DNA of 55,770 bases from an uncultured Dokdonia sp. (lineage in GTDB: Bacteria; Bacteroidota; Bacteroidia; Flavobacteriales; Flavobacteriaceae). A model generated the notes under the pieces. The model was not told the DNA's origin. It saw only the letters and a list, made by a program, of their open reading frames with translations, and made no database searches. The position numbers were made by a program, and so were the translations under genes. Position 1 is the first letter of the stretch, and each line of letters opens with the position of its first letter. The DNA is taken from positions 1-55,770 of the forward strand of contig CAJXSW010000006.1 in NCBI GenBank assembly GCA_913060645.1. The letters run 5' to 3'. Of the stretch, positions 1 to 55,770 are shown piece after piece.

Positions 1-49
1 ATCTACACTATCCTCTTCGTCGGCAGCGTCAGATGTGTATAAGAGACAG
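1..49. other. Illumina Nextera i5 adapter (assembly artefact)
   Basis: Bases 1-8 (ATCTACAC) are the tail of the P5 primer, 9-16 (TATCCTCT) have the form of an 8-base i5 index, 17-30 are TCGTCGGCAGCGTC, and 31-49 are the Tn5 mosaic end AGATGTGTATAAGAGACAG. This is the standard Nextera read-1 adapter read through into the insert. Genomic sequence starts at base 50. A plus-strand open frame here would begin MCIRDR, a well-known adapter-derived peptide, and should not be annotated. Confidence 0.98.
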
Positions 50-184
50 GCATATGGTATTAAGACTGTACTTGTCTACTAGATTACGTAGGTCTTTATA
101 TTTCTTACCAGTAGGTAGTTTTACACGAAGCCATTTTGGCTTTGCGACGCGCTCTGGCTTAGTAATAGTGAGTTCTTCTTGCAT
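50..184 (-). CDS. lipA: Lipoyl synthase, N-terminal fragment
   Basis: This is the first 45 codons of a gene that runs off the contig end. The frame starts at the ATG complementary to 182-184 and reads [20 protein letters not shown], then [20 protein letters not shown] and LNTIC. The [22 protein letters not shown]-like start is the conserved N-terminus of lipoyl synthase, the radical-SAM enzyme that inserts two sulfurs into protein-bound octanoyl groups. The last visible residue, Cys45, should be the first ligand of the auxiliary iron-sulfur cluster (CxxxxCxxxxxC). The rest of the gene, including the radical-SAM CxxxCxxC, lies beyond the adapter junction. A flavobacterial -7 box (204-211) sits just upstream. 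Confidence 0.9.
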
Positions 185-203
185 AGCATTTTTTATAGCG
201 TTA

Positions 204-211
204 CAAAGATA
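204..211 (-). promoter_or_regulatory. Putative lipA -7 promoter element
   Basis: Read on the minus strand this is TATCTTTG, a perfect match to the flavobacterial -7 consensus TAnnTTTG, 19 bases before the lipA ATG. No clear -33 TTG was identified. Confidence 0.55.
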
Positions 212-234
212 CTAAATAATGAATTGTGGGTTGT

Positions 235-254
235 TACGCTTTCGCGAAAGCGTA
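235..254. repeat. Iterated palindrome copy 1 (20 bp, intergenic)
   Basis: Perfect 20-bp palindrome TACGCTTTCGCGAAAGCGTA between lipA and the end of birA. It is one of 16 copies of the TTTCGCGAAA core in the window. Confidence 0.97.
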
Positions 255-257
255 CTC

Positions 258-989
258 TTAATATAATAATTGAAGTTCCTTGAGATCATACTCATTTACA
301 ATATCATTTTCTTCTTGAAGAAGTAGTTTTCCGGACTCTGAAACACCTTTTATTATTCCAACAAACTGACGCCCACCTGCCGAAAGAAATGTAGCAGGTT
401 TATCTTTTTTAAATAAGTGAGCTTCGTAGTCATTTTTGATGGTGTTGAATTCTCCTTTGAGAAGTAGGTCAACATAGTGATGAAATCTCTTTAGTAGTAG
501 TGATAAAATTTCTTCTAACTCAAAGTGAATCCCTGTTCTAGATTTTATTGAAGTAGCGCGAGGTACATTATTCCACTGTGTCTGATTTACATTAAGTCCT
601 ACGCCTAAGATCATTGCGTCAAGTTGCCCGCCTTTTATGACACTCTCTATAAGTATGCCGCATATTTTGTCGTTATCTGTCAATATGTCGTTAGGCCATT
701 TAACACGAACATTTTTTATGAGAAGTTTAGATAAAACATCTTTAACGGCGAGAGAAGCTGCCATAAGAGCATAAAATTGCTCGTTGATGGTAATTCGCTT
801 TACTTTTCTAAAAACGCTGAAGGTTAGGTTTTTACCGCTTTCAGTTTGCCACTGAGTACCCATCTGTCCACGTCCGGCAGTTTGTTCTAAAGCCCAAACT
901 ACGATGTCTTCCTCTGCGTTTTCTTCTTTTGAAATACGTTTGAGGTAATCGTTTGTTGAGTCAATGGTATGAAGTTTGTCTATGCGCAT
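258..989 (-). CDS. birA: Biotin--[acetyl-CoA-carboxylase] ligase (no DNA-binding domain)
   Basis: This 243-residue biotin protein ligase makes biotinyl-AMP and transfers biotin to the carrier lysine of acetyl-CoA carboxylase and other carboxylases. Visible motifs, N to C: STNDYL, the biotinyl-AMP loop GRGQMGTQW (residues about 40-48; the usual fourth-position Arg is Gln), KWPNDI, GILIE and GVGLNVN, followed by a short C-terminal SH3-like domain. There is no N-terminal helix-turn-helix, so this is a mono-functional ligase and not a BirA repressor. It is divergent from rsfS. A substrate complex subunit, accA, lies at 20068. Confidence 0.95.
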   Translation of the reverse strand: MRIDKLHTIDSTNDYLKRISKEENAEEDIVVWALEQTAGRGQMGTQWQTESGKNLTFSVFRKVKRITINEQFYALMAASLAVKDVLSKLLIKNVRVKWPNDILTDNDKICGILIESVIKGGQLDAMILGVGLNVNQTQWNNVPRATSIKSRTGIHFELEEILSLLLKRFHHYVDLLLKGEFNTIKNDYEAHLFKKDKPATFLSAGGRQFVGIIKGVSESGKLLLQEENDIVNEYDLKELQLLY

Positions 990-1046
990 ATGTAAAACAC
1001 CCAGTCTAAACTTGTGTTAAGACCGCAGAGTAATGTAAATTTGTAA

Positions 1047-1054
1047 TAACTTTG
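1047..1054 (+). promoter_or_regulatory. Putative rsfS -7 promoter element
   Basis: TAACTTTG matches TAnnTTTG and lies 19 bases before the rsfS ATG at 1073. It overlaps a possible upstream TTG start at 1052, which argues against that longer start. Confidence 0.55.
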
Positions 1055-1072
1055 TGTAAATTAAAGAATTTA

Positions 1073-1444
1073 ATGGTAAATAAGGAAAAGAATACAGATC
1101 AATTAATTGCTAAGATTGTCGAGGGAATTGAAGATGTGAAGGGACAGAATATTGATATACTGGATCTTAGAGATATAGAAAATACGGTTTGTGATTATTT
1201 TATCATATGTGATGGAACATCAAACACTCAAGTGGGGGCTATCGTAAGTTCTATCCAAAAGACTGCTAGTAAAGCTCTGCAAGAAAAAGCATGGCATATC
1301 GAGGGTATGGAAAATCAAGAATGGGTACTTATGGACTACGTTAATGTAGTGGTGCATGTTTTTCAAAAGCACATACGTGAATTCTATGATATAGAAAGTC
1401 TTTGGGGTGATGCAAAGATTACTACGATCCCATCAGATTATTAA
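1073..1444 (+). CDS. rsfS: Ribosome silencing factor RsfS (Iojap/DUF143)
   Basis: RsfS binds ribosomal protein L14 on the 50S subunit and blocks subunit joining during starvation. The protein is 123 residues from the ATG at 1073. Family features seen are LDLRDIENTVCDYFIICDGT, a later VGAIVSSIQ helix, WVLMDYVNVVVHVF and the tail REFYDIESLWGDAK. A TTG seven codons upstream is rejected because it lies in the promoter box. It ends 13 bases before ftsH, so the two genes are probably cotranscribed, an arrangement I recognise from other Flavobacteriia. Confidence 0.93.
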   Translation: MVNKEKNTDQLIAKIVEGIEDVKGQNIDILDLRDIENTVCDYFIICDGTSNTQVGAIVSSIQKTASKALQEKAWHIEGMENQEWVLMDYVNVVVHVFQKHIREFYDIESLWGDAKITTIPSDY

Positions 1445-1457
1445 AAAAAAAGATTAA

Positions 1458-3434
1458 ATGGCTAAAGAAGAAAAGAATGCAGGCGGTACTCCGCCTAATA
1501 AACCTAAGTTTAGTTCTTACTGGATATACGGTTTAATTGTTATAATATTTATTGCAATCAGTATGCTTACTGGTAGTTCTGGGTTAGGTGAAGCACAGAA
1601 AACTTCTCTTTACCAATTTGAAGAATACCTAGAGGCTGGTGATGTTGCTCGTGTAGAGATTGTAAATAAAAACTCTGTAAAGGTTTATCTTACTAAAGAG
1701 GCCGAAGCAAAGGAAGTCCACAATAAAGGACGAGCTACAGGTTTTTTAAAACCATCTGCTGGTGCTCCAGACTATCGTTTTGAAATAGGAGATCTACAGA
1801 ATTTTGAAAATGATATCAACACAACGATTGATGAAAACAACCTAGATACTAGAGTTTCTTATGAGACGGAAGGTGATATGTGGGGGCTTGTTGCTAGTTT
1901 TCTTCCTTTCATACTTATTATAGGACTTTGGATTTTTATCATGAGACGTATGTCTTCTGGTGGAGGAGGAGGTCCTGGAGGTCAGATTTTTAACATAGGT
2001 AAGTCAAAGGCTAAATTATTTGACGAGAAAACTGATGTTAAAACTACATTTAAAGACGTAGCAGGACTTGAAGGAGCAAAAGAAGAAATACAAGAGATTG
2101 TAGATTTCTTGAAGAACCCAGAGAAATATACGAGTTTAGGAGGTAAGATTCCTAAAGGAGCATTACTAGTAGGGCAACCAGGTACTGGTAAAACATTACT
2201 AGCAAAGGCAGTTGCCGGAGAAGCAAAGGTTCCTTTCTTCTCATTATCAGGATCAGACTTTGTGGAGATGTTTGTAGGTGTGGGTGCTTCACGTGTACGT
2301 GATTTGTTCAAACAAGCAAAAGAAAAATCTCCAGCTATAATATTTATAGATGAGATTGATGCAATAGGACGTGCTCGTGGAAAAAACAACTTTTCTGGAG
2401 GTAATGATGAGCGTGAGAATACACTTAACCAACTTCTAACAGAGATGGATGGTTTTGGCACTAATACAAATGTAATTGTGCTTGCTGCTACAAACAGAGC
2501 AGACGTTCTTGATAAAGCTTTAATGCGTGCTGGTCGTTTTGATCGCCAGATTTATGTGGATCTTCCAGATGTACGTGAGCGTAAAGAGATTTTTGAAGTT
2601 CACCTTCGTCCTTTGAAAAAGGTAGATGATGAGCTTGATGTGGATTTCCTTGCAAAGCAAACTCCAGGTTTCTCTGGAGCAGATATTGCAAACATGTGTA
2701 ACGAAGCTGCACTTATTGCTGCTCGTAAAGGAAGTAAAGCAGTAGGTAAACAAGATTTCTTAGATGCGGTAGATCGTATTGTAGGAGGACTTGAGAAGAA
2801 AAATAAAATTATCACACCAGATGAGAAGCGTGCAATTGCTTTTCATGAAGCTGGACACGCTACAGTGAGCTGGATGCTTGAGCATGCTGCGCCACTTGTA
2901 AAAGTGACTATTGTTCCTCGTGGGCAATCTTTAGGAGCTGCATGGTATTTACCAGAAGAGAGGCTCATCGTACGTCCGGAACAGATGCTAGACGAAATGT
3001 GTGCTGCCTTAGGAGGTAGAGCAGCAGAAAAGGTAATCTTTAACAAGATATCTACTGGGGCTTTAAGTGATCTTGAGAAAGTAACTAAGCAGGCTAGAAT
3101 GATGGTCACTGTTTATGGATTAAATGATAAAGTAGGTAACCTTACTTATTATGATTCTACAGGTCAATCAGATAGTAGCTTTACAAAGCCTTATAGTGAG
3201 CAGACAGCAGAAATAATTGATAAAGAAATCTCTAATATTATAGAAGGGCAATATCAAAGAGCTATCGATTTACTTACTAAGGAGAAAGAAAAGCTTACCC
3301 AACTAGCAGAATATCTTCTTGATAAAGAAGTGATTTTTAAAGATAACCTAGAGGAAATCTTTGGAAAACGTGCTTTTGGAAATGTCGAAATCGAAGAAGC
3401 TTCTGAAGATTCTGAAACTAAGCCACTAGTCTAG
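1458..3434 (+). CDS. ftsH: ATP-dependent zinc metalloprotease FtsH
   Basis: This is a membrane-anchored AAA+ protease (658 residues) that degrades misfolded membrane proteins and selected regulators. Two N-terminal transmembrane segments (about 20-40 and 143-163) flank a periplasmic domain. Then come a Gly-rich linker, Walker A GQPGTGKT (about 239-246), Walker B IIFIDEIDAIG, the second region of homology (ATNRADVLDKALMRAGRFDR), and the zinc protease motif HEAGH (about 463-467) with a downstream Asp-containing DLEKVTKQAR segment. The length is normal. It follows rsfS closely and is separated from the LUD gene by a strong terminator hairpin. Confidence 0.98.
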   Translation: MAKEEKNAGGTPPNKPKFSSYWIYGLIVIIFIAISMLTGSSGLGEAQKTSLYQFEEYLEAGDVARVEIVNKNSVKVYLTKEAEAKEVHNKGRATGFLKPSAGAPDYRFEIGDLQNFENDINTTIDENNLDTRVSYETEGDMWGLVASFLPFILIIGLWIFIMRRMSSGGGGGPGGQIFNIGKSKAKLFDEKTDVKTTFKDVAGLEGAKEEIQEIVDFLKNPEKYTSLGGKIPKGALLVGQPGTGKTLLAKAVAGEAKVPFFSLSGSDFVEMFVGVGASRVRDLFKQAKEKSPAIIFIDEIDAIGRARGKNNFSGGNDERENTLNQLLTEMDGFGTNTNVIVLAATNRADVLDKALMRAGRFDRQIYVDLPDVRERKEIFEVHLRPLKKVDDELDVDFLAKQTPGFSGADIANMCNEAALIAARKGSKAVGKQDFLDAVDRIVGGLEKKNKIITPDEKRAIAFHEAGHATVSWMLEHAAPLVKVTIVPRGQSLGAAWYLPEERLIVRPEQMLDEMCAALGGRAAEKVIFNKISTGALSDLEKVTKQARMMVTVYGLNDKVGNLTYYDSTGQSDSSFTKPYSEQTAEIIDKEISNIIEGQYQRAIDLLTKEKEKLTQLAEYLLDKEVIFKDNLEEIFGKRAFGNVEIEEASEDSETKPLV

Positions 3435-3466
3435 TTTTAGACTAAGCTATTAAGGGATAGACCCTC

Positions 3467-3507
3467 AAAAAATCTTGATTGTACCTAAGGTTCAGTCAAG
3501 ATTTTTT
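3467..3507 (+). terminator. Intrinsic terminator after ftsH
   Basis: AAAAAATCTTGA (3467-3478) pairs with TCAAGATTTTTT (3496-3507), a 12-bp stem ending in a T-tract. It separates rsfS-ftsH from the lipid genes, although read-through is possible. Confidence 0.8.
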
Positions 3508-3546
3508 ATATTTGAAAAATACACCAAGCGTTGAGCAAATCTATTG

Positions 3547-4161
3547 ATGAGTCTTTTTAGAAAAATCTTTGGAAATACATCTAAGTCAGATAGCCCCCAT
3601 AGCGATAAAGAAGGTGAAGTGCGCAGTAAATACATGCCGGATATTAATACTCCAGCAGACGAGCGTTTCACAAAAAACTTTATCATAAATGGAGGGCGAT
3701 TTTTGTATGCTCTTAATCAAGATGAGATTCATGAGAATTTTGATAACATCTTATTAGAAAACGATTGGTACGAAGAGCATGTGTTTTGTACAGATGATAA
3801 CCTCAAAGAGATCTTTAAAGGTTATAATCTTACATTTGGAACAAATGGAGAAGCTCCTTTCTTTTTGACTACCTGCGAGAGCCTCGTAGCAAATGACGGA
3901 TCTTTATTAGTATGTTCTAAGCAACTAAAAGAATTAAAGCTAAACGATTTGCCTGAGAATATTATTGTTTTTGGGACTACAAGTCAAATAGTAAACACAA
4001 TAGGAGAGGGATTAAGACTCATAAAAAATAGAAATTCTGGAAGTATACCTACTAACATTACTACTATTAAGAATTTTGAGTCAAAAGAAGATGATAAGGA
4101 TTTTATGACCTATGGAAGTAGTACCAAGAATCTTTACCTGTTATTGCTAGAAGACCTTTAA
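3547..4161 (+). CDS. LUD domain protein (LutC/YkgG family)
   Basis: This 204-residue protein has a short N-terminal part (SLFRKIFGN.) and a C-terminal LUD-type region with TFGTNGEAPFFLTTCESLVANDGSLLVCSKQLKELKLNDLPENIIVFGTT in separate pieces and the characteristic 'ESLVANDGSL' strand-turn. LUD proteins take part in lactate utilisation in Firmicutes, but stand-alone flavobacterial members sitting between ftsH and cdsA have no role known to me. The start is the ATG at 3547; a TTG one codon upstream is less likely. The stop overlaps closely with cdsA (1-base gap), so the two genes are cotranscribed. Confidence 0.75.
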   Translation: MSLFRKIFGNTSKSDSPHSDKEGEVRSKYMPDINTPADERFTKNFIINGGRFLYALNQDEIHENFDNILLENDWYEEHVFCTDDNLKEIFKGYNLTFGTNGEAPFFLTTCESLVANDGSLLVCSKQLKELKLNDLPENIIVFGTTSQIVNTIGEGLRLIKNRNSGSIPTNITTIKNFESKEDDKDFMTYGSSTKNLYLLLLEDL

Positions 4162-4162
4162 T

Positions 4163-4966
4163 ATGCGTGAAATAATAATTAGAGGGCTGTCTGGATTGCT
4201 CTATGTGACCTTGTTGTTGCTTGCTATTTTTTCATTAGAAACTACTTATCTAATAGTGTTTCTAGGTCTAGGAGTGGTAGTCTTATATGAGTTTCTTAAA
4301 CTCATTGAGATAAAATCATTGCTTTCTTATGTTTTACTACTTCTTTGTGTAACCGTTTTATGTTATCTAAAGTTAGATAGAAGTGTTGCTCTCATATTTT
4401 TAGCGCTCACAATTACAGTAAACCTTTATCTCATTAAAAATCTTATTAGGCCTTCGGAGCGATATATTACAGTTGCTCAAAAGTATGCTTATACCATATT
4501 TTATATCATAGGAGGTGTAGTGTTCACTATACTTCTGCCATCATACAAAGGAGAATATACCTCTTTGCTTGTAGCAAGCGTATTTGCTCTTATATGGATT
4601 AATGATACCTTTGCATTTATAGTAGGTAAAAGTATAGGTAAGCATAAGTTGCTAGAACGTATCTCTCCTAACAAAACTGTCGAAGGTTTTGTGGGTGGAT
4701 TAGTATTCTGTTGTTTGGCTAGTTTATTATTTTACTTTTTTACAGATCTTCTTAGTCTTCAGCTTTGGTTAACGATAGCGATTGTTACTTCTGTTTTTGG
4801 AACTTTGGGAGATCTTATTCAATCACAGCTCAAGCGTCAAGCTGGAGTAAAGGACAGTGGGCGCATCATGCCAGGGCACGGTGGATTATATGATCGACTA
4901 GATAGTATCATATTTGCAGCGCCATTTTTATACTTATTTTTAATTGTACTTGACTATGTTCCATAA
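4163..4966 (+). CDS. cdsA: Phosphatidate cytidylyltransferase
   Basis: CdsA makes CDP-diacylglycerol from phosphatidic acid and CTP at the inner membrane, the branch point for phospholipid synthesis. The 267-residue protein has about seven to eight hydrophobic segments. It carries the family signature near the C-terminus, SQLKR.AGVKDSGRIMPGHGG followed by LYDRLDS (about 215-243), including the essential KD and HGG..DR residues, plus the upstream SPNKTVEGFVGG motif. It overlaps psd by 11 bases, which ties the two successive steps together in one transcript. Confidence 0.95.
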   Translation: MREIIIRGLSGLLYVTLLLLAIFSLETTYLIVFLGLGVVVLYEFLKLIEIKSLLSYVLLLLCVTVLCYLKLDRSVALIFLALTITVNLYLIKNLIRPSERYITVAQKYAYTIFYIIGGVVFTILLPSYKGEYTSLLVASVFALIWINDTFAFIVGKSIGKHKLLERISPNKTVEGFVGGLVFCCLASLLFYFFTDLLSLQLWLTIAIVTSVFGTLGDLIQSQLKRQAGVKDSGRIMPGHGGLYDRLDSIIFAAPFLYLFLIVLDYVP

Positions 4967-5606
4967 AGAAGGATATAAAATTATAGTAATATCACTCGTT
5001 ATCTTTACGGGACTTATATTGGTTGCTAATAGATTTTTAGATAAAAACTGGTTGTTTTATTTAATAGCTATCGTATTAGGTGTGCTATTATATCTAGTAC
5101 TCCAGTTTTTTAGAAATCCTGAGCGCACTGCTCCTAATGATACAAATGTACTTACATCACCAGTAGATGGTAAAGTAGTTGTAATTGAAGAGGTGTATGA
5201 GGCAGAGTATTTTAAAGATAAGCGTCTTCAAGTTTCTGTGTTTATGTCGCCACTTAATGTGCACGTAACACGTTATCCAGGAGGAGGACGTATTGCTTAC
5301 AGCAAGTATCATCCAGGTAAATACCTAGTAGCTTGGCACCCTAAATCAAGTACTGAGAACGAGCGTACAACCGTTGTTGTGACTACAGATAAGTTTGGAG
5401 ATGTATTATATCGTCAGATTGCTGGTGCCCTTGCTAAGCGCATTATCAATTATGCAGAAGAAGGTCAGATGGTAGTACAAGGAGATGATAGCGGTTTTAT
5501 ACGTTTTGGTTCTCGTGTAGATTTATATCTACCTATAGGAACAAAGCTCGATGTAAAGCTTAATGATGTTGTAAAAGGAGCGCAATCGATAATAGCATCA
5601 ATATAA
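4956..5606 (+). CDS. psd: Phosphatidylserine decarboxylase proenzyme
   Basis: This enzyme converts phosphatidylserine to phosphatidylethanolamine. It is the short bacterial (class II-like) type, 216 residues, with two N-terminal hydrophobic segments. Conserved pieces are FFRNPER, LTSPVDGKVV, VSVFMSPLNVHVTRYP, and the C-terminal FGSRVDLYLP, in which the chain self-cleaves at Gly-Ser to form the pyruvoyl prosthetic group. The ATG at 4956 is inside the cdsA 3' end (11-base overlap); a TTG at 4944 is a less likely start. The stop codon shares a base with the ACBP start (TAATG). Confidence 0.95.
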   Translation: MFHKEGYKIIVISLVIFTGLILVANRFLDKNWLFYLIAIVLGVLLYLVLQFFRNPERTAPNDTNVLTSPVDGKVVVIEEVYEAEYFKDKRLQVSVFMSPLNVHVTRYPGGGRIAYSKYHPGKYLVAWHPKSSTENERTTVVVTTDKFGDVLYRQIAGALAKRIINYAEEGQMVVQGDDSGFIRFGSRVDLYLPIGTKLDVKLNDVVKGAQSIIASI

Positions 5607-5866
5607 TGGATAAGAAGGTACTTCAAGAAAAATTTGAAGAAGCCCTCCGTAAGGTCAGTAATGCTAAGCAGGAATTTCCACCTGACGTATTACTGCAATT
5701 TTACGCGCTTTACAAACAGGCTACTCAAAAGAATACATTTAGTCACAACGAAGGAGAGCACGAGCTTGTAAGTGCCTTTAAGATTAATGCATTACTACAA
5801 GTTAAGTCAATGACTGCGCGAGAGGCAAAAGAAGCGTATATCGAAGCCGCAGATAAATATTTGTAA
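5606..5866 (+). CDS. Acyl-CoA-binding protein (ACBP)
   Basis: This 86-residue all-helical protein is expected to bind long-chain acyl-CoA in the cytoplasm. Family features are the N-terminal LQEKFEEALRKVSN helix, LLQFYALYKQAT (classic LxFYxLYKQAT), and the C-terminal MTAREAKEAYIEAADKY. The usual KWxAW in helix 3 is replaced by FKINALLQVKS, so the binding pocket is diverged. It is translationally coupled to psd (1-base overlap). Its position in a phospholipid operon suggests it supplies or buffers acyl-CoA for membrane lipid synthesis; this is inference. Confidence 0.88.
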   Translation: MDKKVLQEKFEEALRKVSNAKQEFPPDVLLQFYALYKQATQKNTFSHNEGEHELVSAFKINALLQVKSMTAREAKEAYIEAADKYL

Positions 5867-5894
5867 AAACAATTGACTAGATTATATAAAATAG

Positions 5895-5923
5895 CAAAGG
5901 CGCAGATATCATCTGCGCCTTTG
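5895..5923. terminator. Bidirectional terminator between ACBP and valS
   Basis: CAAAGGCGCAGAT (5895-5907) pairs perfectly with ATCTGCGCCTTTG (5911-5923) around a 3-base loop. It lies between convergent genes and can serve both. Confidence 0.85.
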
Positions 5924-5947
5924 TTGTTATGATAGGTATTTGAAAGT

Positions 5948-8581
5948 CTATGTCAAACTAGCAAGACGTTTTTCTAAAGCCTCAATTTTTGCTTCGGCAT
6001 CTGCCATCTTTTGCTTTTCGATCTCAACCACCTTTTCTGGTGCATTGCTTACAAAGCGTTCGTTTGATAGTTTCTTAGAAACAGATATAAGGAAACCTTT
6101 CGTGTATTTGAGTTCTTCCTCAATTTTTGCAACTTCGGCCTCTACATCAATGGCGCCTGCAAGTGGTATGAAGTACTCATTAGATTTTACTCTAAAGGAT
6201 AATGCCCCGTCTAGTGGCGCTTTCGCGAAAGCGATCTCATTCACATTACCTAACTTCGAGATGATGCCATCATAGTCTGATGATGCTTTCTCATTGCTTA
6301 AAAGATGTAATTCTATTTGATCTTTAAAAGCTATGTTCTTACTTTTTCTTATCGTTCTTATTCCTGAAACAACTTGTGTAGCGTAGTCAAAATCTGCAAT
6401 GATTTGCTCGTTTACTTCGCCTCCTTCTGGCCATTTATTAATAATTAGCGCTTCTTCTGGAGTACGTGTAGCGATTGTCTGCCAGATCTCTTCAGATGCA
6501 AAAGGAATAAATGGGTGAAGGATACGTAGGTTGTTTTCAAATGCTGCAATTACCGCATCATAAGTTTTACGATCAATAGGCTGCTGGTATGCTGGCTTTA
6601 TAATTTCTAGTAACCAACCACAGAAGTCATTCCATACAAGTTTGTAACTAGCCATCAAAGCGTCAGAAATTCTATATTTTGAGAAGTGGTCTTCTATCTC
6701 AACAAGAGTCTGGTTAAAACGGTTAGTGTACCACTCTAGACCTTGTGCACTGTGTGCCGGTTGTGGTATGGTCTCATCAATCTCCCAACCTTGTATAAGG
6801 CTAAAGGCACTTAAATTTTTCTTGATGAATCCTTTTCCTTGTTTAAGTAGATCTTCATCAAACATAAGGTCGTTACCAGCGGCACTACTCAATAATAGTC
6901 CTACACGTACACCATCTGCTCCGTACTCTTTTATGAGCTCTAGCGCATCTGGTGAGTTGCCTAATGATTTAGACATCTTACGACGCTGCTTGTCTCTTAC
7001 AAGTCCGGTAAGATAAACGTTTTGGAAAGGTCTTTTATCTGTATACTCATATCCAGCTATGATCATACGTGCTACCCAGAAAAATAAAATATCTGGACCC
7101 GTTACAAGATCATTAGTAGGGTAGTAGTAGTTAAACTCTTCGTTGTCTGGATTGCGCACTCCGTCAAAAACACTCATAGGCCATAACCAAGAGCTGAACC
7201 AAGTGTCCATAGCATCTTCGTCTTGACGTAAATCTGTTGCAGTGAGGGAATCGTTTCCGGTACGCTTTCGCGAAAGCGTAACAGCCTCCTCTATACTTTC
7301 TGCTACTACAAAATCCTCTTTGCCATCTCCATAGAAGTAAGCAGGTATTTGCTGTCCCCACCATAATTGGCGAGAGATATTCCAGTCGCGTATGTTCTCC
7401 ATCCAGTGACGGTAGGTGTTTTCAAATTTCTTAGGAAATAACTTTACCTCTCCAGTTTCAAGCACAGCTTTTATGGCAGGTTTTACAAGCTCTTCCATTT
7501 TAAGGAACCATTGGTCAGATAGTCTAGGCTCAATTACGGCCTTTGTACGCTCAGATGTTCCCACTTTATTAATGTGGTTCTCTGTTTTTACTAGAGCGCC
7601 TATTTCTTCAAGTTCTTTTTTGATATTCTTACGACATTCAAAGCGATCTTGACCTTCATAGTGAAGTCCAAAACTATTAAGAGAAGCGTCGTCATTAAAG
7701 ATGTCTATTACTTCAAGCTTATGTTTATCGCCCAGCATTTTGTCATTCTCGTCGTGTGCAGGAGTAACCTTTAGGCATCCTGTTCCAAACTCAAGATCTA
7801 CATACTCATCTTCTATAATAGGAATCACACGGCCGCTTATAGGTACAATCGCTTTCTTTCCTTTAAGATGTGTGAAGCGTTCGTCTGTAGGGTTGATGCA
7901 TATAGCCGTATCGCCAAAAATAGTTTCTGGACGTGTAGTGGCAATCGTTAACGTTTCGTCAGAGCCTTCTAGTTTGTAGTTAAGGTAGTATAGAAGTCCT
8001 TGACGTTCTTCGTGTATTACTTCCTCATCAGAAAGTGTAGTTTTTGCTTCTGGATCCCAGTTTACCATGCGGTAACCGCGATATATAAGTCCTTTATTAT
8101 GTAAGTCTACAAAAGTTTTTATAACAGACTCAGACATTGCTGGATCCATTGTAAATGCGGTGCGTTCCCAGTCACATGAAGCTCCAAGCTTTTTGAGCTG
8201 ATCGAGGATTACCCCACCATACTCTTCTTTCCACTCCCATGCGTGCGCAAGAAACTCCTCACGAGTAAGATCAGATTTTTTTATCCCTTGTTCTTTAAGA
8301 CGTGCAACTACCTTTGCCTCTGTAGCAATAGAAGCGTGATCTGTTCCAGGTACCCAGCAAGCATTTTTTCCTAACAATCGAGCGCGACGTACTAAAACAT
8401 CTTGAATCGTGTTGTTAAGCATATGTCCCATGTGTAAGACTCCAGTAACGTTAGGAGGCGGTATCACAATGGTATACGGTTCTCTATCGTCTGGTGTAGA
8501 ATGGAAGTAATTATGTTCCATCCAGTAGCTGTACCACTTGTCTTCTACTTGGGTAGAATCATATTTTGATGCTATACTCAT
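5948..8581 (-). CDS. valS: Valyl-tRNA synthetase
   Basis: Class Ia synthetase of 877 residues that charges tRNA-Val. Visible features are the HIGH-type motif HMGH (residues 50-53, after PPPNVTGVL), the editing domain with ATTRPETIFGDTA, the KMSKS loop (about 533-537), the anticodon-binding helical domain and a C-terminal coiled coil (EVAKIEEELKYTKGFL...EKRLASLT). The gene contains two copies of the iterated palindrome: 7261-7280, read as TLSRKR in the CP1/catalytic region, and 6218-6233, read as AFAKA near the C-terminal arm. Both keep the frame open. A -7 box lies at 8612-8619. Confidence 0.97.
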   Translation of the reverse strand: MSIASKYDSTQVEDKWYSYWMEHNYFHSTPDDREPYTIVIPPPNVTGVLHMGHMLNNTIQDVLVRRARLLGKNACWVPGTDHASIATEAKVVARLKEQGIKKSDLTREEFLAHAWEWKEEYGGVILDQLKKLGASCDWERTAFTMDPAMSESVIKTFVDLHNKGLIYRGYRMVNWDPEAKTTLSDEEVIHEERQGLLYYLNYKLEGSDETLTIATTRPETIFGDTAICINPTDERFTHLKGKKAIVPISGRVIPIIEDEYVDLEFGTGCLKVTPAHDENDKMLGDKHKLEVIDIFNDDASLNSFGLHYEGQDRFECRKNIKKELEEIGALVKTENHINKVGTSERTKAVIEPRLSDQWFLKMEELVKPAIKAVLETGEVKLFPKKFENTYRHWMENIRDWNISRQLWWGQQIPAYFYGDGKEDFVVAESIEEAVTLSRKRTGNDSLTATDLRQDEDAMDTWFSSWLWPMSVFDGVRNPDNEEFNYYYPTNDLVTGPDILFFWVARMIIAGYEYTDKRPFQNVYLTGLVRDKQRRKMSKSLGNSPDALELIKEYGADGVRVGLLLSSAAGNDLMFDEDLLKQGKGFIKKNLSAFSLIQGWEIDETIPQPAHSAQGLEWYTNRFNQTLVEIEDHFSKYRISDALMASYKLVWNDFCGWLLEIIKPAYQQPIDRKTYDAVIAAFENNLRILHPFIPFASEEIWQTIATRTPEEALIINKWPEGGEVNEQIIADFDYATQVVSGIRTIRKSKNIAFKDQIELHLLSNEKASSDYDGIISKLGNVNEIAFAKAPLDGALSFRVKSNEYFIPLAGAIDVEAEVAKIEEELKYTKGFLISVSKKLSNERFVSNAPEKVVEIEKQKMADAEAKIEALEKRLASLT
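6218..6233. repeat. Iterated palindrome copy 2 (16 bp, in valS)
   Basis: CGCTTTCGCGAAAGCG within the valS C-terminal part, read on the coding strand as I-AFAKA-P. Confidence 0.97.
7261..7280. repeat. Iterated palindrome copy 3 (20 bp, in valS)
   Basis: Full 20-bp palindrome TACGCTTTCGCGAAAGCGTA in valS, read in frame as TLSRKR, a different frame from copy 2. Confidence 0.97.
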
Positions 8582-8611
8582 AGTTTGGTCTGATTATTGT
8601 CTTAAAGTAAG

Positions 8612-8619
8612 CAAAAGTA
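8612..8619 (-). promoter_or_regulatory. Putative valS -7 promoter element
   Basis: TACTTTTG on the minus strand, 30 bases upstream of the valS ATG, fits TAnnTTTG. Confidence 0.5.
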
Positions 8620-8706
8620 GGGATAACAGTAGGATTATTGTGTAGACAAAGTGCTATTTTTGGCACACATATACAGTAGCGCATCATGTTAATGTTAATA
8701 TCATTC

Positions 8707-8737
8707 TTGGCAGGTGTTTAATTTGTAGTTACATTTG
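8707..8737 (+). promoter_or_regulatory. Putative promoter of the DUF1573 gene
   Basis: TTG at 8707-8709 and TACATTTG at 8730-8737 are separated by 20 bases and match the flavobacterial TTG-N(17-23)-TAnnTTTG arrangement. The ATG is at 8761. Confidence 0.6.
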
Positions 8738-8760
8738 GAATCCCTCAAATATTGAAAATT

Positions 8761-9147
8761 ATGAAAAAGGTACTATTTTTATTTGTCGCTATGCTTCTAG
8801 TAGTAAGCGTTCAAGCACAAGAGAAAAAAGCTGTAATCACTTTTGATTCAGAAGTTATAGATTATGGTGAAATAGACTACGGTGCAGACGGTGTACGTAA
8901 GTTTACTTTTACAAATACAGGAGATGATGTACTTATCGTGGCAAGAGTTTACTCTACTTGCGGTTGTACAATACCTAAAAAACCAGAAAGTCCTATTCAA
9001 CCAGGAGAAAAAGGTGAGATAGAGGTAAAGTATGACACAAAAAGAGAAGGACCTATTAGAAGAACAATAACAATTTATTCTAATGCTTCAGAAGTGCCAC
9101 AAAGTCTTAAAATTAAAGGACTGGTAAAGCCAGAAGCTGGTCAATAA
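8761..9147 (+). CDS. Secreted DUF1573 domain protein
   Basis: This 128-residue exported protein has a signal peptide (MKKVLFLFVAMLLVVSVQAQ) followed by one DUF1573 domain, an Ig-like fold common in Bacteroidota. It has the family pattern IDYGEIDYGADGVRKFTFTN, STCGCTIP with its paired Cys, and PGEKGEIEVKYDT. The function is unknown. The ATG at 8761 is chosen over an in-frame TTG three codons earlier because it directly precedes the signal peptide. It is monocistronic, with its own promoter and terminator. Confidence 0.85.
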   Translation: MKKVLFLFVAMLLVVSVQAQEKKAVITFDSEVIDYGEIDYGADGVRKFTFTNTGDDVLIVARVYSTCGCTIPKKPESPIQPGEKGEIEVKYDTKREGPIRRTITIYSNASEVPQSLKIKGLVKPEAGQ

Positions 9148-9168
9148 TTAGATCACATAAATCGTATT

Positions 9169-9197
9169 AAAGACTGCCGTAATGGCGGTCTTTTTTT
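9169..9197 (+). terminator. Terminator after the DUF1573 gene
   Basis: AAAGACTGCC (9169-9178) pairs with GGCGGTCTTT (9184-9193), with one U-G wobble, and is followed by a T-tract. Confidence 0.8.
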
Positions 9198-9201
9198 ATG
9201 C

Positions 9202-9215
9202 GCTTTCGCGAAAGC
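9202..9215. repeat. Iterated palindrome copy 4 (14 bp, intergenic)
   Basis: GCTTTCGCGAAAGC, 4 bases downstream of the terminator T-tract and 68 bases upstream of the aminotransferase start. Confidence 0.97.
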
Positions 9216-9283
9216 AAAATACCCTTGCGCACGCTTTAAAAACACCAATAAATTCCGCATTTTTGTATAAAGAAAAATACATT

Positions 9284-10474
9284 ATGCCAGCAATATCAAA
9301 GAAGGGGCTAGCAATGCCTCAATCACCTATACGTAAACTCGTACCATTTGCCGATGCGGCCAAAGCTCGAGGAATAAAAATCCACCAACTTAACATTGGT
9401 CAGCCAGATATCAAAACGCCACAAGTAGCGCTTGATGCGGTAAAAAATAATAATCTTGAGGTGCTTGCTTATAGTCATAGTGCAGGATTTCAATCTTACA
9501 GAGATAAACTTGCTTCTTATTACAGTAATCACGGTATTGATGTGACCTCAGAAGAGATAATCATTTCTACAGGAGGTTCTGAAGCATTATTGTTTGCAAT
9601 GGGAAGTGTTACAGATCCAGGTGATGAAATTATCATTCCAGAGCCTTTCTATGCAAACTACAACGGATTTGCAACTGCAAGTGGCGTGACGGTAGTTCCT
9701 GTTATATCTACATTAGAAGAAGGATTTGCATTGCCTCCTATTTCAGATTTTGAAAAACTGATATCAGACAAGACAAAGGCAATCGTTATTTGTAATCCTG
9801 GGAATCCAACAGGGTATTTATATTCTCAAGAAGAAATACGCCAACTAGCAGAGCTAGTTAAAAAGCATGATCTATTTCTTATTGCAGACGAGGTGTATCG
9901 TGAGTTTGCTTATGATGGTCACCAGCATCACTCAGTAATGAAAGAGCGAGATATAGATAATCATGCAATCATGATAGATTCTGTGTCAAAGCGTTTTTCT
10001 ATGTGTGGAGCTCGTATAGGGTGTATCGTAAGTCGCAACAAAGAACTTATGAGTACGGCTATGAAGTTTGCACAAGCACGTTTGAGTCCTCCTACATTTG
10101 CACAAATAGCATCTGAGGCAGCATTAGATACTCCGCAAAGTTATTTTGACGATGTGATTGAAGAGTATGTGTCTCGTAGAGATATTCTTGTAGCGGGACT
10201 AGAAGCTATACCGGGAGTAAAAGTAGCAAAGCCTAAAGGAGCATTTTACTGTATTGCAGAGCTTCCAATAAAAAATGCAGATGCTTTTGCACAGTGGTTA
10301 CTAGAGTCTTTTGACTTAGATGGAAGAACAATAATGGTAGCTCCAGCAGCTGGATTTTACAGTAGTGAAAACGTAGGTCTTAACCAAGTACGTATCGCTT
10401 ATGTGCTAGAAGAAAGCCACTTAAAAGATGCTGTGGCTATTTTAAAAGTTGCTCTAGAGCAATATCAAGATTAA
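9284..10474 (+). CDS. Class I/II PLP-dependent aminotransferase (aspartate aminotransferase family)
   Basis: This 396-residue fold-type I aminotransferase probably acts on aspartate or another amino acid with 2-oxoglutarate. It has the N-terminal IRKLVPFADAAKARG.., GQPDI, STGGSEALLFA, NPGNPTGY (cofactor/substrate site), DEVYREF, and the PLP-lysine motif SVSKRFSMCGARIG, plus a C-terminal Arg-containing VRIAYV. The ATG at 9284 (MPAISKKGLAM) is the natural start. A 34-codon upstream extension in frame runs through the terminator and palindrome and is rejected. Only 2 bases separate it from murB. Substrate specificity cannot be read from the sequence. Confidence 0.88.
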   Translation: MPAISKKGLAMPQSPIRKLVPFADAAKARGIKIHQLNIGQPDIKTPQVALDAVKNNNLEVLAYSHSAGFQSYRDKLASYYSNHGIDVTSEEIIISTGGSEALLFAMGSVTDPGDEIIIPEPFYANYNGFATASGVTVVPVISTLEEGFALPPISDFEKLISDKTKAIVICNPGNPTGYLYSQEEIRQLAELVKKHDLFLIADEVYREFAYDGHQHHSVMKERDIDNHAIMIDSVSKRFSMCGARIGCIVSRNKELMSTAMKFAQARLSPPTFAQIASEAALDTPQSYFDDVIEEYVSRRDILVAGLEAIPGVKVAKPKGAFYCIAELPIKNADAFAQWLLESFDLDGRTIMVAPAAGFYSSENVGLNQVRIAYVLEESHLKDAVAILKVALEQYQD

Positions 10475-10476
10475 TA

Positions 10477-11496
10477 ATGGAGGTACTAGAAAACGTATCA
10501 CTTAAGAAGTATAATACCTTTGGTATAGACGTAAACGCTCGCTATTTTGCGAGCGTTTCTTCTATTGATGTCTTAAAAGAATTGCTTGCAGATGAGACAT
10601 ATCCTAATCCTTTTATAATAGGGGGAGGGAGTAATATGCTTCTCACTAAAGATGTCGATAGGCTAGTGATTCATTGTGACCTTAAGAGTATTGAAGTGGT
10701 AGATGATACATTTACTAAAGATGAGATCTTGCTTAAGGTAGCTGGAGGAGAAAACTGGCACGAGTTTGTATTGTACTGTGTAAATCACGACCTAGGAGGT
10801 GTTGAAAATCTATCTCTTATCCCAGGTAATGTGGGAACGTCACCTATTCAAAATATAGGTGCTTACGGAGTAGAATTAAAAGATACTTTTTACTCATGTG
10901 AGGCAGTGCATAGAGCTACACAACAGGAACGTGTTTTTACACTTGAAGATTGTGCTTTTGGATATAGAGATTCTGTGTTTAAAAATGAGCTCAAAGATCA
11001 ATATGTAATTACGTCGGTGACTTTTAAACTCACAAAGAAGAATCATAAAATAAATACAGAGTACGGCGCTATTTATGACACGCTTAAAGCGAAAGAAATA
11101 ACACACCCAACCTTAGTAGATATCTCAAACGTGGTTATAGAGATACGCCAGTCTAAGTTGCCAGATCCTAAAAAGATAGGAAATAGCGGATCATTTTTTA
11201 AAAACCCAGTAATCTCTCAAGCTCAGTTTACCGAACTCAGAAAAGAGCATACCGAAATACCTTTTTATCCGATAGGTAATGAGCAAATCAAAGTTCCAGC
11301 AGGATGGCTCATTGAGCAAGCAGGTTTTAAAGGGAAAAGATTTGGAGATGCGGGTGTGCATGACAAGCAAGCGCTTGTGTTAGTTAATCATGGGAATGCA
11401 ACAGGAGCAGAAGTCTGGGGAGTTGCTATGAAAATTCAAGCAGCCGTAAATGAAATGTTTGGAATAAAGATTGTTCCAGAGGTGAATGTGATATAA
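10477..11496 (+). CDS. murB: UDP-N-acetylenolpyruvoylglucosamine reductase
   Basis: This is an FAD/NADPH enzyme that completes UDP-MurNAc for peptidoglycan synthesis. The 339-residue, type I (E. coli-like) protein has an N-terminal NTFGI, the FAD-binding GGGSNMLL, LSLIPGNVGTSPIQNIGAYG, the type I-specific YRDSVFK loop, the catalytic Ser region GNSGSFFKNP, and LIEQAGFKG. It is probably cotranscribed with the aminotransferase. A perfect 10-bp hairpin lies within its first 27 codons (10533-10558), which is unusual for coding DNA. Confidence 0.96.
   Translation: MEVLENVSLKKYNTFGIDVNARYFASVSSIDVLKELLADETYPNPFIIGGGSNMLLTKDVDRLVIHCDLKSIEVVDDTFTKDEILLKVAGGENWHEFVLYCVNHDLGGVENLSLIPGNVGTSPIQNIGAYGVELKDTFYSCEAVHRATQQERVFTLEDCAFGYRDSVFKNELKDQYVITSVTFKLTKKNHKINTEYGAIYDTLKAKEITHPTLVDISNVVIEIRQSKLPDPKKIGNSGSFFKNPVISQAQFTELRKEHTEIPFYPIGNEQIKVPAGWLIEQAGFKGKRFGDAGVHDKQALVLVNHGNATGAEVWGVAMKIQAAVNEMFGIKIVPEVNVI
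10533..10558 (+). promoter_or_regulatory. Strong hairpin inside the murB 5' coding region
   Basis: AAACGCTCGC (10533-10542), a 6-base loop, then GCGAGCGTTT (10549-10558) form a perfect 10-bp stem starting 56 bases after the murB ATG. A weak T-rich stretch follows (TTTCTTCT). It may be an intragenic attenuator or RNA stability element, or coincidence. The sequence is not related to the TTTCGCGAAA family. Confidence 0.45.
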
Positions 11497-11537
11497 GGTC
11501 AAAAGAATTAGATAACAATATAATTTTTCGAATAAAG

Positions 11538-11565
11538 AAAGAGTAGCCCGTTAGCTGCTCTTTTT
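11538..11565 (+). terminator. Terminator after murB
   Basis: AAAGAGTAGC (11538-11547) pairs with GCTGCTCTTT (11554-11563), with one wobble, and a short T-run follows. Confidence 0.8.
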
Positions 11566-11595
11566 CTATTTCTATCTTTTTGTGATTTGTACCTT

Positions 11596-11605
11596 TTTCG
11601 CGAAA
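11596..11605. repeat. Iterated palindrome copy 5 (partial, intergenic)
   Basis: The core TTTCGCGAAA and the right arm GCGTA are intact, but the left arm has changed to ACCTT. It lies between the murB and fasciclin-gene terminators. Confidence 0.9.
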
Positions 11606-11608
11606 GCG

Positions 11609-11636
11609 TAAAAAAAAGCCCCACTCGCATAGGGCT
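11609..11636 (-). terminator. Terminator of the fasciclin gene
   Basis: Read on the minus strand: AGCCC, a 10-base loop, GGGCT and a run of eight T residues, 30 bases past the fasciclin stop. Confidence 0.8.
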
Positions 11637-11665
11637 CTCTCAACTAAACTTGACTTAAGTTAATT

Positions 11666-12178
11666 CTAATTAATAGGTATCATTACTCCGTCAATCACGT
11701 GGATGGTGCCATTAGATCCTTTTAAATCTGTAGCAGTGATTGTTGCAATATTCCCTGAGCTGTCTGTGAGTATTACATTGCCATCTTTAATAGAGGCTGT
11801 GAGAATATTACCAGCAACGGTTGTCATTTTAAAGGTGCCGTCTCCTATCTTTATTTGGTCAACAATGTTATTTGCGGTCAAATAAGCTGGTATTGCGTGA
11901 TAGGTAAGCGTAGTGGATAGTATAGCTTTATTTTCTGGTTGTAAGAGGAATTGTAGTTTTCCTTGTTCAAGTTTGTCAAATGCTTCATTGGTAGGTGCAA
12001 ATATGGTATATGGACCTTTTTCTTTAAGGGTGGAAACAAGATTTGCAGCTTTTATTGTTGCAGTAAATGTTGTGTGATTTTCAGAATGTAAGATGATGTC
12101 TACTATGTCCGATTGTGCATAACTGCTCAATGAAAAGAATGAAATTACTGCAATTAAAATTATATTTTTGAGTTTCAT
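11666..12178 (-). CDS. Secreted fasciclin (FAS1) domain protein
   Basis: This 170-residue protein has a signal peptide (about 1-22, ending SYAQ) and a single FAS1 domain. The H1 motif YTIFAPTNEAFDKL and the H2-like C-terminal GTIHVIDGVMIPIN are plain. FAS1 proteins are secreted or surface adhesion-type proteins. It is transcribed divergently from the ECF sigma/anti-sigma pair at 12302-13620. This mirrors the SigK/RskA-MPT70/MPT83 arrangement of Mycobacterium tuberculosis, where fasciclin proteins are the sigma factor's targets. It is therefore likely a regulon member here; this is inference. Confidence 0.9.
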   Translation of the reverse strand: MKLKNIILIAVISFFSLSSYAQSDIVDIILHSENHTTFTATIKAANLVSTLKEKGPYTIFAPTNEAFDKLEQGKLQFLLQPENKAILSTTLTYHAIPAYLTANNIVDQIKIGDGTFKMTTVAGNILTASIKDGNVILTDSSGNIATITATDLKGSNGTIHVIDGVMIPIN

Positions 12179-12301
12179 AATAATACTTTGTTTACAGAGT
12201 TTATAGTAAAATCTTTTCCTTTCTTAATTATACGCACTAACTTGAAGTGTAGGATGGAATTGTATTCTTAAGATTTTGTTAATTCAAGAAAAACTTACTT
12301 T

Positions 12302-12856
12302 TTGAAGACATTTGTCGAAAAACATATTGTAGAACTCCTTAAGGCTGGAGATGAGCGTGCTATAGGGTTATTATATGACAACTATGCAGATGCTCTGTAT
12401 GGTGTTGCGATTAAAGTGACCCATGATGAGGAGCTTGCTCAAGACGTATTGCAAGAATCATTTGTCAAAATTTGGAAAAACGCACATAAGTATGACGCAG
12501 ATAAAGCGCGTCTGTTTACCTGGCTTTTTAGAGTAGTTCAAAACACGGCTATAGACAAGGTGCGTAGTCGTAAAAGAAAAATGAATAAAGAAGTCCAAAC
12601 AAACGATTCAAACGTATATCATTTACAGTCTACCTCGCTGGCAATAGAGCATATGGATATTCAAGAACATGCAAATGGACTTGAAGATAAATACAGAGTA
12701 GTAATTGATGCATTGTTTTTTCAAGGAATGACCCAGCAAGAGGCAAGTGAAGAGCTGAACATACCGTTAGGTACTGTGAAGTCTAGGTTAAAAATAGGCC
12801 TACGAGAACTGCGTAAACTGTTTGGAGTATTATTTTTTATGATCAGTATGTTATGA
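12302..12856 (+). CDS. ECF sigma-70 factor, SigK-like
   Basis: This 184-residue extracytoplasmic-function sigma factor has region 2 (AIGLLYDNYADALYGVAIKVTHDEELAQDVLQESFVKIW in parts, then RLFTWLFRVVQNTAIDKVRSRKR) and region 4 (FQGMTQQEASEELNIPLGTVKSRLKIGLRELRKL). The start must be the TTG at 12302, since the next ATG would cut into region 2. Its stop overlaps the start of the anti-sigma gene (ATGA), so the two are translationally coupled. With the RskA-like partner and divergent fasciclin gene it forms a cell-envelope sensing module. Confidence 0.92.
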   Translation: MKTFVEKHIVELLKAGDERAIGLLYDNYADALYGVAIKVTHDEELAQDVLQESFVKIWKNAHKYDADKARLFTWLFRVVQNTAIDKVRSRKRKMNKEVQTNDSNVYHLQSTSLAIEHMDIQEHANGLEDKYRVVIDALFFQGMTQQEASEELNIPLGTVKSRLKIGLRELRKLFGVLFFMISML

Positions 12857-13620
12857 GTGATAGAGTTTCACAATTTTTAGAGAGCGATTTATTAGAGCGT
12901 TACCTTATGGGAACTACTTCGCCTATAGAGTCTCAGGAAGCTGAGCATTATATAGCTAAGTATCCAGAGGTGAAGCAAACCTATATAGAATTACAAGAAA
13001 ATCTTGAGAATTATGCGACATCATATGCTGTAAAAGTTCCTGAGGAGTTGCGTGCTACAATCGTAAATGTAGCAAGGAATAAGCCTAAGCGTGCTTTGCC
13101 TATTCTTGCCATTACTGCATGTATGATTGCTGCATTTTTTGGGTTAGTTGCTATTATGATTTATAAGCAAAATCAAGAGTTGCTAGATGATAGAAGGTTT
13201 ACATCAAACCTGCTTGAAAACTTAAATGATGATATCGTTTCAAACAGAGAGATGTTACAATCTGTAGAGGAGCAATTTATGATTCTTAATAATACCTCAA
13301 CTCAGAAATATATTTTACAAGGTAATGTACGTGCACAGCGACTAGAGGCTGTTGCTTACGTTAACGAGCTAGAGCAGCGCTCATACATACACGTAAATAC
13401 CTTGCCTGAACTTCCAGACGAGCAAGTGTACCAGATGTGGGCATCTGTAGATGGAACGCTAGTTCCTCTAGATATTCTCAAGGTTACAAAAGATAACCTT
13501 GTAGAGATTCCTTATGAGGAACGTATGGCGAGTATTAATATTACGATAGAACCTAAGGGTGGGAGTAAAGAAGCAACACAAGCAAATGAAGTTGCTACTA
13601 TAAGTTTTGAGAATAACTAA
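12853..13620 (+). CDS. Anti-sigma factor, RskA-type
   Basis: This 255-residue inner-membrane anti-sigma factor has a cytoplasmic N-terminus (LLERYLMGTTSPIESQEAEHYIAKYPEVKQ, the zinc-less anti-sigma domain pattern), one transmembrane helix (about 79-100), a short coiled-coil-like linker and a periplasmic RskA domain. Telltale C-terminal pieces are YVNELEQRSYIHVNTLPELPDEQVYQMWA and the final beta-rich NITIEPKGGSKEAT. It presumably sequesters the sigma factor encoded immediately upstream until regulated proteolysis releases it. Confidence 0.9.
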   Translation: MSDRVSQFLESDLLERYLMGTTSPIESQEAEHYIAKYPEVKQTYIELQENLENYATSYAVKVPEELRATIVNVARNKPKRALPILAITACMIAAFFGLVAIMIYKQNQELLDDRRFTSNLLENLNDDIVSNREMLQSVEEQFMILNNTSTQKYILQGNVRAQRLEAVAYVNELEQRSYIHVNTLPELPDEQVYQMWASVDGTLVPLDILKVTKDNLVEIPYEERMASINITIEPKGGSKEATQANEVATISFENN

Positions 13621-13666
13621 GCACTTTCCTTTCTTTAAAAAACTTTTACTTCCTAATGCCTTTCTG

Positions 13667-13674
13667 TATCTTTG
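13667..13674 (+). promoter_or_regulatory. Putative -7 promoter element
   Basis: TATCTTTG matches TAnnTTTG, 15 bases before the small membrane-protein ATG at 13690. Confidence 0.55.
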
Positions 13675-13689
13675 TGCAAAATAATTGTC

Positions 13690-13887
13690 ATGGAGTTACT
13701 ATTAATAACACTAGCCCTTCTTGCACTATCCGTAGCAGGTATTGCAATCAAAATTTGGGCAAAAAAAGATGGTAAATTTGCAGGTACCTGCGCTAGTCAA
13801 AGTCCTTTTCTTAATAAGAGTGGTGAGGCTTGCGGTATGTGCGGTAAAATGCCCGAAGAAATGGGTGACTGTTCTGTAGAGAAATAA
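13690..13887 (+). CDS. Small Cys-rich membrane protein
   Basis: This 65-residue protein has an N-terminal hydrophobic segment (MELLLITLALLALSVAGIAIKIW) and a soluble tail with five Cys: CASQSPFLNKSGEACGMCGKMPEEMGDC in sections. The CxxC in ACGMCG suggests metal binding or a disulfide. Homologues of this shape occur in Flavobacteriaceae without known function. The ATG at 13690 is preferred over a TTG overlapping the promoter box. It may be the first gene of the transcript leading into the glycosyltransferase (12-base gap). Confidence 0.7.
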   Translation: MELLLITLALLALSVAGIAIKIWAKKDGKFAGTCASQSPFLNKSGEACGMCGKMPEEMGDCSVEK

Positions 13888-13899
13888 GACCTCTATCTG

Positions 13900-15015
13900 T
13901 TGGAACAAATTTTCACATTACTTTTTTATATATTTATAGGAGTCACGTTTATTAACGTGACTTTTTATGTTTTCTATTGGTTATTCGCTTTCGCGAAAAT
14001 TTCTATTACCAATACAAGTTCGCTTCCTCCAGTTTCGGTAATAGTTTGTGCCAAAAATGAGTCGGCAAATCTTCGAAAAAATATCCCAAAAATACTATCT
14101 CAAGACTATCCAGAATTTGAAGTTATTTTAATTAATGACGCATCTTCTGATGATACGGAAGATATTATGGAAGCATTTAAACTAGCCAATGTAAATGTAC
14201 AGCAGGTAAATGTGGTGAATAATGAGACTTTCTGGGGTAATAAAAAATACGCACTTACGCTTGGGATAAAACGAGCACAGCATAAGCACATGTTATTTAC
14301 AGATGCAGATTGTGTTCCCGCATCAAATCACTGGTTGCAACACATGGCTTCTTCCTTTAGTGAAGAAAAGGAAATTGTGTTAGGTTATGGAGCTTATGAG
14401 AAAATTAAAGGATCTTGGATTAATAAGCTTATAAGATTTGAAACTTTGATGACTGCTTTGCAATATTTTAGTTGGGCAAAAGCGGGTAGGCCTTACATGG
14501 GCGTAGGTCGTAACCTAGCGTATACTTCAGATGTTTTTTATGAGCAAAAGGGATTTATCAACCATATTAAAATTCAAAGTGGTGATGACGACCTGTTTGT
14601 AAACGAGGCAAGCACGCGAAAGAATACAGCTATCCAATTTTCTGCAGAATCATTTACAATTTCTACGCCTAAAAAAACTTTTGCAAGTTGGATAACTCAA
14701 AAACGTAGACACATAAGTACTGCAGTACACTATAAGTTTTTAGAGAAATCATTGCTAGCGCTATTTTATATAAGTCAGTGTTTGTTCTTAGTAGGAGCAA
14801 TTGCCCTTCTTGTAACTCAGTTTAACTGGCAGTGGGTAGCGCTCATTATTGGTGTACGTTATTTATGTGCATGGATTACTGTAGGTTGTAGCGCTGCGCG
14901 TTTGCAAGAAAAAGATTTGACTTATTTATACCCTATTTACGAGATTACGTTGGTATGTGTACAAATGAGTATCTTTATCAGTAACCTTATCACAAAACCC
15001 ACACGGTGGAAGTAA
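13900..15015 (+). CDS. Glycosyltransferase family 2
   Basis: This 371-residue membrane-linked GT-A glycosyltransferase has an N-terminal membrane helix (about 3-30), then PPVSVIVCAKNESANL, the nucleotide-binding EVILINDASSDDT, the metal-binding FTDADCVP (DxD-like), the acceptor-side GDDDLFVNE and QKRRH (QxxRW-like), and two to three C-terminal transmembrane helices. It probably transfers a sugar to an envelope lipid or polysaccharide. The TTG at 13900 is the only start that keeps the N-terminal helix. Palindrome copy 6 lies in that helix region and is read FAFAKI. It overlaps the next sigma gene by 10 bases. Confidence 0.88.
   Translation: MEQIFTLLFYIFIGVTFINVTFYVFYWLFAFAKISITNTSSLPPVSVIVCAKNESANLRKNIPKILSQDYPEFEVILINDASSDDTEDIMEAFKLANVNVQQVNVVNNETFWGNKKYALTLGIKRAQHKHMLFTDADCVPASNHWLQHMASSFSEEKEIVLGYGAYEKIKGSWINKLIRFETLMTALQYFSWAKAGRPYMGVGRNLAYTSDVFYEQKGFINHIKIQSGDDDLFVNEASTRKNTAIQFSAESFTISTPKKTFASWITQKRRHISTAVHYKFLEKSLLALFYISQCLFLVGAIALLVTQFNWQWVALIIGVRYLCAWITVGCSAARLQEKDLTYLYPIYEITLVCVQMSIFISNLITKPTRWK
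13989..13998. repeat. Iterated palindrome copy 6 (partial, in GT2 gene)
   Basis: TTTCGCGAAA with an intact left arm CGC (13986-13988) and a changed right arm. It is read in frame as AFAKI. Confidence 0.9.
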
Positions 15016-15575
15016 CCCCCGAAAAAATTATTCTAGAAATATCCCGAGCAAAAGAAGGAAAGCAAAGTGCTTTCAATTTTTTGCTTAATTCCTTTTGGAG
15101 TGAAGTATATGGATTCCAGCTCAAGCGTACTAAAAATGCTTATGATGCAGAGGATATAACCATCCAGACGTTTTCCAAAGCCTTTTCAAAAATAGATACC
15201 TATAAAGAAGAGTATAGGTTTGCCACATGGTTAATTACTATATCAAAAAATATACACATTGATATAATTCGGAAGAAGGAGTCTTCTATACGATCTCATA
15301 TTTCTGATCGTGATGACGAGCGAGTAAAGAAAGTTGCAGACTTAAATCCATCTCCAGAAGATGTACTCATAAAGGAGCAGAATTTATCTGAATTACTAGC
15401 TTATATTAAAACCTTAAAGCCTCATTATCAAGAAATCATTAATTTGCGTTACTTTCAAGAAATGAGCTATAAAGAAATGGCAGAGTATCTTGAAGAGCCT
15501 ATGAGCAATGTAAAAGTCAAGCTTCTGCGTGCTCGTAGATTACTCGCAGATGTAATTAAAACAGAAGATAATTGA
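15006..15575 (+). CDS. ECF-type sigma-70 factor
   Basis: This 189-residue sigma factor has region 2 (FNFLLNSFWSEVYGFQLKRTKNAYDAEDITIQTFSKAF, then FATWLITISKNIHIDIIRKK) and region 4 (ALKPHYQEIINLRYFQEMSYKEMAEYL type, LEEPMSNVKVKLLRARRLL). The start is GTG at 15006, overlapping the glycosyltransferase stop. The stop overlaps the TTG start of the NRAMP-like gene, so all three are tightly coupled. Unlike the first ECF factor it has no adjacent anti-sigma gene. It may control the envelope genes around it; this is inference. Confidence 0.9.
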   Translation: MEVTPEKIILEISRAKEGKQSAFNFLLNSFWSEVYGFQLKRTKNAYDAEDITIQTFSKAFSKIDTYKEEYRFATWLITISKNIHIDIIRKKESSIRSHISDRDDERVKKVADLNPSPEDVLIKEQNLSELLAYIKTLKPHYQEIINLRYFQEMSYKEMAEYLEEPMSNVKVKLLRARRLLADVIKTEDN

Positions 15576-16807
15576 AAGCTATACCCTTTAAAAAGTTAGG
15601 GCCAGGATTATTATTTGCTGGTGCAGCTATTGGGGTTTCTCATCTTGTACAAAGCACTAGAGCAGGCGCCGATTTTGGCTTTGGTCTATTGTGGGCTTTG
15701 ATTCTTGTTAATATTATAAAATATCCCTTCTTTCAGTTTGGGCCCAGGTATGCCTCGGCAACTGGGAATAGTTTGTTAGTCGGTTATATGAAGTTAGGTA
15801 AACCTGTTTTGTGGGTTTATTTCTTTTTGACGCTAGCCACTATGTTTACTATTCAGACAGCAGTAACTATTGTAACTGCAGGAATAGCTGTTCAGCTTTT
15901 TGGAATAACTAATGACGTCGCGATATGGAGTGTCGCAATTACAATTCTGTGTGCTGCAATACTAGCAATAGGAAAGTATAGGATTCTCGATAAACTAATG
16001 AAGGTGATTATTATCACACTCACTATAAGTACGCTGGTGGCTGTCTTTTTTGCTTTTCGCGAAAGCGTAATTAATCAAGGAATGGGTACTCCAGCAAACT
16101 TGCTCCAAATTATACCAACCGAAGGAGCAGCTGTGGCATTTCTAATTGCCTTTATGGGGTGGATGCCAGCGCCACTTGATATTTCTATATGGCATTCATT
16201 ATGGACACTAGAAAAGAGAGATACGGGTAAGGATGCAATGCGCAATTCAATTTTTGACTTTAATATAGGGTATGCTGGTGCGGTAGTGCTGGGTATTTGC
16301 TTTATGACCTTAGGAGCATTAGTCATGTTTGGCACTGGAGAGACTTTTTCTCCAAGGGGAGGTGTTTTTGCAGGCCAACTTATCAATATGTACACAGCAA
16401 GTCTGGGTGACTGGGCAACCTTGCTTATTGGTGTGGCTGCATTTACAACAATGTTTAGCACCACACTTACTACATTAGATGCGTCTCCTAGGGCGCTAGA
16501 CGCTACCACCTCATTACTAGGTTTTGGTTTTAAAAAACGAGGGTACTTGTTTTATTTAATCGTCTTAATTCTTGGAACCTGCGGCATATTATTTTTCTTA
16601 ATAAGCGAGATGGGAGCTCTTGTAAAACTGGCGACCATATTATCTTTTCTTACCGCTCCGTTCTATGCTATTTGCAACTATTTATCCTTTAAGGACGAAA
16701 GTATTCCTAAAGAAGCGAAGCTCTCTAAAGGCATGGATTTGCTCAGTATTGTGAGTATAATTGCTTTGTTAGGCTTCAGCATCTGGTATGTTATTACATT
16801 GTTTTAA
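15572..16807 (+). CDS. NRAMP-like transporter with non-canonical metal site
   Basis: This 411-residue, about 11-helix protein of the LeuT-fold NRAMP superfamily is recognisable from GPGLLFAGAAIGVSHLVQS followed by AGADFGFGLLW, the VNIIKYPFFQFGPRYASATG segment and the TM6 region MGWMPAPLDISIWHS. The metal-binding TM1 motif DPGN of true NRAMP/MntH is GVSH here (residues 21-24). The TM6 MPH motif reads MPAPLD. Mn/Fe transport therefore cannot be assumed, and the substrate is unknown. The start is the TTG at 15572, coupled to the sigma gene. Palindrome copy 7 is read as AFRESV between helices. Confidence 0.8.
   Translation: MKAIPFKKLGPGLLFAGAAIGVSHLVQSTRAGADFGFGLLWALILVNIIKYPFFQFGPRYASATGNSLLVGYMKLGKPVLWVYFFLTLATMFTIQTAVTIVTAGIAVQLFGITNDVAIWSVAITILCAAILAIGKYRILDKLMKVIIITLTISTLVAVFFAFRESVINQGMGTPANLLQIIPTEGAAVAFLIAFMGWMPAPLDISIWHSLWTLEKRDTGKDAMRNSIFDFNIGYAGAVVLGICFMTLGALVMFGTGETFSPRGGVFAGQLINMYTASLGDWATLLIGVAAFTTMFSTTLTTLDASPRALDATTSLLGFGFKKRGYLFYLIVLILGTCGILFFLISEMGALVKLATILSFLTAPFYAICNYLSFKDESIPKEAKLSKGMDLLSIVSIIALLGFSIWYVITLF
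16055..16064. repeat. Iterated palindrome copy 7 (partial, in NRAMP-like gene)
   Basis: TTTCGCGAAA with an intact right arm GCGTA. The left arm has one extra T. It is read in frame as FRESV. Confidence 0.9.
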
Positions 16808-16873
16808 TATGCTGAGGCTTTTTTAACCTTTAAAATGACGTTGCAACTTTCATTTTAAATTGTATCTAAGTTA

Positions 16874-16881
16874 TATCTTTG
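16874..16881 (+). promoter_or_regulatory. Putative tgt -7 promoter element
   Basis: TATCTTTG ends only six bases before the tgt ATG (16888). Transcription starting the usual few bases downstream would give a leaderless or nearly leaderless mRNA. Confidence 0.55.
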
Positions 16882-16887
16882 CCTCTT

Positions 16888-18018
16888 ATGCAATTTGACT
16901 TACTTACAACAGATCCTGCATCTCAAGCGAGAGCAGGAAAACTTACAACAGATCACGGTGTCATTGAGACGCCTATTTTTATGCCCGTAGGTACGGTAGC
17001 ATCTGTAAAGGGTGTACACCAGCGCGAGCTTAGAGAAGATATTAATCCAGATATTATATTAGGTAATACCTATCATTTGTACTTACGTCCTAAGATGGAC
17101 ATTATGCAGAAGGCAGGTGGGTTACATAAGTTTATGAACTGGGATCGACCTATTCTTACAGATAGTGGTGGGTATCAAGTATACTCTCTTTCTAATAGAC
17201 GTAAGATTAAGGAGGAAGGAGTGCGTTTTAAGTCTCACGTAGATGGGTCTATGCACTTGTTTACACCAGAAAATGTGATGGAAATTCAGCGCCAGATAGG
17301 TGCAGATATTATGATGGCATTTGATGAGTGTACACCATATCCGTGTGATTACCGATATGCAAAGAGGTCTATGCATATGACGCATAGATGGCTAGATCGT
17401 TGTATTAATCATTTTAATAAAATCCCAGCATTATACGGTCATGAGCAAGCATTATTTCCTATTGTACAAGGAAGTACGTATAAGGACTTAAGAGCTCAAT
17501 CTGCCGAATATATTGCAAATGCAGGTGCTTTTGGAAATGCCATAGGAGGACTCTCTGTAGGAGAGCCAGCAGAAGAAATGTATGGGATGACAGAGGTTGT
17601 GACTGCTATCTTACCTAAGGACAAACCTAGATATTTAATGGGAGTAGGTACTCCTATAAATATTTTAGAGAATATTGCGTTAGGTGTAGATATGTTTGAC
17701 TGTGTGATGCCTACAAGAAATGCTCGTAACGGAATGTTATTTACTGCCTACGGTAGTATAAACATTAAAAACCTGAAATGGGAGGATGATTTTTCTCCTA
17801 TAGATGAAATGGGACTTACTTGGGTAGATACAGAATATAGTAAAGCCTATCTTCGTCACCTGTTTAAATGTCATGAGTTATTAGGAATGCAAATCGCAAC
17901 CATCCACAATTTAGGATTTTACATGTGGTTAGTGCGTGAAGCTCGTAAGCATATTATTGCAGGAGATTTTGTGACTTGGAAAGAAATGATGGTAAAACAA
18001 ATGGATAATCGTTTATAA
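16888..18018 (+). CDS. tgt: tRNA-guanine transglycosylase (queuosine pathway)
   Basis: Tgt exchanges guanine-34 for preQ1 in GUN-anticodon tRNAs. The 376-residue protein has a complete catalytic core: GNTYHLYLRP, the active-site Asp in LTDSGGYQVYSLS, MAFDECTPYP, GGLSVGEP, the nucleophile Asp in GVGTPINILENIALGVDMFD, and CVMPTRNARNG. The zinc-binding CxCxxC of canonical bacterial Tgt is absent: the aligned stretch is DEMGLTWVDTEYSKAYLRHL (about 305-324), although the fourth ligand His in TIHNL remains. The ATG at 16888 is preferred to a TTG inside the promoter box. The next gene's TTG follows the stop directly. Confidence 0.94.
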   Translation: MQFDLLTTDPASQARAGKLTTDHGVIETPIFMPVGTVASVKGVHQRELREDINPDIILGNTYHLYLRPKMDIMQKAGGLHKFMNWDRPILTDSGGYQVYSLSNRRKIKEEGVRFKSHVDGSMHLFTPENVMEIQRQIGADIMMAFDECTPYPCDYRYAKRSMHMTHRWLDRCINHFNKIPALYGHEQALFPIVQGSTYKDLRAQSAEYIANAGAFGNAIGGLSVGEPAEEMYGMTEVVTAILPKDKPRYLMGVGTPINILENIALGVDMFDCVMPTRNARNGMLFTAYGSINIKNLKWEDDFSPIDEMGLTWVDTEYSKAYLRHLFKCHELLGMQIATIHNLGFYMWLVREARKHIIAGDFVTWKEMMVKQMDNRL

Positions 18019-19095
18019 TTGAAGATTCTAGATTGGTATATAGTAAAGCGATACATCGGGACATTTGTCACGATGCTTGTGCTGTTTATACCTATAGGTA
18101 TCATTGTAAACCTTGCAGAGAAGATTGATAAAATCTTAGCAAACGAAGTTCCTTTTGGTGAGGTGGCTTTATATTATCTCAATTTTACAATATACTTTGC
18201 AAATCTTCTTTTTCCTTTATTTCTGTTTTTGTCCGTCATTTGGTTTACCTCAAAACTGGCAAACAATACGGAGGTTATTGCCTTCTTGAGTAGTGGAGTA
18301 TCCTTTTATAGATTCTTAAGACCATATATAATAGGGGCGACCATAGTTTGTGCAGGTGCTTTTTTCTTAGGGACTTATCTTGCTCCTCGTGCAAATAAAG
18401 GCTACAACGAATTCATTTTTGAATATCTGAAGAAGAATAAAAAAGATCGAGATACACAAAACGTTTATCGACAGATTGATACAGGAGATTATATCTATGT
18501 AAGCAGTTTTACACCACGTACTAAGACTGGGCGTAATTTTACTTGGGAGCATTTTGAAGGCAATAAGATGACTTACAAAATGAGTGCTACACGTATTAGA
18601 TATAATGAAGAGGATACCACATACACCTTAAATAGTTTTAAGAAGAGAACAATTACAGAGAACGGTGATATACTTGAAAGTAAAGCAAAATTAGATACGG
18701 TATTCAATTTTGATATGGATGATCTCACGCCTGTAGAATATATTGCAGAAACCTTGAGTACTCCAGAATTAAGAGAATTTATAGCTAAAGAAAAATCAAG
18801 AGGATCTTCTTACATAAGTCGTTATGAAGTGACCTTGCAAAAGCGCTATAGTTTACCCGTCGCAGCATACATTCTCACAATTATAGCAGTAGCTGTAAGC
18901 GCTATGAAGCGTCGTGGAGGTATGGGTATCAACCTTGCCTTTGGAATTGTGCTTGCTTTTGTTTTTATATTCTTTGATAAAGTTTTTGGAACACTTGCAG
19001 AACAATCAGATTTTCCACCGTTAATTGCTGTGTGGACACCTAACATACTTTTTGCTATACTAGCAGTATATCTTCTACGCAATGCAAAACGATAA
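18019..19095 (+). CDS. LptF/LptG-type permease (YjgP/YjgQ family)
   Basis: This 358-residue inner-membrane subunit is of the lipopolysaccharide export ABC transporter. It has an N-terminal DWYIVKRYIGTFVTMLVLFI helix, three helices, a large periplasmic beta-jellyroll domain (about 110-260, with YIYVSSFTPRTKTGRNFTW) and three C-terminal helices (RYSLPVAAYILTIIAVAVSAMKRRGG...). The start is the TTG at 18019, immediately after the tgt stop; the KILDWYI..RY start is typical of the family. LptF and LptG cannot be told apart by eye, and Bacteroidota members are usually called LptG or YjgP. It overlaps the EamA gene by 14 bases. Confidence 0.9.
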   Translation: MKILDWYIVKRYIGTFVTMLVLFIPIGIIVNLAEKIDKILANEVPFGEVALYYLNFTIYFANLLFPLFLFLSVIWFTSKLANNTEVIAFLSSGVSFYRFLRPYIIGATIVCAGAFFLGTYLAPRANKGYNEFIFEYLKKNKKDRDTQNVYRQIDTGDYIYVSSFTPRTKTGRNFTWEHFEGNKMTYKMSATRIRYNEEDTTYTLNSFKKRTITENGDILESKAKLDTVFNFDMDDLTPVEYIAETLSTPELREFIAKEKSRGSSYISRYEVTLQKRYSLPVAAYILTIIAVAVSAMKRRGGMGINLAFGIVLAFVFIFFDKVFGTLAEQSDFPPLIAVWTPNILFAILAVYLLRNAKR

Positions 19096-19987
19096 GCTTA
19101 AGGCATACCTTCATTTTCACCTCATAGTATTTATTTGGGGATTTACAGCAGTACTTGGAGCCCTTATAACCATAGATGCTGTTCCATTAGTATGGTTTAG
19201 AATGGGGCTTGCAAGTATATTCATATTTGCTTTTATAAAGATACGAGGGGTATCTCTCGCCGTACCACGTAAAACACTAATAGGTTTTGCAATTGCAGGG
19301 CTAGTCATTGCAGTACACTGGCTTACTTTCTTTGGAGCTATTAAGGAATCTAATGTTTCTATTACCCTTGCAATGATGAGTACGGGTGCATTTTTTACAG
19401 CTTTACTCGAACCTATATTTTATAAGCGTAAGGTAATCTGGTATGAGTTACTTTTTGGAGCTATCGTTGTAGGTGCACTATATGTTATTTTTGAAGTAGA
19501 GACAGCATATCAGACTGGTATATTGTTAGCTTTGCTATCTGCATTTTTATCGGCAGTATTTACGTTGATAAATGGGAAGTTTATAGAAAATCATCATCCT
19601 ACAAAAATATCTTTTTACGAGTTACTCATTGGGAGTCTGTGTGTGACAGTCTATCTTGTGGTTGCAAGGCCAGATACATTCTTTTCAGCACAGTTTTTTG
19701 CTCTACCTACTATGGATTGGGTTTATATAGGGATACTTTCCTCTGTATGTACAGCATATGCCTTTATAGCGGCTGTAGCGGTAATGAAACATTTAAGTCC
19801 GTATACAATCATGCTTACCATTAATCTTGAACCAGTATATGGAATATTACTAGCCTTTCTAGTGCTAGGAGATGCAGAACAAATGAGTACAGAATTTTAC
19901 TATGGTGCGCTTGTAATACTCGCTGTAGTTATTGCTAATGGAGTGCTTAAGAATAGTAAAAAATTCAAGGCTGTTAAAGAGGCTTGA
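19082..19987 (+). CDS. EamA (DMT) family transporter
   Basis: This 301-residue inner-membrane protein has about ten helices made of two EamA repeats (first from FHLIVFIWGFTAVLGALI, second from ILLALLSAFLSAVFTLINGKFI). Drug/metabolite transporters of this family export amino acids or other small metabolites, and the substrate is not predictable here. The ATG at 19082 lies within the last codons of the LptF/G gene (14-base overlap), so the genes are cotranscribed. A hydrophilic Lys-rich C-terminus (KNSKKFKAVKEA) faces the cytoplasm. Confidence 0.88.
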   Translation: MQNDKLKAYLHFHLIVFIWGFTAVLGALITIDAVPLVWFRMGLASIFIFAFIKIRGVSLAVPRKTLIGFAIAGLVIAVHWLTFFGAIKESNVSITLAMMSTGAFFTALLEPIFYKRKVIWYELLFGAIVVGALYVIFEVETAYQTGILLALLSAFLSAVFTLINGKFIENHHPTKISFYELLIGSLCVTVYLVVARPDTFFSAQFFALPTMDWVYIGILSSVCTAYAFIAAVAVMKHLSPYTIMLTINLEPVYGILLAFLVLGDAEQMSTEFYYGALVILAVVIANGVLKNSKKFKAVKEA

Positions 19988-20013
19988 GTCTCTTAAGAAA
20001 ACCATTATATTTG
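19984..20013 (+). promoter_or_regulatory. Putative accA promoter
   Basis: TTG (19984-19986), 19-base spacer and TATATTTG (20006-20013) match the flavobacterial consensus closely. The leader is about 50 bases and includes a small GCGC-CTTT-GCGC hairpin (20039-20050). Confidence 0.7.
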
Positions 20014-20067
20014 TAGACTATACCTAACCGAAAGTAAAGCGCCTTTGCGCGTCTTAAAACCTTGAGA

Positions 20068-21021
20068 ATGGAATATTTAGATTTCGAATTACCCATCAAA
20101 GAGCTTGAAGAGCAACTGGAAAAATGTGCCTTAATAGGCCAAGAGAGTGATGTAGACGTTACCCAGACTTGTAAGCAAATAGAAAAAAAACTAGCCGCAG
20201 CCAAAAAGGATATCTATAAAAATCTTACCGCTTGGCAGCGTGTTCAATTATCGAGACACCCTAATCGTCCTTATACATTAGATTATATAAACGCTATCTG
20301 TGGTGATACCTTTTTAGAGCTTCATGGAGATCGTAATGTAAAAGATGATAAAGCAATGATAGGTGGCCTGGGAAAGATAGGTGATCAGTCATTTATGTTC
20401 ATTGGCCAGCAAAAGGGATATAACACAAAAACCAGACAGTACCGTAACTTCGGTATGGCAAACCCTGAAGGATATCGTAAGGCGTTACGTCTTATGAAAA
20501 GTGCCGAAAAGTTTGGAGTACCTGTAGTTTCTATTGTAGATACACCAGGAGCATACCCAGGTCTAGAAGCAGAAGAGCGTGGACAAGGAGAAGCTATCGC
20601 CCGTAACATTCTTGAGATGACACGTCTTAAAGTGCCTATTATCGTAATAATTATAGGTGAAGGAGCAAGTGGTGGAGCCTTGGGAATAGGCGTTGGTAAT
20701 AAAGTATTGATGCTTGAGAATACTTGGTACTCTGTAATTTCACCAGAGTCATGTTCTTCAATTTTATGGAGAAGCTGGGAGTATAAAGAACAAGCAGCAG
20801 AGGCTTTAAAACTTACTGCTACAGATATGAAAAAACAAAAGCTTATTGATGAGATTGTAAAGGAACCATTAGGTGGAGCACATGCAAACCGTCCAGAGGC
20901 TTTTCTTACTGTAAAAGAATCAATATTAAAAGCTTTTGACGAATTTAAGAACTTATCACCAACAGAACTGGTGGAACAAAGGATGAATAAATATTCAGAA
21001 ATGGGAGTCTTCAAAGGCTAA
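20068..21021 (+). CDS. accA: Acetyl-CoA carboxylase carboxyltransferase subunit alpha
   Basis: This 317-residue subunit works with AccD to transfer the carboxyl group from carboxybiotin to acetyl-CoA, the first step of fatty-acid synthesis. Family features are the N-terminal [14 protein letters not shown] helix, [48 protein letters not shown] in part, [34 protein letters not shown], and the C-terminal [10 protein letters not shown]. The start is the ATG at 20068; a TTG two codons upstream is unlikely. It is monocistronic, with a promoter and terminator. Confidence 0.97.
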
Positions 21022-21046
21022 CAAGACCTTTTTCACTTGATGCCAT

Positions 21047-21076
21047 AATCCGCGCTTTTCCAGTGCGGATTTTTTT
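21047..21076 (+). terminator. Terminator after accA
   Basis: AATCCGC (21047-21053) pairs with GCGGATT (21065-21071) and is followed by a T-run. Confidence 0.8.
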
Positions 21077-21136
21077 ACCCTTATTAACAATATTTTCTAG
21101 TTATTAACAGTTCAATTGTTAATGACCTGTGAGTAC

Positions 21137-21156
21137 TACGCTTTCGCGAAAGCGTA
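21137..21156. repeat. Iterated palindrome copy 8 (20 bp, upstream of dnaB)
   Basis: Full TACGCTTTCGCGAAAGCGTA, 21 bases upstream of the putative dnaB -7 box, so it covers the region where -33 contacts are expected. Confidence 0.97.
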
Positions 21157-21176
21157 TCTCGCATAACTATTTATTT

Positions 21177-21184
21177 ACTTTCGT
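21177..21184 (+). promoter_or_regulatory. Putative dnaB -7 element (variant)
   Basis: TACTTTCG differs from TAnnTTTG at one position and ends 4 bases before the dnaB ATG, so the mRNA may be nearly leaderless. The same variant occurs before the Omp85-like gene. Confidence 0.4.
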
Positions 21185-21188
21185 AGCT

Positions 21189-22745
21189 ATGGAACAAACT
21201 AAGCCGAAGCCAGCATATAACACTTCTAAAGGTCAAGTAATTAGCCTGGAAAAAGGGAAAATACCACCGCAAGCAATTGATCTTGAGGTTGTTGTGCTTG
21301 GTGCGCTTATGATTGACAAGAAAGGTGTAGATGAAGTAATTGACATCTTATCACCAGAGGTTTTTTATAAAGATCAGCATAGACATATTTTTGAGGCGAT
21401 AAGAGTGCTCTTTGAAGAAGGGCAACCAGTCGACTTATTAACTGTTTCTGAGCAACTTAAGAAGATGGGTAAGCTGGATGTAGCTGGAGGTGATTATTAC
21501 CTTATCCAACTCACACAAAAAGTAGCTTCTTCTGCACACATAGAGTATCACGCTCGTATCATCTTACAGAAGTTTATACAGCGTTCACTCATTAAAATTT
21601 CTAATGAAATTATTGAAGAGGCGTATGATGAAACTACAGATGTATTTGATCTTCTAGATACTGCAGAAACAAAACTGTATGAAGTAACTCAAGGAAACGT
21701 AAAACGTAGTTCTGAGAGTGCTCAGAACCTTGTAATACAAGCAAAAAAGCGAATTGAAGAGATAGCAAATCAAGAGGGATTATCAGGTATTCCTACTGGT
21801 TTTCATAAGGTAGATGAGCTTACCTCTGGATGGCAACCATCAGATTTAATTATCGTTGCAGCTCGTCCAGGTATGGGTAAAACAGCGATGACACTTACGA
21901 TGGCTCGTAACATGGCGGTAGATCAGAATATACCGGTAGCATTCTTCTCACTGGAGATGTCTTCAGTACAGTTGATTACTCGTTTGATTTCGTCAGAAAC
22001 GGGATTATCTTCAGAAAAACTAAGAACAGGAAAGTTAGAGAAGCATGAATGGGAGCAGCTCAATGTGAAAGTAAAAAGCTTAGAGAAAGCCCCTTTATTT
22101 ATTGATGATACACCATCGCTTTCTATTTTTGACTTACGTGCAAAGGCAAGACGTCTCGCATCACAGTTTGGGATTAAAATAATAATGATTGATTACCTGC
22201 AATTAATGACGGGTGGTTCTTCTCAAAAGGGTGGAGGTAACCGAGAGCAAGAAATCTCGATGATTTCTCGTAACCTCAAAGCACTTGCAAAGGAACTTTC
22301 TATACCAGTAATTGCGCTGTCACAGCTATCACGTGCGGTGGAGACGCGTGGAGGTAGTAAAAGACCTTTACTTTCTGACCTTCGTGAATCTGGAGCGATA
22401 GAGCAGGATGCAGATATTGTATCTTTTATCTACCGTCCAGAATACTATAAAATTGAAGAATGGGATGATGATGAGCGTAGCCCAACAGAAGGACAAGGAG
22501 AATTTATTGTAGCAAAACACCGTAACGGTGGTCTTGATAACATACGTCTTAAGTTTGTTGGTCACTTAGGTAAGTTTGACAACCTTGATGACTTCTCTAC
22601 GCCATACGAGTTTGCAAGTAGTATGAATGCTGCCGCAAATGATGATACTTTTAATCCTAATGCACTACCTAGTGCAGATGATGCCTTTGGAGGCCCACCA
22701 CCAGGACTTCCAAGTGAGAATGAGGATGACGATGTTCCTTTTTAG
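21189..22745 (+). CDS. dnaB: Replicative DNA helicase DnaB
   Basis: This hexameric helicase (518 residues) unwinds DNA at the replication fork. It has an N-terminal primase-interacting domain (VVLGALMIDKKGVDEVIDIL...) and a C-terminal RecA-like domain with Walker A AARPGMGKTAM (about 225-235), FFSLEMSSVQL, the Walker B-like IIMIDYLQLM, SQLSRAVE and SDLRESGAIEQDAD. The C-terminus is an acidic, Pro-rich tail (GGPPPGLPSENEDDDVPF). The ATG at 21189 (MEQTKPKP) is preferred. A longer frame beginning at 21129 would translate the palindrome and the promoter region. Confidence 0.97.
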   Translation: MEQTKPKPAYNTSKGQVISLEKGKIPPQAIDLEVVVLGALMIDKKGVDEVIDILSPEVFYKDQHRHIFEAIRVLFEEGQPVDLLTVSEQLKKMGKLDVAGGDYYLIQLTQKVASSAHIEYHARIILQKFIQRSLIKISNEIIEEAYDETTDVFDLLDTAETKLYEVTQGNVKRSSESAQNLVIQAKKRIEEIANQEGLSGIPTGFHKVDELTSGWQPSDLIIVAARPGMGKTAMTLTMARNMAVDQNIPVAFFSLEMSSVQLITRLISSETGLSSEKLRTGKLEKHEWEQLNVKVKSLEKAPLFIDDTPSLSIFDLRAKARRLASQFGIKIIMIDYLQLMTGGSSQKGGGNREQEISMISRNLKALAKELSIPVIALSQLSRAVETRGGSKRPLLSDLRESGAIEQDADIVSFIYRPEYYKIEEWDDDERSPTEGQGEFIVAKHRNGGLDNIRLKFVGHLGKFDNLDDFSTPYEFASSMNAAANDDTFNPNALPSADDAFGGPPPGLPSENEDDDVPF

Positions 22746-22765
22746 AAAATGATATGATTATAGAA

Positions 22766-22796
22766 AAAGCCTCAATAGTATTGCTATTGGGGCTTT
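22766..22796 (+). terminator. Terminator after dnaB
   Basis: AAAGCCTCAATAG (22766-22778) pairs with CTATTGGGGCTTT (22784-22796), with one G-U wobble. The T-tract is short. Confidence 0.7.
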
Positions 22797-22818
22797 CGTG
22801 TTTTCTTGCGTTAAATTT

Positions 22819-22834
22819 CGCTTTCGCGAAAGCG
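22819..22834. repeat. Iterated palindrome copy 9 (16 bp, intergenic)
   Basis: CGCTTTCGCGAAAGCG just past the dnaB terminator. Confidence 0.97.
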
Positions 22835-23130
22835 TTATAAATCATCACACTAGAGTTGCAGATAAACGCAAGGGAAGTATCTCAAATTCCAGGTTTCTAA
22901 ATGATCGTGCTATTTATTTCTACGTACAAAATATGTACATTTTTTGATTCATCCCTTATTTCAAGTCTGTTGAATTGCACATGAGGTGTGTTTATATTGT
23001 TAACCTAGCCACAGCGTTTGACGTAGTATACTAATGTTAAAATAACATACCACTTGGTTTCATAAAACTACTTTAACTTTAGAATAACTCAGACTTTAAT
23101 TATGTGTCACAAAATCAAACACATATTTTT

Positions 23131-24873
23131 ATGAGTAATCCATCTAATAAAAGGAGACTTTTTCTAAGAAATACATTGCTAGCTACCGGCGGTATAATAT
23201 TGATTCCTAACTTTATAAGCTGTTCTAATGATGATGATCTAACGTTGAATAATGCGATCATACCGGATAACCTAACGACATCTAATTTTGAACTTGGCGT
23301 AGCAAGTTTTGACCCTACTAGTAATCAGGTTATTATCTGGACACATTATACTACAGAAGCAAGTCAGGCAACGATTACTTATGAATTAAGTACAGATATA
23401 AATTTTAATACTATCGTAAGAAGTGGTGAGGTGATTACAGACAGTAGCCGTGACTTTACAGTTAGTGTTGAGGTACAAGATCTGGAGGCAGGTCAAAAAT
23501 TATATTATCGCTTTGCAAACCTAGAAGATAACACTGTTTCTGTAATAGGAGAGACTATTACTTTACCATCGAGTGGCCTTGATGCAGTATCTATGGGAGT
23601 GGTATCTTGTGCAAACTATGCTGCCGGACTTTTTAATGTATATGACGCACTAGGAAATTCTGACGTAGAAATCATAGTCCACTTGGGAGATTATATTTAC
23701 GAGTATGGAGAGAATCAATATGGAACAAATGAGAATACAGTTGCATTAGGCAGAGTTCCCGAGCCTAATCATGAAATCGTAAGTCTTGATGATTATCGCC
23801 AGAGATATCGTCAATATCGCAGTGATGCTGGACTACAATTAGCACATCAAAAAAAACCGTTTATTGCCGTGTGGGATGATCACGAGATTACAAATGACAC
23901 TTATCAAGATGGTGCCCAAAATCATCAAGATGACGAAGGTGATTTTGATACTCGCAAGCAGGCAGCACTCCAAGCATATAGCGAGTATTTACCAGCAATG
24001 ACAAATGATGTAAATATCATATATAGAAGTTTTAAGATAGGAGATCTTGCAGATTTAATTATGCTTGATACTCGATTAGTAGGTCGTGATAAGCAACTAG
24101 ATTTTAATAACTATTTTGGGAGTACTGGTAGTTTTGATTTTACTGCATTTGGTGAAGATCTAGTAGATCCTAACCGTAGTATGCTAGGCGCACAACAAAA
24201 GAGCTGGTTTCAGAGTGCCCTAACAAATAGTTCTTCAAAGTATCAAGTAATAGGGCAGCAGGTGCTTATGGGAAAAATGTTTATACCGGCAGAGCTTATC
24301 ATTACAATAGGAACCATTTTAGGAGAAATAGGAGCAACAGGATCGGTGTTTGCCGGAACTACGGCTTTTTTTCAAGCGCAGCTTACCGAGCTGGTAACGC
24401 TTAAACTACGTGTACAAGCAAATGATCCAACGCTTACTGCCCAAGAAATAGGACGTGTGTCTAATACCATTCCTTATAACCTTGATGCTTGGGATGGATA
24501 CTTAGTAGAACGAGAAGAGTTAATGAATAGCTTTGTGGGGAAAGATGTGGTTGTTCTTGCGGGAGATACACATAATGCGTGGTATAATGATCTTACCCTG
24601 CAAGATGGAACTGCTGTTGGTAAGGAGCTTGCAACAGCTTCTGTTAGTTCGCCTGGTTTTGAAGGTATTTTAGGAGGTGATGCAGCTACAATTACAGGAT
24701 TTCAACAAGCAATGACCATTCTTATAGATGGACTTAATTACTTTAATGCAACTGAGCGTGGCTATCTTAAAGTAACTTTAAGTGGTTCTGGAGTGCAGTC
24801 AGATTGGATTTTTATTGATACGATTGCTTCTTCAAATTATATAGCACACACAGGTTTTTCTGAGAGTTTTTAG
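23131..24873 (+). CDS. PhoD-like alkaline phosphatase/phosphodiesterase, Tat lipoprotein
   Basis: This 580-residue calcium/iron-type phosphatase probably releases phosphate from organic esters outside the inner membrane. The N-terminus combines a twin-arginine motif (KRRLFLRN) with a lipobox (LIPNFISC, Cys about residue 31), so it should be a Tat-exported lipoprotein. A PhoD N-terminal beta domain (FELGVASFDPTSNQVIIWTHY) is followed by the metallophosphatase core: GVVSCANY, HLGDYIYEYGE, WDDHEITNDTY, and LAGDTHNAWYN. The ATG at 23131 is chosen because it sets the Tat signal near the start; an in-frame GTG nine codons upstream adds nothing. Confidence 0.9.
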   Translation: MSNPSNKRRLFLRNTLLATGGIILIPNFISCSNDDDLTLNNAIIPDNLTTSNFELGVASFDPTSNQVIIWTHYTTEASQATITYELSTDINFNTIVRSGEVITDSSRDFTVSVEVQDLEAGQKLYYRFANLEDNTVSVIGETITLPSSGLDAVSMGVVSCANYAAGLFNVYDALGNSDVEIIVHLGDYIYEYGENQYGTNENTVALGRVPEPNHEIVSLDDYRQRYRQYRSDAGLQLAHQKKPFIAVWDDHEITNDTYQDGAQNHQDDEGDFDTRKQAALQAYSEYLPAMTNDVNIIYRSFKIGDLADLIMLDTRLVGRDKQLDFNNYFGSTGSFDFTAFGEDLVDPNRSMLGAQQKSWFQSALTNSSSKYQVIGQQVLMGKMFIPAELIITIGTILGEIGATGSVFAGTTAFFQAQLTELVTLKLRVQANDPTLTAQEIGRVSNTIPYNLDAWDGYLVEREELMNSFVGKDVVVLAGDTHNAWYNDLTLQDGTAVGKELATASVSSPGFEGILGGDAATITGFQQAMTILIDGLNYFNATERGYLKVTLSGSGVQSDWIFIDTIASSNYIAHTGFSESF

Positions 24874-24899
24874 TTAAACCAGAGTAAATCAATGATTAG

Positions 24900-24929
24900 A
24901 ACCCTTATTATTATATAAGGGTTTTTTTT
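24900..24929 (+). terminator. Terminator after the PhoD-like gene
   Basis: AACCCTTAT (24900-24908) pairs with ATAAGGGTT (24915-24923) and ends in eight T residues. Confidence 0.85.
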
Positions 24930-24968
24930 GTGCACGATTTTTGTAATTTCAACGTTATAAAATTGACA

Positions 24969-26228
24969 ATGAAGAAACTACTTATATTATCCTTTTTGAT
25001 ATTGAATTTCGCTTTCGCGAAAGCGTCATATATCCTCATCCCTATGGATATAGAGACTCAAAGGGAGCATCTTAAAGCATATGGAATTACGTACTGGTCA
25101 CTTGATAAAAACCAAAAAGTAAAGTGGTTACTTAACTATAGAGGTGGCTCTTTCTTACTGCCAGATACCGAAGAGGTACGCCGCGAGTGTACGATACGTG
25201 GTGTATCTTATGAAGTATTATCAGACTCACAAACGGAACAAATTCTTACAGAGATTGCGAGTCCTTCTCAAAATATGGAAGCTGTCGTGCTAGAAAAAGC
25301 GCCAAAAATTGCCGTGTACACACCAGACAGCAAAGTGCCTTGGGATGATGCAGTAACAATGGTGCTTACCTATGCAGAGATACCTTACACCACTATTTAC
25401 GATACAGAAGTGCTTAGTGATCAGCTTATTTTATATGACTGGTTACACTTGCATCATGAAGATTTTACGGGGCAGTTTGGAAAATTCTATGGCTCTTACC
25501 GCGCCTCGCCTTGGTATATAGAAGAGAAAAAAACTGCGGAAGGCCTTGCTACCAAATTAGGTTACGATAAAGTCTCAAAGGAAAAAGGCGATGTAGCTCT
25601 TAAGATACGTGACTATGTTGTGGGAGGAGGTTTTATGTTTGCCATGTGTAGCGCGACAGATAGTTTTGATATTGCCCTCTCTGCCGAGGGAGTAGATATT
25701 TGTGAACCAATGTTTGACGGAGATCCTAGCGAACCAGGATATACTTCAAAAATAGACTTCCAGAAAACATTTGCTTTTAAAAACTATACCCTAGAGCGTT
25801 CTCCTACTACGTACGAGTTTTCGTCTATTGATATGACGCGCAAGCGTAAGATTCCTTTTCAAACAGATTATTTTACCTTAAAAGATTATAGTGCAAAATG
25901 GGATCCTATTCCTACGATGCTTTGTCAAAATCATACTGCACTTGTAAAAGGCTTTATGGGACAGACTACCAGTTATGATCCAGAGACTATCAAGTCTAAT
26001 GTGTTAGTAATGGGTGAAAACCTTACTAATGGTGAAGCGAGATATATTCATGGGATTAAGGGGAAAGGATTCTTTACTTTTTATGGAGGTCACGATCCAG
26101 AAGATTACCAGCACAGAGTAGGTGATCCTAAGACAGAGTTAGAGCTGCATCCTAACTCGCCTGGTTATCGTTTGATTTTAAATAACGTACTGTTTCCAGC
26201 AGCACGCAAGAAGAAACAAAAAACCTAA
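24969..26228 (+). CDS. Secreted protein of unknown function (amidotransferase/ThuA-like fold suspected)
   Basis: This 419-residue exported protein has a signal peptide MKKLLILSFLILNFAFAKAS whose last residues (AFAKA) are encoded by palindrome copy 10. After a helical segment (IETQREHLKAYGITYWSLDK...), residues from about 105 resemble a class I glutamine-amidotransferase/ThuA-like Rossmann domain: KIAVYTPDSKVPWDDAV, YDWLHLHHEDFTGQ, GGGFMFAMCSATDSFD, and GKGFFTFYGGHDPEDYQH. I believe homologues are sometimes labelled asparagine synthetase B, but there is no Ntn N-terminal Cys and no synthetase domain; the true AsnB is at 27654. The start is the ATG at 24969. It is followed by a DUF922 gene 5 bases later. 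Confidence 0.7.
   Translation: MKKLLILSFLILNFAFAKASYILIPMDIETQREHLKAYGITYWSLDKNQKVKWLLNYRGGSFLLPDTEEVRRECTIRGVSYEVLSDSQTEQILTEIASPSQNMEAVVLEKAPKIAVYTPDSKVPWDDAVTMVLTYAEIPYTTIYDTEVLSDQLILYDWLHLHHEDFTGQFGKFYGSYRASPWYIEEKKTAEGLATKLGYDKVSKEKGDVALKIRDYVVGGGFMFAMCSATDSFDIALSAEGVDICEPMFDGDPSEPGYTSKIDFQKTFAFKNYTLERSPTTYEFSSIDMTRKRKIPFQTDYFTLKDYSAKWDPIPTMLCQNHTALVKGFMGQTTSYDPETIKSNVLVMGENLTNGEARYIHGIKGKGFFTFYGGHDPEDYQHRVGDPKTELELHPNSPGYRLILNNVLFPAARKKKQKT
25010..25025. repeat. Iterated palindrome copy 10 (16 bp, in a signal peptide)
   Basis: CGCTTTCGCGAAAGCG, read as AFAKA at the signal-peptidase site of the secreted protein. Confidence 0.97.
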
Positions 26229-26233
26229 TAACA

Positions 26234-26764
26234 TTGAGTAGAGTATTTATCATACTATTTGCAATAGCCTTTGTGTCTGTCTCTGATGCTCCAGAGCGAC
26301 TTGCTTGGCATAGCCAGCGAGTACTGCAATGGTCAGATTTTAAAGGAACACCAGATTCTTTAGAGCGATGGGCTGCTAGTTCTAGCACGGGTCTTAGTCA
26401 GGGATATGCTTCTAATGGTGATGGTTATATAGACAAAGAAAGTCTTACAGTCACGGCTCATTTCTATCCGGAGTACTCATGGGTGCGACATCAAGAAAAG
26501 AGTAAGCATCTTCTGGCTCATGAGCAAACACATTTTAATATTACAGAAGTGTATGCACGTAAGCTTGAAGATAAAGTAGCCGCGTTTACGTTTACATCAA
26601 ATAGTCTTGAAGAAATAAAAATGCTTTATAAAGAAGTAGAGGAAGAGCGTGTCGCTACTCAGCAATTATTTGATAAAGAAACAAACCACTCGATTGACCA
26701 TATGAAAGAAGTACAGTGGGAGCTTAAAGTTGCAAGATGGTTAAGAGGAGATTTTGAAGAATAG
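26234..26764 (+). CDS. DUF922 domain protein, predicted secreted Zn-protease-like
   Basis: This 176-residue protein has a short hydrophobic N-terminus (MSRVFIILFAIAFVSVSDA) that is likely a signal peptide. The DUF922 core includes WSDFKGTPD, ALT-like VTAHFYPEYSWV, and the metal-binding HEQTHFNITEVYARKLE, a HExxH-type helix variant seen in this family, which is predicted to contain zinc peptidases. The start is the TTG at 26234, only 5 bases after the preceding gene's stop, so they are likely cotranscribed. No substrate is known. Confidence 0.8.
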   Translation: MSRVFIILFAIAFVSVSDAPERLAWHSQRVLQWSDFKGTPDSLERWAASSSTGLSQGYASNGDGYIDKESLTVTAHFYPEYSWVRHQEKSKHLLAHEQTHFNITEVYARKLEDKVAAFTFTSNSLEEIKMLYKEVEEERVATQQLFDKETNHSIDHMKEVQWELKVARWLRGDFEE

Positions 26765-26793
26765 AAAACTAAATACACATTCTAACACATAAA

Positions 26794-26827
26794 AAAACTG
26801 GATTCTCATTCTTGAGAATCCAGTTTT
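26794..26827. terminator. Bidirectional terminator
   Basis: AAAACTGGATTCTC (26794-26807) pairs perfectly with GAGAATCCAGTTTT (26814-26827), between the convergent DUF922 and DUF2911 genes. Confidence 0.88.
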
Positions 26828-26859
26828 CTGTTTCTTATCCTAAAGCCTAAAGCTTATGC

Positions 26860-27396
26860 TTAGTTGTAGAAAGGTACTTCTACACGAGCATTACCCCACG
26901 CCATGTGAAGGTGAGCTCCTTGATCTACAGGTGTGAATTCCATTCCAAAATACTCAATAGACTCATCTGCTTGTGTTACTGGAACCGTGATACGAGCTAC
27001 ATCATTTGCTTCTTTGTAAAAGTAAGATCCCCATACATTCAGATCAGAGCTTAAAATGATGGTCCACTCAGCACCATTAGGCATTGCATACATTGTGTAC
27101 GTTCCTGCTTTTACTGGCGTCGTTCCTAGTTTCATATCCTTGTAAAGAGTAATCTCTGCTGCTTCATTTGCACCTAGTCTCCATACTTTACCGTCTGGAG
27201 CAAGTTTAGAAAGCTCACGCTCTTTAAGTTGAGGGCGGCTATATGTTACTTTTACTAGCTTATTTGATTCCTTGTAATTAGATGGAAAAGCCGCTTGATC
27301 CATTGGGCTTTTATCTACATTAAAATCTTGTGCAGTTACAGAGGGTGCAGCAACAAATGCTAGTGCCACCATAGCAGTCATAAAAAACTTTTTCAT
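26860..27396 (-). CDS. Secreted DUF2911 domain protein
   Basis: This 178-residue protein has a signal peptide (MKKFFMTAMVALAFVAAPSVTAQ) and a DUF2911 domain. Typical pieces are VTYSRPQLKER, KVWRLGANEAAEITLYKDM, KAGTYTMYAMPN, WTIILSSDLNVWGSYFY, and the C-terminal HMAWGNARVEVPF. The family is abundant in Bacteroidota and its function is unknown. It is monocistronic on the minus strand with a -7 box at 27452-27459. Confidence 0.9.
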   Translation of the reverse strand: MKKFFMTAMVALAFVAAPSVTAQDFNVDKSPMDQAAFPSNYKESNKLVKVTYSRPQLKERELSKLAPDGKVWRLGANEAAEITLYKDMKLGTTPVKAGTYTMYAMPNGAEWTIILSSDLNVWGSYFYKEANDVARITVPVTQADESIEYFGMEFTPVDQGAHLHMAWGNARVEVPFYN

Positions 27397-27451
27397 AATA
27401 GTAATTGTGTTTAAGAGTTAATTAGTCTTGAAATAGCTCTCAAGGCTCCTT

Positions 27452-27459
27452 CAAAGTTA
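27452..27459 (-). promoter_or_regulatory. Putative -7 element of the DUF2911 gene
   Basis: TAACTTTG on the minus strand fits TAnnTTTG, 55 bases upstream of the start codon. Confidence 0.5.
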
Positions 27460-27507
27460 TGCTGTAAGTCTCACAAAAGTGCTAAAACTTTCAAAATGTT
27501 TTAGAAG

Positions 27508-27527
27508 TACGCTTTCGCGAAAGCGTA
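27508..27527. repeat. Iterated palindrome copy 11 (20 bp, intergenic)
   Basis: Full TACGCTTTCGCGAAAGCGTA between the divergent DUF2911 and asnB genes. Confidence 0.97.
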
Positions 27528-27653
27528 TACCTTCATATTAATACGTTTAATAGATTTATAGTTATAATATGCAACTGTAATTGATGTAATTGTTTTATTA
27601 AAGGAAGTATAATTGCATATTTGGCTTATCAATAACAATAAATATATAAAATC

Positions 27654-29321
27654 ATGTGTGGAATTGTATGTGCCTTTGATCTCAAGGAGAAAGCCGAAGA
27701 TTTACGTCCTCAATTATTAGAAATGTCAAAAAAAATCCGCCACAGAGGACCGGATTGGAATGGAGTTTTTAATAATGATAAAGCCATCATGACACACGAA
27801 CGTCTGTCTATAGTAGATCCAGCTTCTGGAAAGCAACCGTTATTTTCAAAAGATAAGAGTCTAGTACTTGCGGCAAATGGGGAGATATATAACCATAAGG
27901 AATTACGTGAGACCTTAACTGGAGATTACGAGTTTCAAACAGCATCAGATTGTGAGATCATACTCGCACTTTATAAAGAACACGGTCATGACTTTTGTGA
28001 CAAGCTCAACGGGATTTTTGGCTTTGCGTTATATGACGTAGCCAAAGATGAATATTTTGTAGCCCGTGATCACATGGGGATTATTCCACTCTATATGGGA
28101 TGGGATCAGCACGGGACTTTTTATGTAGCTTCTGAGTTAAAGGCACTAGAAGGTGTTTGTTCTAAGATAGAATTATTTCCTCCAGGACATTATTACTCTA
28201 GTGTAACAGGAGAGCTCACACGCTGGTACTCTCGTGACTGGATGGAATATGATAACGTAAAAGATAACGAGTCAAGTATAGAAGAGTTACACGATGCACT
28301 TGCGGCATCTATAAAGCGCCAACTTATGAGTGATGTGCCTTATGGGGTATTACTTTCTGGAGGTTTAGATTCTTCAATCACCAGTGCAGTTGCAAAGCTA
28401 TATGCAGAAAAGCGTATAGAATCTGGTGATGAGCAAGCTGCGTGGTGGCCACAGTTACACTCTTTTAGTATAGGACTTAAAGGTTCTCCAGATCTAGCAG
28501 CTGCTCAGGTGGTAGCAGATCACATAGGGACAGTACATCACCCTATTGAGTTTACGATACAAGAAGGGCTAGATGCTATACGTGATGTAATCTATCATCT
28601 AGAAACATATGATATCACCACGATAAGAGCGAGTACGCCTATGTACTTAATGGCTCGCGTGATTAAATCTATGGGAGTAAAAATGGTGCTCTCAGGAGAA
28701 GGAGCAGATGAGATTTTTGGAGGATATTTATACTTCCATAAAGCACCAAATGCAAAGGAGTTTCATGAGGAGACTGTGCGTAAACTAGATAAGTTACACA
28801 TGTATGACTGTCTACGTGCAAATAAATCACTTGCAGCCTGGGGAATAGAAGGGCGTGTTCCTTTCTTAGATAAAGAGTTTATGGATGTCGCAATGCGTCT
28901 TAACCCTCAAGATAAAATGATTACTAAGGAGCGTAAGATGGAAAAGTGGATCTTGCGTAAAGCCTTTGAAAAGTATTTACCAGAGAGTGTAGCCTGGAGA
29001 CAAAAGGAGCAATTTTCTGACGGTGTAGGTTATTCATGGATTGATAGTCTTAAGGAAGTAGTAGATGAAGCTGTGAGTGCTACCCAAATGGAAAACGCTC
29101 ATCATAGATTCCCTATCCATACGCCTCAAAACAAAGAAGAGTTTTACTACCGTACTATTTTTGAAGAGCACTTCCCGAGTGATGCTGCAGCGCGCTGTGT
29201 GCCTTCTGTGCCAAGTGTAGCTTGTAGTACACCTACAGCACTAGAATGGGATGAAGCTTTTAAAAATATGAATGATCCATCAGGTAGAGCTGTTGCTTTT
29301 GTACATGATGATGCTTATTAA
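27654..29321 (+). CDS. asnB: Glutamine-hydrolysing asparagine synthetase B
   Basis: This 555-residue enzyme makes asparagine from aspartate, glutamine and ATP. The Ntn glutaminase domain starts with the nucleophile Cys2 (MCGIVCAFD) and has RHRGPDWNG, ERLSIVD, and ANGEIYNH. The C-terminal synthetase domain has the PP-loop LLSGGLDSS (about 236-244), SFSIGLKGSPD, MVLSGEGADEIFGGY, and GRVPFLDK. The length and motif set match the E. coli AsnB type. It has its own upstream region containing palindrome copy 11, and it ends in a strong bidirectional terminator. Confidence 0.97.
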   Translation: MCGIVCAFDLKEKAEDLRPQLLEMSKKIRHRGPDWNGVFNNDKAIMTHERLSIVDPASGKQPLFSKDKSLVLAANGEIYNHKELRETLTGDYEFQTASDCEIILALYKEHGHDFCDKLNGIFGFALYDVAKDEYFVARDHMGIIPLYMGWDQHGTFYVASELKALEGVCSKIELFPPGHYYSSVTGELTRWYSRDWMEYDNVKDNESSIEELHDALAASIKRQLMSDVPYGVLLSGGLDSSITSAVAKLYAEKRIESGDEQAAWWPQLHSFSIGLKGSPDLAAAQVVADHIGTVHHPIEFTIQEGLDAIRDVIYHLETYDITTIRASTPMYLMARVIKSMGVKMVLSGEGADEIFGGYLYFHKAPNAKEFHEETVRKLDKLHMYDCLRANKSLAAWGIEGRVPFLDKEFMDVAMRLNPQDKMITKERKMEKWILRKAFEKYLPESVAWRQKEQFSDGVGYSWIDSLKEVVDEAVSATQMENAHHRFPIHTPQNKEEFYYRTIFEEHFPSDAAARCVPSVPSVACSTPTALEWDEAFKNMNDPSGRAVAFVHDDAY

Positions 29322-29343
29322 GAATATGTAAATTGTTAAATAG

Positions 29344-29380
29344 AAAAACCGCTTTATCTTAAAGGATAAAGCGGTTTTTT
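29344..29380. terminator. Bidirectional terminator between asnB and the MRJP-like gene
   Basis: AAAAACCGCTTTATC (29344-29358) pairs perfectly with GATAAAGCGGTTTTT (29365-29379), between convergent genes. Confidence 0.9.
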
Positions 29381-29406
29381 AATGTGTGAAATTGAAAGGC
29401 TTTTAT

Positions 29407-30477
29407 TTAATCAATACTCACTTTATTAATAGTAAATTTCATATCTCCTAGAGGACCTGTAATTTCATTAATTCTAGAGTTGGTGTAGTATAAATCACCT
29501 TTGTAAATACTAAAGGTATCTGCCCAGCGCACTTGGTCACCTTCAATAAGTGTAGATACTTCTTTAGTGTTAGTATCCATTTTCATCACCTTATTATTCT
29601 CTAAGTCCGCGAAGTAAAGGTTACTAGCATCATCAAGTATCATCCCGTCTGGTGCACTTGTTTTCTTAACTAGAGACACGCTATTTTCTATATCTTCTTG
29701 TGTGCCATTAATAAGTGTTGAAGTTGGGATAGCATATAAGCTATAACCGCTTAGTGCGTGGTAATATAAAATGTCATTATTTACATCTAATGCAATACCA
29801 TCAGAATGTACTTTGTTCTCCCAAGTACTGCCATCAGGAAATGTAAGTTGGCTTACTTCAGCTTGTGTTGAGGTGTGCTCATTAAGCACTCTTTTAGATT
29901 CGCCAGACTCAAGATCTAAAATTACAAGTCCTGCATGTCCAGAGTCTGTAAAGTAAGCTTTGTTGTTTTTTACATCTATACGCACATCGTTTATGTATGA
30001 GTCTTTATGGATGCTACTTTCTGTAATAGTGTAGGTGCGTTTTAATGAGTTTGTAGTTAGATCAAATACAAAGATTTTTGGGTTGTCAATCACACCACCA
30101 AATAATGGATTACGAGTATCCACTACATATAAATCATTATTGAAAGCGACTACAGATTGTACCGCTACAAAAAGTGAATCATTAACTTCTTTTCCATCTT
30201 CCCATGTATTCCACTGTTCGTTAGGGAATGCAGCCGATTCATTATTTTCTAATACTTCAACTACAGAGTTTTCTACACCTTTTCTCCATCTTGGGAAATT
30301 AGCAAATATTCTACCTTCATTACTTACCGTAACACCTGTAACTTGTTGTCCCGTAAAAGAAGCTACTTTAGTGATTACTGGGCTTTCTTGAGTTTTCTGT
30401 ACTTCTTTTGTTTCTGTAGCGTTCTTGCAACTTATTATAGAAAATATAACTAGCAGCGATAGTATTGTTTTATTCAT
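29407..30477 (-). CDS. MRJP/yellow-like beta-propeller lipoprotein
   Basis: This 356-residue predicted lipoprotein (lipobox FSIISC, Cys about residue 17) has a six-bladed beta-propeller of the major royal jelly/yellow type, related to SMP-30 lactonases. Diagnostic pieces are QVTGVTVSNEGRIFANFPRW, YINDVRIDVKNNKAYFTDSG, HSDGIALDVNNDILYYHAL, and APDGMILDDASNLYFADLENN. It is probably a periplasmic or outer-membrane sugar-lactone or small-molecule binding enzyme; the substrate is unknown. A -7 box is at 30517-30524. Confidence 0.85.
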   Translation of the reverse strand: MNKTILSLLVIFSIISCKNATETKEVQKTQESPVITKVASFTGQQVTGVTVSNEGRIFANFPRWRKGVENSVVEVLENNESAAFPNEQWNTWEDGKEVNDSLFVAVQSVVAFNNDLYVVDTRNPLFGGVIDNPKIFVFDLTTNSLKRTYTITESSIHKDSYINDVRIDVKNNKAYFTDSGHAGLVILDLESGESKRVLNEHTSTQAEVSQLTFPDGSTWENKVHSDGIALDVNNDILYYHALSGYSLYAIPTSTLINGTQEDIENSVSLVKKTSAPDGMILDDASNLYFADLENNKVMKMDTNTKEVSTLIEGDQVRWADTFSIYKGDLYYTNSRINEITGPLGDMKFTINKVSID

Positions 30478-30516
30478 GATATGAGTTTTATAATGTATGG
30501 TACTTCTTTAACCTTG

Positions 30517-30524
30517 CAAAGATA
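30517..30524 (-). promoter_or_regulatory. Putative -7 element of the MRJP-like gene
   Basis: TATCTTTG on the minus strand, 39 bases upstream of the start codon. Confidence 0.5.
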
Positions 30525-30594
30525 GTACGGCTATTTACGCCTAGCGAATAGAAAGTGTTAGGCTTATTATAAAATTCAAGAAACCTTGTTCAGA

Positions 30595-31758
30595 TCATGT
30601 AGTCACGTATTCTTTTAAATCAGAAGTTAAGATATCTGTGAGTTCGCGCTCATTATCAGGATTTGTCTCTGTAAAAATAAATCCAAATACAGGATAGCTA
30701 TGTATATCTAGTGGTCTTACTAATACTGGTTTTTCAAACTTTGTAGCTATCTTCTTGTAGTCAAAACTTTTGATGTTTTCGGCAGGGATACCCGTGCTAT
30801 TATCGAGTATAATTATGCTAAAGACTTTATCTTCCTTGCTTTTAAATATCTGGTCCCAGTTAGGTTTTTTGCTTTCGCGAAAGCATACATAAGAATTAAA
30901 ATCTACAGTAACACCAAGTGAGTCACCCGTAGTACAAAATCCTCCAAAACGTAACGGATTAACCTCAATAGGAGTGATCTTTCCAGAAGCACCTATACGT
31001 ATCTCTGCATGCGCAGGAAAATTCTTGAGTTGTAATTCTTGTCCTAATGCGTTTAGAAATTCATGTATGGCAGTACTATGTGTGGTGATAATATCTTTTG
31101 AGGTGCAATAAACGCGATCGCTAGTGTCTTTTCCAGAAGAGAATAGGTGGTGTAAAATGTTTAAGATTACAACCTCACCATTTGCATTGTGATAGTAATC
31201 TATAGCAAATTCTTCTCCTTGAATAAATTCTTCAATAATGAAATATGTGGTGTCCAGCACATTTTTAGGAAAGATGCTTTTGAGCTTCTCTGGGTGTAGC
31301 TCTTTCTTTGCTTGTTCCCAATCATGTTGATCTTGAATAATATGAACGCCTATACTGAAAAAGCCAACACTAGGTTTTATAACAAAAGGAAATTTCAATG
31401 TTTCGGCATCTAGAAGATGCACATCTGTTAGAGAAAGCTTTTGGAAATAAAAGTCTGGAAACAAGCTTTTTGTAAGTTCTCTGAACAGGACTTTGTCCTT
31501 TAAAATATTTATTTGTCGAGCAAGCTGGCTATCTCCCAGGTGCTGTTCTATCCATACCAGCGCGTTTTCTGAATTTGAGTATAGCGTTGTCTCTGGATTA
31601 TCGTTATAGACAGTTATAGCATCCTGCTCATCAATCCAGTTAAGTGTGTCATCTTGTATGATAGACATCGCAACTGGAGTTGCAATAATGGGGTAGTTAT
31701 TTTCCTTTATAGTTGCAATAAGAAAATCTGAAGCAAATGGCTTATCTATTAAAAACAT
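30595..31758 (-). CDS. ATP-grasp domain protein
   Basis: This 387-residue protein has a pre-ATP-grasp Rossmann-like N-terminus (MFLIDKPFASDFLIATIKENNYPIIAT) and an ATP-grasp core: KDKVLFRELTKSLFPDFYF, FPFVIKPSVGFFSIGVHII, FIIEEFIQGEEFAIDYY, and AHAEIRIGASGKITPIEVNPLRFGG with its metal-binding E/N pair. The fold ligates carboxylates to amines or thiols using ATP, so a peptide-like small molecule or a modified amino acid is plausible. Palindrome copy 12 encodes CFRES after the core. It sits 34 bases downstream of marC on the same strand, so the two are probably cotranscribed. Confidence 0.85.
   Translation of the reverse strand: MFLIDKPFASDFLIATIKENNYPIIATPVAMSIIQDDTLNWIDEQDAITVYNDNPETTLYSNSENALVWIEQHLGDSQLARQINILKDKVLFRELTKSLFPDFYFQKLSLTDVHLLDAETLKFPFVIKPSVGFFSIGVHIIQDQHDWEQAKKELHPEKLKSIFPKNVLDTTYFIIEEFIQGEEFAIDYYHNANGEVVILNILHHLFSSGKDTSDRVYCTSKDIITTHSTAIHEFLNALGQELQLKNFPAHAEIRIGASGKITPIEVNPLRFGGFCTTGDSLGVTVDFNSYVCFRESKKPNWDQIFKSKEDKVFSIIILDNSTGIPAENIKSFDYKKIATKFEKPVLVRPLDIHSYPVFGFIFTETNPDNERELTDILTSDLKEYVTT
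30870..30885. repeat. Iterated palindrome copy 12 (16 bp, in ATP-grasp gene)
   Basis: TGCTTTCGCGAAAGCA, with outer T/A in place of C/G. It is read in frame as CFRES. Confidence 0.97.
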
Positions 31759-31792
31759 AATGATGGTTATTGTGAGGTACTCTAATTAAACT

Positions 31793-32410
31793 TTAAGCCG
31801 TAGCGGTTCCAAAATAAGCGCTTATGCCGCTCAAGATACTTTGTACAGCATATGCGGCTAAGATGAGTCCCATTATTTTACTAATAACTGTAATCCCATA
31901 GTTGCCTATGCGTTCTTGAAGTTTATTTGCTCCAAGTAAAATCAAGCAAGTAAGTCCTATCACAAATAGCACGAGCGCTGTAGCTATAAACTGCTCTTGT
32001 ATGGAGTAAATGTGATTATCTGTCATTAAAACCACTGCCATAATTGCTCCAGGTGAAGCAATAGATGGTATAGCAATAGGGAAAATGGTCACGTGTTTAT
32101 AATCTGTTATTTTACTCTTTTCTTCTTCTGGTTTGCCATCGCCAAAAATCATAGTCAGCGCAAATAGAAATAGTATTACACCTCCAGAGATTTGGAAGGC
32201 ATTTAAGGAAACAGACATACCCTCAAGAATGAGTTGCCCTATCACAATAAAAAATAAGAGTATTAAAAATGCTATCACAGAAGCTCTAATAGCAATTTTC
32301 TTTTTGTGACGTAAATCAAATTCTTTTGTAGCCTCTAGATATACAGGGATAGATCCTATAGGGTCGATCACTGCAAAAATGAAGAAAATGGAAGTGATGA
32401 TTTCAGACAT
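31793..32410 (-). CDS. MarC family integral membrane protein
   Basis: This 205-residue six-helix inner-membrane protein of the MarC/UPF0056 family is recognised by FFIFAVIDPIGSIPVYLEAT, ISGGVILFLFALTMI, PIAIPSIASPGAIMAVVLM, and the final VISKIMGLILAAYAVQSILSGI. The name comes from the E. coli mar locus, but MarC does not confer the multiple-resistance phenotype and its function is unresolved. It is first of a two-gene minus-strand unit with the ATP-grasp gene. Confidence 0.92.
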   Translation of the reverse strand: MSEIITSIFFIFAVIDPIGSIPVYLEATKEFDLRHKKKIAIRASVIAFLILLFFIVIGQLILEGMSVSLNAFQISGGVILFLFALTMIFGDGKPEEEKSKITDYKHVTIFPIAIPSIASPGAIMAVVLMTDNHIYSIQEQFIATALVLFVIGLTCLILLGANKLQERIGNYGITVISKIMGLILAAYAVQSILSGISAYFGTATA

Positions 32411-32608
32411 TTGTCGCTTTTTATAATGAATTGTAAATGTAGCATTTTCTCATTCTTCATATTCTCAAATTGGAAAACAGCTTGTAAATAATATAGTGCA
32501 GCTGTAATATCACGTGCCCTCTTTGTAAACGTAGTACTTGTAATTTAATTTATCCCGATTTTTTGCTAAGATGCAGATATTCAGACTAAAACATTATATT
32601 TAAGGCTT

Positions 32609-33322
32609 ATGGCAATAAAAACATCTACAGACGCAGCTTCCTATATTTCTATAAAAAATTGGTCTGAAGATGATAGGCCACGAGAAAAACTAATGATTAA
32701 AGGAAGATCTGTGTTATCTGATGCAGAGTTAATCGCTATTTTGATAAGTTCTGGTTCTAGAGAAGAAAGCGCAGTCGCACTCAGTAAACGTATTCTCTCA
32801 CAGGCCGAGAATAATCTTTCAGAGCTGGGTAAATTTTCGGTAAAGGATTTAATGAAATTTAAAGGAATAGGAGAGGCAAAGGCAGTTACTATTGCTGCTG
32901 CGCTAGAACTAGGGAGAAGGAGAAGTGGTGGAGAGACGCTTTCGCGAAAGCGTATTTCTTCCTCAAAAGATGCTTATCAAATTTTACAACCAATAATAGG
33001 AGAGCTAGGGCATGAGGAATTCTGGGTACTTTTTTTAAATAATTCTAACAAGGTACTACGCAAAGAGCAAGTGAGTAAAGGCGGACTCACGGGAACGCTA
33101 GTAGATGTAAGGTTAGTGATGAAAACAGCTATTGAGCTCAGTGCTGTAGGAATGATTTTAGGACATAATCACCCTTCTGGAACGCTTAAACCATCACAAG
33201 CAGATAAGCTACTTACTGCCAAACTAAAGACGGCTGCACAGAGTCTAGATATCCAAGTCTTAGACCATATTATTGTGACCGAAAAGCAGTATTTTAGCTT
33301 TGCCGATGACGGCATTCTATAA
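32609..33322 (+). CDS. radC: RadC family JAMM-domain protein
   Basis: This 237-residue protein has an N-terminal helix-hairpin-helix part (LSDAELIAILISSGS, LMKFKGIGEAKAVTIAAALELGRR) and a C-terminal JAMM metallopeptidase-like domain with HNHPSGTLKPSQADKLLTAKL. It is historically called a DNA repair protein, although the role of RadC in repair is disputed. Palindrome copy 13 lies exactly at the linker between the two domains, where it encodes TLSRKR. It is 14 bases upstream of the deacetylase-like gene. Confidence 0.93.
   Translation: MAIKTSTDAASYISIKNWSEDDRPREKLMIKGRSVLSDAELIAILISSGSREESAVALSKRILSQAENNLSELGKFSVKDLMKFKGIGEAKAVTIAAALELGRRRSGGETLSRKRISSSKDAYQILQPIIGELGHEEFWVLFLNNSNKVLRKEQVSKGGLTGTLVDVRLVMKTAIELSAVGMILGHNHPSGTLKPSQADKLLTAKLKTAAQSLDIQVLDHIIVTEKQYFSFADDGIL
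32936..32953. repeat. Iterated palindrome copy 13 (18 bp, in radC)
   Basis: ACGCTTTCGCGAAAGCGT in the interdomain linker of radC, read as TLSRKR. Confidence 0.97.
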
Positions 33323-33336
33323 TCACTGCCCGCCTC

Positions 33337-34620
33337 ATGTTACTCGTTTATACGCATAAAATTACACCTCGTGTTTCATATACATTCAAGCATATATGTA
33401 CACGTATTCTTGGGGTGCCAGTGCAATTTACTAGTAAGCTAGAAGCTTTTATTGCTCACGAGGGACCTAAACTCTCGTATACCAACAAAAAATTAGGTAA
33501 TGAACTTCACATAAGAAGTACAGACTTGCTCTTTGATCAAGGAGTGCTCTCTATGGATGTAAGTGTGCAAGACTGGGATGGAGTTCCGTGCTTTTTCCAA
33601 ATAAGAGAAGCCACTACAGAGATTCCTTATGATATTTTTGCAGCCACATTTTACTTATTAAGTAGGTACGAAGAGTATTTACCTCATGTAAAAGATGAGT
33701 TAGGACGCTTTCCTGCCTCAGAGAGTCTGGCGGGAATACATGGTTTTTTACAGCAGCCAGTGATCGATATCTGGATACATCGTTTTGCAGCGGTACTAGT
33801 AAATAGTTTTCCGGCAATTGAGTTAAAGGACAGCAGCTACCATACACATATGATGGTTACAGTGCCTCAGGCTTTCAAATATAGGAAGCTAGGTGTGTTG
33901 CGTATGCTGGGAGGTTATATGCGAGATATAAGTAAATTACGCTTGCGCGAAATTTTAAAACGAACGCAGGTATTATTAGGCGCTCGTAAAGATCCTTATG
34001 ACACCTTTGGGTGGCTTACAAATGTGCAGAAAAATGAGAAATGTCTCTTTCAGGTATTTTTTCAAGTAGGAGATTATGGTAAGGATGGGAAGAATATAAA
34101 GCATTCTAAGCGCAGTTTTCAAAGCACCATAAAAATGGTGGGAGACTATTGCAAAGTAGGTTTGCTGGTTTCACCACAAGCAGCACGTGACAAGATTTCT
34201 TTAGGTTTAGAACGTAAACGTCTAGAAGAAATAGAGCACAGACCATTGCGTAATATACACATCTCAAATTTTAAATTGAATTTGCCTCACGTATATCGTG
34301 ATGCTTTAGATCAAGAGATTCAAGAAGATTTCACCATGGGTTACGAAGGAATTATAGGCTTTAGAGCAGGTACATCACAATCATTCTTGTATTACGATCT
34401 CGATTATGAGATACAGACGCCATTAGTGATAAATCCAGTATGTATGCAGTCTGACACCATCATAAATTATAAAAATCACACCATAGATTTTGTACTTCTC
34501 AAAGAATTACAAGATCGCCTTAAAAACATAGGAGGAGTATTTAGAATCTCTTTTTCTAATGATTCCTTTGATGATATTTACAGTAAAAAACTCTTTAGAC
34601 ACTTACTAGCAAATGGCTAA
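33337..34620 (+). CDS. Polysaccharide deacetylase-like protein (DUF7033-type)
   Basis: This is a 427-residue protein of a family I associate with flavobacterial 'polysaccharide deacetylase family' annotations. It has an N-terminal domain (MLLVYTHKITPRVSYTFKHI..GVPVQFT), a middle YDIFAATFYLLSRYEEYLPHVKDE, and a degenerate NodB-like C-terminal part (FQVFFQVGDYGKDGKNIKHSKR, YEGIIGFRAGTSQSFLYYDL). The classic NodB TFDD/HxxxH metal motifs are not evident to me, so catalytic activity is uncertain. It overlaps the HAD gene by 8 bases. A degenerate palindrome copy (33941-33952) lies inside. Confidence 0.65.
   Translation: MLLVYTHKITPRVSYTFKHICTRILGVPVQFTSKLEAFIAHEGPKLSYTNKKLGNELHIRSTDLLFDQGVLSMDVSVQDWDGVPCFFQIREATTEIPYDIFAATFYLLSRYEEYLPHVKDELGRFPASESLAGIHGFLQQPVIDIWIHRFAAVLVNSFPAIELKDSSYHTHMMVTVPQAFKYRKLGVLRMLGGYMRDISKLRLREILKRTQVLLGARKDPYDTFGWLTNVQKNEKCLFQVFFQVGDYGKDGKNIKHSKRSFQSTIKMVGDYCKVGLLVSPQAARDKISLGLERKRLEEIEHRPLRNIHISNFKLNLPHVYRDALDQEIQEDFTMGYEGIIGFRAGTSQSFLYYDLDYEIQTPLVINPVCMQSDTIINYKNHTIDFVLLKELQDRLKNIGGVFRISFSNDSFDDIYSKKLFRHLLANG
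33941..33952. repeat. Degenerate palindrome copy
   Basis: GCTTGCGCGAAA differs from GCTTTCGCGAAA by one base. It is read as RLREI, the FRES-type frame. Confidence 0.45.
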
Positions 34621-35296
34621 TATTACAGATATATTTTTTGACCTAGATCACACCTTATGGGATTTTGACCGTAATAGTGGTTTGGCTTTCGCCAAAATTT
34701 TTGAAATCAACAATCTTTCTATTAATTACGACGAGTTCTTAGAAGTTTATAGTCCTATAAATTTCCAGCAATGGAAATGGTATCGTGAAGAGCGCATTAC
34801 CAAAGCACAGCTGCGCTATGGAAGGTTCAAAAAGACTTTTGATAAAATGGGTATCTCTGTAACGGATGATATTATTGATAGACTCTCTGATGATTACATC
34901 AATCACTTACCAGAGAATAATTTTCTATTTGATGGTACTATAGAACTACTAGATTATCTAGCGCCTAATTATAAGATGCATATTATTACAAATGGCTTTC
35001 AGGAGGTGCAAACTACTAAAATGGAAAAGTCAGGTCTTGCACCTTATTTTAAAACCATGACCACTAGCGAGTCTGCCAATGTAAAAAAACCAAATCCTAA
35101 AATTTTTCATGTAGCTATGGAAAAAGCAGGAGCAGCAGCCAGTTCTAGTATTATGATAGGTGATACTTATGAAGCAGATATAGTGGGTGCTATAAATGTA
35201 GGGATGGATGCTATCTGCTTTAATTACCACAAACTAGCATTACCGCAAGGAATAAAAGAAGTCAAGAGTATCATGCAGCTTAGAGATCATTTATAG
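34613..35296 (+). CDS. YjjG-family HAD phosphatase (noncanonical pyrimidine nucleotidase)
   Basis: This 227-residue HAD hydrolase of the YjjG type removes phosphate from (noncanonical) pyrimidine nucleotides such as 5-halogenated dUMP in E. coli. Motif I is DIFFDLDHTLWDF, motif II IITNG, motif III KKPNPKIF, and motif IV IGDTYEADIVGA. An alpha-helical cap lies between motif I and II. It is coupled to the upstream deacetylase-like gene (8-base overlap). A degenerate palindrome (34685) encodes LAFAKI directly after motif I. Confidence 0.88.
   Translation: MANITDIFFDLDHTLWDFDRNSGLAFAKIFEINNLSINYDEFLEVYSPINFQQWKWYREERITKAQLRYGRFKKTFDKMGISVTDDIIDRLSDDYINHLPENNFLFDGTIELLDYLAPNYKMHIITNGFQEVQTTKMEKSGLAPYFKTMTTSESANVKKPNPKIFHVAMEKAGAAASSSIMIGDTYEADIVGAINVGMDAICFNYHKLALPQGIKEVKSIMQLRDHL
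34685..34696. repeat. Degenerate palindrome copy
   Basis: GCTTTCGCCAAA differs from GCTTTCGCGAAA by one base and encodes AFAK, exactly like copy 6 in the GT2 gene. Confidence 0.55.
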
Positions 35297-35352
35297 CAAT
35301 AATAAATGAATAATAACCGTTTTAATCATTTAAGACACAATACGTATCATAT

Positions 35353-35913
35353 ATGGGGTATTATAGACGGATAAATTTTGTTATTGTATTACTGCTTCAG
35401 CTATTAGTAGTTGCTTCTTGTGTAAGTGATATAGATTTGGATCGTATTGATGAGGTTGTTCTTACCCCAAGAATTGATGCAGATCTTGTTTTCTTTACTC
35501 TTAGTGCTTCAGATTTTGAAACTGCAAATACAAATACTGCTCAGTTAGTTGTGCGAGATACAACTAGACTCGAGTTTCTTGATGATAATGTGGTTCAAGA
35601 AAATTTAAAAGAAATAGAGCTCACATATCGTTCTGATAATACATTTAATAGCGCTCTTATAAATAGATCTTTGTTTTTAGATGATGCTGGAGTTATTCAA
35701 TATGAAGTGAGCTTTCCTATAAACGCATCACAAAATGGGGAGGTAGCTACTACAAGATATCAAGTGATTCTTTCTGAAGAGGATATAGAGGCTATTAGGA
35801 ATTCCATACAGCTAGTAAATGAAGTGACATTATTCACAAATGGAATTGTAAGTGAAGGAGTTTTAACCCTGCAGAGTAAAGCAGTCTATTCATTAGAACT
35901 TTCAGACCTTTAA
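35353..35913 (+). CDS. Lipoprotein of unknown function
   Basis: This 186-residue predicted lipoprotein has the signal FVIVLLLQLLVVASC (Cys about residue 23) followed by an acidic start (VSDIDLDRIDEVVLTPRIDADL). The remainder is beta-rich and may form an Ig-like or lipocalin-like domain. I do not recognise a family. It lies 1 base from the DUF5723 OMP gene and probably forms an operon with it and the following secreted-protein gene. Confidence 0.75.
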   Translation: MGYYRRINFVIVLLLQLLVVASCVSDIDLDRIDEVVLTPRIDADLVFFTLSASDFETANTNTAQLVVRDTTRLEFLDDNVVQENLKEIELTYRSDNTFNSALINRSLFLDDAGVIQYEVSFPINASQNGEVATTRYQVILSEEDIEAIRNSIQLVNEVTLFTNGIVSEGVLTLQSKAVYSLELSDL

Positions 35914-35914
35914 T

Positions 35915-37321
35915 ATGCGCGTACTAGCTATTATAATCTTTCTAGTATCACTAAGTACTTTATCTGCACAAAACAGACAACTTCTGTATAATGTGGAAGA
36001 GTTACCTCAGTCACTACTAAGTAATCCTGCTAGTGTTATTAATTTTGATAAGCATATAGGCATACCACTTTTATCAGGGTTTTCTGTTGAGGGAGGCTCA
36101 TCTGGAGTAAGCGCTTATGACCTCTTTAGGTCAGATCGTGATATTAATACCTCTATCGATATTGCCATTGCTGAGCTTGATAATAAGGATTATTTTAGCT
36201 TAAATCAGCAGCTAGAGATTTTATCTTTTGGTTGGAGATCAAGAAAGTCTGAGATTTATTACTCTGGAGGTTTGTATCATGAGATAGATGCACTTATCTA
36301 TTTTCCTAAAGACATCGCAGTTTTAGCCTACAGAGGTAATGCAGACTATATTGATAGAGCGTTTAACTTTTCTGATCTTTCATTTACAGCAGAGTCACTC
36401 TCTGTTTATCACTTTGGATTACAAAAAAAAGTAAATGACTCTTGGCAATTAGGTATAAGAGCTAAAGTTTACATGAGCGTAGCAAATGTAAATAGCATAG
36501 ATAACAGTGGAACCTTTGTCACTAGAAGTACGCCGGAAGGCCCTAATTTTTATAGTCATCAACTTCGTAATGCAAGACTAGGAGTTAACACGTCTGGAAT
36601 TGCATCATTATTTGATGATGAGGAGTCTACTGATGTTGGTGAAATTGCTAGAAATGCTTTCCTAAGTGATAACATTGGAATGGGGCTAGACATAGGATTT
36701 ACACACTTTCTCAATGATCAATGGACAGTTACAGGAAGTCTTATAGATATTGGTTTTATAAAACATAAAGGAGATGTGAGAAATTTTAGTGCGACAGGAG
36801 ATTACGACACGAGTGGTATTGAGCTTGAATTTCCAGGTTCTATACAAGGAGTCGAGACAACTTCATACTGGCAAGAGCTAGAAGATGAGTTTGAGGATGC
36901 GGTTATCCTTGAAGACAGCCTGTCTAATCCCTATAGAAGTTGGCGTCCCTTAAAAATAAATGGCTCTATACAATATTCCTTTGGAGAGGATAGGGGAGAG
37001 GGGTGCAACTGTAGGTCCCAGTCAAAAAGAATTTACAACAATAGAGTAGGTGCTCATTTATATAGCATAAAAAGGCCTAGAGGTCTTCAAACAGCCTTAA
37101 CGGGTTACTATGAAAAACAGTGGGGCAATAAGTTGCTATCGCGAGTTACATATACTTATGACAAACGTTCGAGTAGAAACATAGGACTTCTAATGAGTAC
37201 AAAAATTGATAAATTTAATCTTTATCTTGCTGCAGATAATTTATTAGAATATACAAATCTAGCAAAAGCTAGAGGCGCGAGTTTGCAGCTTGGAATGCAA
37301 TTAGTGTTTAATAACAAATAA
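35915..37321 (+). CDS. DUF5723-type outer-membrane beta-barrel protein
   Basis: This 468-residue protein has a signal peptide (MRVLAIIIFLVSLSTLSAQ) and a beta-barrel-like remainder: NVEELPQSLLSNPAS, HIGIPLLSGFSVEGGSSG, GLYHEIDALIYFPKD, LGIRAKVYMSV, and the C-terminal GASLQLGMQLVFNNK. The 'LLxNPA' opening and 'IGIPLLS' are typical of DUF5723 (OmpA/FadL-like) proteins in Bacteroidota. A run of Gly/Cys (RGEGCNCRSQ) is unusual in a barrel. It is the middle gene of a lipoprotein-OMP-secreted trio. Confidence 0.8.
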   Translation: MRVLAIIIFLVSLSTLSAQNRQLLYNVEELPQSLLSNPASVINFDKHIGIPLLSGFSVEGGSSGVSAYDLFRSDRDINTSIDIAIAELDNKDYFSLNQQLEILSFGWRSRKSEIYYSGGLYHEIDALIYFPKDIAVLAYRGNADYIDRAFNFSDLSFTAESLSVYHFGLQKKVNDSWQLGIRAKVYMSVANVNSIDNSGTFVTRSTPEGPNFYSHQLRNARLGVNTSGIASLFDDEESTDVGEIARNAFLSDNIGMGLDIGFTHFLNDQWTVTGSLIDIGFIKHKGDVRNFSATGDYDTSGIELEFPGSIQGVETTSYWQELEDEFEDAVILEDSLSNPYRSWRPLKINGSIQYSFGEDRGEGCNCRSQSKRIYNNRVGAHLYSIKRPRGLQTALTGYYEKQWGNKLLSRVTYTYDKRSSRNIGLLMSTKIDKFNLYLAADNLLEYTNLAKARGASLQLGMQLVFNNK

Positions 37322-37328
37322 TCCCAAA

Positions 37329-38159
37329 ATGAAATTATTACTTAGCTTATTATTTACTGTGTTTATAGGGTCTTCATTAATATCTCAATCTGTTAATGAT
37401 TACAAATACGTCATTGTACCAGAGAAATTTGATTTCTTAAAAGAAAAAGATGAATATCAATTGAATAGCTTAACTACATTTCTTTTCAATAAGTACGGGT
37501 TTGAAGCTTACGTGGAAAAGGCAAGTAATCTTCCGCTAGATTACAAACGTAACGGTTGTAATGTACTCTATGCTGATGTTACAGAATCTTCAGGAATGCT
37601 TAGGACCAAATTGCAAGTGAAATTATTAGATTGTAATGATGCTGTAGTCTTTATTTCAGAAGAGGGTTCTAGTAAGCTTAAAGAGTATAAGAAAAGTTAT
37701 CATCAAGCATTGAGAAGAGCTTTTGAATCTATTGAAGAGCTTAATTATGCGTATCAAGAAAATAACACTGTTGTGGTTGAAGAAAAACCTACTATCACAG
37801 AAAAAGTTGAGAGACCTACAGTAGATAATACACCTAAGGTAGAGAATATAGTTAAGTCTACTGCTTCTAGTCAAGAGCAAGTAGGTAATGAGTCACTTGC
37901 CGTAAAAGCTGTGTTGGCGGTACAATCTTATGTTAGTACAGATGGTGCTTATGAGGCACTAACTGCTGGTTCATCTATTCAGTTTTTTGAAAATTCTCAA
38001 AAAATAGGTGAGGTGACTAATGTAAATGTAGATGCTCCTTTTCAAGTAAAAACAACGCAATTTAGTGGTAAGGGGTATTTAAAGGAAGGACGCCTTATTA
38101 TAGAGCGAGTAATAAAAGGAATTGCAGATCCTATTGAAATGATCTTTATAAAAAAGTAG
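37329..38159 (+). CDS. Secreted protein of unknown function
   Basis: This 276-residue protein has a signal peptide (MKLLLSLLFTVFIGSSLISQS). The N-terminal half (YKYVIVPEKFDFLKEKDEYQLNSLTTFLFNKYGF) resembles a periplasmic alpha/beta domain found downstream of Flavobacterial OMPs. Then come a low-complexity linker rich in Val/Glu/Lys/Thr (about 145-190) and a C-terminal beta-rich domain. I do not recognise a catalytic motif. It follows the DUF5723 gene by 7 bases and ends 7 bases from convergent rarA. Confidence 0.75.
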   Translation: MKLLLSLLFTVFIGSSLISQSVNDYKYVIVPEKFDFLKEKDEYQLNSLTTFLFNKYGFEAYVEKASNLPLDYKRNGCNVLYADVTESSGMLRTKLQVKLLDCNDAVVFISEEGSSKLKEYKKSYHQALRRAFESIEELNYAYQENNTVVVEEKPTITEKVERPTVDNTPKVENIVKSTASSQEQVGNESLAVKAVLAVQSYVSTDGAYEALTAGSSIQFFENSQKIGEVTNVNVDAPFQVKTTQFSGKGYLKEGRLIIERVIKGIADPIEMIFIKK

Positions 38160-38166
38160 GATAATT

Positions 38167-39444
38167 TTAATATCCATATTTGGAACCCCATTTTTCTTTT
38201 AAGCTTTCGCGTAAAGCTTTTTCGCGGGCATTATTAGTAGGTTCGTAAAACCTGATGCCACTTATTTCGGGTGGCATAAATTCTTGCTTTACAAAACTAC
38301 CTGGGAAGTCGTGTGAATACTTATAATCATCACCATACCCTATTTCTTTCATTAACTTGGTAGGAGCATTACGTAACGGGAATGGCACAGATAGGTCTCC
38401 TGTTTGTTTTACTAGCTGTTGCGCTTTTCCAATTGCAAGGTATGAGGCATTACTTTTTGGTGAGGTGGCAAGGTAAGTCACGCACTGACTGAGTATAATG
38501 CGTGCTTCTGGATACCCGATTGTAGTTACTGCTTGAAAACAATTATTAGCAATTACCAATGCCGTAGGGTTTGCATTCCCAATATCTTCAGAAGCTGCAA
38601 TAATAAGACGGCGAGCAATAAACTTCACATCTTCTCCACCTTCTATCATACGGGCAAGCCAATAAACTGCCGCATTAGGATCACTACCGCGTATTGATTT
38701 TATAAAAGCAGAAATTATGTCGTAATGCTGCTCTCCAGTCTTGTCATAACGTACAATATTCTGTTGCACTTTAGATTGGACCATATCATTAGTAACAATT
38801 ACCTCCTTTTGAGGCTCTGTAGTTACTATGAGTTCAAATATATTGAGCAGTTTACGAGCATCTCCACCACTTAAGAATAGTAGTGCTTCCGTTTCTTTAA
38901 GTGTTATATCTTTCTTCTTGAGAATGCTATCTTCTGTAATTGCTCTATTAAGTAATAATTCTAAATCTTTCTTGTCAAAAGGTTTTAGAATATATACTTG
39001 ACAACGGGATAGCAGTGCGGGAATAACCTCAAAACTTGGATTTTCTGTAGTAGCGCCTATTAATGTGACCCACCCACGCTCTACTGCGCCTAGTAGTGAG
39101 TCTTGTTGAGATTTTGAAAATCTATGAATCTCGTCTATAAAGAGTATAGGATTCTTTTGAGTAAAAAGTCCACCGCTTTGTTTTGCCTTATCAATAACGT
39201 CACGTATATCCTTAACGCCACTGTTTATTGCGCTCAATGTGTAGAAGGGTCTGTTAGATTCTTCAGAGATAATAGTAGCGAGGGTAGTTTTTCCTATTCC
39301 AGGAGGTCCCCATAAGATAAGGGAAGGTATTATCCCAGCTTTAAGCGCTTGTTGTAGTGATCCATTAGGTCCTACAAGATGTTGCTGGCTGAGGTAATCT
39401 TCTAATTTTTTAGGGCGTAACCTTTCTGCAAGAGGAGTATTCAT
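38167..39444 (-). CDS. rarA: Replication-associated recombination protein A
   Basis: This 425-residue AAA+ ATPase of the RarA/MgsA/WRNIP1 family acts at stalled replication forks. It has Walker A WGPPGIGKTTLA (about 46-56), Walker B FIDEIHRFS, sensor I GATTENPSF, and the C-terminal clamp-loader-like tetramerisation region (DPNAAVYWLARMIEGGEDVKFIARRL, HDFPGSFVKQEFMPPE). A -7 box ends 4 bases before the ATG, so the mRNA could be leaderless. The last codons contain the degenerate palindrome at 38203. Confidence 0.95.
   Translation of the reverse strand: MNTPLAERLRPKKLEDYLSQQHLVGPNGSLQQALKAGIIPSLILWGPPGIGKTTLATIISEESNRPFYTLSAINSGVKDIRDVIDKAKQSGGLFTQKNPILFIDEIHRFSKSQQDSLLGAVERGWVTLIGATTENPSFEVIPALLSRCQVYILKPFDKKDLELLLNRAITEDSILKKKDITLKETEALLFLSGGDARKLLNIFELIVTTEPQKEVIVTNDMVQSKVQQNIVRYDKTGEQHYDIISAFIKSIRGSDPNAAVYWLARMIEGGEDVKFIARRLIIAASEDIGNANPTALVIANNCFQAVTTIGYPEARIILSQCVTYLATSPKSNASYLAIGKAQQLVKQTGDLSVPFPLRNAPTKLMKEIGYGDDYKYSHDFPGSFVKQEFMPPEISGIRFYEPTNNAREKALRESLKEKWGSKYGY
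38203..38217. repeat. Degenerate palindrome copy
   Basis: GCTTTCGCGTAAAGC equals the 14-bp core with one inserted T. It lies in the C-terminal codons of rarA. Confidence 0.45.
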
Positions 39445-39448
39445 GTTA

Positions 39449-39456
39449 CAAAAATA
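39449..39456 (-). promoter_or_regulatory. Putative rarA -7 promoter element
   Basis: TATTTTTG on the minus strand fits TAnnTTTG and ends 4 bases before the rarA ATG. Confidence 0.5.
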
Positions 39457-39543
39457 GCTATTTTGATGAGGTCTTTCGTGACAATATTACATCTACTTCA
39501 TCTGTGGGCGTTAATTTGTAGTTAAAGAGATAATCACATTATT

Positions 39544-40299
39544 ATGAACAAAGAAGCAGATTATTTTAAGTTTTATAACGGGGTATTAGTGTACCCATTG
39601 TTGTTTGTGCTCGTGATGTGGATTATATTTTGGGTAGAAATAAAGTTCGGCTTAGACTTCACAAGATGGGGTGTTAAACCGCGTACGGTATCGGGAATAA
39701 GAGGTGTGATTTTCTCACCATTTATTCATTCTGGAATTAAACACTTATGGCACAACACCGTGCCATTACTTGTACTTAGTGCCGCCTTGTTTTATTTTTA
39801 TAGGAAAATATCTTGGCGTGTTTTGGCGCTTCTAATACTCTTAAGCGGTGCAGGTACTTGGATGATTGGAAGAGTTTCCTATCACATAGGTATGAGCGGC
39901 GTTATATATGCGCTAGTTTCTTTTCTCTTTTTTAAAGGAATTCTAGCAAAGCATTTTCGGCTTATTGCACTTTCCTTAATAGTTGTCTTTCTATACGGTA
40001 GTCTCATATGGGGAACGCTACCCACTAGTGAGACTATATCTTGGGAAGGTCATTTATCTGGATTTATAGCTGGAGGATTGGTTGCATTATGCTTTCGCGA
40101 AAGCGTACCAAAACCACTCACGTACAATTGGGAAAAACCCGATTATGTTTCAGATGAAGATCCATTCATGCAGCAGTTTGATGAAAACGGAAACTTTTTT
40201 GAGCTACCTCCAGAAATTGACCAAGATGGGGAAACGGAAACTATTGTGATAAGTTATGAGTATAAAGAGCCTAAATCAACTGAAAAAGGTGACTTATGA
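39544..40299 (+). CDS. Rhomboid family intramembrane serine protease
   Basis: This 251-residue, about six-helix membrane protein has the rhomboid catalytic pair: Ser in HIGMSGVIYAL (GxSG, about residue 119) and His in WEGHLSGFIAGG (about 175). The L1-loop-like WGVKPRTVSGIRGVIFSPFIHSGIKHLWHN ahead of the core supports this. A soluble acidic C-terminal tail follows (about 200-251). Palindrome copy 14 encodes CFRES right after the last membrane helix. It is convergent with rlmB and overlaps its end by 6 bases. Confidence 0.93.
   Translation: MNKEADYFKFYNGVLVYPLLFVLVMWIIFWVEIKFGLDFTRWGVKPRTVSGIRGVIFSPFIHSGIKHLWHNTVPLLVLSAALFYFYRKISWRVLALLILLSGAGTWMIGRVSYHIGMSGVIYALVSFLFFKGILAKHFRLIALSLIVVFLYGSLIWGTLPTSETISWEGHLSGFIAGGLVALCFRESVPKPLTYNWEKPDYVSDEDPFMQQFDENGNFFELPPEIDQDGETETIVISYEYKEPKSTEKGDL
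40091..40104. repeat. Iterated palindrome copy 14 (14 bp, in rhomboid gene)
   Basis: GCTTTCGCGAAAGC, read in frame as CFRES at the boundary of the membrane core and the C-terminal tail. Confidence 0.97.
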
Positions 40300-41034
40300 G
40301 CGTTGTCTAACTATTTCATAAAGAAAGGCACCACAGGCTACCGAAACATTTAATGAAGCAATAGAGCCCTTAAGAGGGAGTTTTGCCTGTTTGTCTACAA
40401 TTTTGAGAACGCCAGGAGATACCCCACTGTCTTCACGACCCATTACTATAGCCGTAGGTGGTGTAAAGTCTGTTTCAAATAAAGTAGTCTCAGTTTTTTC
40501 AGTCGCAGCCACTACTTGTACACCAGATCCTTGTAGGTAATAAATGGCATCTTTGATGTGGTCAACTTTGGCAATAGGAATATTAAATGCAGCTCCTGCC
40601 GAAGTTTTTATAGCAACACCATTTACCGGGGCACCACCTTTTTTAGGGATGATAATACCATGCACCCCTGTACACTCTGCAGTACGTATGATGGCACCAA
40701 AATTTCTAACATCAGATAATTGATCTAACAATATAAATAGGGGAGCAGCTTCAGTTTCTACTACAGCATTTACAAGTTCTTCAAAATCATAAAATGAGAT
40801 TGCGCTTACTACGGCAATTGCTCCTTGGTGATTTTGTTGGGTTAGTTTGTTAAGTTTTTCAATAGGTACGTGAGAAGTCTGTATACCATTTTTTTTGATG
40901 AGTGTATTGAGTTCACTCAATAAAGGATTATGTAGTCCTTTTTGAAGGAAAACTTTATCTATTTCTTTACCAGCTTGTATAGCTTCTATGATGGCACGAG
41001 TACCAAAGATTTGTAGGTTATTTTGAACGTTCAT
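40294..41034 (-). CDS. rlmB: 23S rRNA (guanosine-2'-O)-methyltransferase (RlmB/TrmH family)
   Basis: This 246-residue SPOUT methyltransferase has an N-terminal L30e-like substrate-binding domain (IFGTRAIIEAIQAGKEIDKVFLQKG) and the trefoil-knot domain: LDQLSDVRNFGAIIRTAECTG, IVMGREDSGVSP, and LPLKGSIASLNVSVACGAFLYEIVRQR. It matches the RlmB type that 2'-O-methylates G2251 of the 23S rRNA (E. coli numbering). The paralog assignment is inferred from the N-terminal domain. It sits 17 bases from the susCD operon terminator. Confidence 0.92.
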   Translation of the reverse strand: MNVQNNLQIFGTRAIIEAIQAGKEIDKVFLQKGLHNPLLSELNTLIKKNGIQTSHVPIEKLNKLTQQNHQGAIAVVSAISFYDFEELVNAVVETEAAPLFILLDQLSDVRNFGAIIRTAECTGVHGIIIPKKGGAPVNGVAIKTSAGAAFNIPIAKVDHIKDAIYYLQGSGVQVVAATEKTETTLFETDFTPPTAIVMGREDSGVSPGVLKIVDKQAKLPLKGSIASLNVSVACGAFLYEIVRQRS

Positions 41035-41048
41035 ATGTTATATAAATA

Positions 41049-41075
41049 AAGGGTCGTTCAAAATGAACGACCCTT
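41049..41075 (-). terminator. Terminator of SusC/SusD operon 1
   Basis: AAGGGTCGTTCA (41049-41060) pairs perfectly with TGAACGACCCTT (41064-41075), 24 bases past the last operon gene. Confidence 0.85.
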
Positions 41076-41098
41076 AAAATTATCAATAAAATGACTTA

Positions 41099-41965
41099 TT
41101 AAAGAACAGCAAAACCAGAGTAAACAGCTTCACCATCCACAGTTGCTTTATTATACGTCGCAACTGGAAAACGACTTCCAGGAGCAGTCCCGGCAGGTAT
41201 CACAAACTCTAAAAGAGTTTTTTCACCATTTGGTGCAACAAAAAAGAATCTGTTATTTACATCTGCTGCTGGTGCTTCAGTAAATATGGTTACATAAAGT
41301 ACATAATCCGTATCAGGATCAGCATTAACAGTAAGTACATCTTCATAACGACTTCCGGTTCCAGATGAATCAAAAATAGTCGTAAAAGCTTGATCAATAA
41401 TTTCTAAATCAAAATCATTTTCAGATGGATTTACCCAGTCATATAAGATATTTAAGCCACCTGTATTTAAAGCTGGTGTTCTATCATAAAATGCTAATGT
41501 TGCCTCTTCAGAACTTGTTGCTACCGTGTCTCCTCCGGAAGGAACAAATACTTCTTCATCGTCCTCATTTATAACAAACTCTCCTCTTCGTGCGCCAATA
41601 ATCTCTGCTCCAAAAGTACCCGATTGATCGTAAGAAAAACTTGGTCCCGTTTCTGGAATCGTAATAGTTCCTTGGGCATTTGTCGCTCCGGCTGTTACTA
41701 TAGCAAAGCTAATTGTAACCTCGGGTCCTTCTTGAGATACCACTGTAATCTGCTTAGGTCCTTCTGAGGCTGAATTAAGTGTAGCATTGTATGTTGCAAC
41801 GTCCCCTCTTCCAAAAAAGGCCTCGTTTTCAAAGCTCAAACTTGCTGTTTCTTCGCTTTGCGCTGGGATCACAGGTTGTCCAATCCCTTCGTCATCATCT
41901 TCACAACTCACTGTGAAGGTTATAGCCGCAATGGCTAAAGAAAATATTTTAATATTAAATTTCAT
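41099..41965 (-). CDS. Surface lipoprotein of SusC/SusD operon 1 (fourth gene)
   Basis: This 288-residue lipoprotein (AITFTVSC, Cys about 21, followed by EDDDE, an acidic lipoprotein-export signal typical of Bacteroidota surface lipoproteins) has a mostly beta structure. A C-terminal region (ILYDWVNPSENDFDLEIID, YVLYVTIFTEAP, NRFFFVAPNGEK) resembles a jelly-roll/pre-peptidase domain. It is the last gene of an operon starting with susC at 47794, so it is probably a ligand-binding partner on the cell surface. I do not recognise a named family. Confidence 0.75.
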   Translation of the reverse strand: MKFNIKIFSLAIAAITFTVSCEDDDEGIGQPVIPAQSEETASLSFENEAFFGRGDVATYNATLNSASEGPKQITVVSQEGPEVTISFAIVTAGATNAQGTITIPETGPSFSYDQSGTFGAEIIGARRGEFVINEDDEEVFVPSGGDTVATSSEEATLAFYDRTPALNTGGLNILYDWVNPSENDFDLEIIDQAFTTIFDSSGTGSRYEDVLTVNADPDTDYVLYVTIFTEAPAADVNNRFFFVAPNGEKTLLEFVIPAGTAPGSRFPVATYNKATVDGEAVYSGFAVL

Positions 41966-41977
41966 ATCAAAAGTTAT

Positions 41978-42925
41978 TTATTGTTTTTCTAAAATAAAAT
42001 CATGAGGATTACCAGAAAGAGGGGTAAAATTAAGCCTTAAGTCAATAATACCATTTCCAGCACAAGGTAAAACTAATCCATCAACAAAAAGATAAGTATT
42101 TACACCAAAGCCAGCACTCTCTGGTAGAGAAATACCATCTCCGTTAACACCCAATACAGATCCAGTTTCAGGATCAAAAGTTACAATAAGATCATCAGAT
42201 CCAAGTCCTGTAAACTCTCCACCAACAATCGTTACTTGATTATCGCCAGGTCCAGCAACAATTTCTCTTACAAAATCAGTTTCTCCAAAAAATGCTGCAA
42301 AACTACTCGCCGTTACATCGTAAGTACCGACGACATCATCAGTGGTAAAAGCGGGACAAGCCAGAGTAAAGCTAAAATTCATAGCACTGTTGTAGGATCC
42401 AGCGTTAAGTAATGGATCATTAGTATTTCCTATTCCTAGTGTTAAGTTCTCATCATCAAACGATGGTAATAAACCAATAAATTCATCTCCATCAGCATTA
42501 GTAGCGGTCGCTACAAAAGAAAAACTATCACCAAAATTGATATCGTCTAAACCTACGCCAAGTGCTGTTGCGATTGTAGGCAAATCGATAGTAAGGTCTG
42601 CAGGAAATGAAGTGATAACAAATACATCCTCTGCTATCAAAGTGTTTCCACTGATAGATGCCGTAACATCTAAGCTATAAGAAACTGCATTTCCATTAAA
42701 ATCTTCTATAGGTAGCGTAAATCCAGCAGAATCTGGTTCAGCATAGCTAACTGTAGACGGTGCTGTAGTACCAGTTTGAAATCTGATAAATACACCGTTA
42801 TCCAGTTCTGGTATCACCGAATTAGGTACATCAGCTGCAATTCCAGTATCATCATCATCACAAGAGACTAATCCAATGGATAGTCCGAGGAATAATAAAA
42901 TTAGTATTTTAAAATTATTTTTCAT
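41978..42925 (-). CDS. Surface lipoprotein of SusC/SusD operon 1 (third gene)
   Basis: This 315-residue lipoprotein (SIGLVSC, Cys about 22, then DDDDTG, the surface-export acidic signal) has an N-terminal beta domain and a C-terminal domain. The C-terminal domain includes CPAFTTDDVVGTYDVTAS, REIVAGPGDNQVTIVGG and DDLIVTFDPETGSVLG, and resembles the corresponding part of the operon 2 lipoprotein at 48273 (AGPEDNQITILGG). It lies between susD and the last lipoprotein gene, with gaps of 14 and 12 bases. It is likely a SusE/F-like binding protein. Confidence 0.8.
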   Translation of the reverse strand: MKNNFKILILLFLGLSIGLVSCDDDDTGIAADVPNSVIPELDNGVFIRFQTGTTAPSTVSYAEPDSAGFTLPIEDFNGNAVSYSLDVTASISGNTLIAEDVFVITSFPADLTIDLPTIATALGVGLDDINFGDSFSFVATATNADGDEFIGLLPSFDDENLTLGIGNTNDPLLNAGSYNSAMNFSFTLACPAFTTDDVVGTYDVTASSFAAFFGETDFVREIVAGPGDNQVTIVGGEFTGLGSDDLIVTFDPETGSVLGVNGDGISLPESAGFGVNTYLFVDGLVLPCAGNGIIDLRLNFTPLSGNPHDFILEKQ

Positions 42926-42939
42926 TTTATTTCTTTTTA

Positions 42940-44559
42940 TTAATCAATAAACCCTAATGGATTAACATCCCAAAATACACGATCGGTAGGACCATTTTGA
43001 GTTATGTTCTGATTGTTATTAACTACGTTTTGACCAAATACAAATACTCTTGGAAAAGGGCCTGCTGGAAAAACAGGAGATTGAATGCTTGATAGACTAC
43101 TTGGATTAGATGGATCGATAGGCATTCCTGTTCTTCTGTACATATTATAAGCCTCAACACCATTTCCAAATAATGATAAGAAATATTCTCTTTCAATAAT
43201 GAAAAGTTGTTGATCATCGTCTCCAGCGGCAGTATTAAACTCAAGAGTAACGGCGTCTAGGTAATCTTGAATAGCGTCTGAGTCCATTTCTGGCGCTCCT
43301 GCAAAACCGCTAACTTTTTCAAAACTTTGTGTTATCGCGATGGTCAAATAATCAAGAGGATTTCCGTTTACTCCGTACTGTAAAGCCCCTTCAGCAAGAA
43401 GAAAATGAGTAAAAGAGGAATTGAAAATGGGTTGTATACCTGCTCCTCCAGCATTTACACTATTAGGAGCCGAAACGAATTGGTCGTTATCAAAAGCCCC
43501 GCCACCAGGATAAATTCCGTAGGTTGTTCTTAAGATATTATCCGCTGGTAATCCTTCATTATCTGCGTGATCTCTCGCCCAGTAACCTTCACCTAAATAG
43601 CAATAATCGTAGGAAGGATTTCCTTCACAAGGTATTTCTTGACCTTCAGGATCTGTTCCTGTTTGTCTGTACAGATAATAGTCTAATCTTGGGTCTTCTA
43701 ACGCCTTTGAATCCTTTAATAAGTAAACTAAATAATTACTTTGATATGTAGAAGCACCATTGAGGTAGTTACCGGTAAAGAATGGGTGACGACTTTCAAC
43801 GGGAGGTCCCGTTTGTGTATACCCAAAATTAAAATCTTCATCAATATTATCAATGATGTTTCCTGAATTCAAAATTGAATTAATCGCCGCAGCAGACTCA
43901 CTAGGATTTGCTAACGCAAGATTAGTGTAGGCTCTAATTTTCAAAGTATTACCTAAAGCTATCCATTTTGAAGCATCGGCATTATAATAGAAATCCGTTA
44001 AAGGTAAGTTTAATGTCGAACTATTAAGAAAAGATTGTGCATCATCAATTAGCGCTATAGCCTCTTGGTAAATTACTTCACCAGAATCTACAGCTGGTTC
44101 ATTTATATCAGGGTTATTTGCTTCTGAAAGAGGCACGTCATTCAAATAATCAACTAATAAAAATAAGTTAAAAGCTTGAACGGTCTTAGCAATTCCAACG
44201 TGTAAAGGTATATCACCACCGCCATCATTGATCTCTTCTAAAAGAGCGACGTTGGCAAAATTTCTATAACTAGTAGCATATTCACCACCAGCTCCATCTA
44301 AATTACTAGTATTAACAACTGAACCATATGTAGAGAACAAATTCTCCATACGAGTTATATCTCTAGAAGGACCGTTAAAGCCATTCCATATACTTGTGAA
44401 ATTTAGAAGTACACTGTTTAATACGAAATTAGGGTCAGCATCATCTACACTTAAGTTGTTTGGATCTGTCGTTAAATCCAATTCTGTAGATTCACAGGCA
44501 ATGAATGTGAGAGCAAATATTGCTATCATTGCCGAAATTTTAAATTTTATATATTTCAT
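42940..44559 (-). CDS. SusD/RagB family nutrient-binding lipoprotein (SusD-like 2 type)
   Basis: This 539-residue surface lipoprotein (LTFIAC, Cys about 22, then ESTELDL) is the lid of a SusCD pair. Its TPR helices and features such as DPNNLSVDDADPNFVLNSVL, LNDVPLSE, WIALGNTLKIRAYTNLALANP, and EAYNMYRRTGMPIDPSNP suggest the SusD-like 2 subfamily and not the classical SusD of operon 2. It lies 10 bases downstream of susC. The substrate is unknown; no glycoside hydrolase is nearby. Confidence 0.9.
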   Translation of the reverse strand: MKYIKFKISAMIAIFALTFIACESTELDLTTDPNNLSVDDADPNFVLNSVLLNFTSIWNGFNGPSRDITRMENLFSTYGSVVNTSNLDGAGGEYATSYRNFANVALLEEINDGGGDIPLHVGIAKTVQAFNLFLLVDYLNDVPLSEANNPDINEPAVDSGEVIYQEAIALIDDAQSFLNSSTLNLPLTDFYYNADASKWIALGNTLKIRAYTNLALANPSESAAAINSILNSGNIIDNIDEDFNFGYTQTGPPVESRHPFFTGNYLNGASTYQSNYLVYLLKDSKALEDPRLDYYLYRQTGTDPEGQEIPCEGNPSYDYCYLGEGYWARDHADNEGLPADNILRTTYGIYPGGGAFDNDQFVSAPNSVNAGGAGIQPIFNSSFTHFLLAEGALQYGVNGNPLDYLTIAITQSFEKVSGFAGAPEMDSDAIQDYLDAVTLEFNTAAGDDDQQLFIIEREYFLSLFGNGVEAYNMYRRTGMPIDPSNPSSLSSIQSPVFPAGPFPRVFVFGQNVVNNNQNITQNGPTDRVFWDVNPLGFID

Positions 44560-44569
44560 TGTTCTTTTT

Positions 44570-47500
44570 TTAAAAAGTTGCTTTAATTGCTAGAGCAAAA
44601 CGTTTTGTTGTTGGTCCAGTTTGGAAATCTAATCCTTGACCATTACCAACTCCAGTACTTAATTGCTCTGGATCAAAATTAATTGCATCTGGGAAATTAA
44701 ACGCTTTTACAAATAAGTTTTGTCCACTAGCAGTTAATGATAATTTACCAAAAGGTGTCTTTTCTAAAAACTTTTTTGGGATATCATAGCCAAGAGAAAC
44801 CTCTCTAATTCTAAAGTGCGTGCCATCGTAAATACCTTGACTAGCAGGATCAACAACGTTTAAGAAAAATAGGTCATTTGCTCCTATCTGGATGTTATTA
44901 GGGATTTTATTCCCATTTGCATCTAATATTGGATTTCCAGTTGCAGGATCTGCTAAAACTCCAGGTATGACATATGTGTTTTCACGTCCTCCCGAATTAG
45001 CAGTTGTAACACCACGTCGTAATAATTGAGTAGCTGTTTGAGAAAATATATCTCCACCTTGAACATACTCAAATTGACCGCTTAGTGTGAGCCCTTTATA
45101 TCTGATAGAATGAATCGACGTCAATCTAAAATCTGGATTAGGATCTCCAATTATTTCAATGTCTTGATTAAAATCATCAACAGTATTGAATATAGCGCCA
45201 CTTGTAGGATTTATCAGGAGGTTACCTTCATCATCCCTGGCAGCTGCAGATCCCTGTATAACACCTAGTGGTTGATCATTAATCGCAAAGTTACCTAGTG
45301 TAGTAAATCCAGCAAAATTAATGTTCTCTACAGGTAAATCGGTAACAGTAGTTTCATAAGCATCAAATATGTTGTTAATGCTATATTCAAAATTACCATT
45401 TTGAGAACGAAGAGGAACTAAGTTTAGAGCTATCTCGATACCTTCGGTTTCAAGTGTTCCGGCATTTATCAGCGTACTAGTAAAGCCAGTTGAAGGTGAT
45501 AAACTTTGGTTTAGGATCTGATCTTCTGCTCTTCTCGCATATACTGTTGCATCTAAACTAATTCTATTACTAAAGAAATTGGCTTCAACACCAAGTTCAA
45601 CCTCACTCTGAAGCTCCGCATCTAGGTCTGGATTAGGCCTAACATTAGCAAGACTATTGGTACTAATATTTCCAACTAGTGGCGCATTAAATGCCTGTGC
45701 AGTTGAAAGAAGTATCGCTCTTGTGTTAAAAGGTCCAGGGAAACGGGCAGAACTACCGTAACTTGCTCTAAGTTTTAAAAAATCTAAAGCACCAGCTCTT
45801 AACCCTGTAAATGTAGATGTAGGTATCCAGCTTAAAGAAGCTCCAGGATAAAGAATTGATCTATTATCTTCTTCAAGTGTAGAACCCCAATCATTTCTTG
45901 CTGTTAGGTTAACAAATACTTGGTTTTTGAAATCTAAACTTACATTAGCATAAGCTCCTAAAACGTTTTGTTCACTTTCAAAATCTAAATTACCTACAAA
46001 CGGATCATTATTATTTTGCGTAGCAAAGTTTCTTGTAGTAAATACATCAAATACGATTTGATCTGTACTAGAAGTTCCGAAAGTATTGTTTCTATCATTT
46101 CTGAATTCCGCCCCAACCGAAGCTTCTAAACCAATGGCATCAGATATTGCGATATTCGAAAATGTCAAACTTACATTTTGATTAAATATACGGTTTCTTG
46201 ACTGAATCTGTCTTAAATAACCCTGCTGGTAAGTAGCGTCACCAACAGCCCCTTTGTTTACGCGACGTTCTTGATAATCATTATAAGTATCAAGGCCTAA
46301 ACGATAATTAAGGGCAATATTATCAGTGAAAGCATAATTAATACCAGTAGAAATGAAAGCTCTATCTGTACGATTTGTGTCTCGAGCATTATTAACTAAC
46401 CAATATGGATTATTTTGATCAGTTCTGTAGTAAACATTCTCCCCAGTTACAGGATGTTGGAATGGTAAACTTGCTAAGTCGATCTGACGAGGGACAAATA
46501 ACGTTCTTTCAAAAATAGACAATGCCCCACCAGCGTTATTTGCACCAATTGGAGGTGTTGTTATTAAGTTATTAGATACTAAAATAGATCCGTCAAAAGT
46601 TAATTTATTTGTAAGCTGAGCTCTACCTCCTAAACCAAAGTTATATCTTCTCAAATTGTTTCCTGGAATGTAACCATCTTCATCAGTATATCCAAAACTT
46701 GTATTGTAAGATACTTTATCAGTAGATTTCGAAACATTCACACTCGTTGATAAACCAAAACCAGTTCTAAAGAAATCTTCTGCAGCATTCGCTGGTTTAT
46801 AGTCTACGAATAAACCTTGGAATTCTGGGAAAACGTCTGGAAAAGCAAAGTTACCATTTTCCTCCGCATTGTAAGGGTGAGGTACTTGATCTAGACTATT
46901 AAAGTTTGCTCCCCAGTTACCAACAAAAGCTGGATTGAAAATATTATCAGCTCCCTGTCCATACTGATTTTGAAAATCTGGAAGGTTTGATATTGAAGTT
47001 GCGTAGGTAGTTTGAGATACAGATACCTCAAATTTCTTATCAGCAATTGTAGAGCTTCCAGTTTTAGTTGTAATTAATACAACACCATTTCTCCCGCGCT
47101 GACCATAGAGTACAGAGGCACTTAAACCTTTTAAAACGCTCAGAGACTCGATATTATTAGGGTCTAAATCCAAAAACCTACTTGAGGATGTAGTACCACC
47201 GTCTCCGAATCCTGCGCCGTTACTATTAGTTCCAGCGTCGAAAGGAACACCATCAACAATGAAAAGAGGTTGATTATTACCATTAATAGATGATTTACTT
47301 CTAATGATAAAATTTGTTCCAGATCCTGCGGCACCAGAAGTACTTGTTATCTGAACACCCGCCACTTTACCGTTAAGTTGCCTTACGACATCGGCATCAG
47401 GTTTCGATTCAATAGTTTCAGCACCTAATGTAGTTACTGCATATCCAAGAGCTTTCTTTTCTCTTTTAATACCTTGTGCAGTTACAATCACTTCTTCAAG

Positions 47501-47794
47501 TGCATTGTCTGCAGCCAAACCTATATTGATAGTTGTTTGACCACCTACTGTAATTTCTTTTGTAGTAAAACCTACAAAACTAAAAACAAGTACATCTGTT
47601 GCACTTGCTTGAATTGAGTAGTTACCATCAAAATCTGTTTGGGTTCCGGTTGATGTTCCCTTAATAATGACATTTGCACCAGGCAAAGGACCATTTTCTT
47701 CGGTAACAGTTCCGGAAACTGTTGTCTGTGCAAAGGAAACTTGCACTACAAACGCTAGTAATAGCGTTAAAATTCCACTAAACTTTGTTTTCAT
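44570..47794 (-). CDS. SusC/RagA family TonB-dependent outer-membrane transporter (operon 1)
   Basis: This 1074-residue TonB-dependent transporter has a signal peptide ending SFAQ, a carboxypeptidase-regulatory-like domain (TVTEENGPLPGANVIIKGTS, FDGNYSI), a TonB box region (EEVIVTAQG), a plug with ESLSVLKGLSASVLYGQRGR then NGVVLITTK, and a large beta-barrel ending in Phe (ALAIKATF). The 22-strand SusC fold imports oligomeric ligands captured by the partner SusD. The upstream 478 bp carry an 18-bp palindrome and several GTTAA elements. Confidence 0.95.
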   Translation of the reverse strand: MKTKFSGILTLLLAFVVQVSFAQTTVSGTVTEENGPLPGANVIIKGTSTGTQTDFDGNYSIQASATDVLVFSFVGFTTKEITVGGQTTINIGLAADNALEEVIVTAQGIKREKKALGYAVTTLGAETIESKPDADVVRQLNGKVAGVQITSTSGAAGSGTNFIIRSKSSINGNNQPLFIVDGVPFDAGTNSNGAGFGDGGTTSSSRFLDLDPNNIESLSVLKGLSASVLYGQRGRNGVVLITTKTGSSTIADKKFEVSVSQTTYATSISNLPDFQNQYGQGADNIFNPAFVGNWGANFNSLDQVPHPYNAEENGNFAFPDVFPEFQGLFVDYKPANAAEDFFRTGFGLSTSVNVSKSTDKVSYNTSFGYTDEDGYIPGNNLRRYNFGLGGRAQLTNKLTFDGSILVSNNLITTPPIGANNAGGALSIFERTLFVPRQIDLASLPFQHPVTGENVYYRTDQNNPYWLVNNARDTNRTDRAFISTGINYAFTDNIALNYRLGLDTYNDYQERRVNKGAVGDATYQQGYLRQIQSRNRIFNQNVSLTFSNIAISDAIGLEASVGAEFRNDRNNTFGTSSTDQIVFDVFTTRNFATQNNNDPFVGNLDFESEQNVLGAYANVSLDFKNQVFVNLTARNDWGSTLEEDNRSILYPGASLSWIPTSTFTGLRAGALDFLKLRASYGSSARFPGPFNTRAILLSTAQAFNAPLVGNISTNSLANVRPNPDLDAELQSEVELGVEANFFSNRISLDATVYARRAEDQILNQSLSPSTGFTSTLINAGTLETEGIEIALNLVPLRSQNGNFEYSINNIFDAYETTVTDLPVENINFAGFTTLGNFAINDQPLGVIQGSAAARDDEGNLLINPTSGAIFNTVDDFNQDIEIIGDPNPDFRLTSIHSIRYKGLTLSGQFEYVQGGDIFSQTATQLLRRGVTTANSGGRENTYVIPGVLADPATGNPILDANGNKIPNNIQIGANDLFFLNVVDPASQGIYDGTHFRIREVSLGYDIPKKFLEKTPFGKLSLTASGQNLFVKAFNFPDAINFDPEQLSTGVGNGQGLDFQTGPTTKRFALAIKATF

Positions 47795-47960
47795 TTTTAT
47801 AAATTATTTGAATTAGCCGTTTCAAATTAAGTCATAAAGAAGTCTAATTAGTGTTTTTTTAACGAAATTGGCAGATCCTTAACAAAATTACTTATTTTAA
47901 TCATATTGTTTAACATATGAATACTTAAGAAACTGTTAATGAGAAATTTAAAATCACAAA

Positions 47961-47978
47961 ATTTAACACTTGTTAAAT
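47961..47978. promoter_or_regulatory. Candidate operator palindrome upstream of susC (operon 1)
   Basis: ATTTAACACTTGTTAAAT has two perfect 8-base arms around a 2-base centre, about 170 bases before the susC ATG. Several half-site-like TTAAC/GTTAA sequences surround it. It may bind a regulator; the assignment is inference. Confidence 0.4.
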
Positions 47979-48161
47979 TATTAATAAGTTTTGTTTAACG
48001 TTGATTTTTATTTTTATTTTAATTTTTGAGTCTTATATTCAATGTAAGGGTGACTTAAGAATTGACGTCTAATGTTTAAAAATTTTACGCCTATCTATCT
48101 AATATTAGTATACATAATACCTATTTAATGTGTTGTTGAGTTGTTAATGCATTTCATTTTC

Positions 48162-48177
48162 TGCTTTCGCGAAAGCA
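48162..48177. repeat. Iterated palindrome copy 15 (16 bp, intergenic)
   Basis: TGCTTTCGCGAAAGCA between operon 2's terminator and operon 1's promoter region. Confidence 0.97.
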
Positions 48178-48190
48178 TTTTGCTACAAAT

Positions 48191-48226
48191 AAAAAAAAGG
48201 CTATCTAAAGAATTAGATAGCCTTTT
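48191..48226 (-). terminator. Terminator of SusC/SusD operon 2
   Basis: AAAAGGCTATCTAA (48195-48208) pairs perfectly with TTAGATAGCCTTTT (48213-48226). On the minus strand it ends in a T-run. Confidence 0.88.
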
Positions 48227-48272
48227 AATTTTCAACCCTTAATCTAGATTAAGCGGTTATGTAATAAGAGAA

Positions 48273-49124
48273 TTACGGTTGAACCTGTAGTTTTAATCTC
48301 AAGGAATTAAATGGTGGTCCAAAGTTATCATTATCAATATTTATAATAATTTGATTAATACATGTTAGAACTCTTCCTGAAATTTTAGTGGTAGGTATAG
48401 GTGTATCTCCATTTTCAAATGAAACCCCGCCGTCACTTGATTGGTCTGATATTACAAATCCAGTATCAAGATCAATAGTGAGAACTGTATCAGTTCCACC
48501 AACATCTGGTGAAATTCCTCCAAGAATAGTAATCTGGTTATCTTCTGGTCCAGCTATTACAGTTCTAAGATCTGAAAAGGTAGCTGGCACATTGAAAGCT
48601 TCAAGAAGAGGGTTTTCTAATGTTACAGCAGAGCCAATAACTTGAGAAAGATCAACAGAAGGACATTCTATTGCTAAACCTAAAGTTAAGCGATCCTCAC
48701 TTTCAGTTAGAATCTCAGCTCCTTCTACAGAATCAAGATTCAATACAATAACATCAGTTAAAGCAGGTAAGTTTGGTGATCCTAATGTAGTAACTGTGAA
48801 ATCCACAGTAAATTCACCAGCAGGAATAACAAGACTTAACGCGCTCACGGTATATAGTTCTTGTGATAAAGTTGTTGCATCTGCGTCAACCGATATTTGC
48901 ACCGATCGATCTGAAGATGTTACCGTTGAAACTCCAACTGTAAAAGTTTTGGTTGTTTCTACTGCGGGATTAAATACTATTGTAGGAGTTGCAGTAGCTC
49001 CACTAAACCCAGCAATTGCTCTACCATTTTGAGCATCTACTTGAGGGATTTCTGCGTCCTCACATGAAGTAAGAGTCATAAATCCTACTAGTAAACTAGC
49101 GGCGATATATTTTAATTTATTCAT
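48273..49124 (-). CDS. Surface lipoprotein of SusC/SusD operon 2
   Basis: This 283-residue lipoprotein (FMTLTSC, Cys about 21, then EDAEI) has an N-terminal Calx-beta/DUF4843-like segment (IVFNPAVETTKTFTVGVSTVTSSDRSVQ..) and a C-terminal domain. The C-terminal part (CPSVDLSQVIGS..., AGPEDNQITILGG, DTVLTIDLDTGFV) is homologous by eye to that of the operon 1 protein at 41978. It is third in the operon, 20 bases after susD, and probably acts as a SusE-like cell-surface binding protein. Confidence 0.8.
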   Translation of the reverse strand: MNKLKYIAASLLVGFMTLTSCEDAEIPQVDAQNGRAIAGFSGATATPTIVFNPAVETTKTFTVGVSTVTSSDRSVQISVDADATTLSQELYTVSALSLVIPAGEFTVDFTVTTLGSPNLPALTDVIVLNLDSVEGAEILTESEDRLTLGLAIECPSVDLSQVIGSAVTLENPLLEAFNVPATFSDLRTVIAGPEDNQITILGGISPDVGGTDTVLTIDLDTGFVISDQSSDGGVSFENGDTPIPTTKISGRVLTCINQIIINIDNDNFGPPFNSLRLKLQVQP

Positions 49125-49144
49125 AATATAAATATGTTTTAAGA

Positions 49145-50596
49145 TTAGTAACCCTCGTTTTGAGTGTAATTTGGATTAACATTGATCTCAGCTTGAGGAA
49201 TAGGAAGTTGGAATCTAAAGTTACCAGCTTCTAAAGTTTGTGTTGTGTTTGGTGTTCCTGTTCCATTTGCTAAGTCTCCAAACGTTCCTCTTTCGATAGC
49301 GTCACCACGTCTTTTTAAATCATAAAAACGGTGACCTTCAAAAGCAAGTTCAATTCTTCTATTTGTCTGGATAGCATCCTCAAGATCTTGTCCAGTTTCA
49401 GTTCCTATAGTAAATGGTGAGAATCTCTGCGCTCTTAGTAAATCTAAAGTTTGAAGGGCGTCGCCTTCTAGACCTAACTCAAATTGAGCTTCAGCTTTGT
49501 TTAAAATAGCTTCTGCTACTCTTAACGCTTTGATATCAACACGACCATTCACTTGCTCAGTTTCTCCAATGAACTTATTAATTGCGTTGTAGTCATTTCC
49601 TTCATTTTCAGCTGCGAATGTTATAATATTCGTGCGGACATCCGAAAATTGTAAAGAATTAAATAGTCCAAAATCAACAGCAAATTCTGAAACTGTAGAA
49701 CCATCAATAGTTTGACTGTAAATTACACCAACGTTATTAAAATTACTTTCAGAAGCTGTGTTTACAGCAAACTCTACAAGTAAACCTGCGTCATTTGAGT
49801 CTGTGTAAACACCTGGTATTTCAATTCTAGTAGCTAGAGGTGCTGTGATTTCATCTACAATATCAATAACAGCTTGATTATTTCCAGTATATAGGTATAC
49901 TCTACTTAACATCCCTCTTACAGAGTTTTTATTGAAAGCTCCTTCTACTTTATCTTCATCAACAAGAGTTGTCTCATCAATAAGGTCTAGTGCATCAGTA
50001 AGGTCAGCAATTATGTTCTCATAATTACTAGCTACGGTTTCTCTAGATAATTGACTTAACGCATCAATAGGTTCTTTTATGTAAGTAATACCAAGCGATG
50101 CGTTCGCATCTGCACTTTGTGTAGGTATTTTTCCATAAGTACGCACTAGATCTAGGTGAGCAAATGCTCTACCTGCAAGGGCTTGTCCAAGAATATTATC
50201 TCTTTCTGCCTCACCATCAATATTCTCAATTTGAGATATGATTAAGTTTGCTCTACGAATCGTCGTATATGCACCATTAAAAACACTAGTGATGTAACCA
50301 CCATTATTTGCTCCGTAAGTGAAGTCAGAAAAAACCTGGTTTGATCCTCTTCCAGTTCTAGCAATAATTGCATTGTCTGATAAAATATCTGGAAGTCCTT
50401 GAACTCCAGACCCATTTGAGTAATAATTAAAGAATGAACTGTACATTCCATTAATAGCTACCTCAAAATTATTTACACTATTATAAAAAGTATCTGCATC
50501 TCCTTGTGTAAAGGGTGCTATATCTAATTCATCATCACAAGACGTAAGTCCTAGGGTCATGATGAAAATCGTAATAAAAGTTTTTATTGTTTTCAT
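49145..50596 (-). CDS. SusD/RagB family nutrient-binding lipoprotein (classical type)
   Basis: This 483-residue surface lipoprotein (MTLGLTSC, Cys about 20, then DDELDI) is of the classical RagB/SusD family. Features are FTQGDADTFYNSVNNFEVAINGMY, RRANLIISQIENID, ILGQALAGRAFAHLDLVRTYG, and the C-terminal EAILNKAEAQFELG with RRIELAFEGHRFYDLKRRG. It is the substrate-capturing lid of the SusC transporter encoded 13 bases upstream. The ligand is unknown. Confidence 0.95.
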   Translation of the reverse strand: MKTIKTFITIFIMTLGLTSCDDELDIAPFTQGDADTFYNSVNNFEVAINGMYSSFFNYYSNGSGVQGLPDILSDNAIIARTGRGSNQVFSDFTYGANNGGYITSVFNGAYTTIRRANLIISQIENIDGEAERDNILGQALAGRAFAHLDLVRTYGKIPTQSADANASLGITYIKEPIDALSQLSRETVASNYENIIADLTDALDLIDETTLVDEDKVEGAFNKNSVRGMLSRVYLYTGNNQAVIDIVDEITAPLATRIEIPGVYTDSNDAGLLVEFAVNTASESNFNNVGVIYSQTIDGSTVSEFAVDFGLFNSLQFSDVRTNIITFAAENEGNDYNAINKFIGETEQVNGRVDIKALRVAEAILNKAEAQFELGLEGDALQTLDLLRAQRFSPFTIGTETGQDLEDAIQTNRRIELAFEGHRFYDLKRRGDAIERGTFGDLANGTGTPNTTQTLEAGNFRFQLPIPQAEINVNPNYTQNEGY

Positions 50597-50609
50597 ATTT
50601 TATTTTATT

Positions 50610-53600
50610 TTAAAATCCGATGTCAACACCAAATGTAAGTGACTTAGTTTGTGGGTAACTGAATAAAGAAAACTGTCCAGCTACAAATCCAGCATCGCCA
50701 GGGCCGCTATTTTCAGCAGAACCAATTCCAATTTCCGGATCTCCTTCGTAGTCAGTAAAAGTTAATAAGTTTTGTCCAGTTCCATAAATCCTTACTGAAG
50801 AAAGACCTGTTCTGTCGAGTAGTTTACTAGGGATGTCGTAAGAAAGAGTTAATGTTCTTAGTCTTACATAATCACCTTTCTCTAAGAATCTAGTAGAGGT
50901 TTGATCAGCTGTTGCTTCATATAATGGGTTAGGAAGAACATTTTGATCTCCTGGTTGTTGCCAGTAATTGAATGCTTCAACTCTTTGGTTAGAATCGATA
51001 TTACCGATTTGGACACCTGCAGATCTTTGGAAGTTTTGGATGTAGTTTCCAGCTTTGAAAACAAAATCACCACGAAGACCAAAGCCTTTGTAACGTATAT
51101 TTCCGTAAAAACCTCCTTCTATGTTTGCAAGTGGAGATTTACCTTCTAGAGTCTTAGCAAAGTCAGCACTATATTGGTTTGTTACATCACCATCTGCCGT
51201 TAAGTATAGGGGCTCACCGTTACCTGGATTAACTCCGGCGTATTCAACTAAAAAGAAAGTATTGATTTCTTCACCTACACGTAAAATTGTATTTCCATTA
51301 TTGATGTCTTCACCATCTACGAGTTCTTTAACTTCATTGTCAAGGAAGGCAATGTTTCCTCCTAATGACACTCTCCAGTCTTCTGTTTTGATTGCGTCAA
51401 AGTTTAAGGCAACTTCTAATCCAGAGTTTTCAATTTTACCAATGTTAGATAAAATTCCATTGTTTCCATCACCTACAAGTCCTGAAATAGGTCTATTTAG
51501 AAGAAGGTCTTCAGAAGTCTTTACGTAGTAATCTACAACACCACTAATGCGGTTGTTAAATAGACCAAATTCAACTCCGATATCAGCAAGAAATTGTTGT
51601 TCCCACTTAATGTCTGGATTTGCTATACCACCTGGTACTGCAGAGCTATTTCCATTGTATGTTCCAAAACCGATAAGGTTAACAAATTGGTTGTTACCTA
51701 TGTTTTGATTACCTGAACTACCATAAGAAGCTCTTAGTTTAAGGTCGTTAAAAATACTTCCTTCCATAAAATCTTCTTTAGCAATATTCCAAGCAGCACT
51801 TCCACTGTAGAAAATCGCATTTTGATTTTCAGGACCAAAACGAGATGACGCATCGTTTCTTACCGATGCAGATACAAGGTATTTACCGTCATAATCATAA
51901 TCAACAAATAGTCCTTGTGAGAATAAACTGTTACGAACCTCAGTCGACCCACCATCACTAAAATCAGCGGCTACATCTAAGAAAGGAATATCCGCTGAAG
52001 GGAATCCTCTACCTGATACGTTAGTACGAGTAAAGATTCTTTCATTGTATTCTAAAAGTACATCAGCACTAATATTGTGCTTCTCTCCAAATGTATCTTT
52101 ATATCCAAATACGTTACTTACGTTATATTGGAAATCTACATTAAGTGACTCTCTTTGAGTACCAGGGAAGTTTGAATCACCTACAATAGGGTCTAGCGTT
52201 CCGCCAGCAATAGATCTAGCTACTGTTCTACCTCTGTTAGTAGTTGTACCTACTGCAAATCTGTTTGAAAATTTATCAGAAAATTTTAGGTCGGCAAAAA
52301 TATTAGCAACAAGCAAGAAGTTTGTGTTAGTTTCAGGTTCAGTTTGTAGAGCCTGTGCAACTGGGAATCCTGAAGTTGTAGGGTTGAATTGAGGTTCACC
52401 ATCTGCGTTTGTAACTATTTCATTGTTTCCATCTCTTAAGAATAGAGTTTCATAAGGATTTGCGTCATATAAAAATCTGAAAGGATTTTGAACGTTGTTA
52501 CGGTCTCTTGGTAAATCTGTAGTACTTCTAGACGCAGAAATATTAGTTCCCACTGTAAGCCAATCTCTAGCTTCATAAGTTGTATTTAAACGGGCTGAGA
52601 TTCTTTCAAAACCATCAATACGATCAATAATACCTGTGTTTTTGTCATATCCAAGAGACAAGAAGTAGTTGATTTTCTCATCAGCTCCTGATATAGCAAG
52701 AGAGTTAGATTGAATGTAACCTTTTCTTAAAAGTGCGTCTTCCCAATTGGTGTCATTTCCAATTAATCTAGCTAATTCTTCAGGTGATGATGTTGCTCCT
52801 GGAAGTCCTTGAGCCTGAGGTACACCTAGTGCAGCATATTGTCTCTCAAGTTCTAATTTTTGAGATGCATTCATTAAATCAAATGGATCTGCAATTCTCT
52901 CACTAGTTCCAATAGAAGATCTAAATACAAACTTAGCATCTTTACTTCTACCTCTTTTTGTAGTAATCAAGATTACTCCGTTTGCTCCTCTAGAACCATA
53001 TTTAGATACTGTAGCAGCATCTTTAAGTATAGTAAGGGTTTCGATATCGTTTGGGTTGATGTTATTAACAAACTCAGCCTCAATAGGGGCTCCATCAATT
53101 ACATATAATGGTGTTGTTGCAGCATTAATCGAACCTACTCCACGAATCTGTACAAATGCAGTTTGACCTGGTTGTCCATTTGCAGCAGTTACCTGTACTC
53201 CGGCAGCTTTACCTTGAAGAATGTTATCTACACTCGTAGATGGTACAAAATCTTCAATTGATCCAGCACTTACGGTTGTTGTAGCTGCTGTAGATAAATC
53301 TCTAGAGCGACTTCCATAACCTGTAATAACAACTTCTGCTAGTGAATTGTCAGCTTCAAGAGTGGCATTAATTGAGTTTTGATTACCAACTTGGATGTCT
53401 AGAGTTTTGAAACCAACGTAACTAAAAGAAAGAACATCACTTGATGCTGCTTCAATAGAAAAGTTTCCATCAAAATCTGTTTGAGTACCTGTAGAGGTAC
53501 CTTTAATTACCACTGTCGCACCTGGAAGTGGTCCATTAGCCTCAGTTACCGTACCCGTAATGATACGACCCTGTGCAAACAGGGCGGAGGCACTTAAAAT

Positions 53601-53639
53601 AGTACAAAGAACAAGTACTTTTTGTAAAAGTGTTTTCAT
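50610..53639 (-). CDS. SusC/RagA family TonB-dependent outer-membrane transporter (operon 2)
   Basis: This 1009-residue transporter has a signal peptide ending ALFAQG, a carboxypeptidase-regulatory-like domain (TVTEANGPLPGATVVIKGTS), the TonB box region AEVVITGYGSRSR, and the plug (GVGSINAATTPLYVIDGAPI, TLTILKDAATVSKYGSRGAN then GVILITTKRG). The barrel ends in Phe (TFGVDIGF). It heads a three-gene operon with a classical SusD. Its sequence differs greatly from the operon 1 SusC apart from the N-terminal domains, so the loci are not recent duplicates. Confidence 0.96.
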   Translation of the reverse strand: MKTLLQKVLVLCTILSASALFAQGRIITGTVTEANGPLPGATVVIKGTSTGTQTDFDGNFSIEAASSDVLSFSYVGFKTLDIQVGNQNSINATLEADNSLAEVVITGYGSRSRDLSTAATTTVSAGSIEDFVPSTSVDNILQGKAAGVQVTAANGQPGQTAFVQIRGVGSINAATTPLYVIDGAPIEAEFVNNINPNDIETLTILKDAATVSKYGSRGANGVILITTKRGRSKDAKFVFRSSIGTSERIADPFDLMNASQKLELERQYAALGVPQAQGLPGATSSPEELARLIGNDTNWEDALLRKGYIQSNSLAISGADEKINYFLSLGYDKNTGIIDRIDGFERISARLNTTYEARDWLTVGTNISASRSTTDLPRDRNNVQNPFRFLYDANPYETLFLRDGNNEIVTNADGEPQFNPTTSGFPVAQALQTEPETNTNFLLVANIFADLKFSDKFSNRFAVGTTTNRGRTVARSIAGGTLDPIVGDSNFPGTQRESLNVDFQYNVSNVFGYKDTFGEKHNISADVLLEYNERIFTRTNVSGRGFPSADIPFLDVAADFSDGGSTEVRNSLFSQGLFVDYDYDGKYLVSASVRNDASSRFGPENQNAIFYSGSAAWNIAKEDFMEGSIFNDLKLRASYGSSGNQNIGNNQFVNLIGFGTYNGNSSAVPGGIANPDIKWEQQFLADIGVEFGLFNNRISGVVDYYVKTSEDLLLNRPISGLVGDGNNGILSNIGKIENSGLEVALNFDAIKTEDWRVSLGGNIAFLDNEVKELVDGEDINNGNTILRVGEEINTFFLVEYAGVNPGNGEPLYLTADGDVTNQYSADFAKTLEGKSPLANIEGGFYGNIRYKGFGLRGDFVFKAGNYIQNFQRSAGVQIGNIDSNQRVEAFNYWQQPGDQNVLPNPLYEATADQTSTRFLEKGDYVRLRTLTLSYDIPSKLLDRTGLSSVRIYGTGQNLLTFTDYEGDPEIGIGSAENSGPGDAGFVAGQFSLFSYPQTKSLTFGVDIGF

Positions 53640-53838
53640 AAAAAAATTTGTTTATTTATAGCAAAAATCTGTAATAAGATTATTTGAATCACAAACTTTG
53701 TTGTTAAAAAAATTAAGATAATTTAACTTTAACTTATTGTTAACTTAGGTTTGTGAAATTGAAGGTAAAAATTTAACCTAATAACCTTTGATTAGAATTA
53801 TCTATTGCATAAATGTCAATCAGTTTTCCTTCTTTTTT

Positions 53839-55533
53839 TTAGAAACTCACTTCCAAAATTACGTGAAGTTTAGTGTCTGAAAACCTAAACTCTTGATTAT
53901 CAAATAGACCGTTTGCAATGTTTAATTTTAGTATTCCTGCTTTGGTCTGAATGCCAGTACCTAAGCCAAAACTGTAGAGTGTTTGCTTTGTTTTCTCAAT
54001 GCGATTTTCGAGGTACCCAAGGTCTAAAATTGAGTTGATGTAGATGCCTTCGTTTAGTTTGTATCTGTACTCTGTATTTAGGGTGTTGTATAGGTTTGCT
54101 AAAAGGCTATTTTCTTCAAATCCTCTAAGAGTTAAAATTCCGCCAAAACGATAAAGTTCGTTTGTTAAGAAATTGTTAGAGATTAAATATTGTGTGGTAT
54201 TTTTTGCAAATATGGAATGTTTGTCACTTAAAGTAAATTCATTTTCTAGTATAGCAGTAAGAGATATTTGTTTGTCTAAGTTTTCTGTGATTTCTCTATT
54301 TCCAAAAGCAGCTCTAAAATATAATCGTCTTTTTGTTGGAAAAAATAAATCAGTAGATAGATTTTGGTGTGTAAATGATGTTGTTAGTCTTTTAGAGGTG
54401 AAGTCTTCAAGATTTAGAAGTTGAGTAATGGTGTTGTCGTTAAGATTTTCTGATTGTTCAGATTCGTATCCTAGTGTAAGGTGGTTTTTTTGATTTAGTT
54501 GATAAACTAAATCTAGGGACTGTTGTGTTGTGGAAAATGTGCTGTCTTTCCTAAAGAGGTTGAGGGATGCTTCAATTCCTAGTGGACTTTTGAAAAGGTA
54601 AGGTAGTTTGGTCTTTAAATGGAGCTGCGATTGATCGCCTCCATCTGCTTTGTAATTTAAAATGAATGTTTCTCCATAATTAAAGTTGTTTGTAAGGAGT
54701 AGGTCGAGATACCCATTTAAGCTAAAAGAGTTGTCTTCCTCATTTGCAAAACCTAGAAAGCCATCAAATTTATTGACATTTTTACGTTCTAAATAAAGGT
54801 AAACTGTTGTGCTGTCTGGATTAAAAAGTACTTGCGGGGTTTTAGTTTGATTTACAAAAGGAAGAGACGATAGTTCCTTGCTCTGTTTATTGAGTTTCTC
54901 ACGGTTAAATATTTCGCCTTCCTTTAATTTGACGCTATGTTTGAGAAAGCTTTTCGGGACATTAGTGTATCCTTCAATTTCGATTTTATCAATTGTTCTT
55001 CTGTTTTCAAAAGAATACTTGAGTGTTCCTTCAAGATTGTGTTGTGTTGTTTTGGTGATGTTGGCTATTTGAAATGTAGCAAAAGGATTTCCGTTGTTTG
55101 ATGCTATGGAGCTTAATTTTTTTAAGTACGCTTTCGCGAAAGCGGTCTCTATAGTTATGCTGTCATTTTTAATTCTATATCCTGTCTGTGTTATATAACT
55201 CTCGAGGTCTTTGTTTTTTTTGATTTTTAAAGTTATGTATGGGTAGGATTTGTCCAGAAGGAACGTGGCAATATATAAGGTGTCGTTTTTTGTAGTTAAC
55301 TTATAAGTGCTGTCTAGGTGCCCTAAATTTTGTAATTGCGTGTTTAGGTTTTGGAGTTCATCTAGTGCAGACTGTTTATCTTTAAATGTAGTCTTGTAAT
55401 TTGTGTTATCCAGAATAGCAGACTCTGATGGAAGATTACTTTGTATTTCTAATTGTATTCTTGCATCATTTTTTTGTGCAGACATATTTTGTCTCACCAA
55501 GCAAATAATTAAAAATAGATAGAGTAGTTTCAA
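53839..55533 (-). CDS. Omp85/BamA-like outer-membrane protein
   Basis: This 564-residue exported protein (signal peptide MKLLYLFLIICLVRQNMSAQ) has POTRA-like repeats (SYENRRTIDKIEIEGYTNVPKSFL-type strand-helix-strand around residue 170-250) and a 16-strand-type barrel with FDGFLGFANEED and the C-terminal ELHVILEVSF ending in Phe. It resembles surface antigen D15/TamA-type proteins and not canonical BamA, which is longer. Palindrome copy 16 encodes AFAKA near residue 130. A variant -7 box (55574-55581) precedes it; a ribosomal operon starts on the other strand. Confidence 0.75.
   Translation of the reverse strand: MKLLYLFLIICLVRQNMSAQKNDARIQLEIQSNLPSESAILDNTNYKTTFKDKQSALDELQNLNTQLQNLGHLDSTYKLTTKNDTLYIATFLLDKSYPYITLKIKKNKDLESYITQTGYRIKNDSITIETAFAKAYLKKLSSIASNNGNPFATFQIANITKTTQHNLEGTLKYSFENRRTIDKIEIEGYTNVPKSFLKHSVKLKEGEIFNREKLNKQSKELSSLPFVNQTKTPQVLFNPDSTTVYLYLERKNVNKFDGFLGFANEEDNSFSLNGYLDLLLTNNFNYGETFILNYKADGGDQSQLHLKTKLPYLFKSPLGIEASLNLFRKDSTFSTTQQSLDLVYQLNQKNHLTLGYESEQSENLNDNTITQLLNLEDFTSKRLTTSFTHQNLSTDLFFPTKRRLYFRAAFGNREITENLDKQISLTAILENEFTLSDKHSIFAKNTTQYLISNNFLTNELYRFGGILTLRGFEENSLLANLYNTLNTEYRYKLNEGIYINSILDLGYLENRIEKTKQTLYSFGLGTGIQTKAGILKLNIANGLFDNQEFRFSDTKLHVILEVSF
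55129..55144. repeat. Iterated palindrome copy 16 (16 bp, in Omp85-like gene)
   Basis: CGCTTTCGCGAAAGCG with the left TA flank retained. It is read in frame as AFAKA. Confidence 0.97.
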
Positions 55534-55573
55534 GTGATATTTTTAGTGTTGTTTTTAAACGAATTTAGGATTA

Positions 55574-55581
55574 CGAAAGTA
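55574..55581 (-). promoter_or_regulatory. Putative -7 element (variant) of the Omp85-like gene
   Basis: TACTTTCG on the minus strand, the same variant as at dnaB. Confidence 0.35.
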
Positions 55582-55632
55582 TGTTAGTTTTTTGGTATTC
55601 AGAACTTTTTCTAAATTTTAATGAAAGTGGGT

Positions 55633-55662
55633 TTGATGGTTAGTAAATTATTCTTACTTTTG
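55633..55662 (+). promoter_or_regulatory. Putative promoter of the rpsL operon
   Basis: TTG (55633-55635), 19-base spacer and TACTTTTG (55655-55662) match the flavobacterial consensus. The leader is about 45-50 bases. Confidence 0.7.
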
Positions 55663-55716
55663 CAAACCCTAAATTTGGGTAGATTAAGAAAATTAACAAT
55701 TAGGTAGAAAGAAATT

Positions 55717-55770
55717 ATGCCAACAATTTCACAATTAGTACGTAAAGGAAGAACCAAAATAACCAAGAAG
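55717..55770 (+). CDS. rpsL: 30S ribosomal protein S12, N-terminal fragment
   Basis: Only 18 codons are present: MPTISQLVRKGRTKITKK, the invariant start of S12. The gene continues past the window. It is normally first in the str operon (rpsL-rpsG-fusA), and the strong promoter upstream agrees. An AGGTAGAAAG purine stretch precedes the ATG. Confidence 0.96.
   Translation, partial: MPTISQLVRKGRTKITKK

Follow-up and report, generated by a model that had tools for sequence, protein, structure and literature searches.

The genome to which the window belongs (the window being the whole stretch analysed, 55,770 nucleotides from an uncultured Dokdonia sp.) carries a 10-mer palindrome, TTTCGCGAAA, in numbers far above chance, and the palindrome is confirmed here as a real, genome-wide feature. 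Its copies are candidate recognition sites of one homodimeric DNA-binding protein, most likely with a role in chromosome maintenance, a reading that we place somewhat short of an even chance.

The palindrome in the window and its distribution

The window contains 16 exact copies of TTTCGCGAAA, all of those that an earlier note on this DNA had counted, against 0.05 expected from 100 dinucleotide shuffles (at most one copy in each); its rough estimate had been fewer than 0.1 by chance. Thirteen of the 16 extend to the 14-mer GCTTTCGCGAAAGC and four, starting at 235, 7261, 21137 and 27508, to the 20-mer TACGCTTTCGCGAAAGCGTA; the earlier note had given both figures, and the flanks bear out the second. 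Thirteen of its core starts were exact and three were off by one (7266 rather than 7265, 32940 rather than 32939, and 48165 rather than 48166). The sites are listed below with simple ORF calls behind their positions; no strand is assigned to the sites themselves, and (+) and (-) refer to the ORFs.

Site 1, 240..249: TTTCGCGAAA core of the full 20-mer (235-254); aligned 10-mer in G402, G400, G399 and G397, absent in G405, G412 and G410
Site 2, 6221..6230: in the 877-aa ORF 5948-8581 (-); 10-mer in G402, G400, G399, G397, G405 and G410, absent in G403, G409 and G412
Site 3, 7266..7275: full 20-mer (7261-7280), within the 877-aa ORF 5948-8581 (-); 10-mer in 9/9 aligned relatives
Site 4, 9204..9213: exact 10-mer
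Site 5, 11596..11605: exact 10-mer; flank reading, GC flank on one side only
Site 6, 13989..13998: GC flank on one side only (GCTTTCGCGAAAAT), in ORF 13900-15015 (+); both GC flanks in G397, G403, G405 and G412
Site 7, 16055..16064: exact 10-mer in ORF 15572-16807 (+); flank reading, GC flank on one side only
Site 8, 21142..21151: exact 10-mer; flank reading, full 20-mer (21137-21156)
Site 9, 22822..22831: exact 10-mer, intergenic by ORF call
Site 10, 25013..25022: in ORF 24930-26228 (+); 10-mer in 6/6 aligned relatives
Site 11, 27513..27522: exact 10-mer, intergenic by ORF call; flank reading, full 20-mer (27508-27527)
Site 12, 30873..30882: exact 10-mer in ORF 30595-31758 (-)
Site 13, 32940..32949: exact 10-mer in ORF 32609-33322 (+)
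Site 14, 40093..40102: exact 10-mer in rhomboid-family gene 39544-40299 (+)
Site 15, 48165..48174: exact 10-mer, intergenic by ORF call
Site 16, 55132..55141: exact 10-mer in ORF 53839-55533 (-); aligned in 0/9 relatives compared

Sites lie between and inside varied genes, as the earlier note had held in saying that the motif is not attached to one gene class. The excess extends to the whole genome, with 932 copies of TTTCGCGAAA against 10 of the reversed control, and it is not limited to this contig: the 14-mer occurs 369-905 times in each of the 18 Dokdonia genomes examined (18/18), with a control count of 0. Neither of the outcomes that the earlier note had named as refuting the observation was therefore seen. 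Among 397 Flavobacteriaceae genomes, only Dokdonia and two other genera are rich in the motif (3 of the 237 genera sampled), an oddly narrow range for a basic chromosome function and one that counts against a binding protein. None of the other 394 genomes in a draw of 395 from the phylum was rich, and single 10-mers occurred in 3 of the 80 named loci listed, which included no congeners. An FtsH tree, representing one protein, was built from the window's own copy, 16 of these 80 loci and 21 of the best 24 matches, those in L204, L216 and L224 being omitted. No published description of the palindrome was found among the matches listed in the openly licensed literature, where the 14-mer matched no paper and the 10-mer matched 10 papers with titles on other subjects.

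Symmetry, spacing and conservation of the sites

The sites follow a symmetric motif, TTACGCTTTCGCGAAAGCGTAA, with strict inner and graded outer positions, and this graded consensus is found in all three genera. The strict unit measures about 12 bp: within 459 kb, TTCGCGAA is nearly always accompanied by the outer T and A (133/135), and 111 of 133 G402 sites show the full GCTTTCGCGAAAGC. At its outer positions each half varies roughly independently of the other (133 and 214 sites), with no clear excess of matching pairs between halves; the largest such count, at position 8, was 143 where 134.7 were expected, and position 12 fell below expectation. Chromosomal sites have GC next to the core on one side or both in 269/269 cases and on both in 223, counts compatible with independent halves, under which about two sites with neither would be expected (worked out by hand). 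Near-miss forms are few but above chance. For the 12-mer, 29 one-off forms (13 of them at position 8) stand beside 244 exact copies, both strands counted, where 1.4 were expected; for the 14-mer, 111 exact copies are accompanied by 9 with one mismatch and 20 with two, against 0.0 and 1.3 simulated. A hairpin or cruciform function was rejected, the arms showing no clear compensating excess.

Intergenic DNA is enriched in sites, although half of them fall inside ORFs, where they occur in all three frames (some orthologous copies counted more than once); for gene placement a G402-only count was made, in which no site is repeated through its orthologues. A T5 run is found close to 8 of 259 sites, compared with 13.8% of random places (some orthologous copies counted repeatedly), which disfavours an intrinsic terminator and upholds the earlier note on this point. 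Pairs of sites less than about 1.5 kb apart are also under-represented, including when coding and noncoding DNA are controlled for: gaps under 1 kb numbered 10 of 110 in G402 against 32.6 simulated, and gaps under 1.5 kb numbered 0 of 41 in g11 and g191 together against 12.2 simulated, both with this control. Strict periodicity was rejected: the gap histograms of the sets have no clear peak in common and show avoidance of short gaps alone. Around the G402 chromosome, 20 stretches of 20 kb held 2-8 sites each, with no restriction to ori or ter seen in them, and the orientation of the 18 asymmetric sites in these stretches, a small sample, had no link to strand skew. These two results speak against a domain marker of the matS, Noc or KOPS type.

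Site density drops as Dokdonia genome size grows (Spearman -0.70; 13 near-complete genomes, 5 of the 18 below 90% completeness having been dropped; rounded sizes), with no significant rise in site count in the same 13 genomes. A gradual build-up of sites in core DNA would account for this drop better than a requirement to cover the genome evenly, and to that extent the drop counts against a binding protein.

Conservation of the sites is strong. Fully aligned window sites were intact in G402 (14/14), G400 (13/13), G399 (15/15), G397 (10/10) and G403 (9/11), whereas sampled 10-mers were intact in 54, 36, 50, 18 and 8%, respectively, and other CGCG 10-mers in G403 in 0/28. Among the aligned sites, the three closest relatives show neither gains nor losses. 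The flanks of the sites are less conserved than average in G397 and G403 only (two of five relatives), not in the three closest.

A proposed binding protein and the competing explanations

From these features we infer protein binding, a dimeric state and a role for the putative binder. A cytoplasmic homodimer could sit at intervals of about 2-4 kb along the chromosome of Dokdonia and of the two other Flavobacteriaceae genera, and a single bound palindrome might serve the 1-2 kb around it, so that a second nearby site would not be needed; a site of such reach would make chromosome maintenance the most likely role. The tasks proposed are to loop or compact the nucleoid, or to aid repair or replication locally. 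parS, Noc sites, matS and SlmA sites are symmetric sites of dimeric proteins and are far fewer per genome. The Dokdonia palindromes would resemble them as putative dimer-type sites spread across the chromosome, and differ from them in being many more, in lacking ori or ter restriction (20 sampled stretches) and in the unchanged ParB. The fuller picture, in which Dokdonia and two further genera have some 560-1100 near-identical putative dimer sites arranged as a lattice over the whole chromosome, kept apart by an exclusion distance of 1-2 kb and read by a predicted protein, is possible but doubtful. If true, the lattice would be old enough for temperate phages to have acquired sites too, and binding would reveal a further, new level at which the nucleoid is organised, one whose sites are already mapped; we know of no earlier sequence-specific bacterial nucleoid organiser with nearly a thousand self-spaced sites. 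As D. donghaensis and its relatives are marine strains in culture and are not known to be harmful, the question can be tested directly.

The partner protein was not found. ParB, the only binder tested, does not fit, and its re-targeting, or that of Noc, was rejected: ParB counts and ParB columns are alike in rich and poor genomes, and none of the alignment columns tells the ParBs of 9 rich genomes apart from those of 9 poor ones. A second ParB_N protein occurs in 2/16 rich and 7/19 poor genomes, and the canonical parS core is exact in 6/20 rich and 2/22 poor genomes. The surroundings of the closest site pairs were searched for a self-regulating partner gene; among the 8 neighbouring proteins scanned there was no DNA-binding candidate, five matching families (OmpA, aminotransferase, DUF885, YicC-like and PNPase) and three matching none.

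The main rival is a self-marker of the DNA-uptake type, because temperate-type phages also carry sites. Five whole phage records, picked for multiple hits, have 5 sites each; four of them encode an integrase or Mu-type transposase, and unrelated temperate-type phages carry sites. Their sites, and a population pattern like that of published DNA uptake sequences, count against a binding protein. As a self-marker, the palindrome would favour import or recombination of the DNA that bears it, and bias together with recombination would spread and maintain the sites; we regard this as a possibility, though an unlikely one. The 932 copies are of the same order as the published counts of 1471 and 1965 for uptake sequences (PMC1939737). 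Neisserial DUS are described as having spacing that matches conversion fragments, strong conservation and a location in permissive core DNA (PMC2397512), and the palindromes are likewise self-spaced, conserved and enriched between genes, with a density that falls as genomes grow. USS accumulate in temperate phages of the Pasteurellaceae (PMC6776037), as do sites in the four records with an integrase or transposase. The likeness to DUS and USS covers some thousand copies, non-random spacing, strong conservation and temperate-phage accumulation, and may extend to a permissive core location, which the intergenic enrichment and the falling density fit but the flank identity, below average in two of five relatives, bears out in part. 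The ComEC family (PF03772), moreover, is present in 24/24 genomes tested. However, DUES are stated to be non-palindromic and less evenly spaced than chromosome compaction would need (PMC1939737), whereas the Dokdonia motif is a palindrome of dimer type, complete in the great majority of G402 sites. The T2SSE or pilus-type ATPase exceeds its family cut-off in 7/18 rich genomes and 4/27 poor ones and is missing in 11/18 rich genomes, five single-contig assemblies among them, so that pilus-based uptake cannot be general and was rejected, and any uptake role here is putative. The confinement of the weaker flank conservation to G397 and G403 also speaks against uptake. We know of no report of competence in Dokdonia, a name absent among the matches listed in the literature on Dokdonia or competence. 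If the sites do serve uptake, they would form a third, independent uptake-sequence lineage beside neisserial DUS and pasteurellacean USS, and hence a third origin of DNA self-recognition; to our knowledge, no such marker is known so far in the phylum of Dokdonia.

The remaining explanations are less probable. A signal of the Chi-like or repair-directing type, recognised on either strand by a recombination nuclease, would suit sites that are genome-wide, conserved, present on phages and spaced at kb scale; E. coli Chi likewise occurs about once per few kb throughout the genome. The Chi sites known so far are short and lack symmetry, unlike the longer, palindromic Dokdonia core with its independent halves, and the 18 asymmetric sites from the 20 G402 stretches, a small sample, showed no strand bias; we consider this explanation improbable. 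Slightly less probable still is a mechanism like that of the cyanobacterial HIP1, in which the inner palindrome would be marked by a methyltransferase, and copies would arise and persist through biased repair. HIP1 and the alternate HIPs, which are tied to methyltransferases (PMC4390886), resemble our motif in being short, GC-centred palindromes that recur at kb scale. The Dokdonia palindrome differs in its longer strict unit, TTCGCGAA hardly occurring without the outer T and A, and in having no common methyltransferase of the two main families: neither PF00145 nor PF01555 is common to the 12 rich genomes tested. PF00145 was found in five and PF01555 over its cut-off in one and below it in two more, including G399, where it is the only match; five (G402, G403, G412, G398 and G242, the first two single contigs) matched neither. 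A methyltransferase-driven repeat was rejected on these two families. A mobile miniature palindrome or REP-like element has a very slight probability. It would explain many near-identical copies and the intergenic enrichment, and with no aligned site gained or lost in the three closest relatives the manner of gain is not visible at close range; against it stand the sites in ORFs in all three frames, their mutual avoidance, and the finding that 1/16 gain-or-loss pairs among farther relatives has a gap roughly as long as a site opposite it, in a set of pairs whose flanks have themselves diverged. The first interpretation in the earlier note thus holds as to genome-wide occurrence, the lack of a terminator and the variety of genes, but the methylation-linked site and the miniature inserted element that it had offered are disfavoured by these results. 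Its other two proposals, a nucleoid-protein site and an uptake-type sequence, both stand as candidates, between which computation alone does not decide.

The motif also traces gene flow, as by a copper-resistance-like cluster in G160: of the nine copies of the 10-mer in this genome, five lie inside 24 kb, in and just past the cluster.

Abundance and distribution of the palindrome

The 10-mer TTTCGCGAAA occurs in 16 exact copies in the window, where 0.05 would be expected from dinucleotide shuffles. All the copies claimed in the earlier note are present, although three of its start positions are wrong by one base, and thirteen of the 16 do read GCTTTCGCGAAAGC, the 14-mer that adds GC on each side, as it had claimed. 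The excess that it anticipated at genome scale is likewise borne out: the window's own genome (G000), 3.11 Mb long at 89% completeness, contains the 10-mer 932 times and the reversed word 10 times, and 459 kb of the relative G402 holds 266 occurrences, both strands counted, against about 4 under an order-4 Markov model.

Comparison with related flavobacterial genomes takes the motif well beyond this contig. In each of the 18 Dokdonia genomes examined (18/18) the 14-mer occurs 369-905 times and the reversed control never, and among 397 genomes of the family (237 genera) the 10-mer is abundant in G000 and G206, both Dokdonia (932 and 1107 copies), in three genomes of the genus g11 (595, 700 and 648) and in one of the genus g191 (559), with 0-34 copies in the remainder. 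In a phylum-wide draw of 395 genomes, G000 was the sole rich one, and the 14-mer reached at most six copies in every other. An FtsH tree leaves the branching order of g191, Dokdonia and one motif-poor genus unresolved, and g11 joins at a deeper fork that is likewise unresolved, so that the tree does not separate a single origin of the motif from several; one FtsH relative (G076, contig C1, 840111-842030) has one internal TAA.

The symmetrised consensus, TTACGCTTTCGCGAAAGCGTAA, is strict at its centre and fades toward the outside, and its inner part, CGCTTTCGCGAAAGCG, is identical across Dokdonia, g11 and g191 in stretches with a G+C of 0.33-0.40, 0.35 and 0.45, respectively. GC adjoins the core on at least one side at 269/269 chromosomal sites and on both sides at 223/269; one of 28 phage sites lacks this GC altogether. 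At their outer positions, the half-sites vary approximately independently, with no clear excess of matching changes, which disfavours a hairpin or cruciform. A dimer that reads two equivalent half-sites would produce this pattern. The 12-mer TTTCGCGAAAGC occurs 244 times in 459 kb (both strands counted). The same length holds 29 one-mismatch forms, against an expectation of 1.4, and in 13 the mismatch falls at position 8.

Conservation, spacing and placement of sites

Across five relatives whose nucleotide identity ranges from 93 to 75%, the fully aligned window sites were intact in 14/14 cases in G402, 13/13 in G400, 15/15 in G399, 10/10 in G397 and 9/11 in G403, compared with 54, 36, 50, 18 and 8% of sampled 10-mers in the same five genomes, respectively. 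Farther away, 6/9 (G405), 2/5 (G409), 2/5 (G412) and 2/3 (G410) were intact. No aligned site was gained or lost among the three closest relatives; in 16 gain-or-loss pairs, 2 to 11 of the 14 positions differ, one pair involves a gap of 11 bases, and the flanks have also diverged (0.47-0.75 identity).

The sites keep away from one another. Against random placement preserving the coding/noncoding share, 10/110 gaps in G402 were below 1 kb vs 32.6 simulated and 3/110 below 500 bases vs 20.2 expected, so close pairs do occur; in g11 and g191 together, 0/41 gaps were below 1.5 kb vs 12.2 simulated, the smallest being 1841 bases. Gap histograms had no clear peak common to the sets. From this mutual avoidance, each site seems to serve about 1-2 kb of the DNA around it. 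Two consecutive 14-mer gaps of ~16.7 kb (mean 3.8 kb) lie at ~287-321 kb of G397 contig C1, and this stretch is perhaps an island. SusC/SusD-type TonB receptor and partner genes at 42940-53639 lie in a site-poor part of the window.

By simple ORF calls, 66/133 sites in G402 lie inside ORFs, although ORFs make up 88% of bases; in a wider, partly orthologous set the figure is 115/211, spread over all three frames (53, 35 and 27 sites), and these sites mostly translate as AFAKA, LSRK or FRES. Intergenic density is 1.73 per kb in convergent, 1.50 in tandem and 0.90 in divergent gaps, and T5 runs are rarer near sites (8/259) than at random places (13.8%). Terminators, which the earlier note had also set aside, and promoter elements are therefore unlikely. 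It had also raised density relative to origin and terminus: twenty 20-kb stretches around the G402 chromosome contain 2-8 sites each, which does not indicate confinement to either.

A putative dimeric binder and the uptake alternative

A homodimeric DNA-binding protein is, tentatively, our best explanation for a symmetric motif whose halves are independent, whose individual sites are conserved and whose copies exclude one another at short range. Such a protein would work near every site throughout the chromosome, most likely helping to maintain it. No partner was found among ParB, two methyltransferase families, a pilus-type ATPase and ComEC. ParB of about 300 aa occurs equally in rich and poor genomes, and no column of an alignment of 9 rich and 9 poor sequences distinguishes them; PF00145 and PF01555 methyltransferases had no match in 5/12 rich genomes, two being single contigs; and ComEC is present in 24/24 genomes tested.

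The strongest rival, which we consider less likely, is a self-marker for DNA uptake like the published uptake sequences (DUS). The small number of rich genera, the presence of sites in phages and the fall in density with genome size (13 near-complete Dokdonia genomes, in which the count shows no significant rise) would suit it, but the motif is palindromic and the pilus-type ATPase is often missing, exceeding the cut-off in 7/18 rich and 4/27 poor genomes. Likeness to DUS lies in conservation and spacing, and perhaps in placement in permissive core DNA; an excerpt of PMC2397512 describes all three for DUS, with the spacing tied to recombination tracts. An excerpt of PMC1939737 reports a steep drop from exact to one-mismatch DUS forms, and disputes the view, which it attributes to Karlin and co-workers, that even DUS spacing signals replication, repair or compaction.

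Motif-bearing DNA in phages and elsewhere

Viral contigs with the motif comprise at least 120 stretches; the 80 loci retained are mostly single-copy and very varied in G+C. Twelve viral records counted whole have 2-5 copies of the 14-mer (eight records) or one (four). Six of the eight, fetched because they bear several sites (five whole, one partial), hold 28 10-mer sites in 185 kb, or 0.15 per kb. Marker genes in five of the six showed temperate-type phages in G413, G415 and G419 (integrase) and in G414 (Mu-type transposase, tail sheath, head protease), and a phage in G420 (capsid, tape-measure, helicase). In Pasteurellaceae, according to an excerpt of PMC6776037, temperate phages accumulate uptake sequences, of which large and probably lytic phages have few.

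Genome G160 has nine motif copies in total, three within a copper-resistance-like cluster (locus L324; contig C1 305000-335000 together with L325) of AcrB-type pump, outer-membrane efflux protein, multicopper oxidase, heavy-metal P-type ATPase and HlyD_D23 genes, and two more within 10 kb beyond it; the cluster probably came from a motif-rich relative. Other palindromes are also repeated: TGGTGCACCA occurs five times in 20 kb of G402 (1.08-1.10 Mb; L257), and a 21.9-kb contig of Pontibacter fetidus (NZ_JAAEAA010000031.1; L045) has four copies of AACTATAGTT and nine of ACTATAGT, perhaps another iterated palindrome in a different Bacteroidota family.
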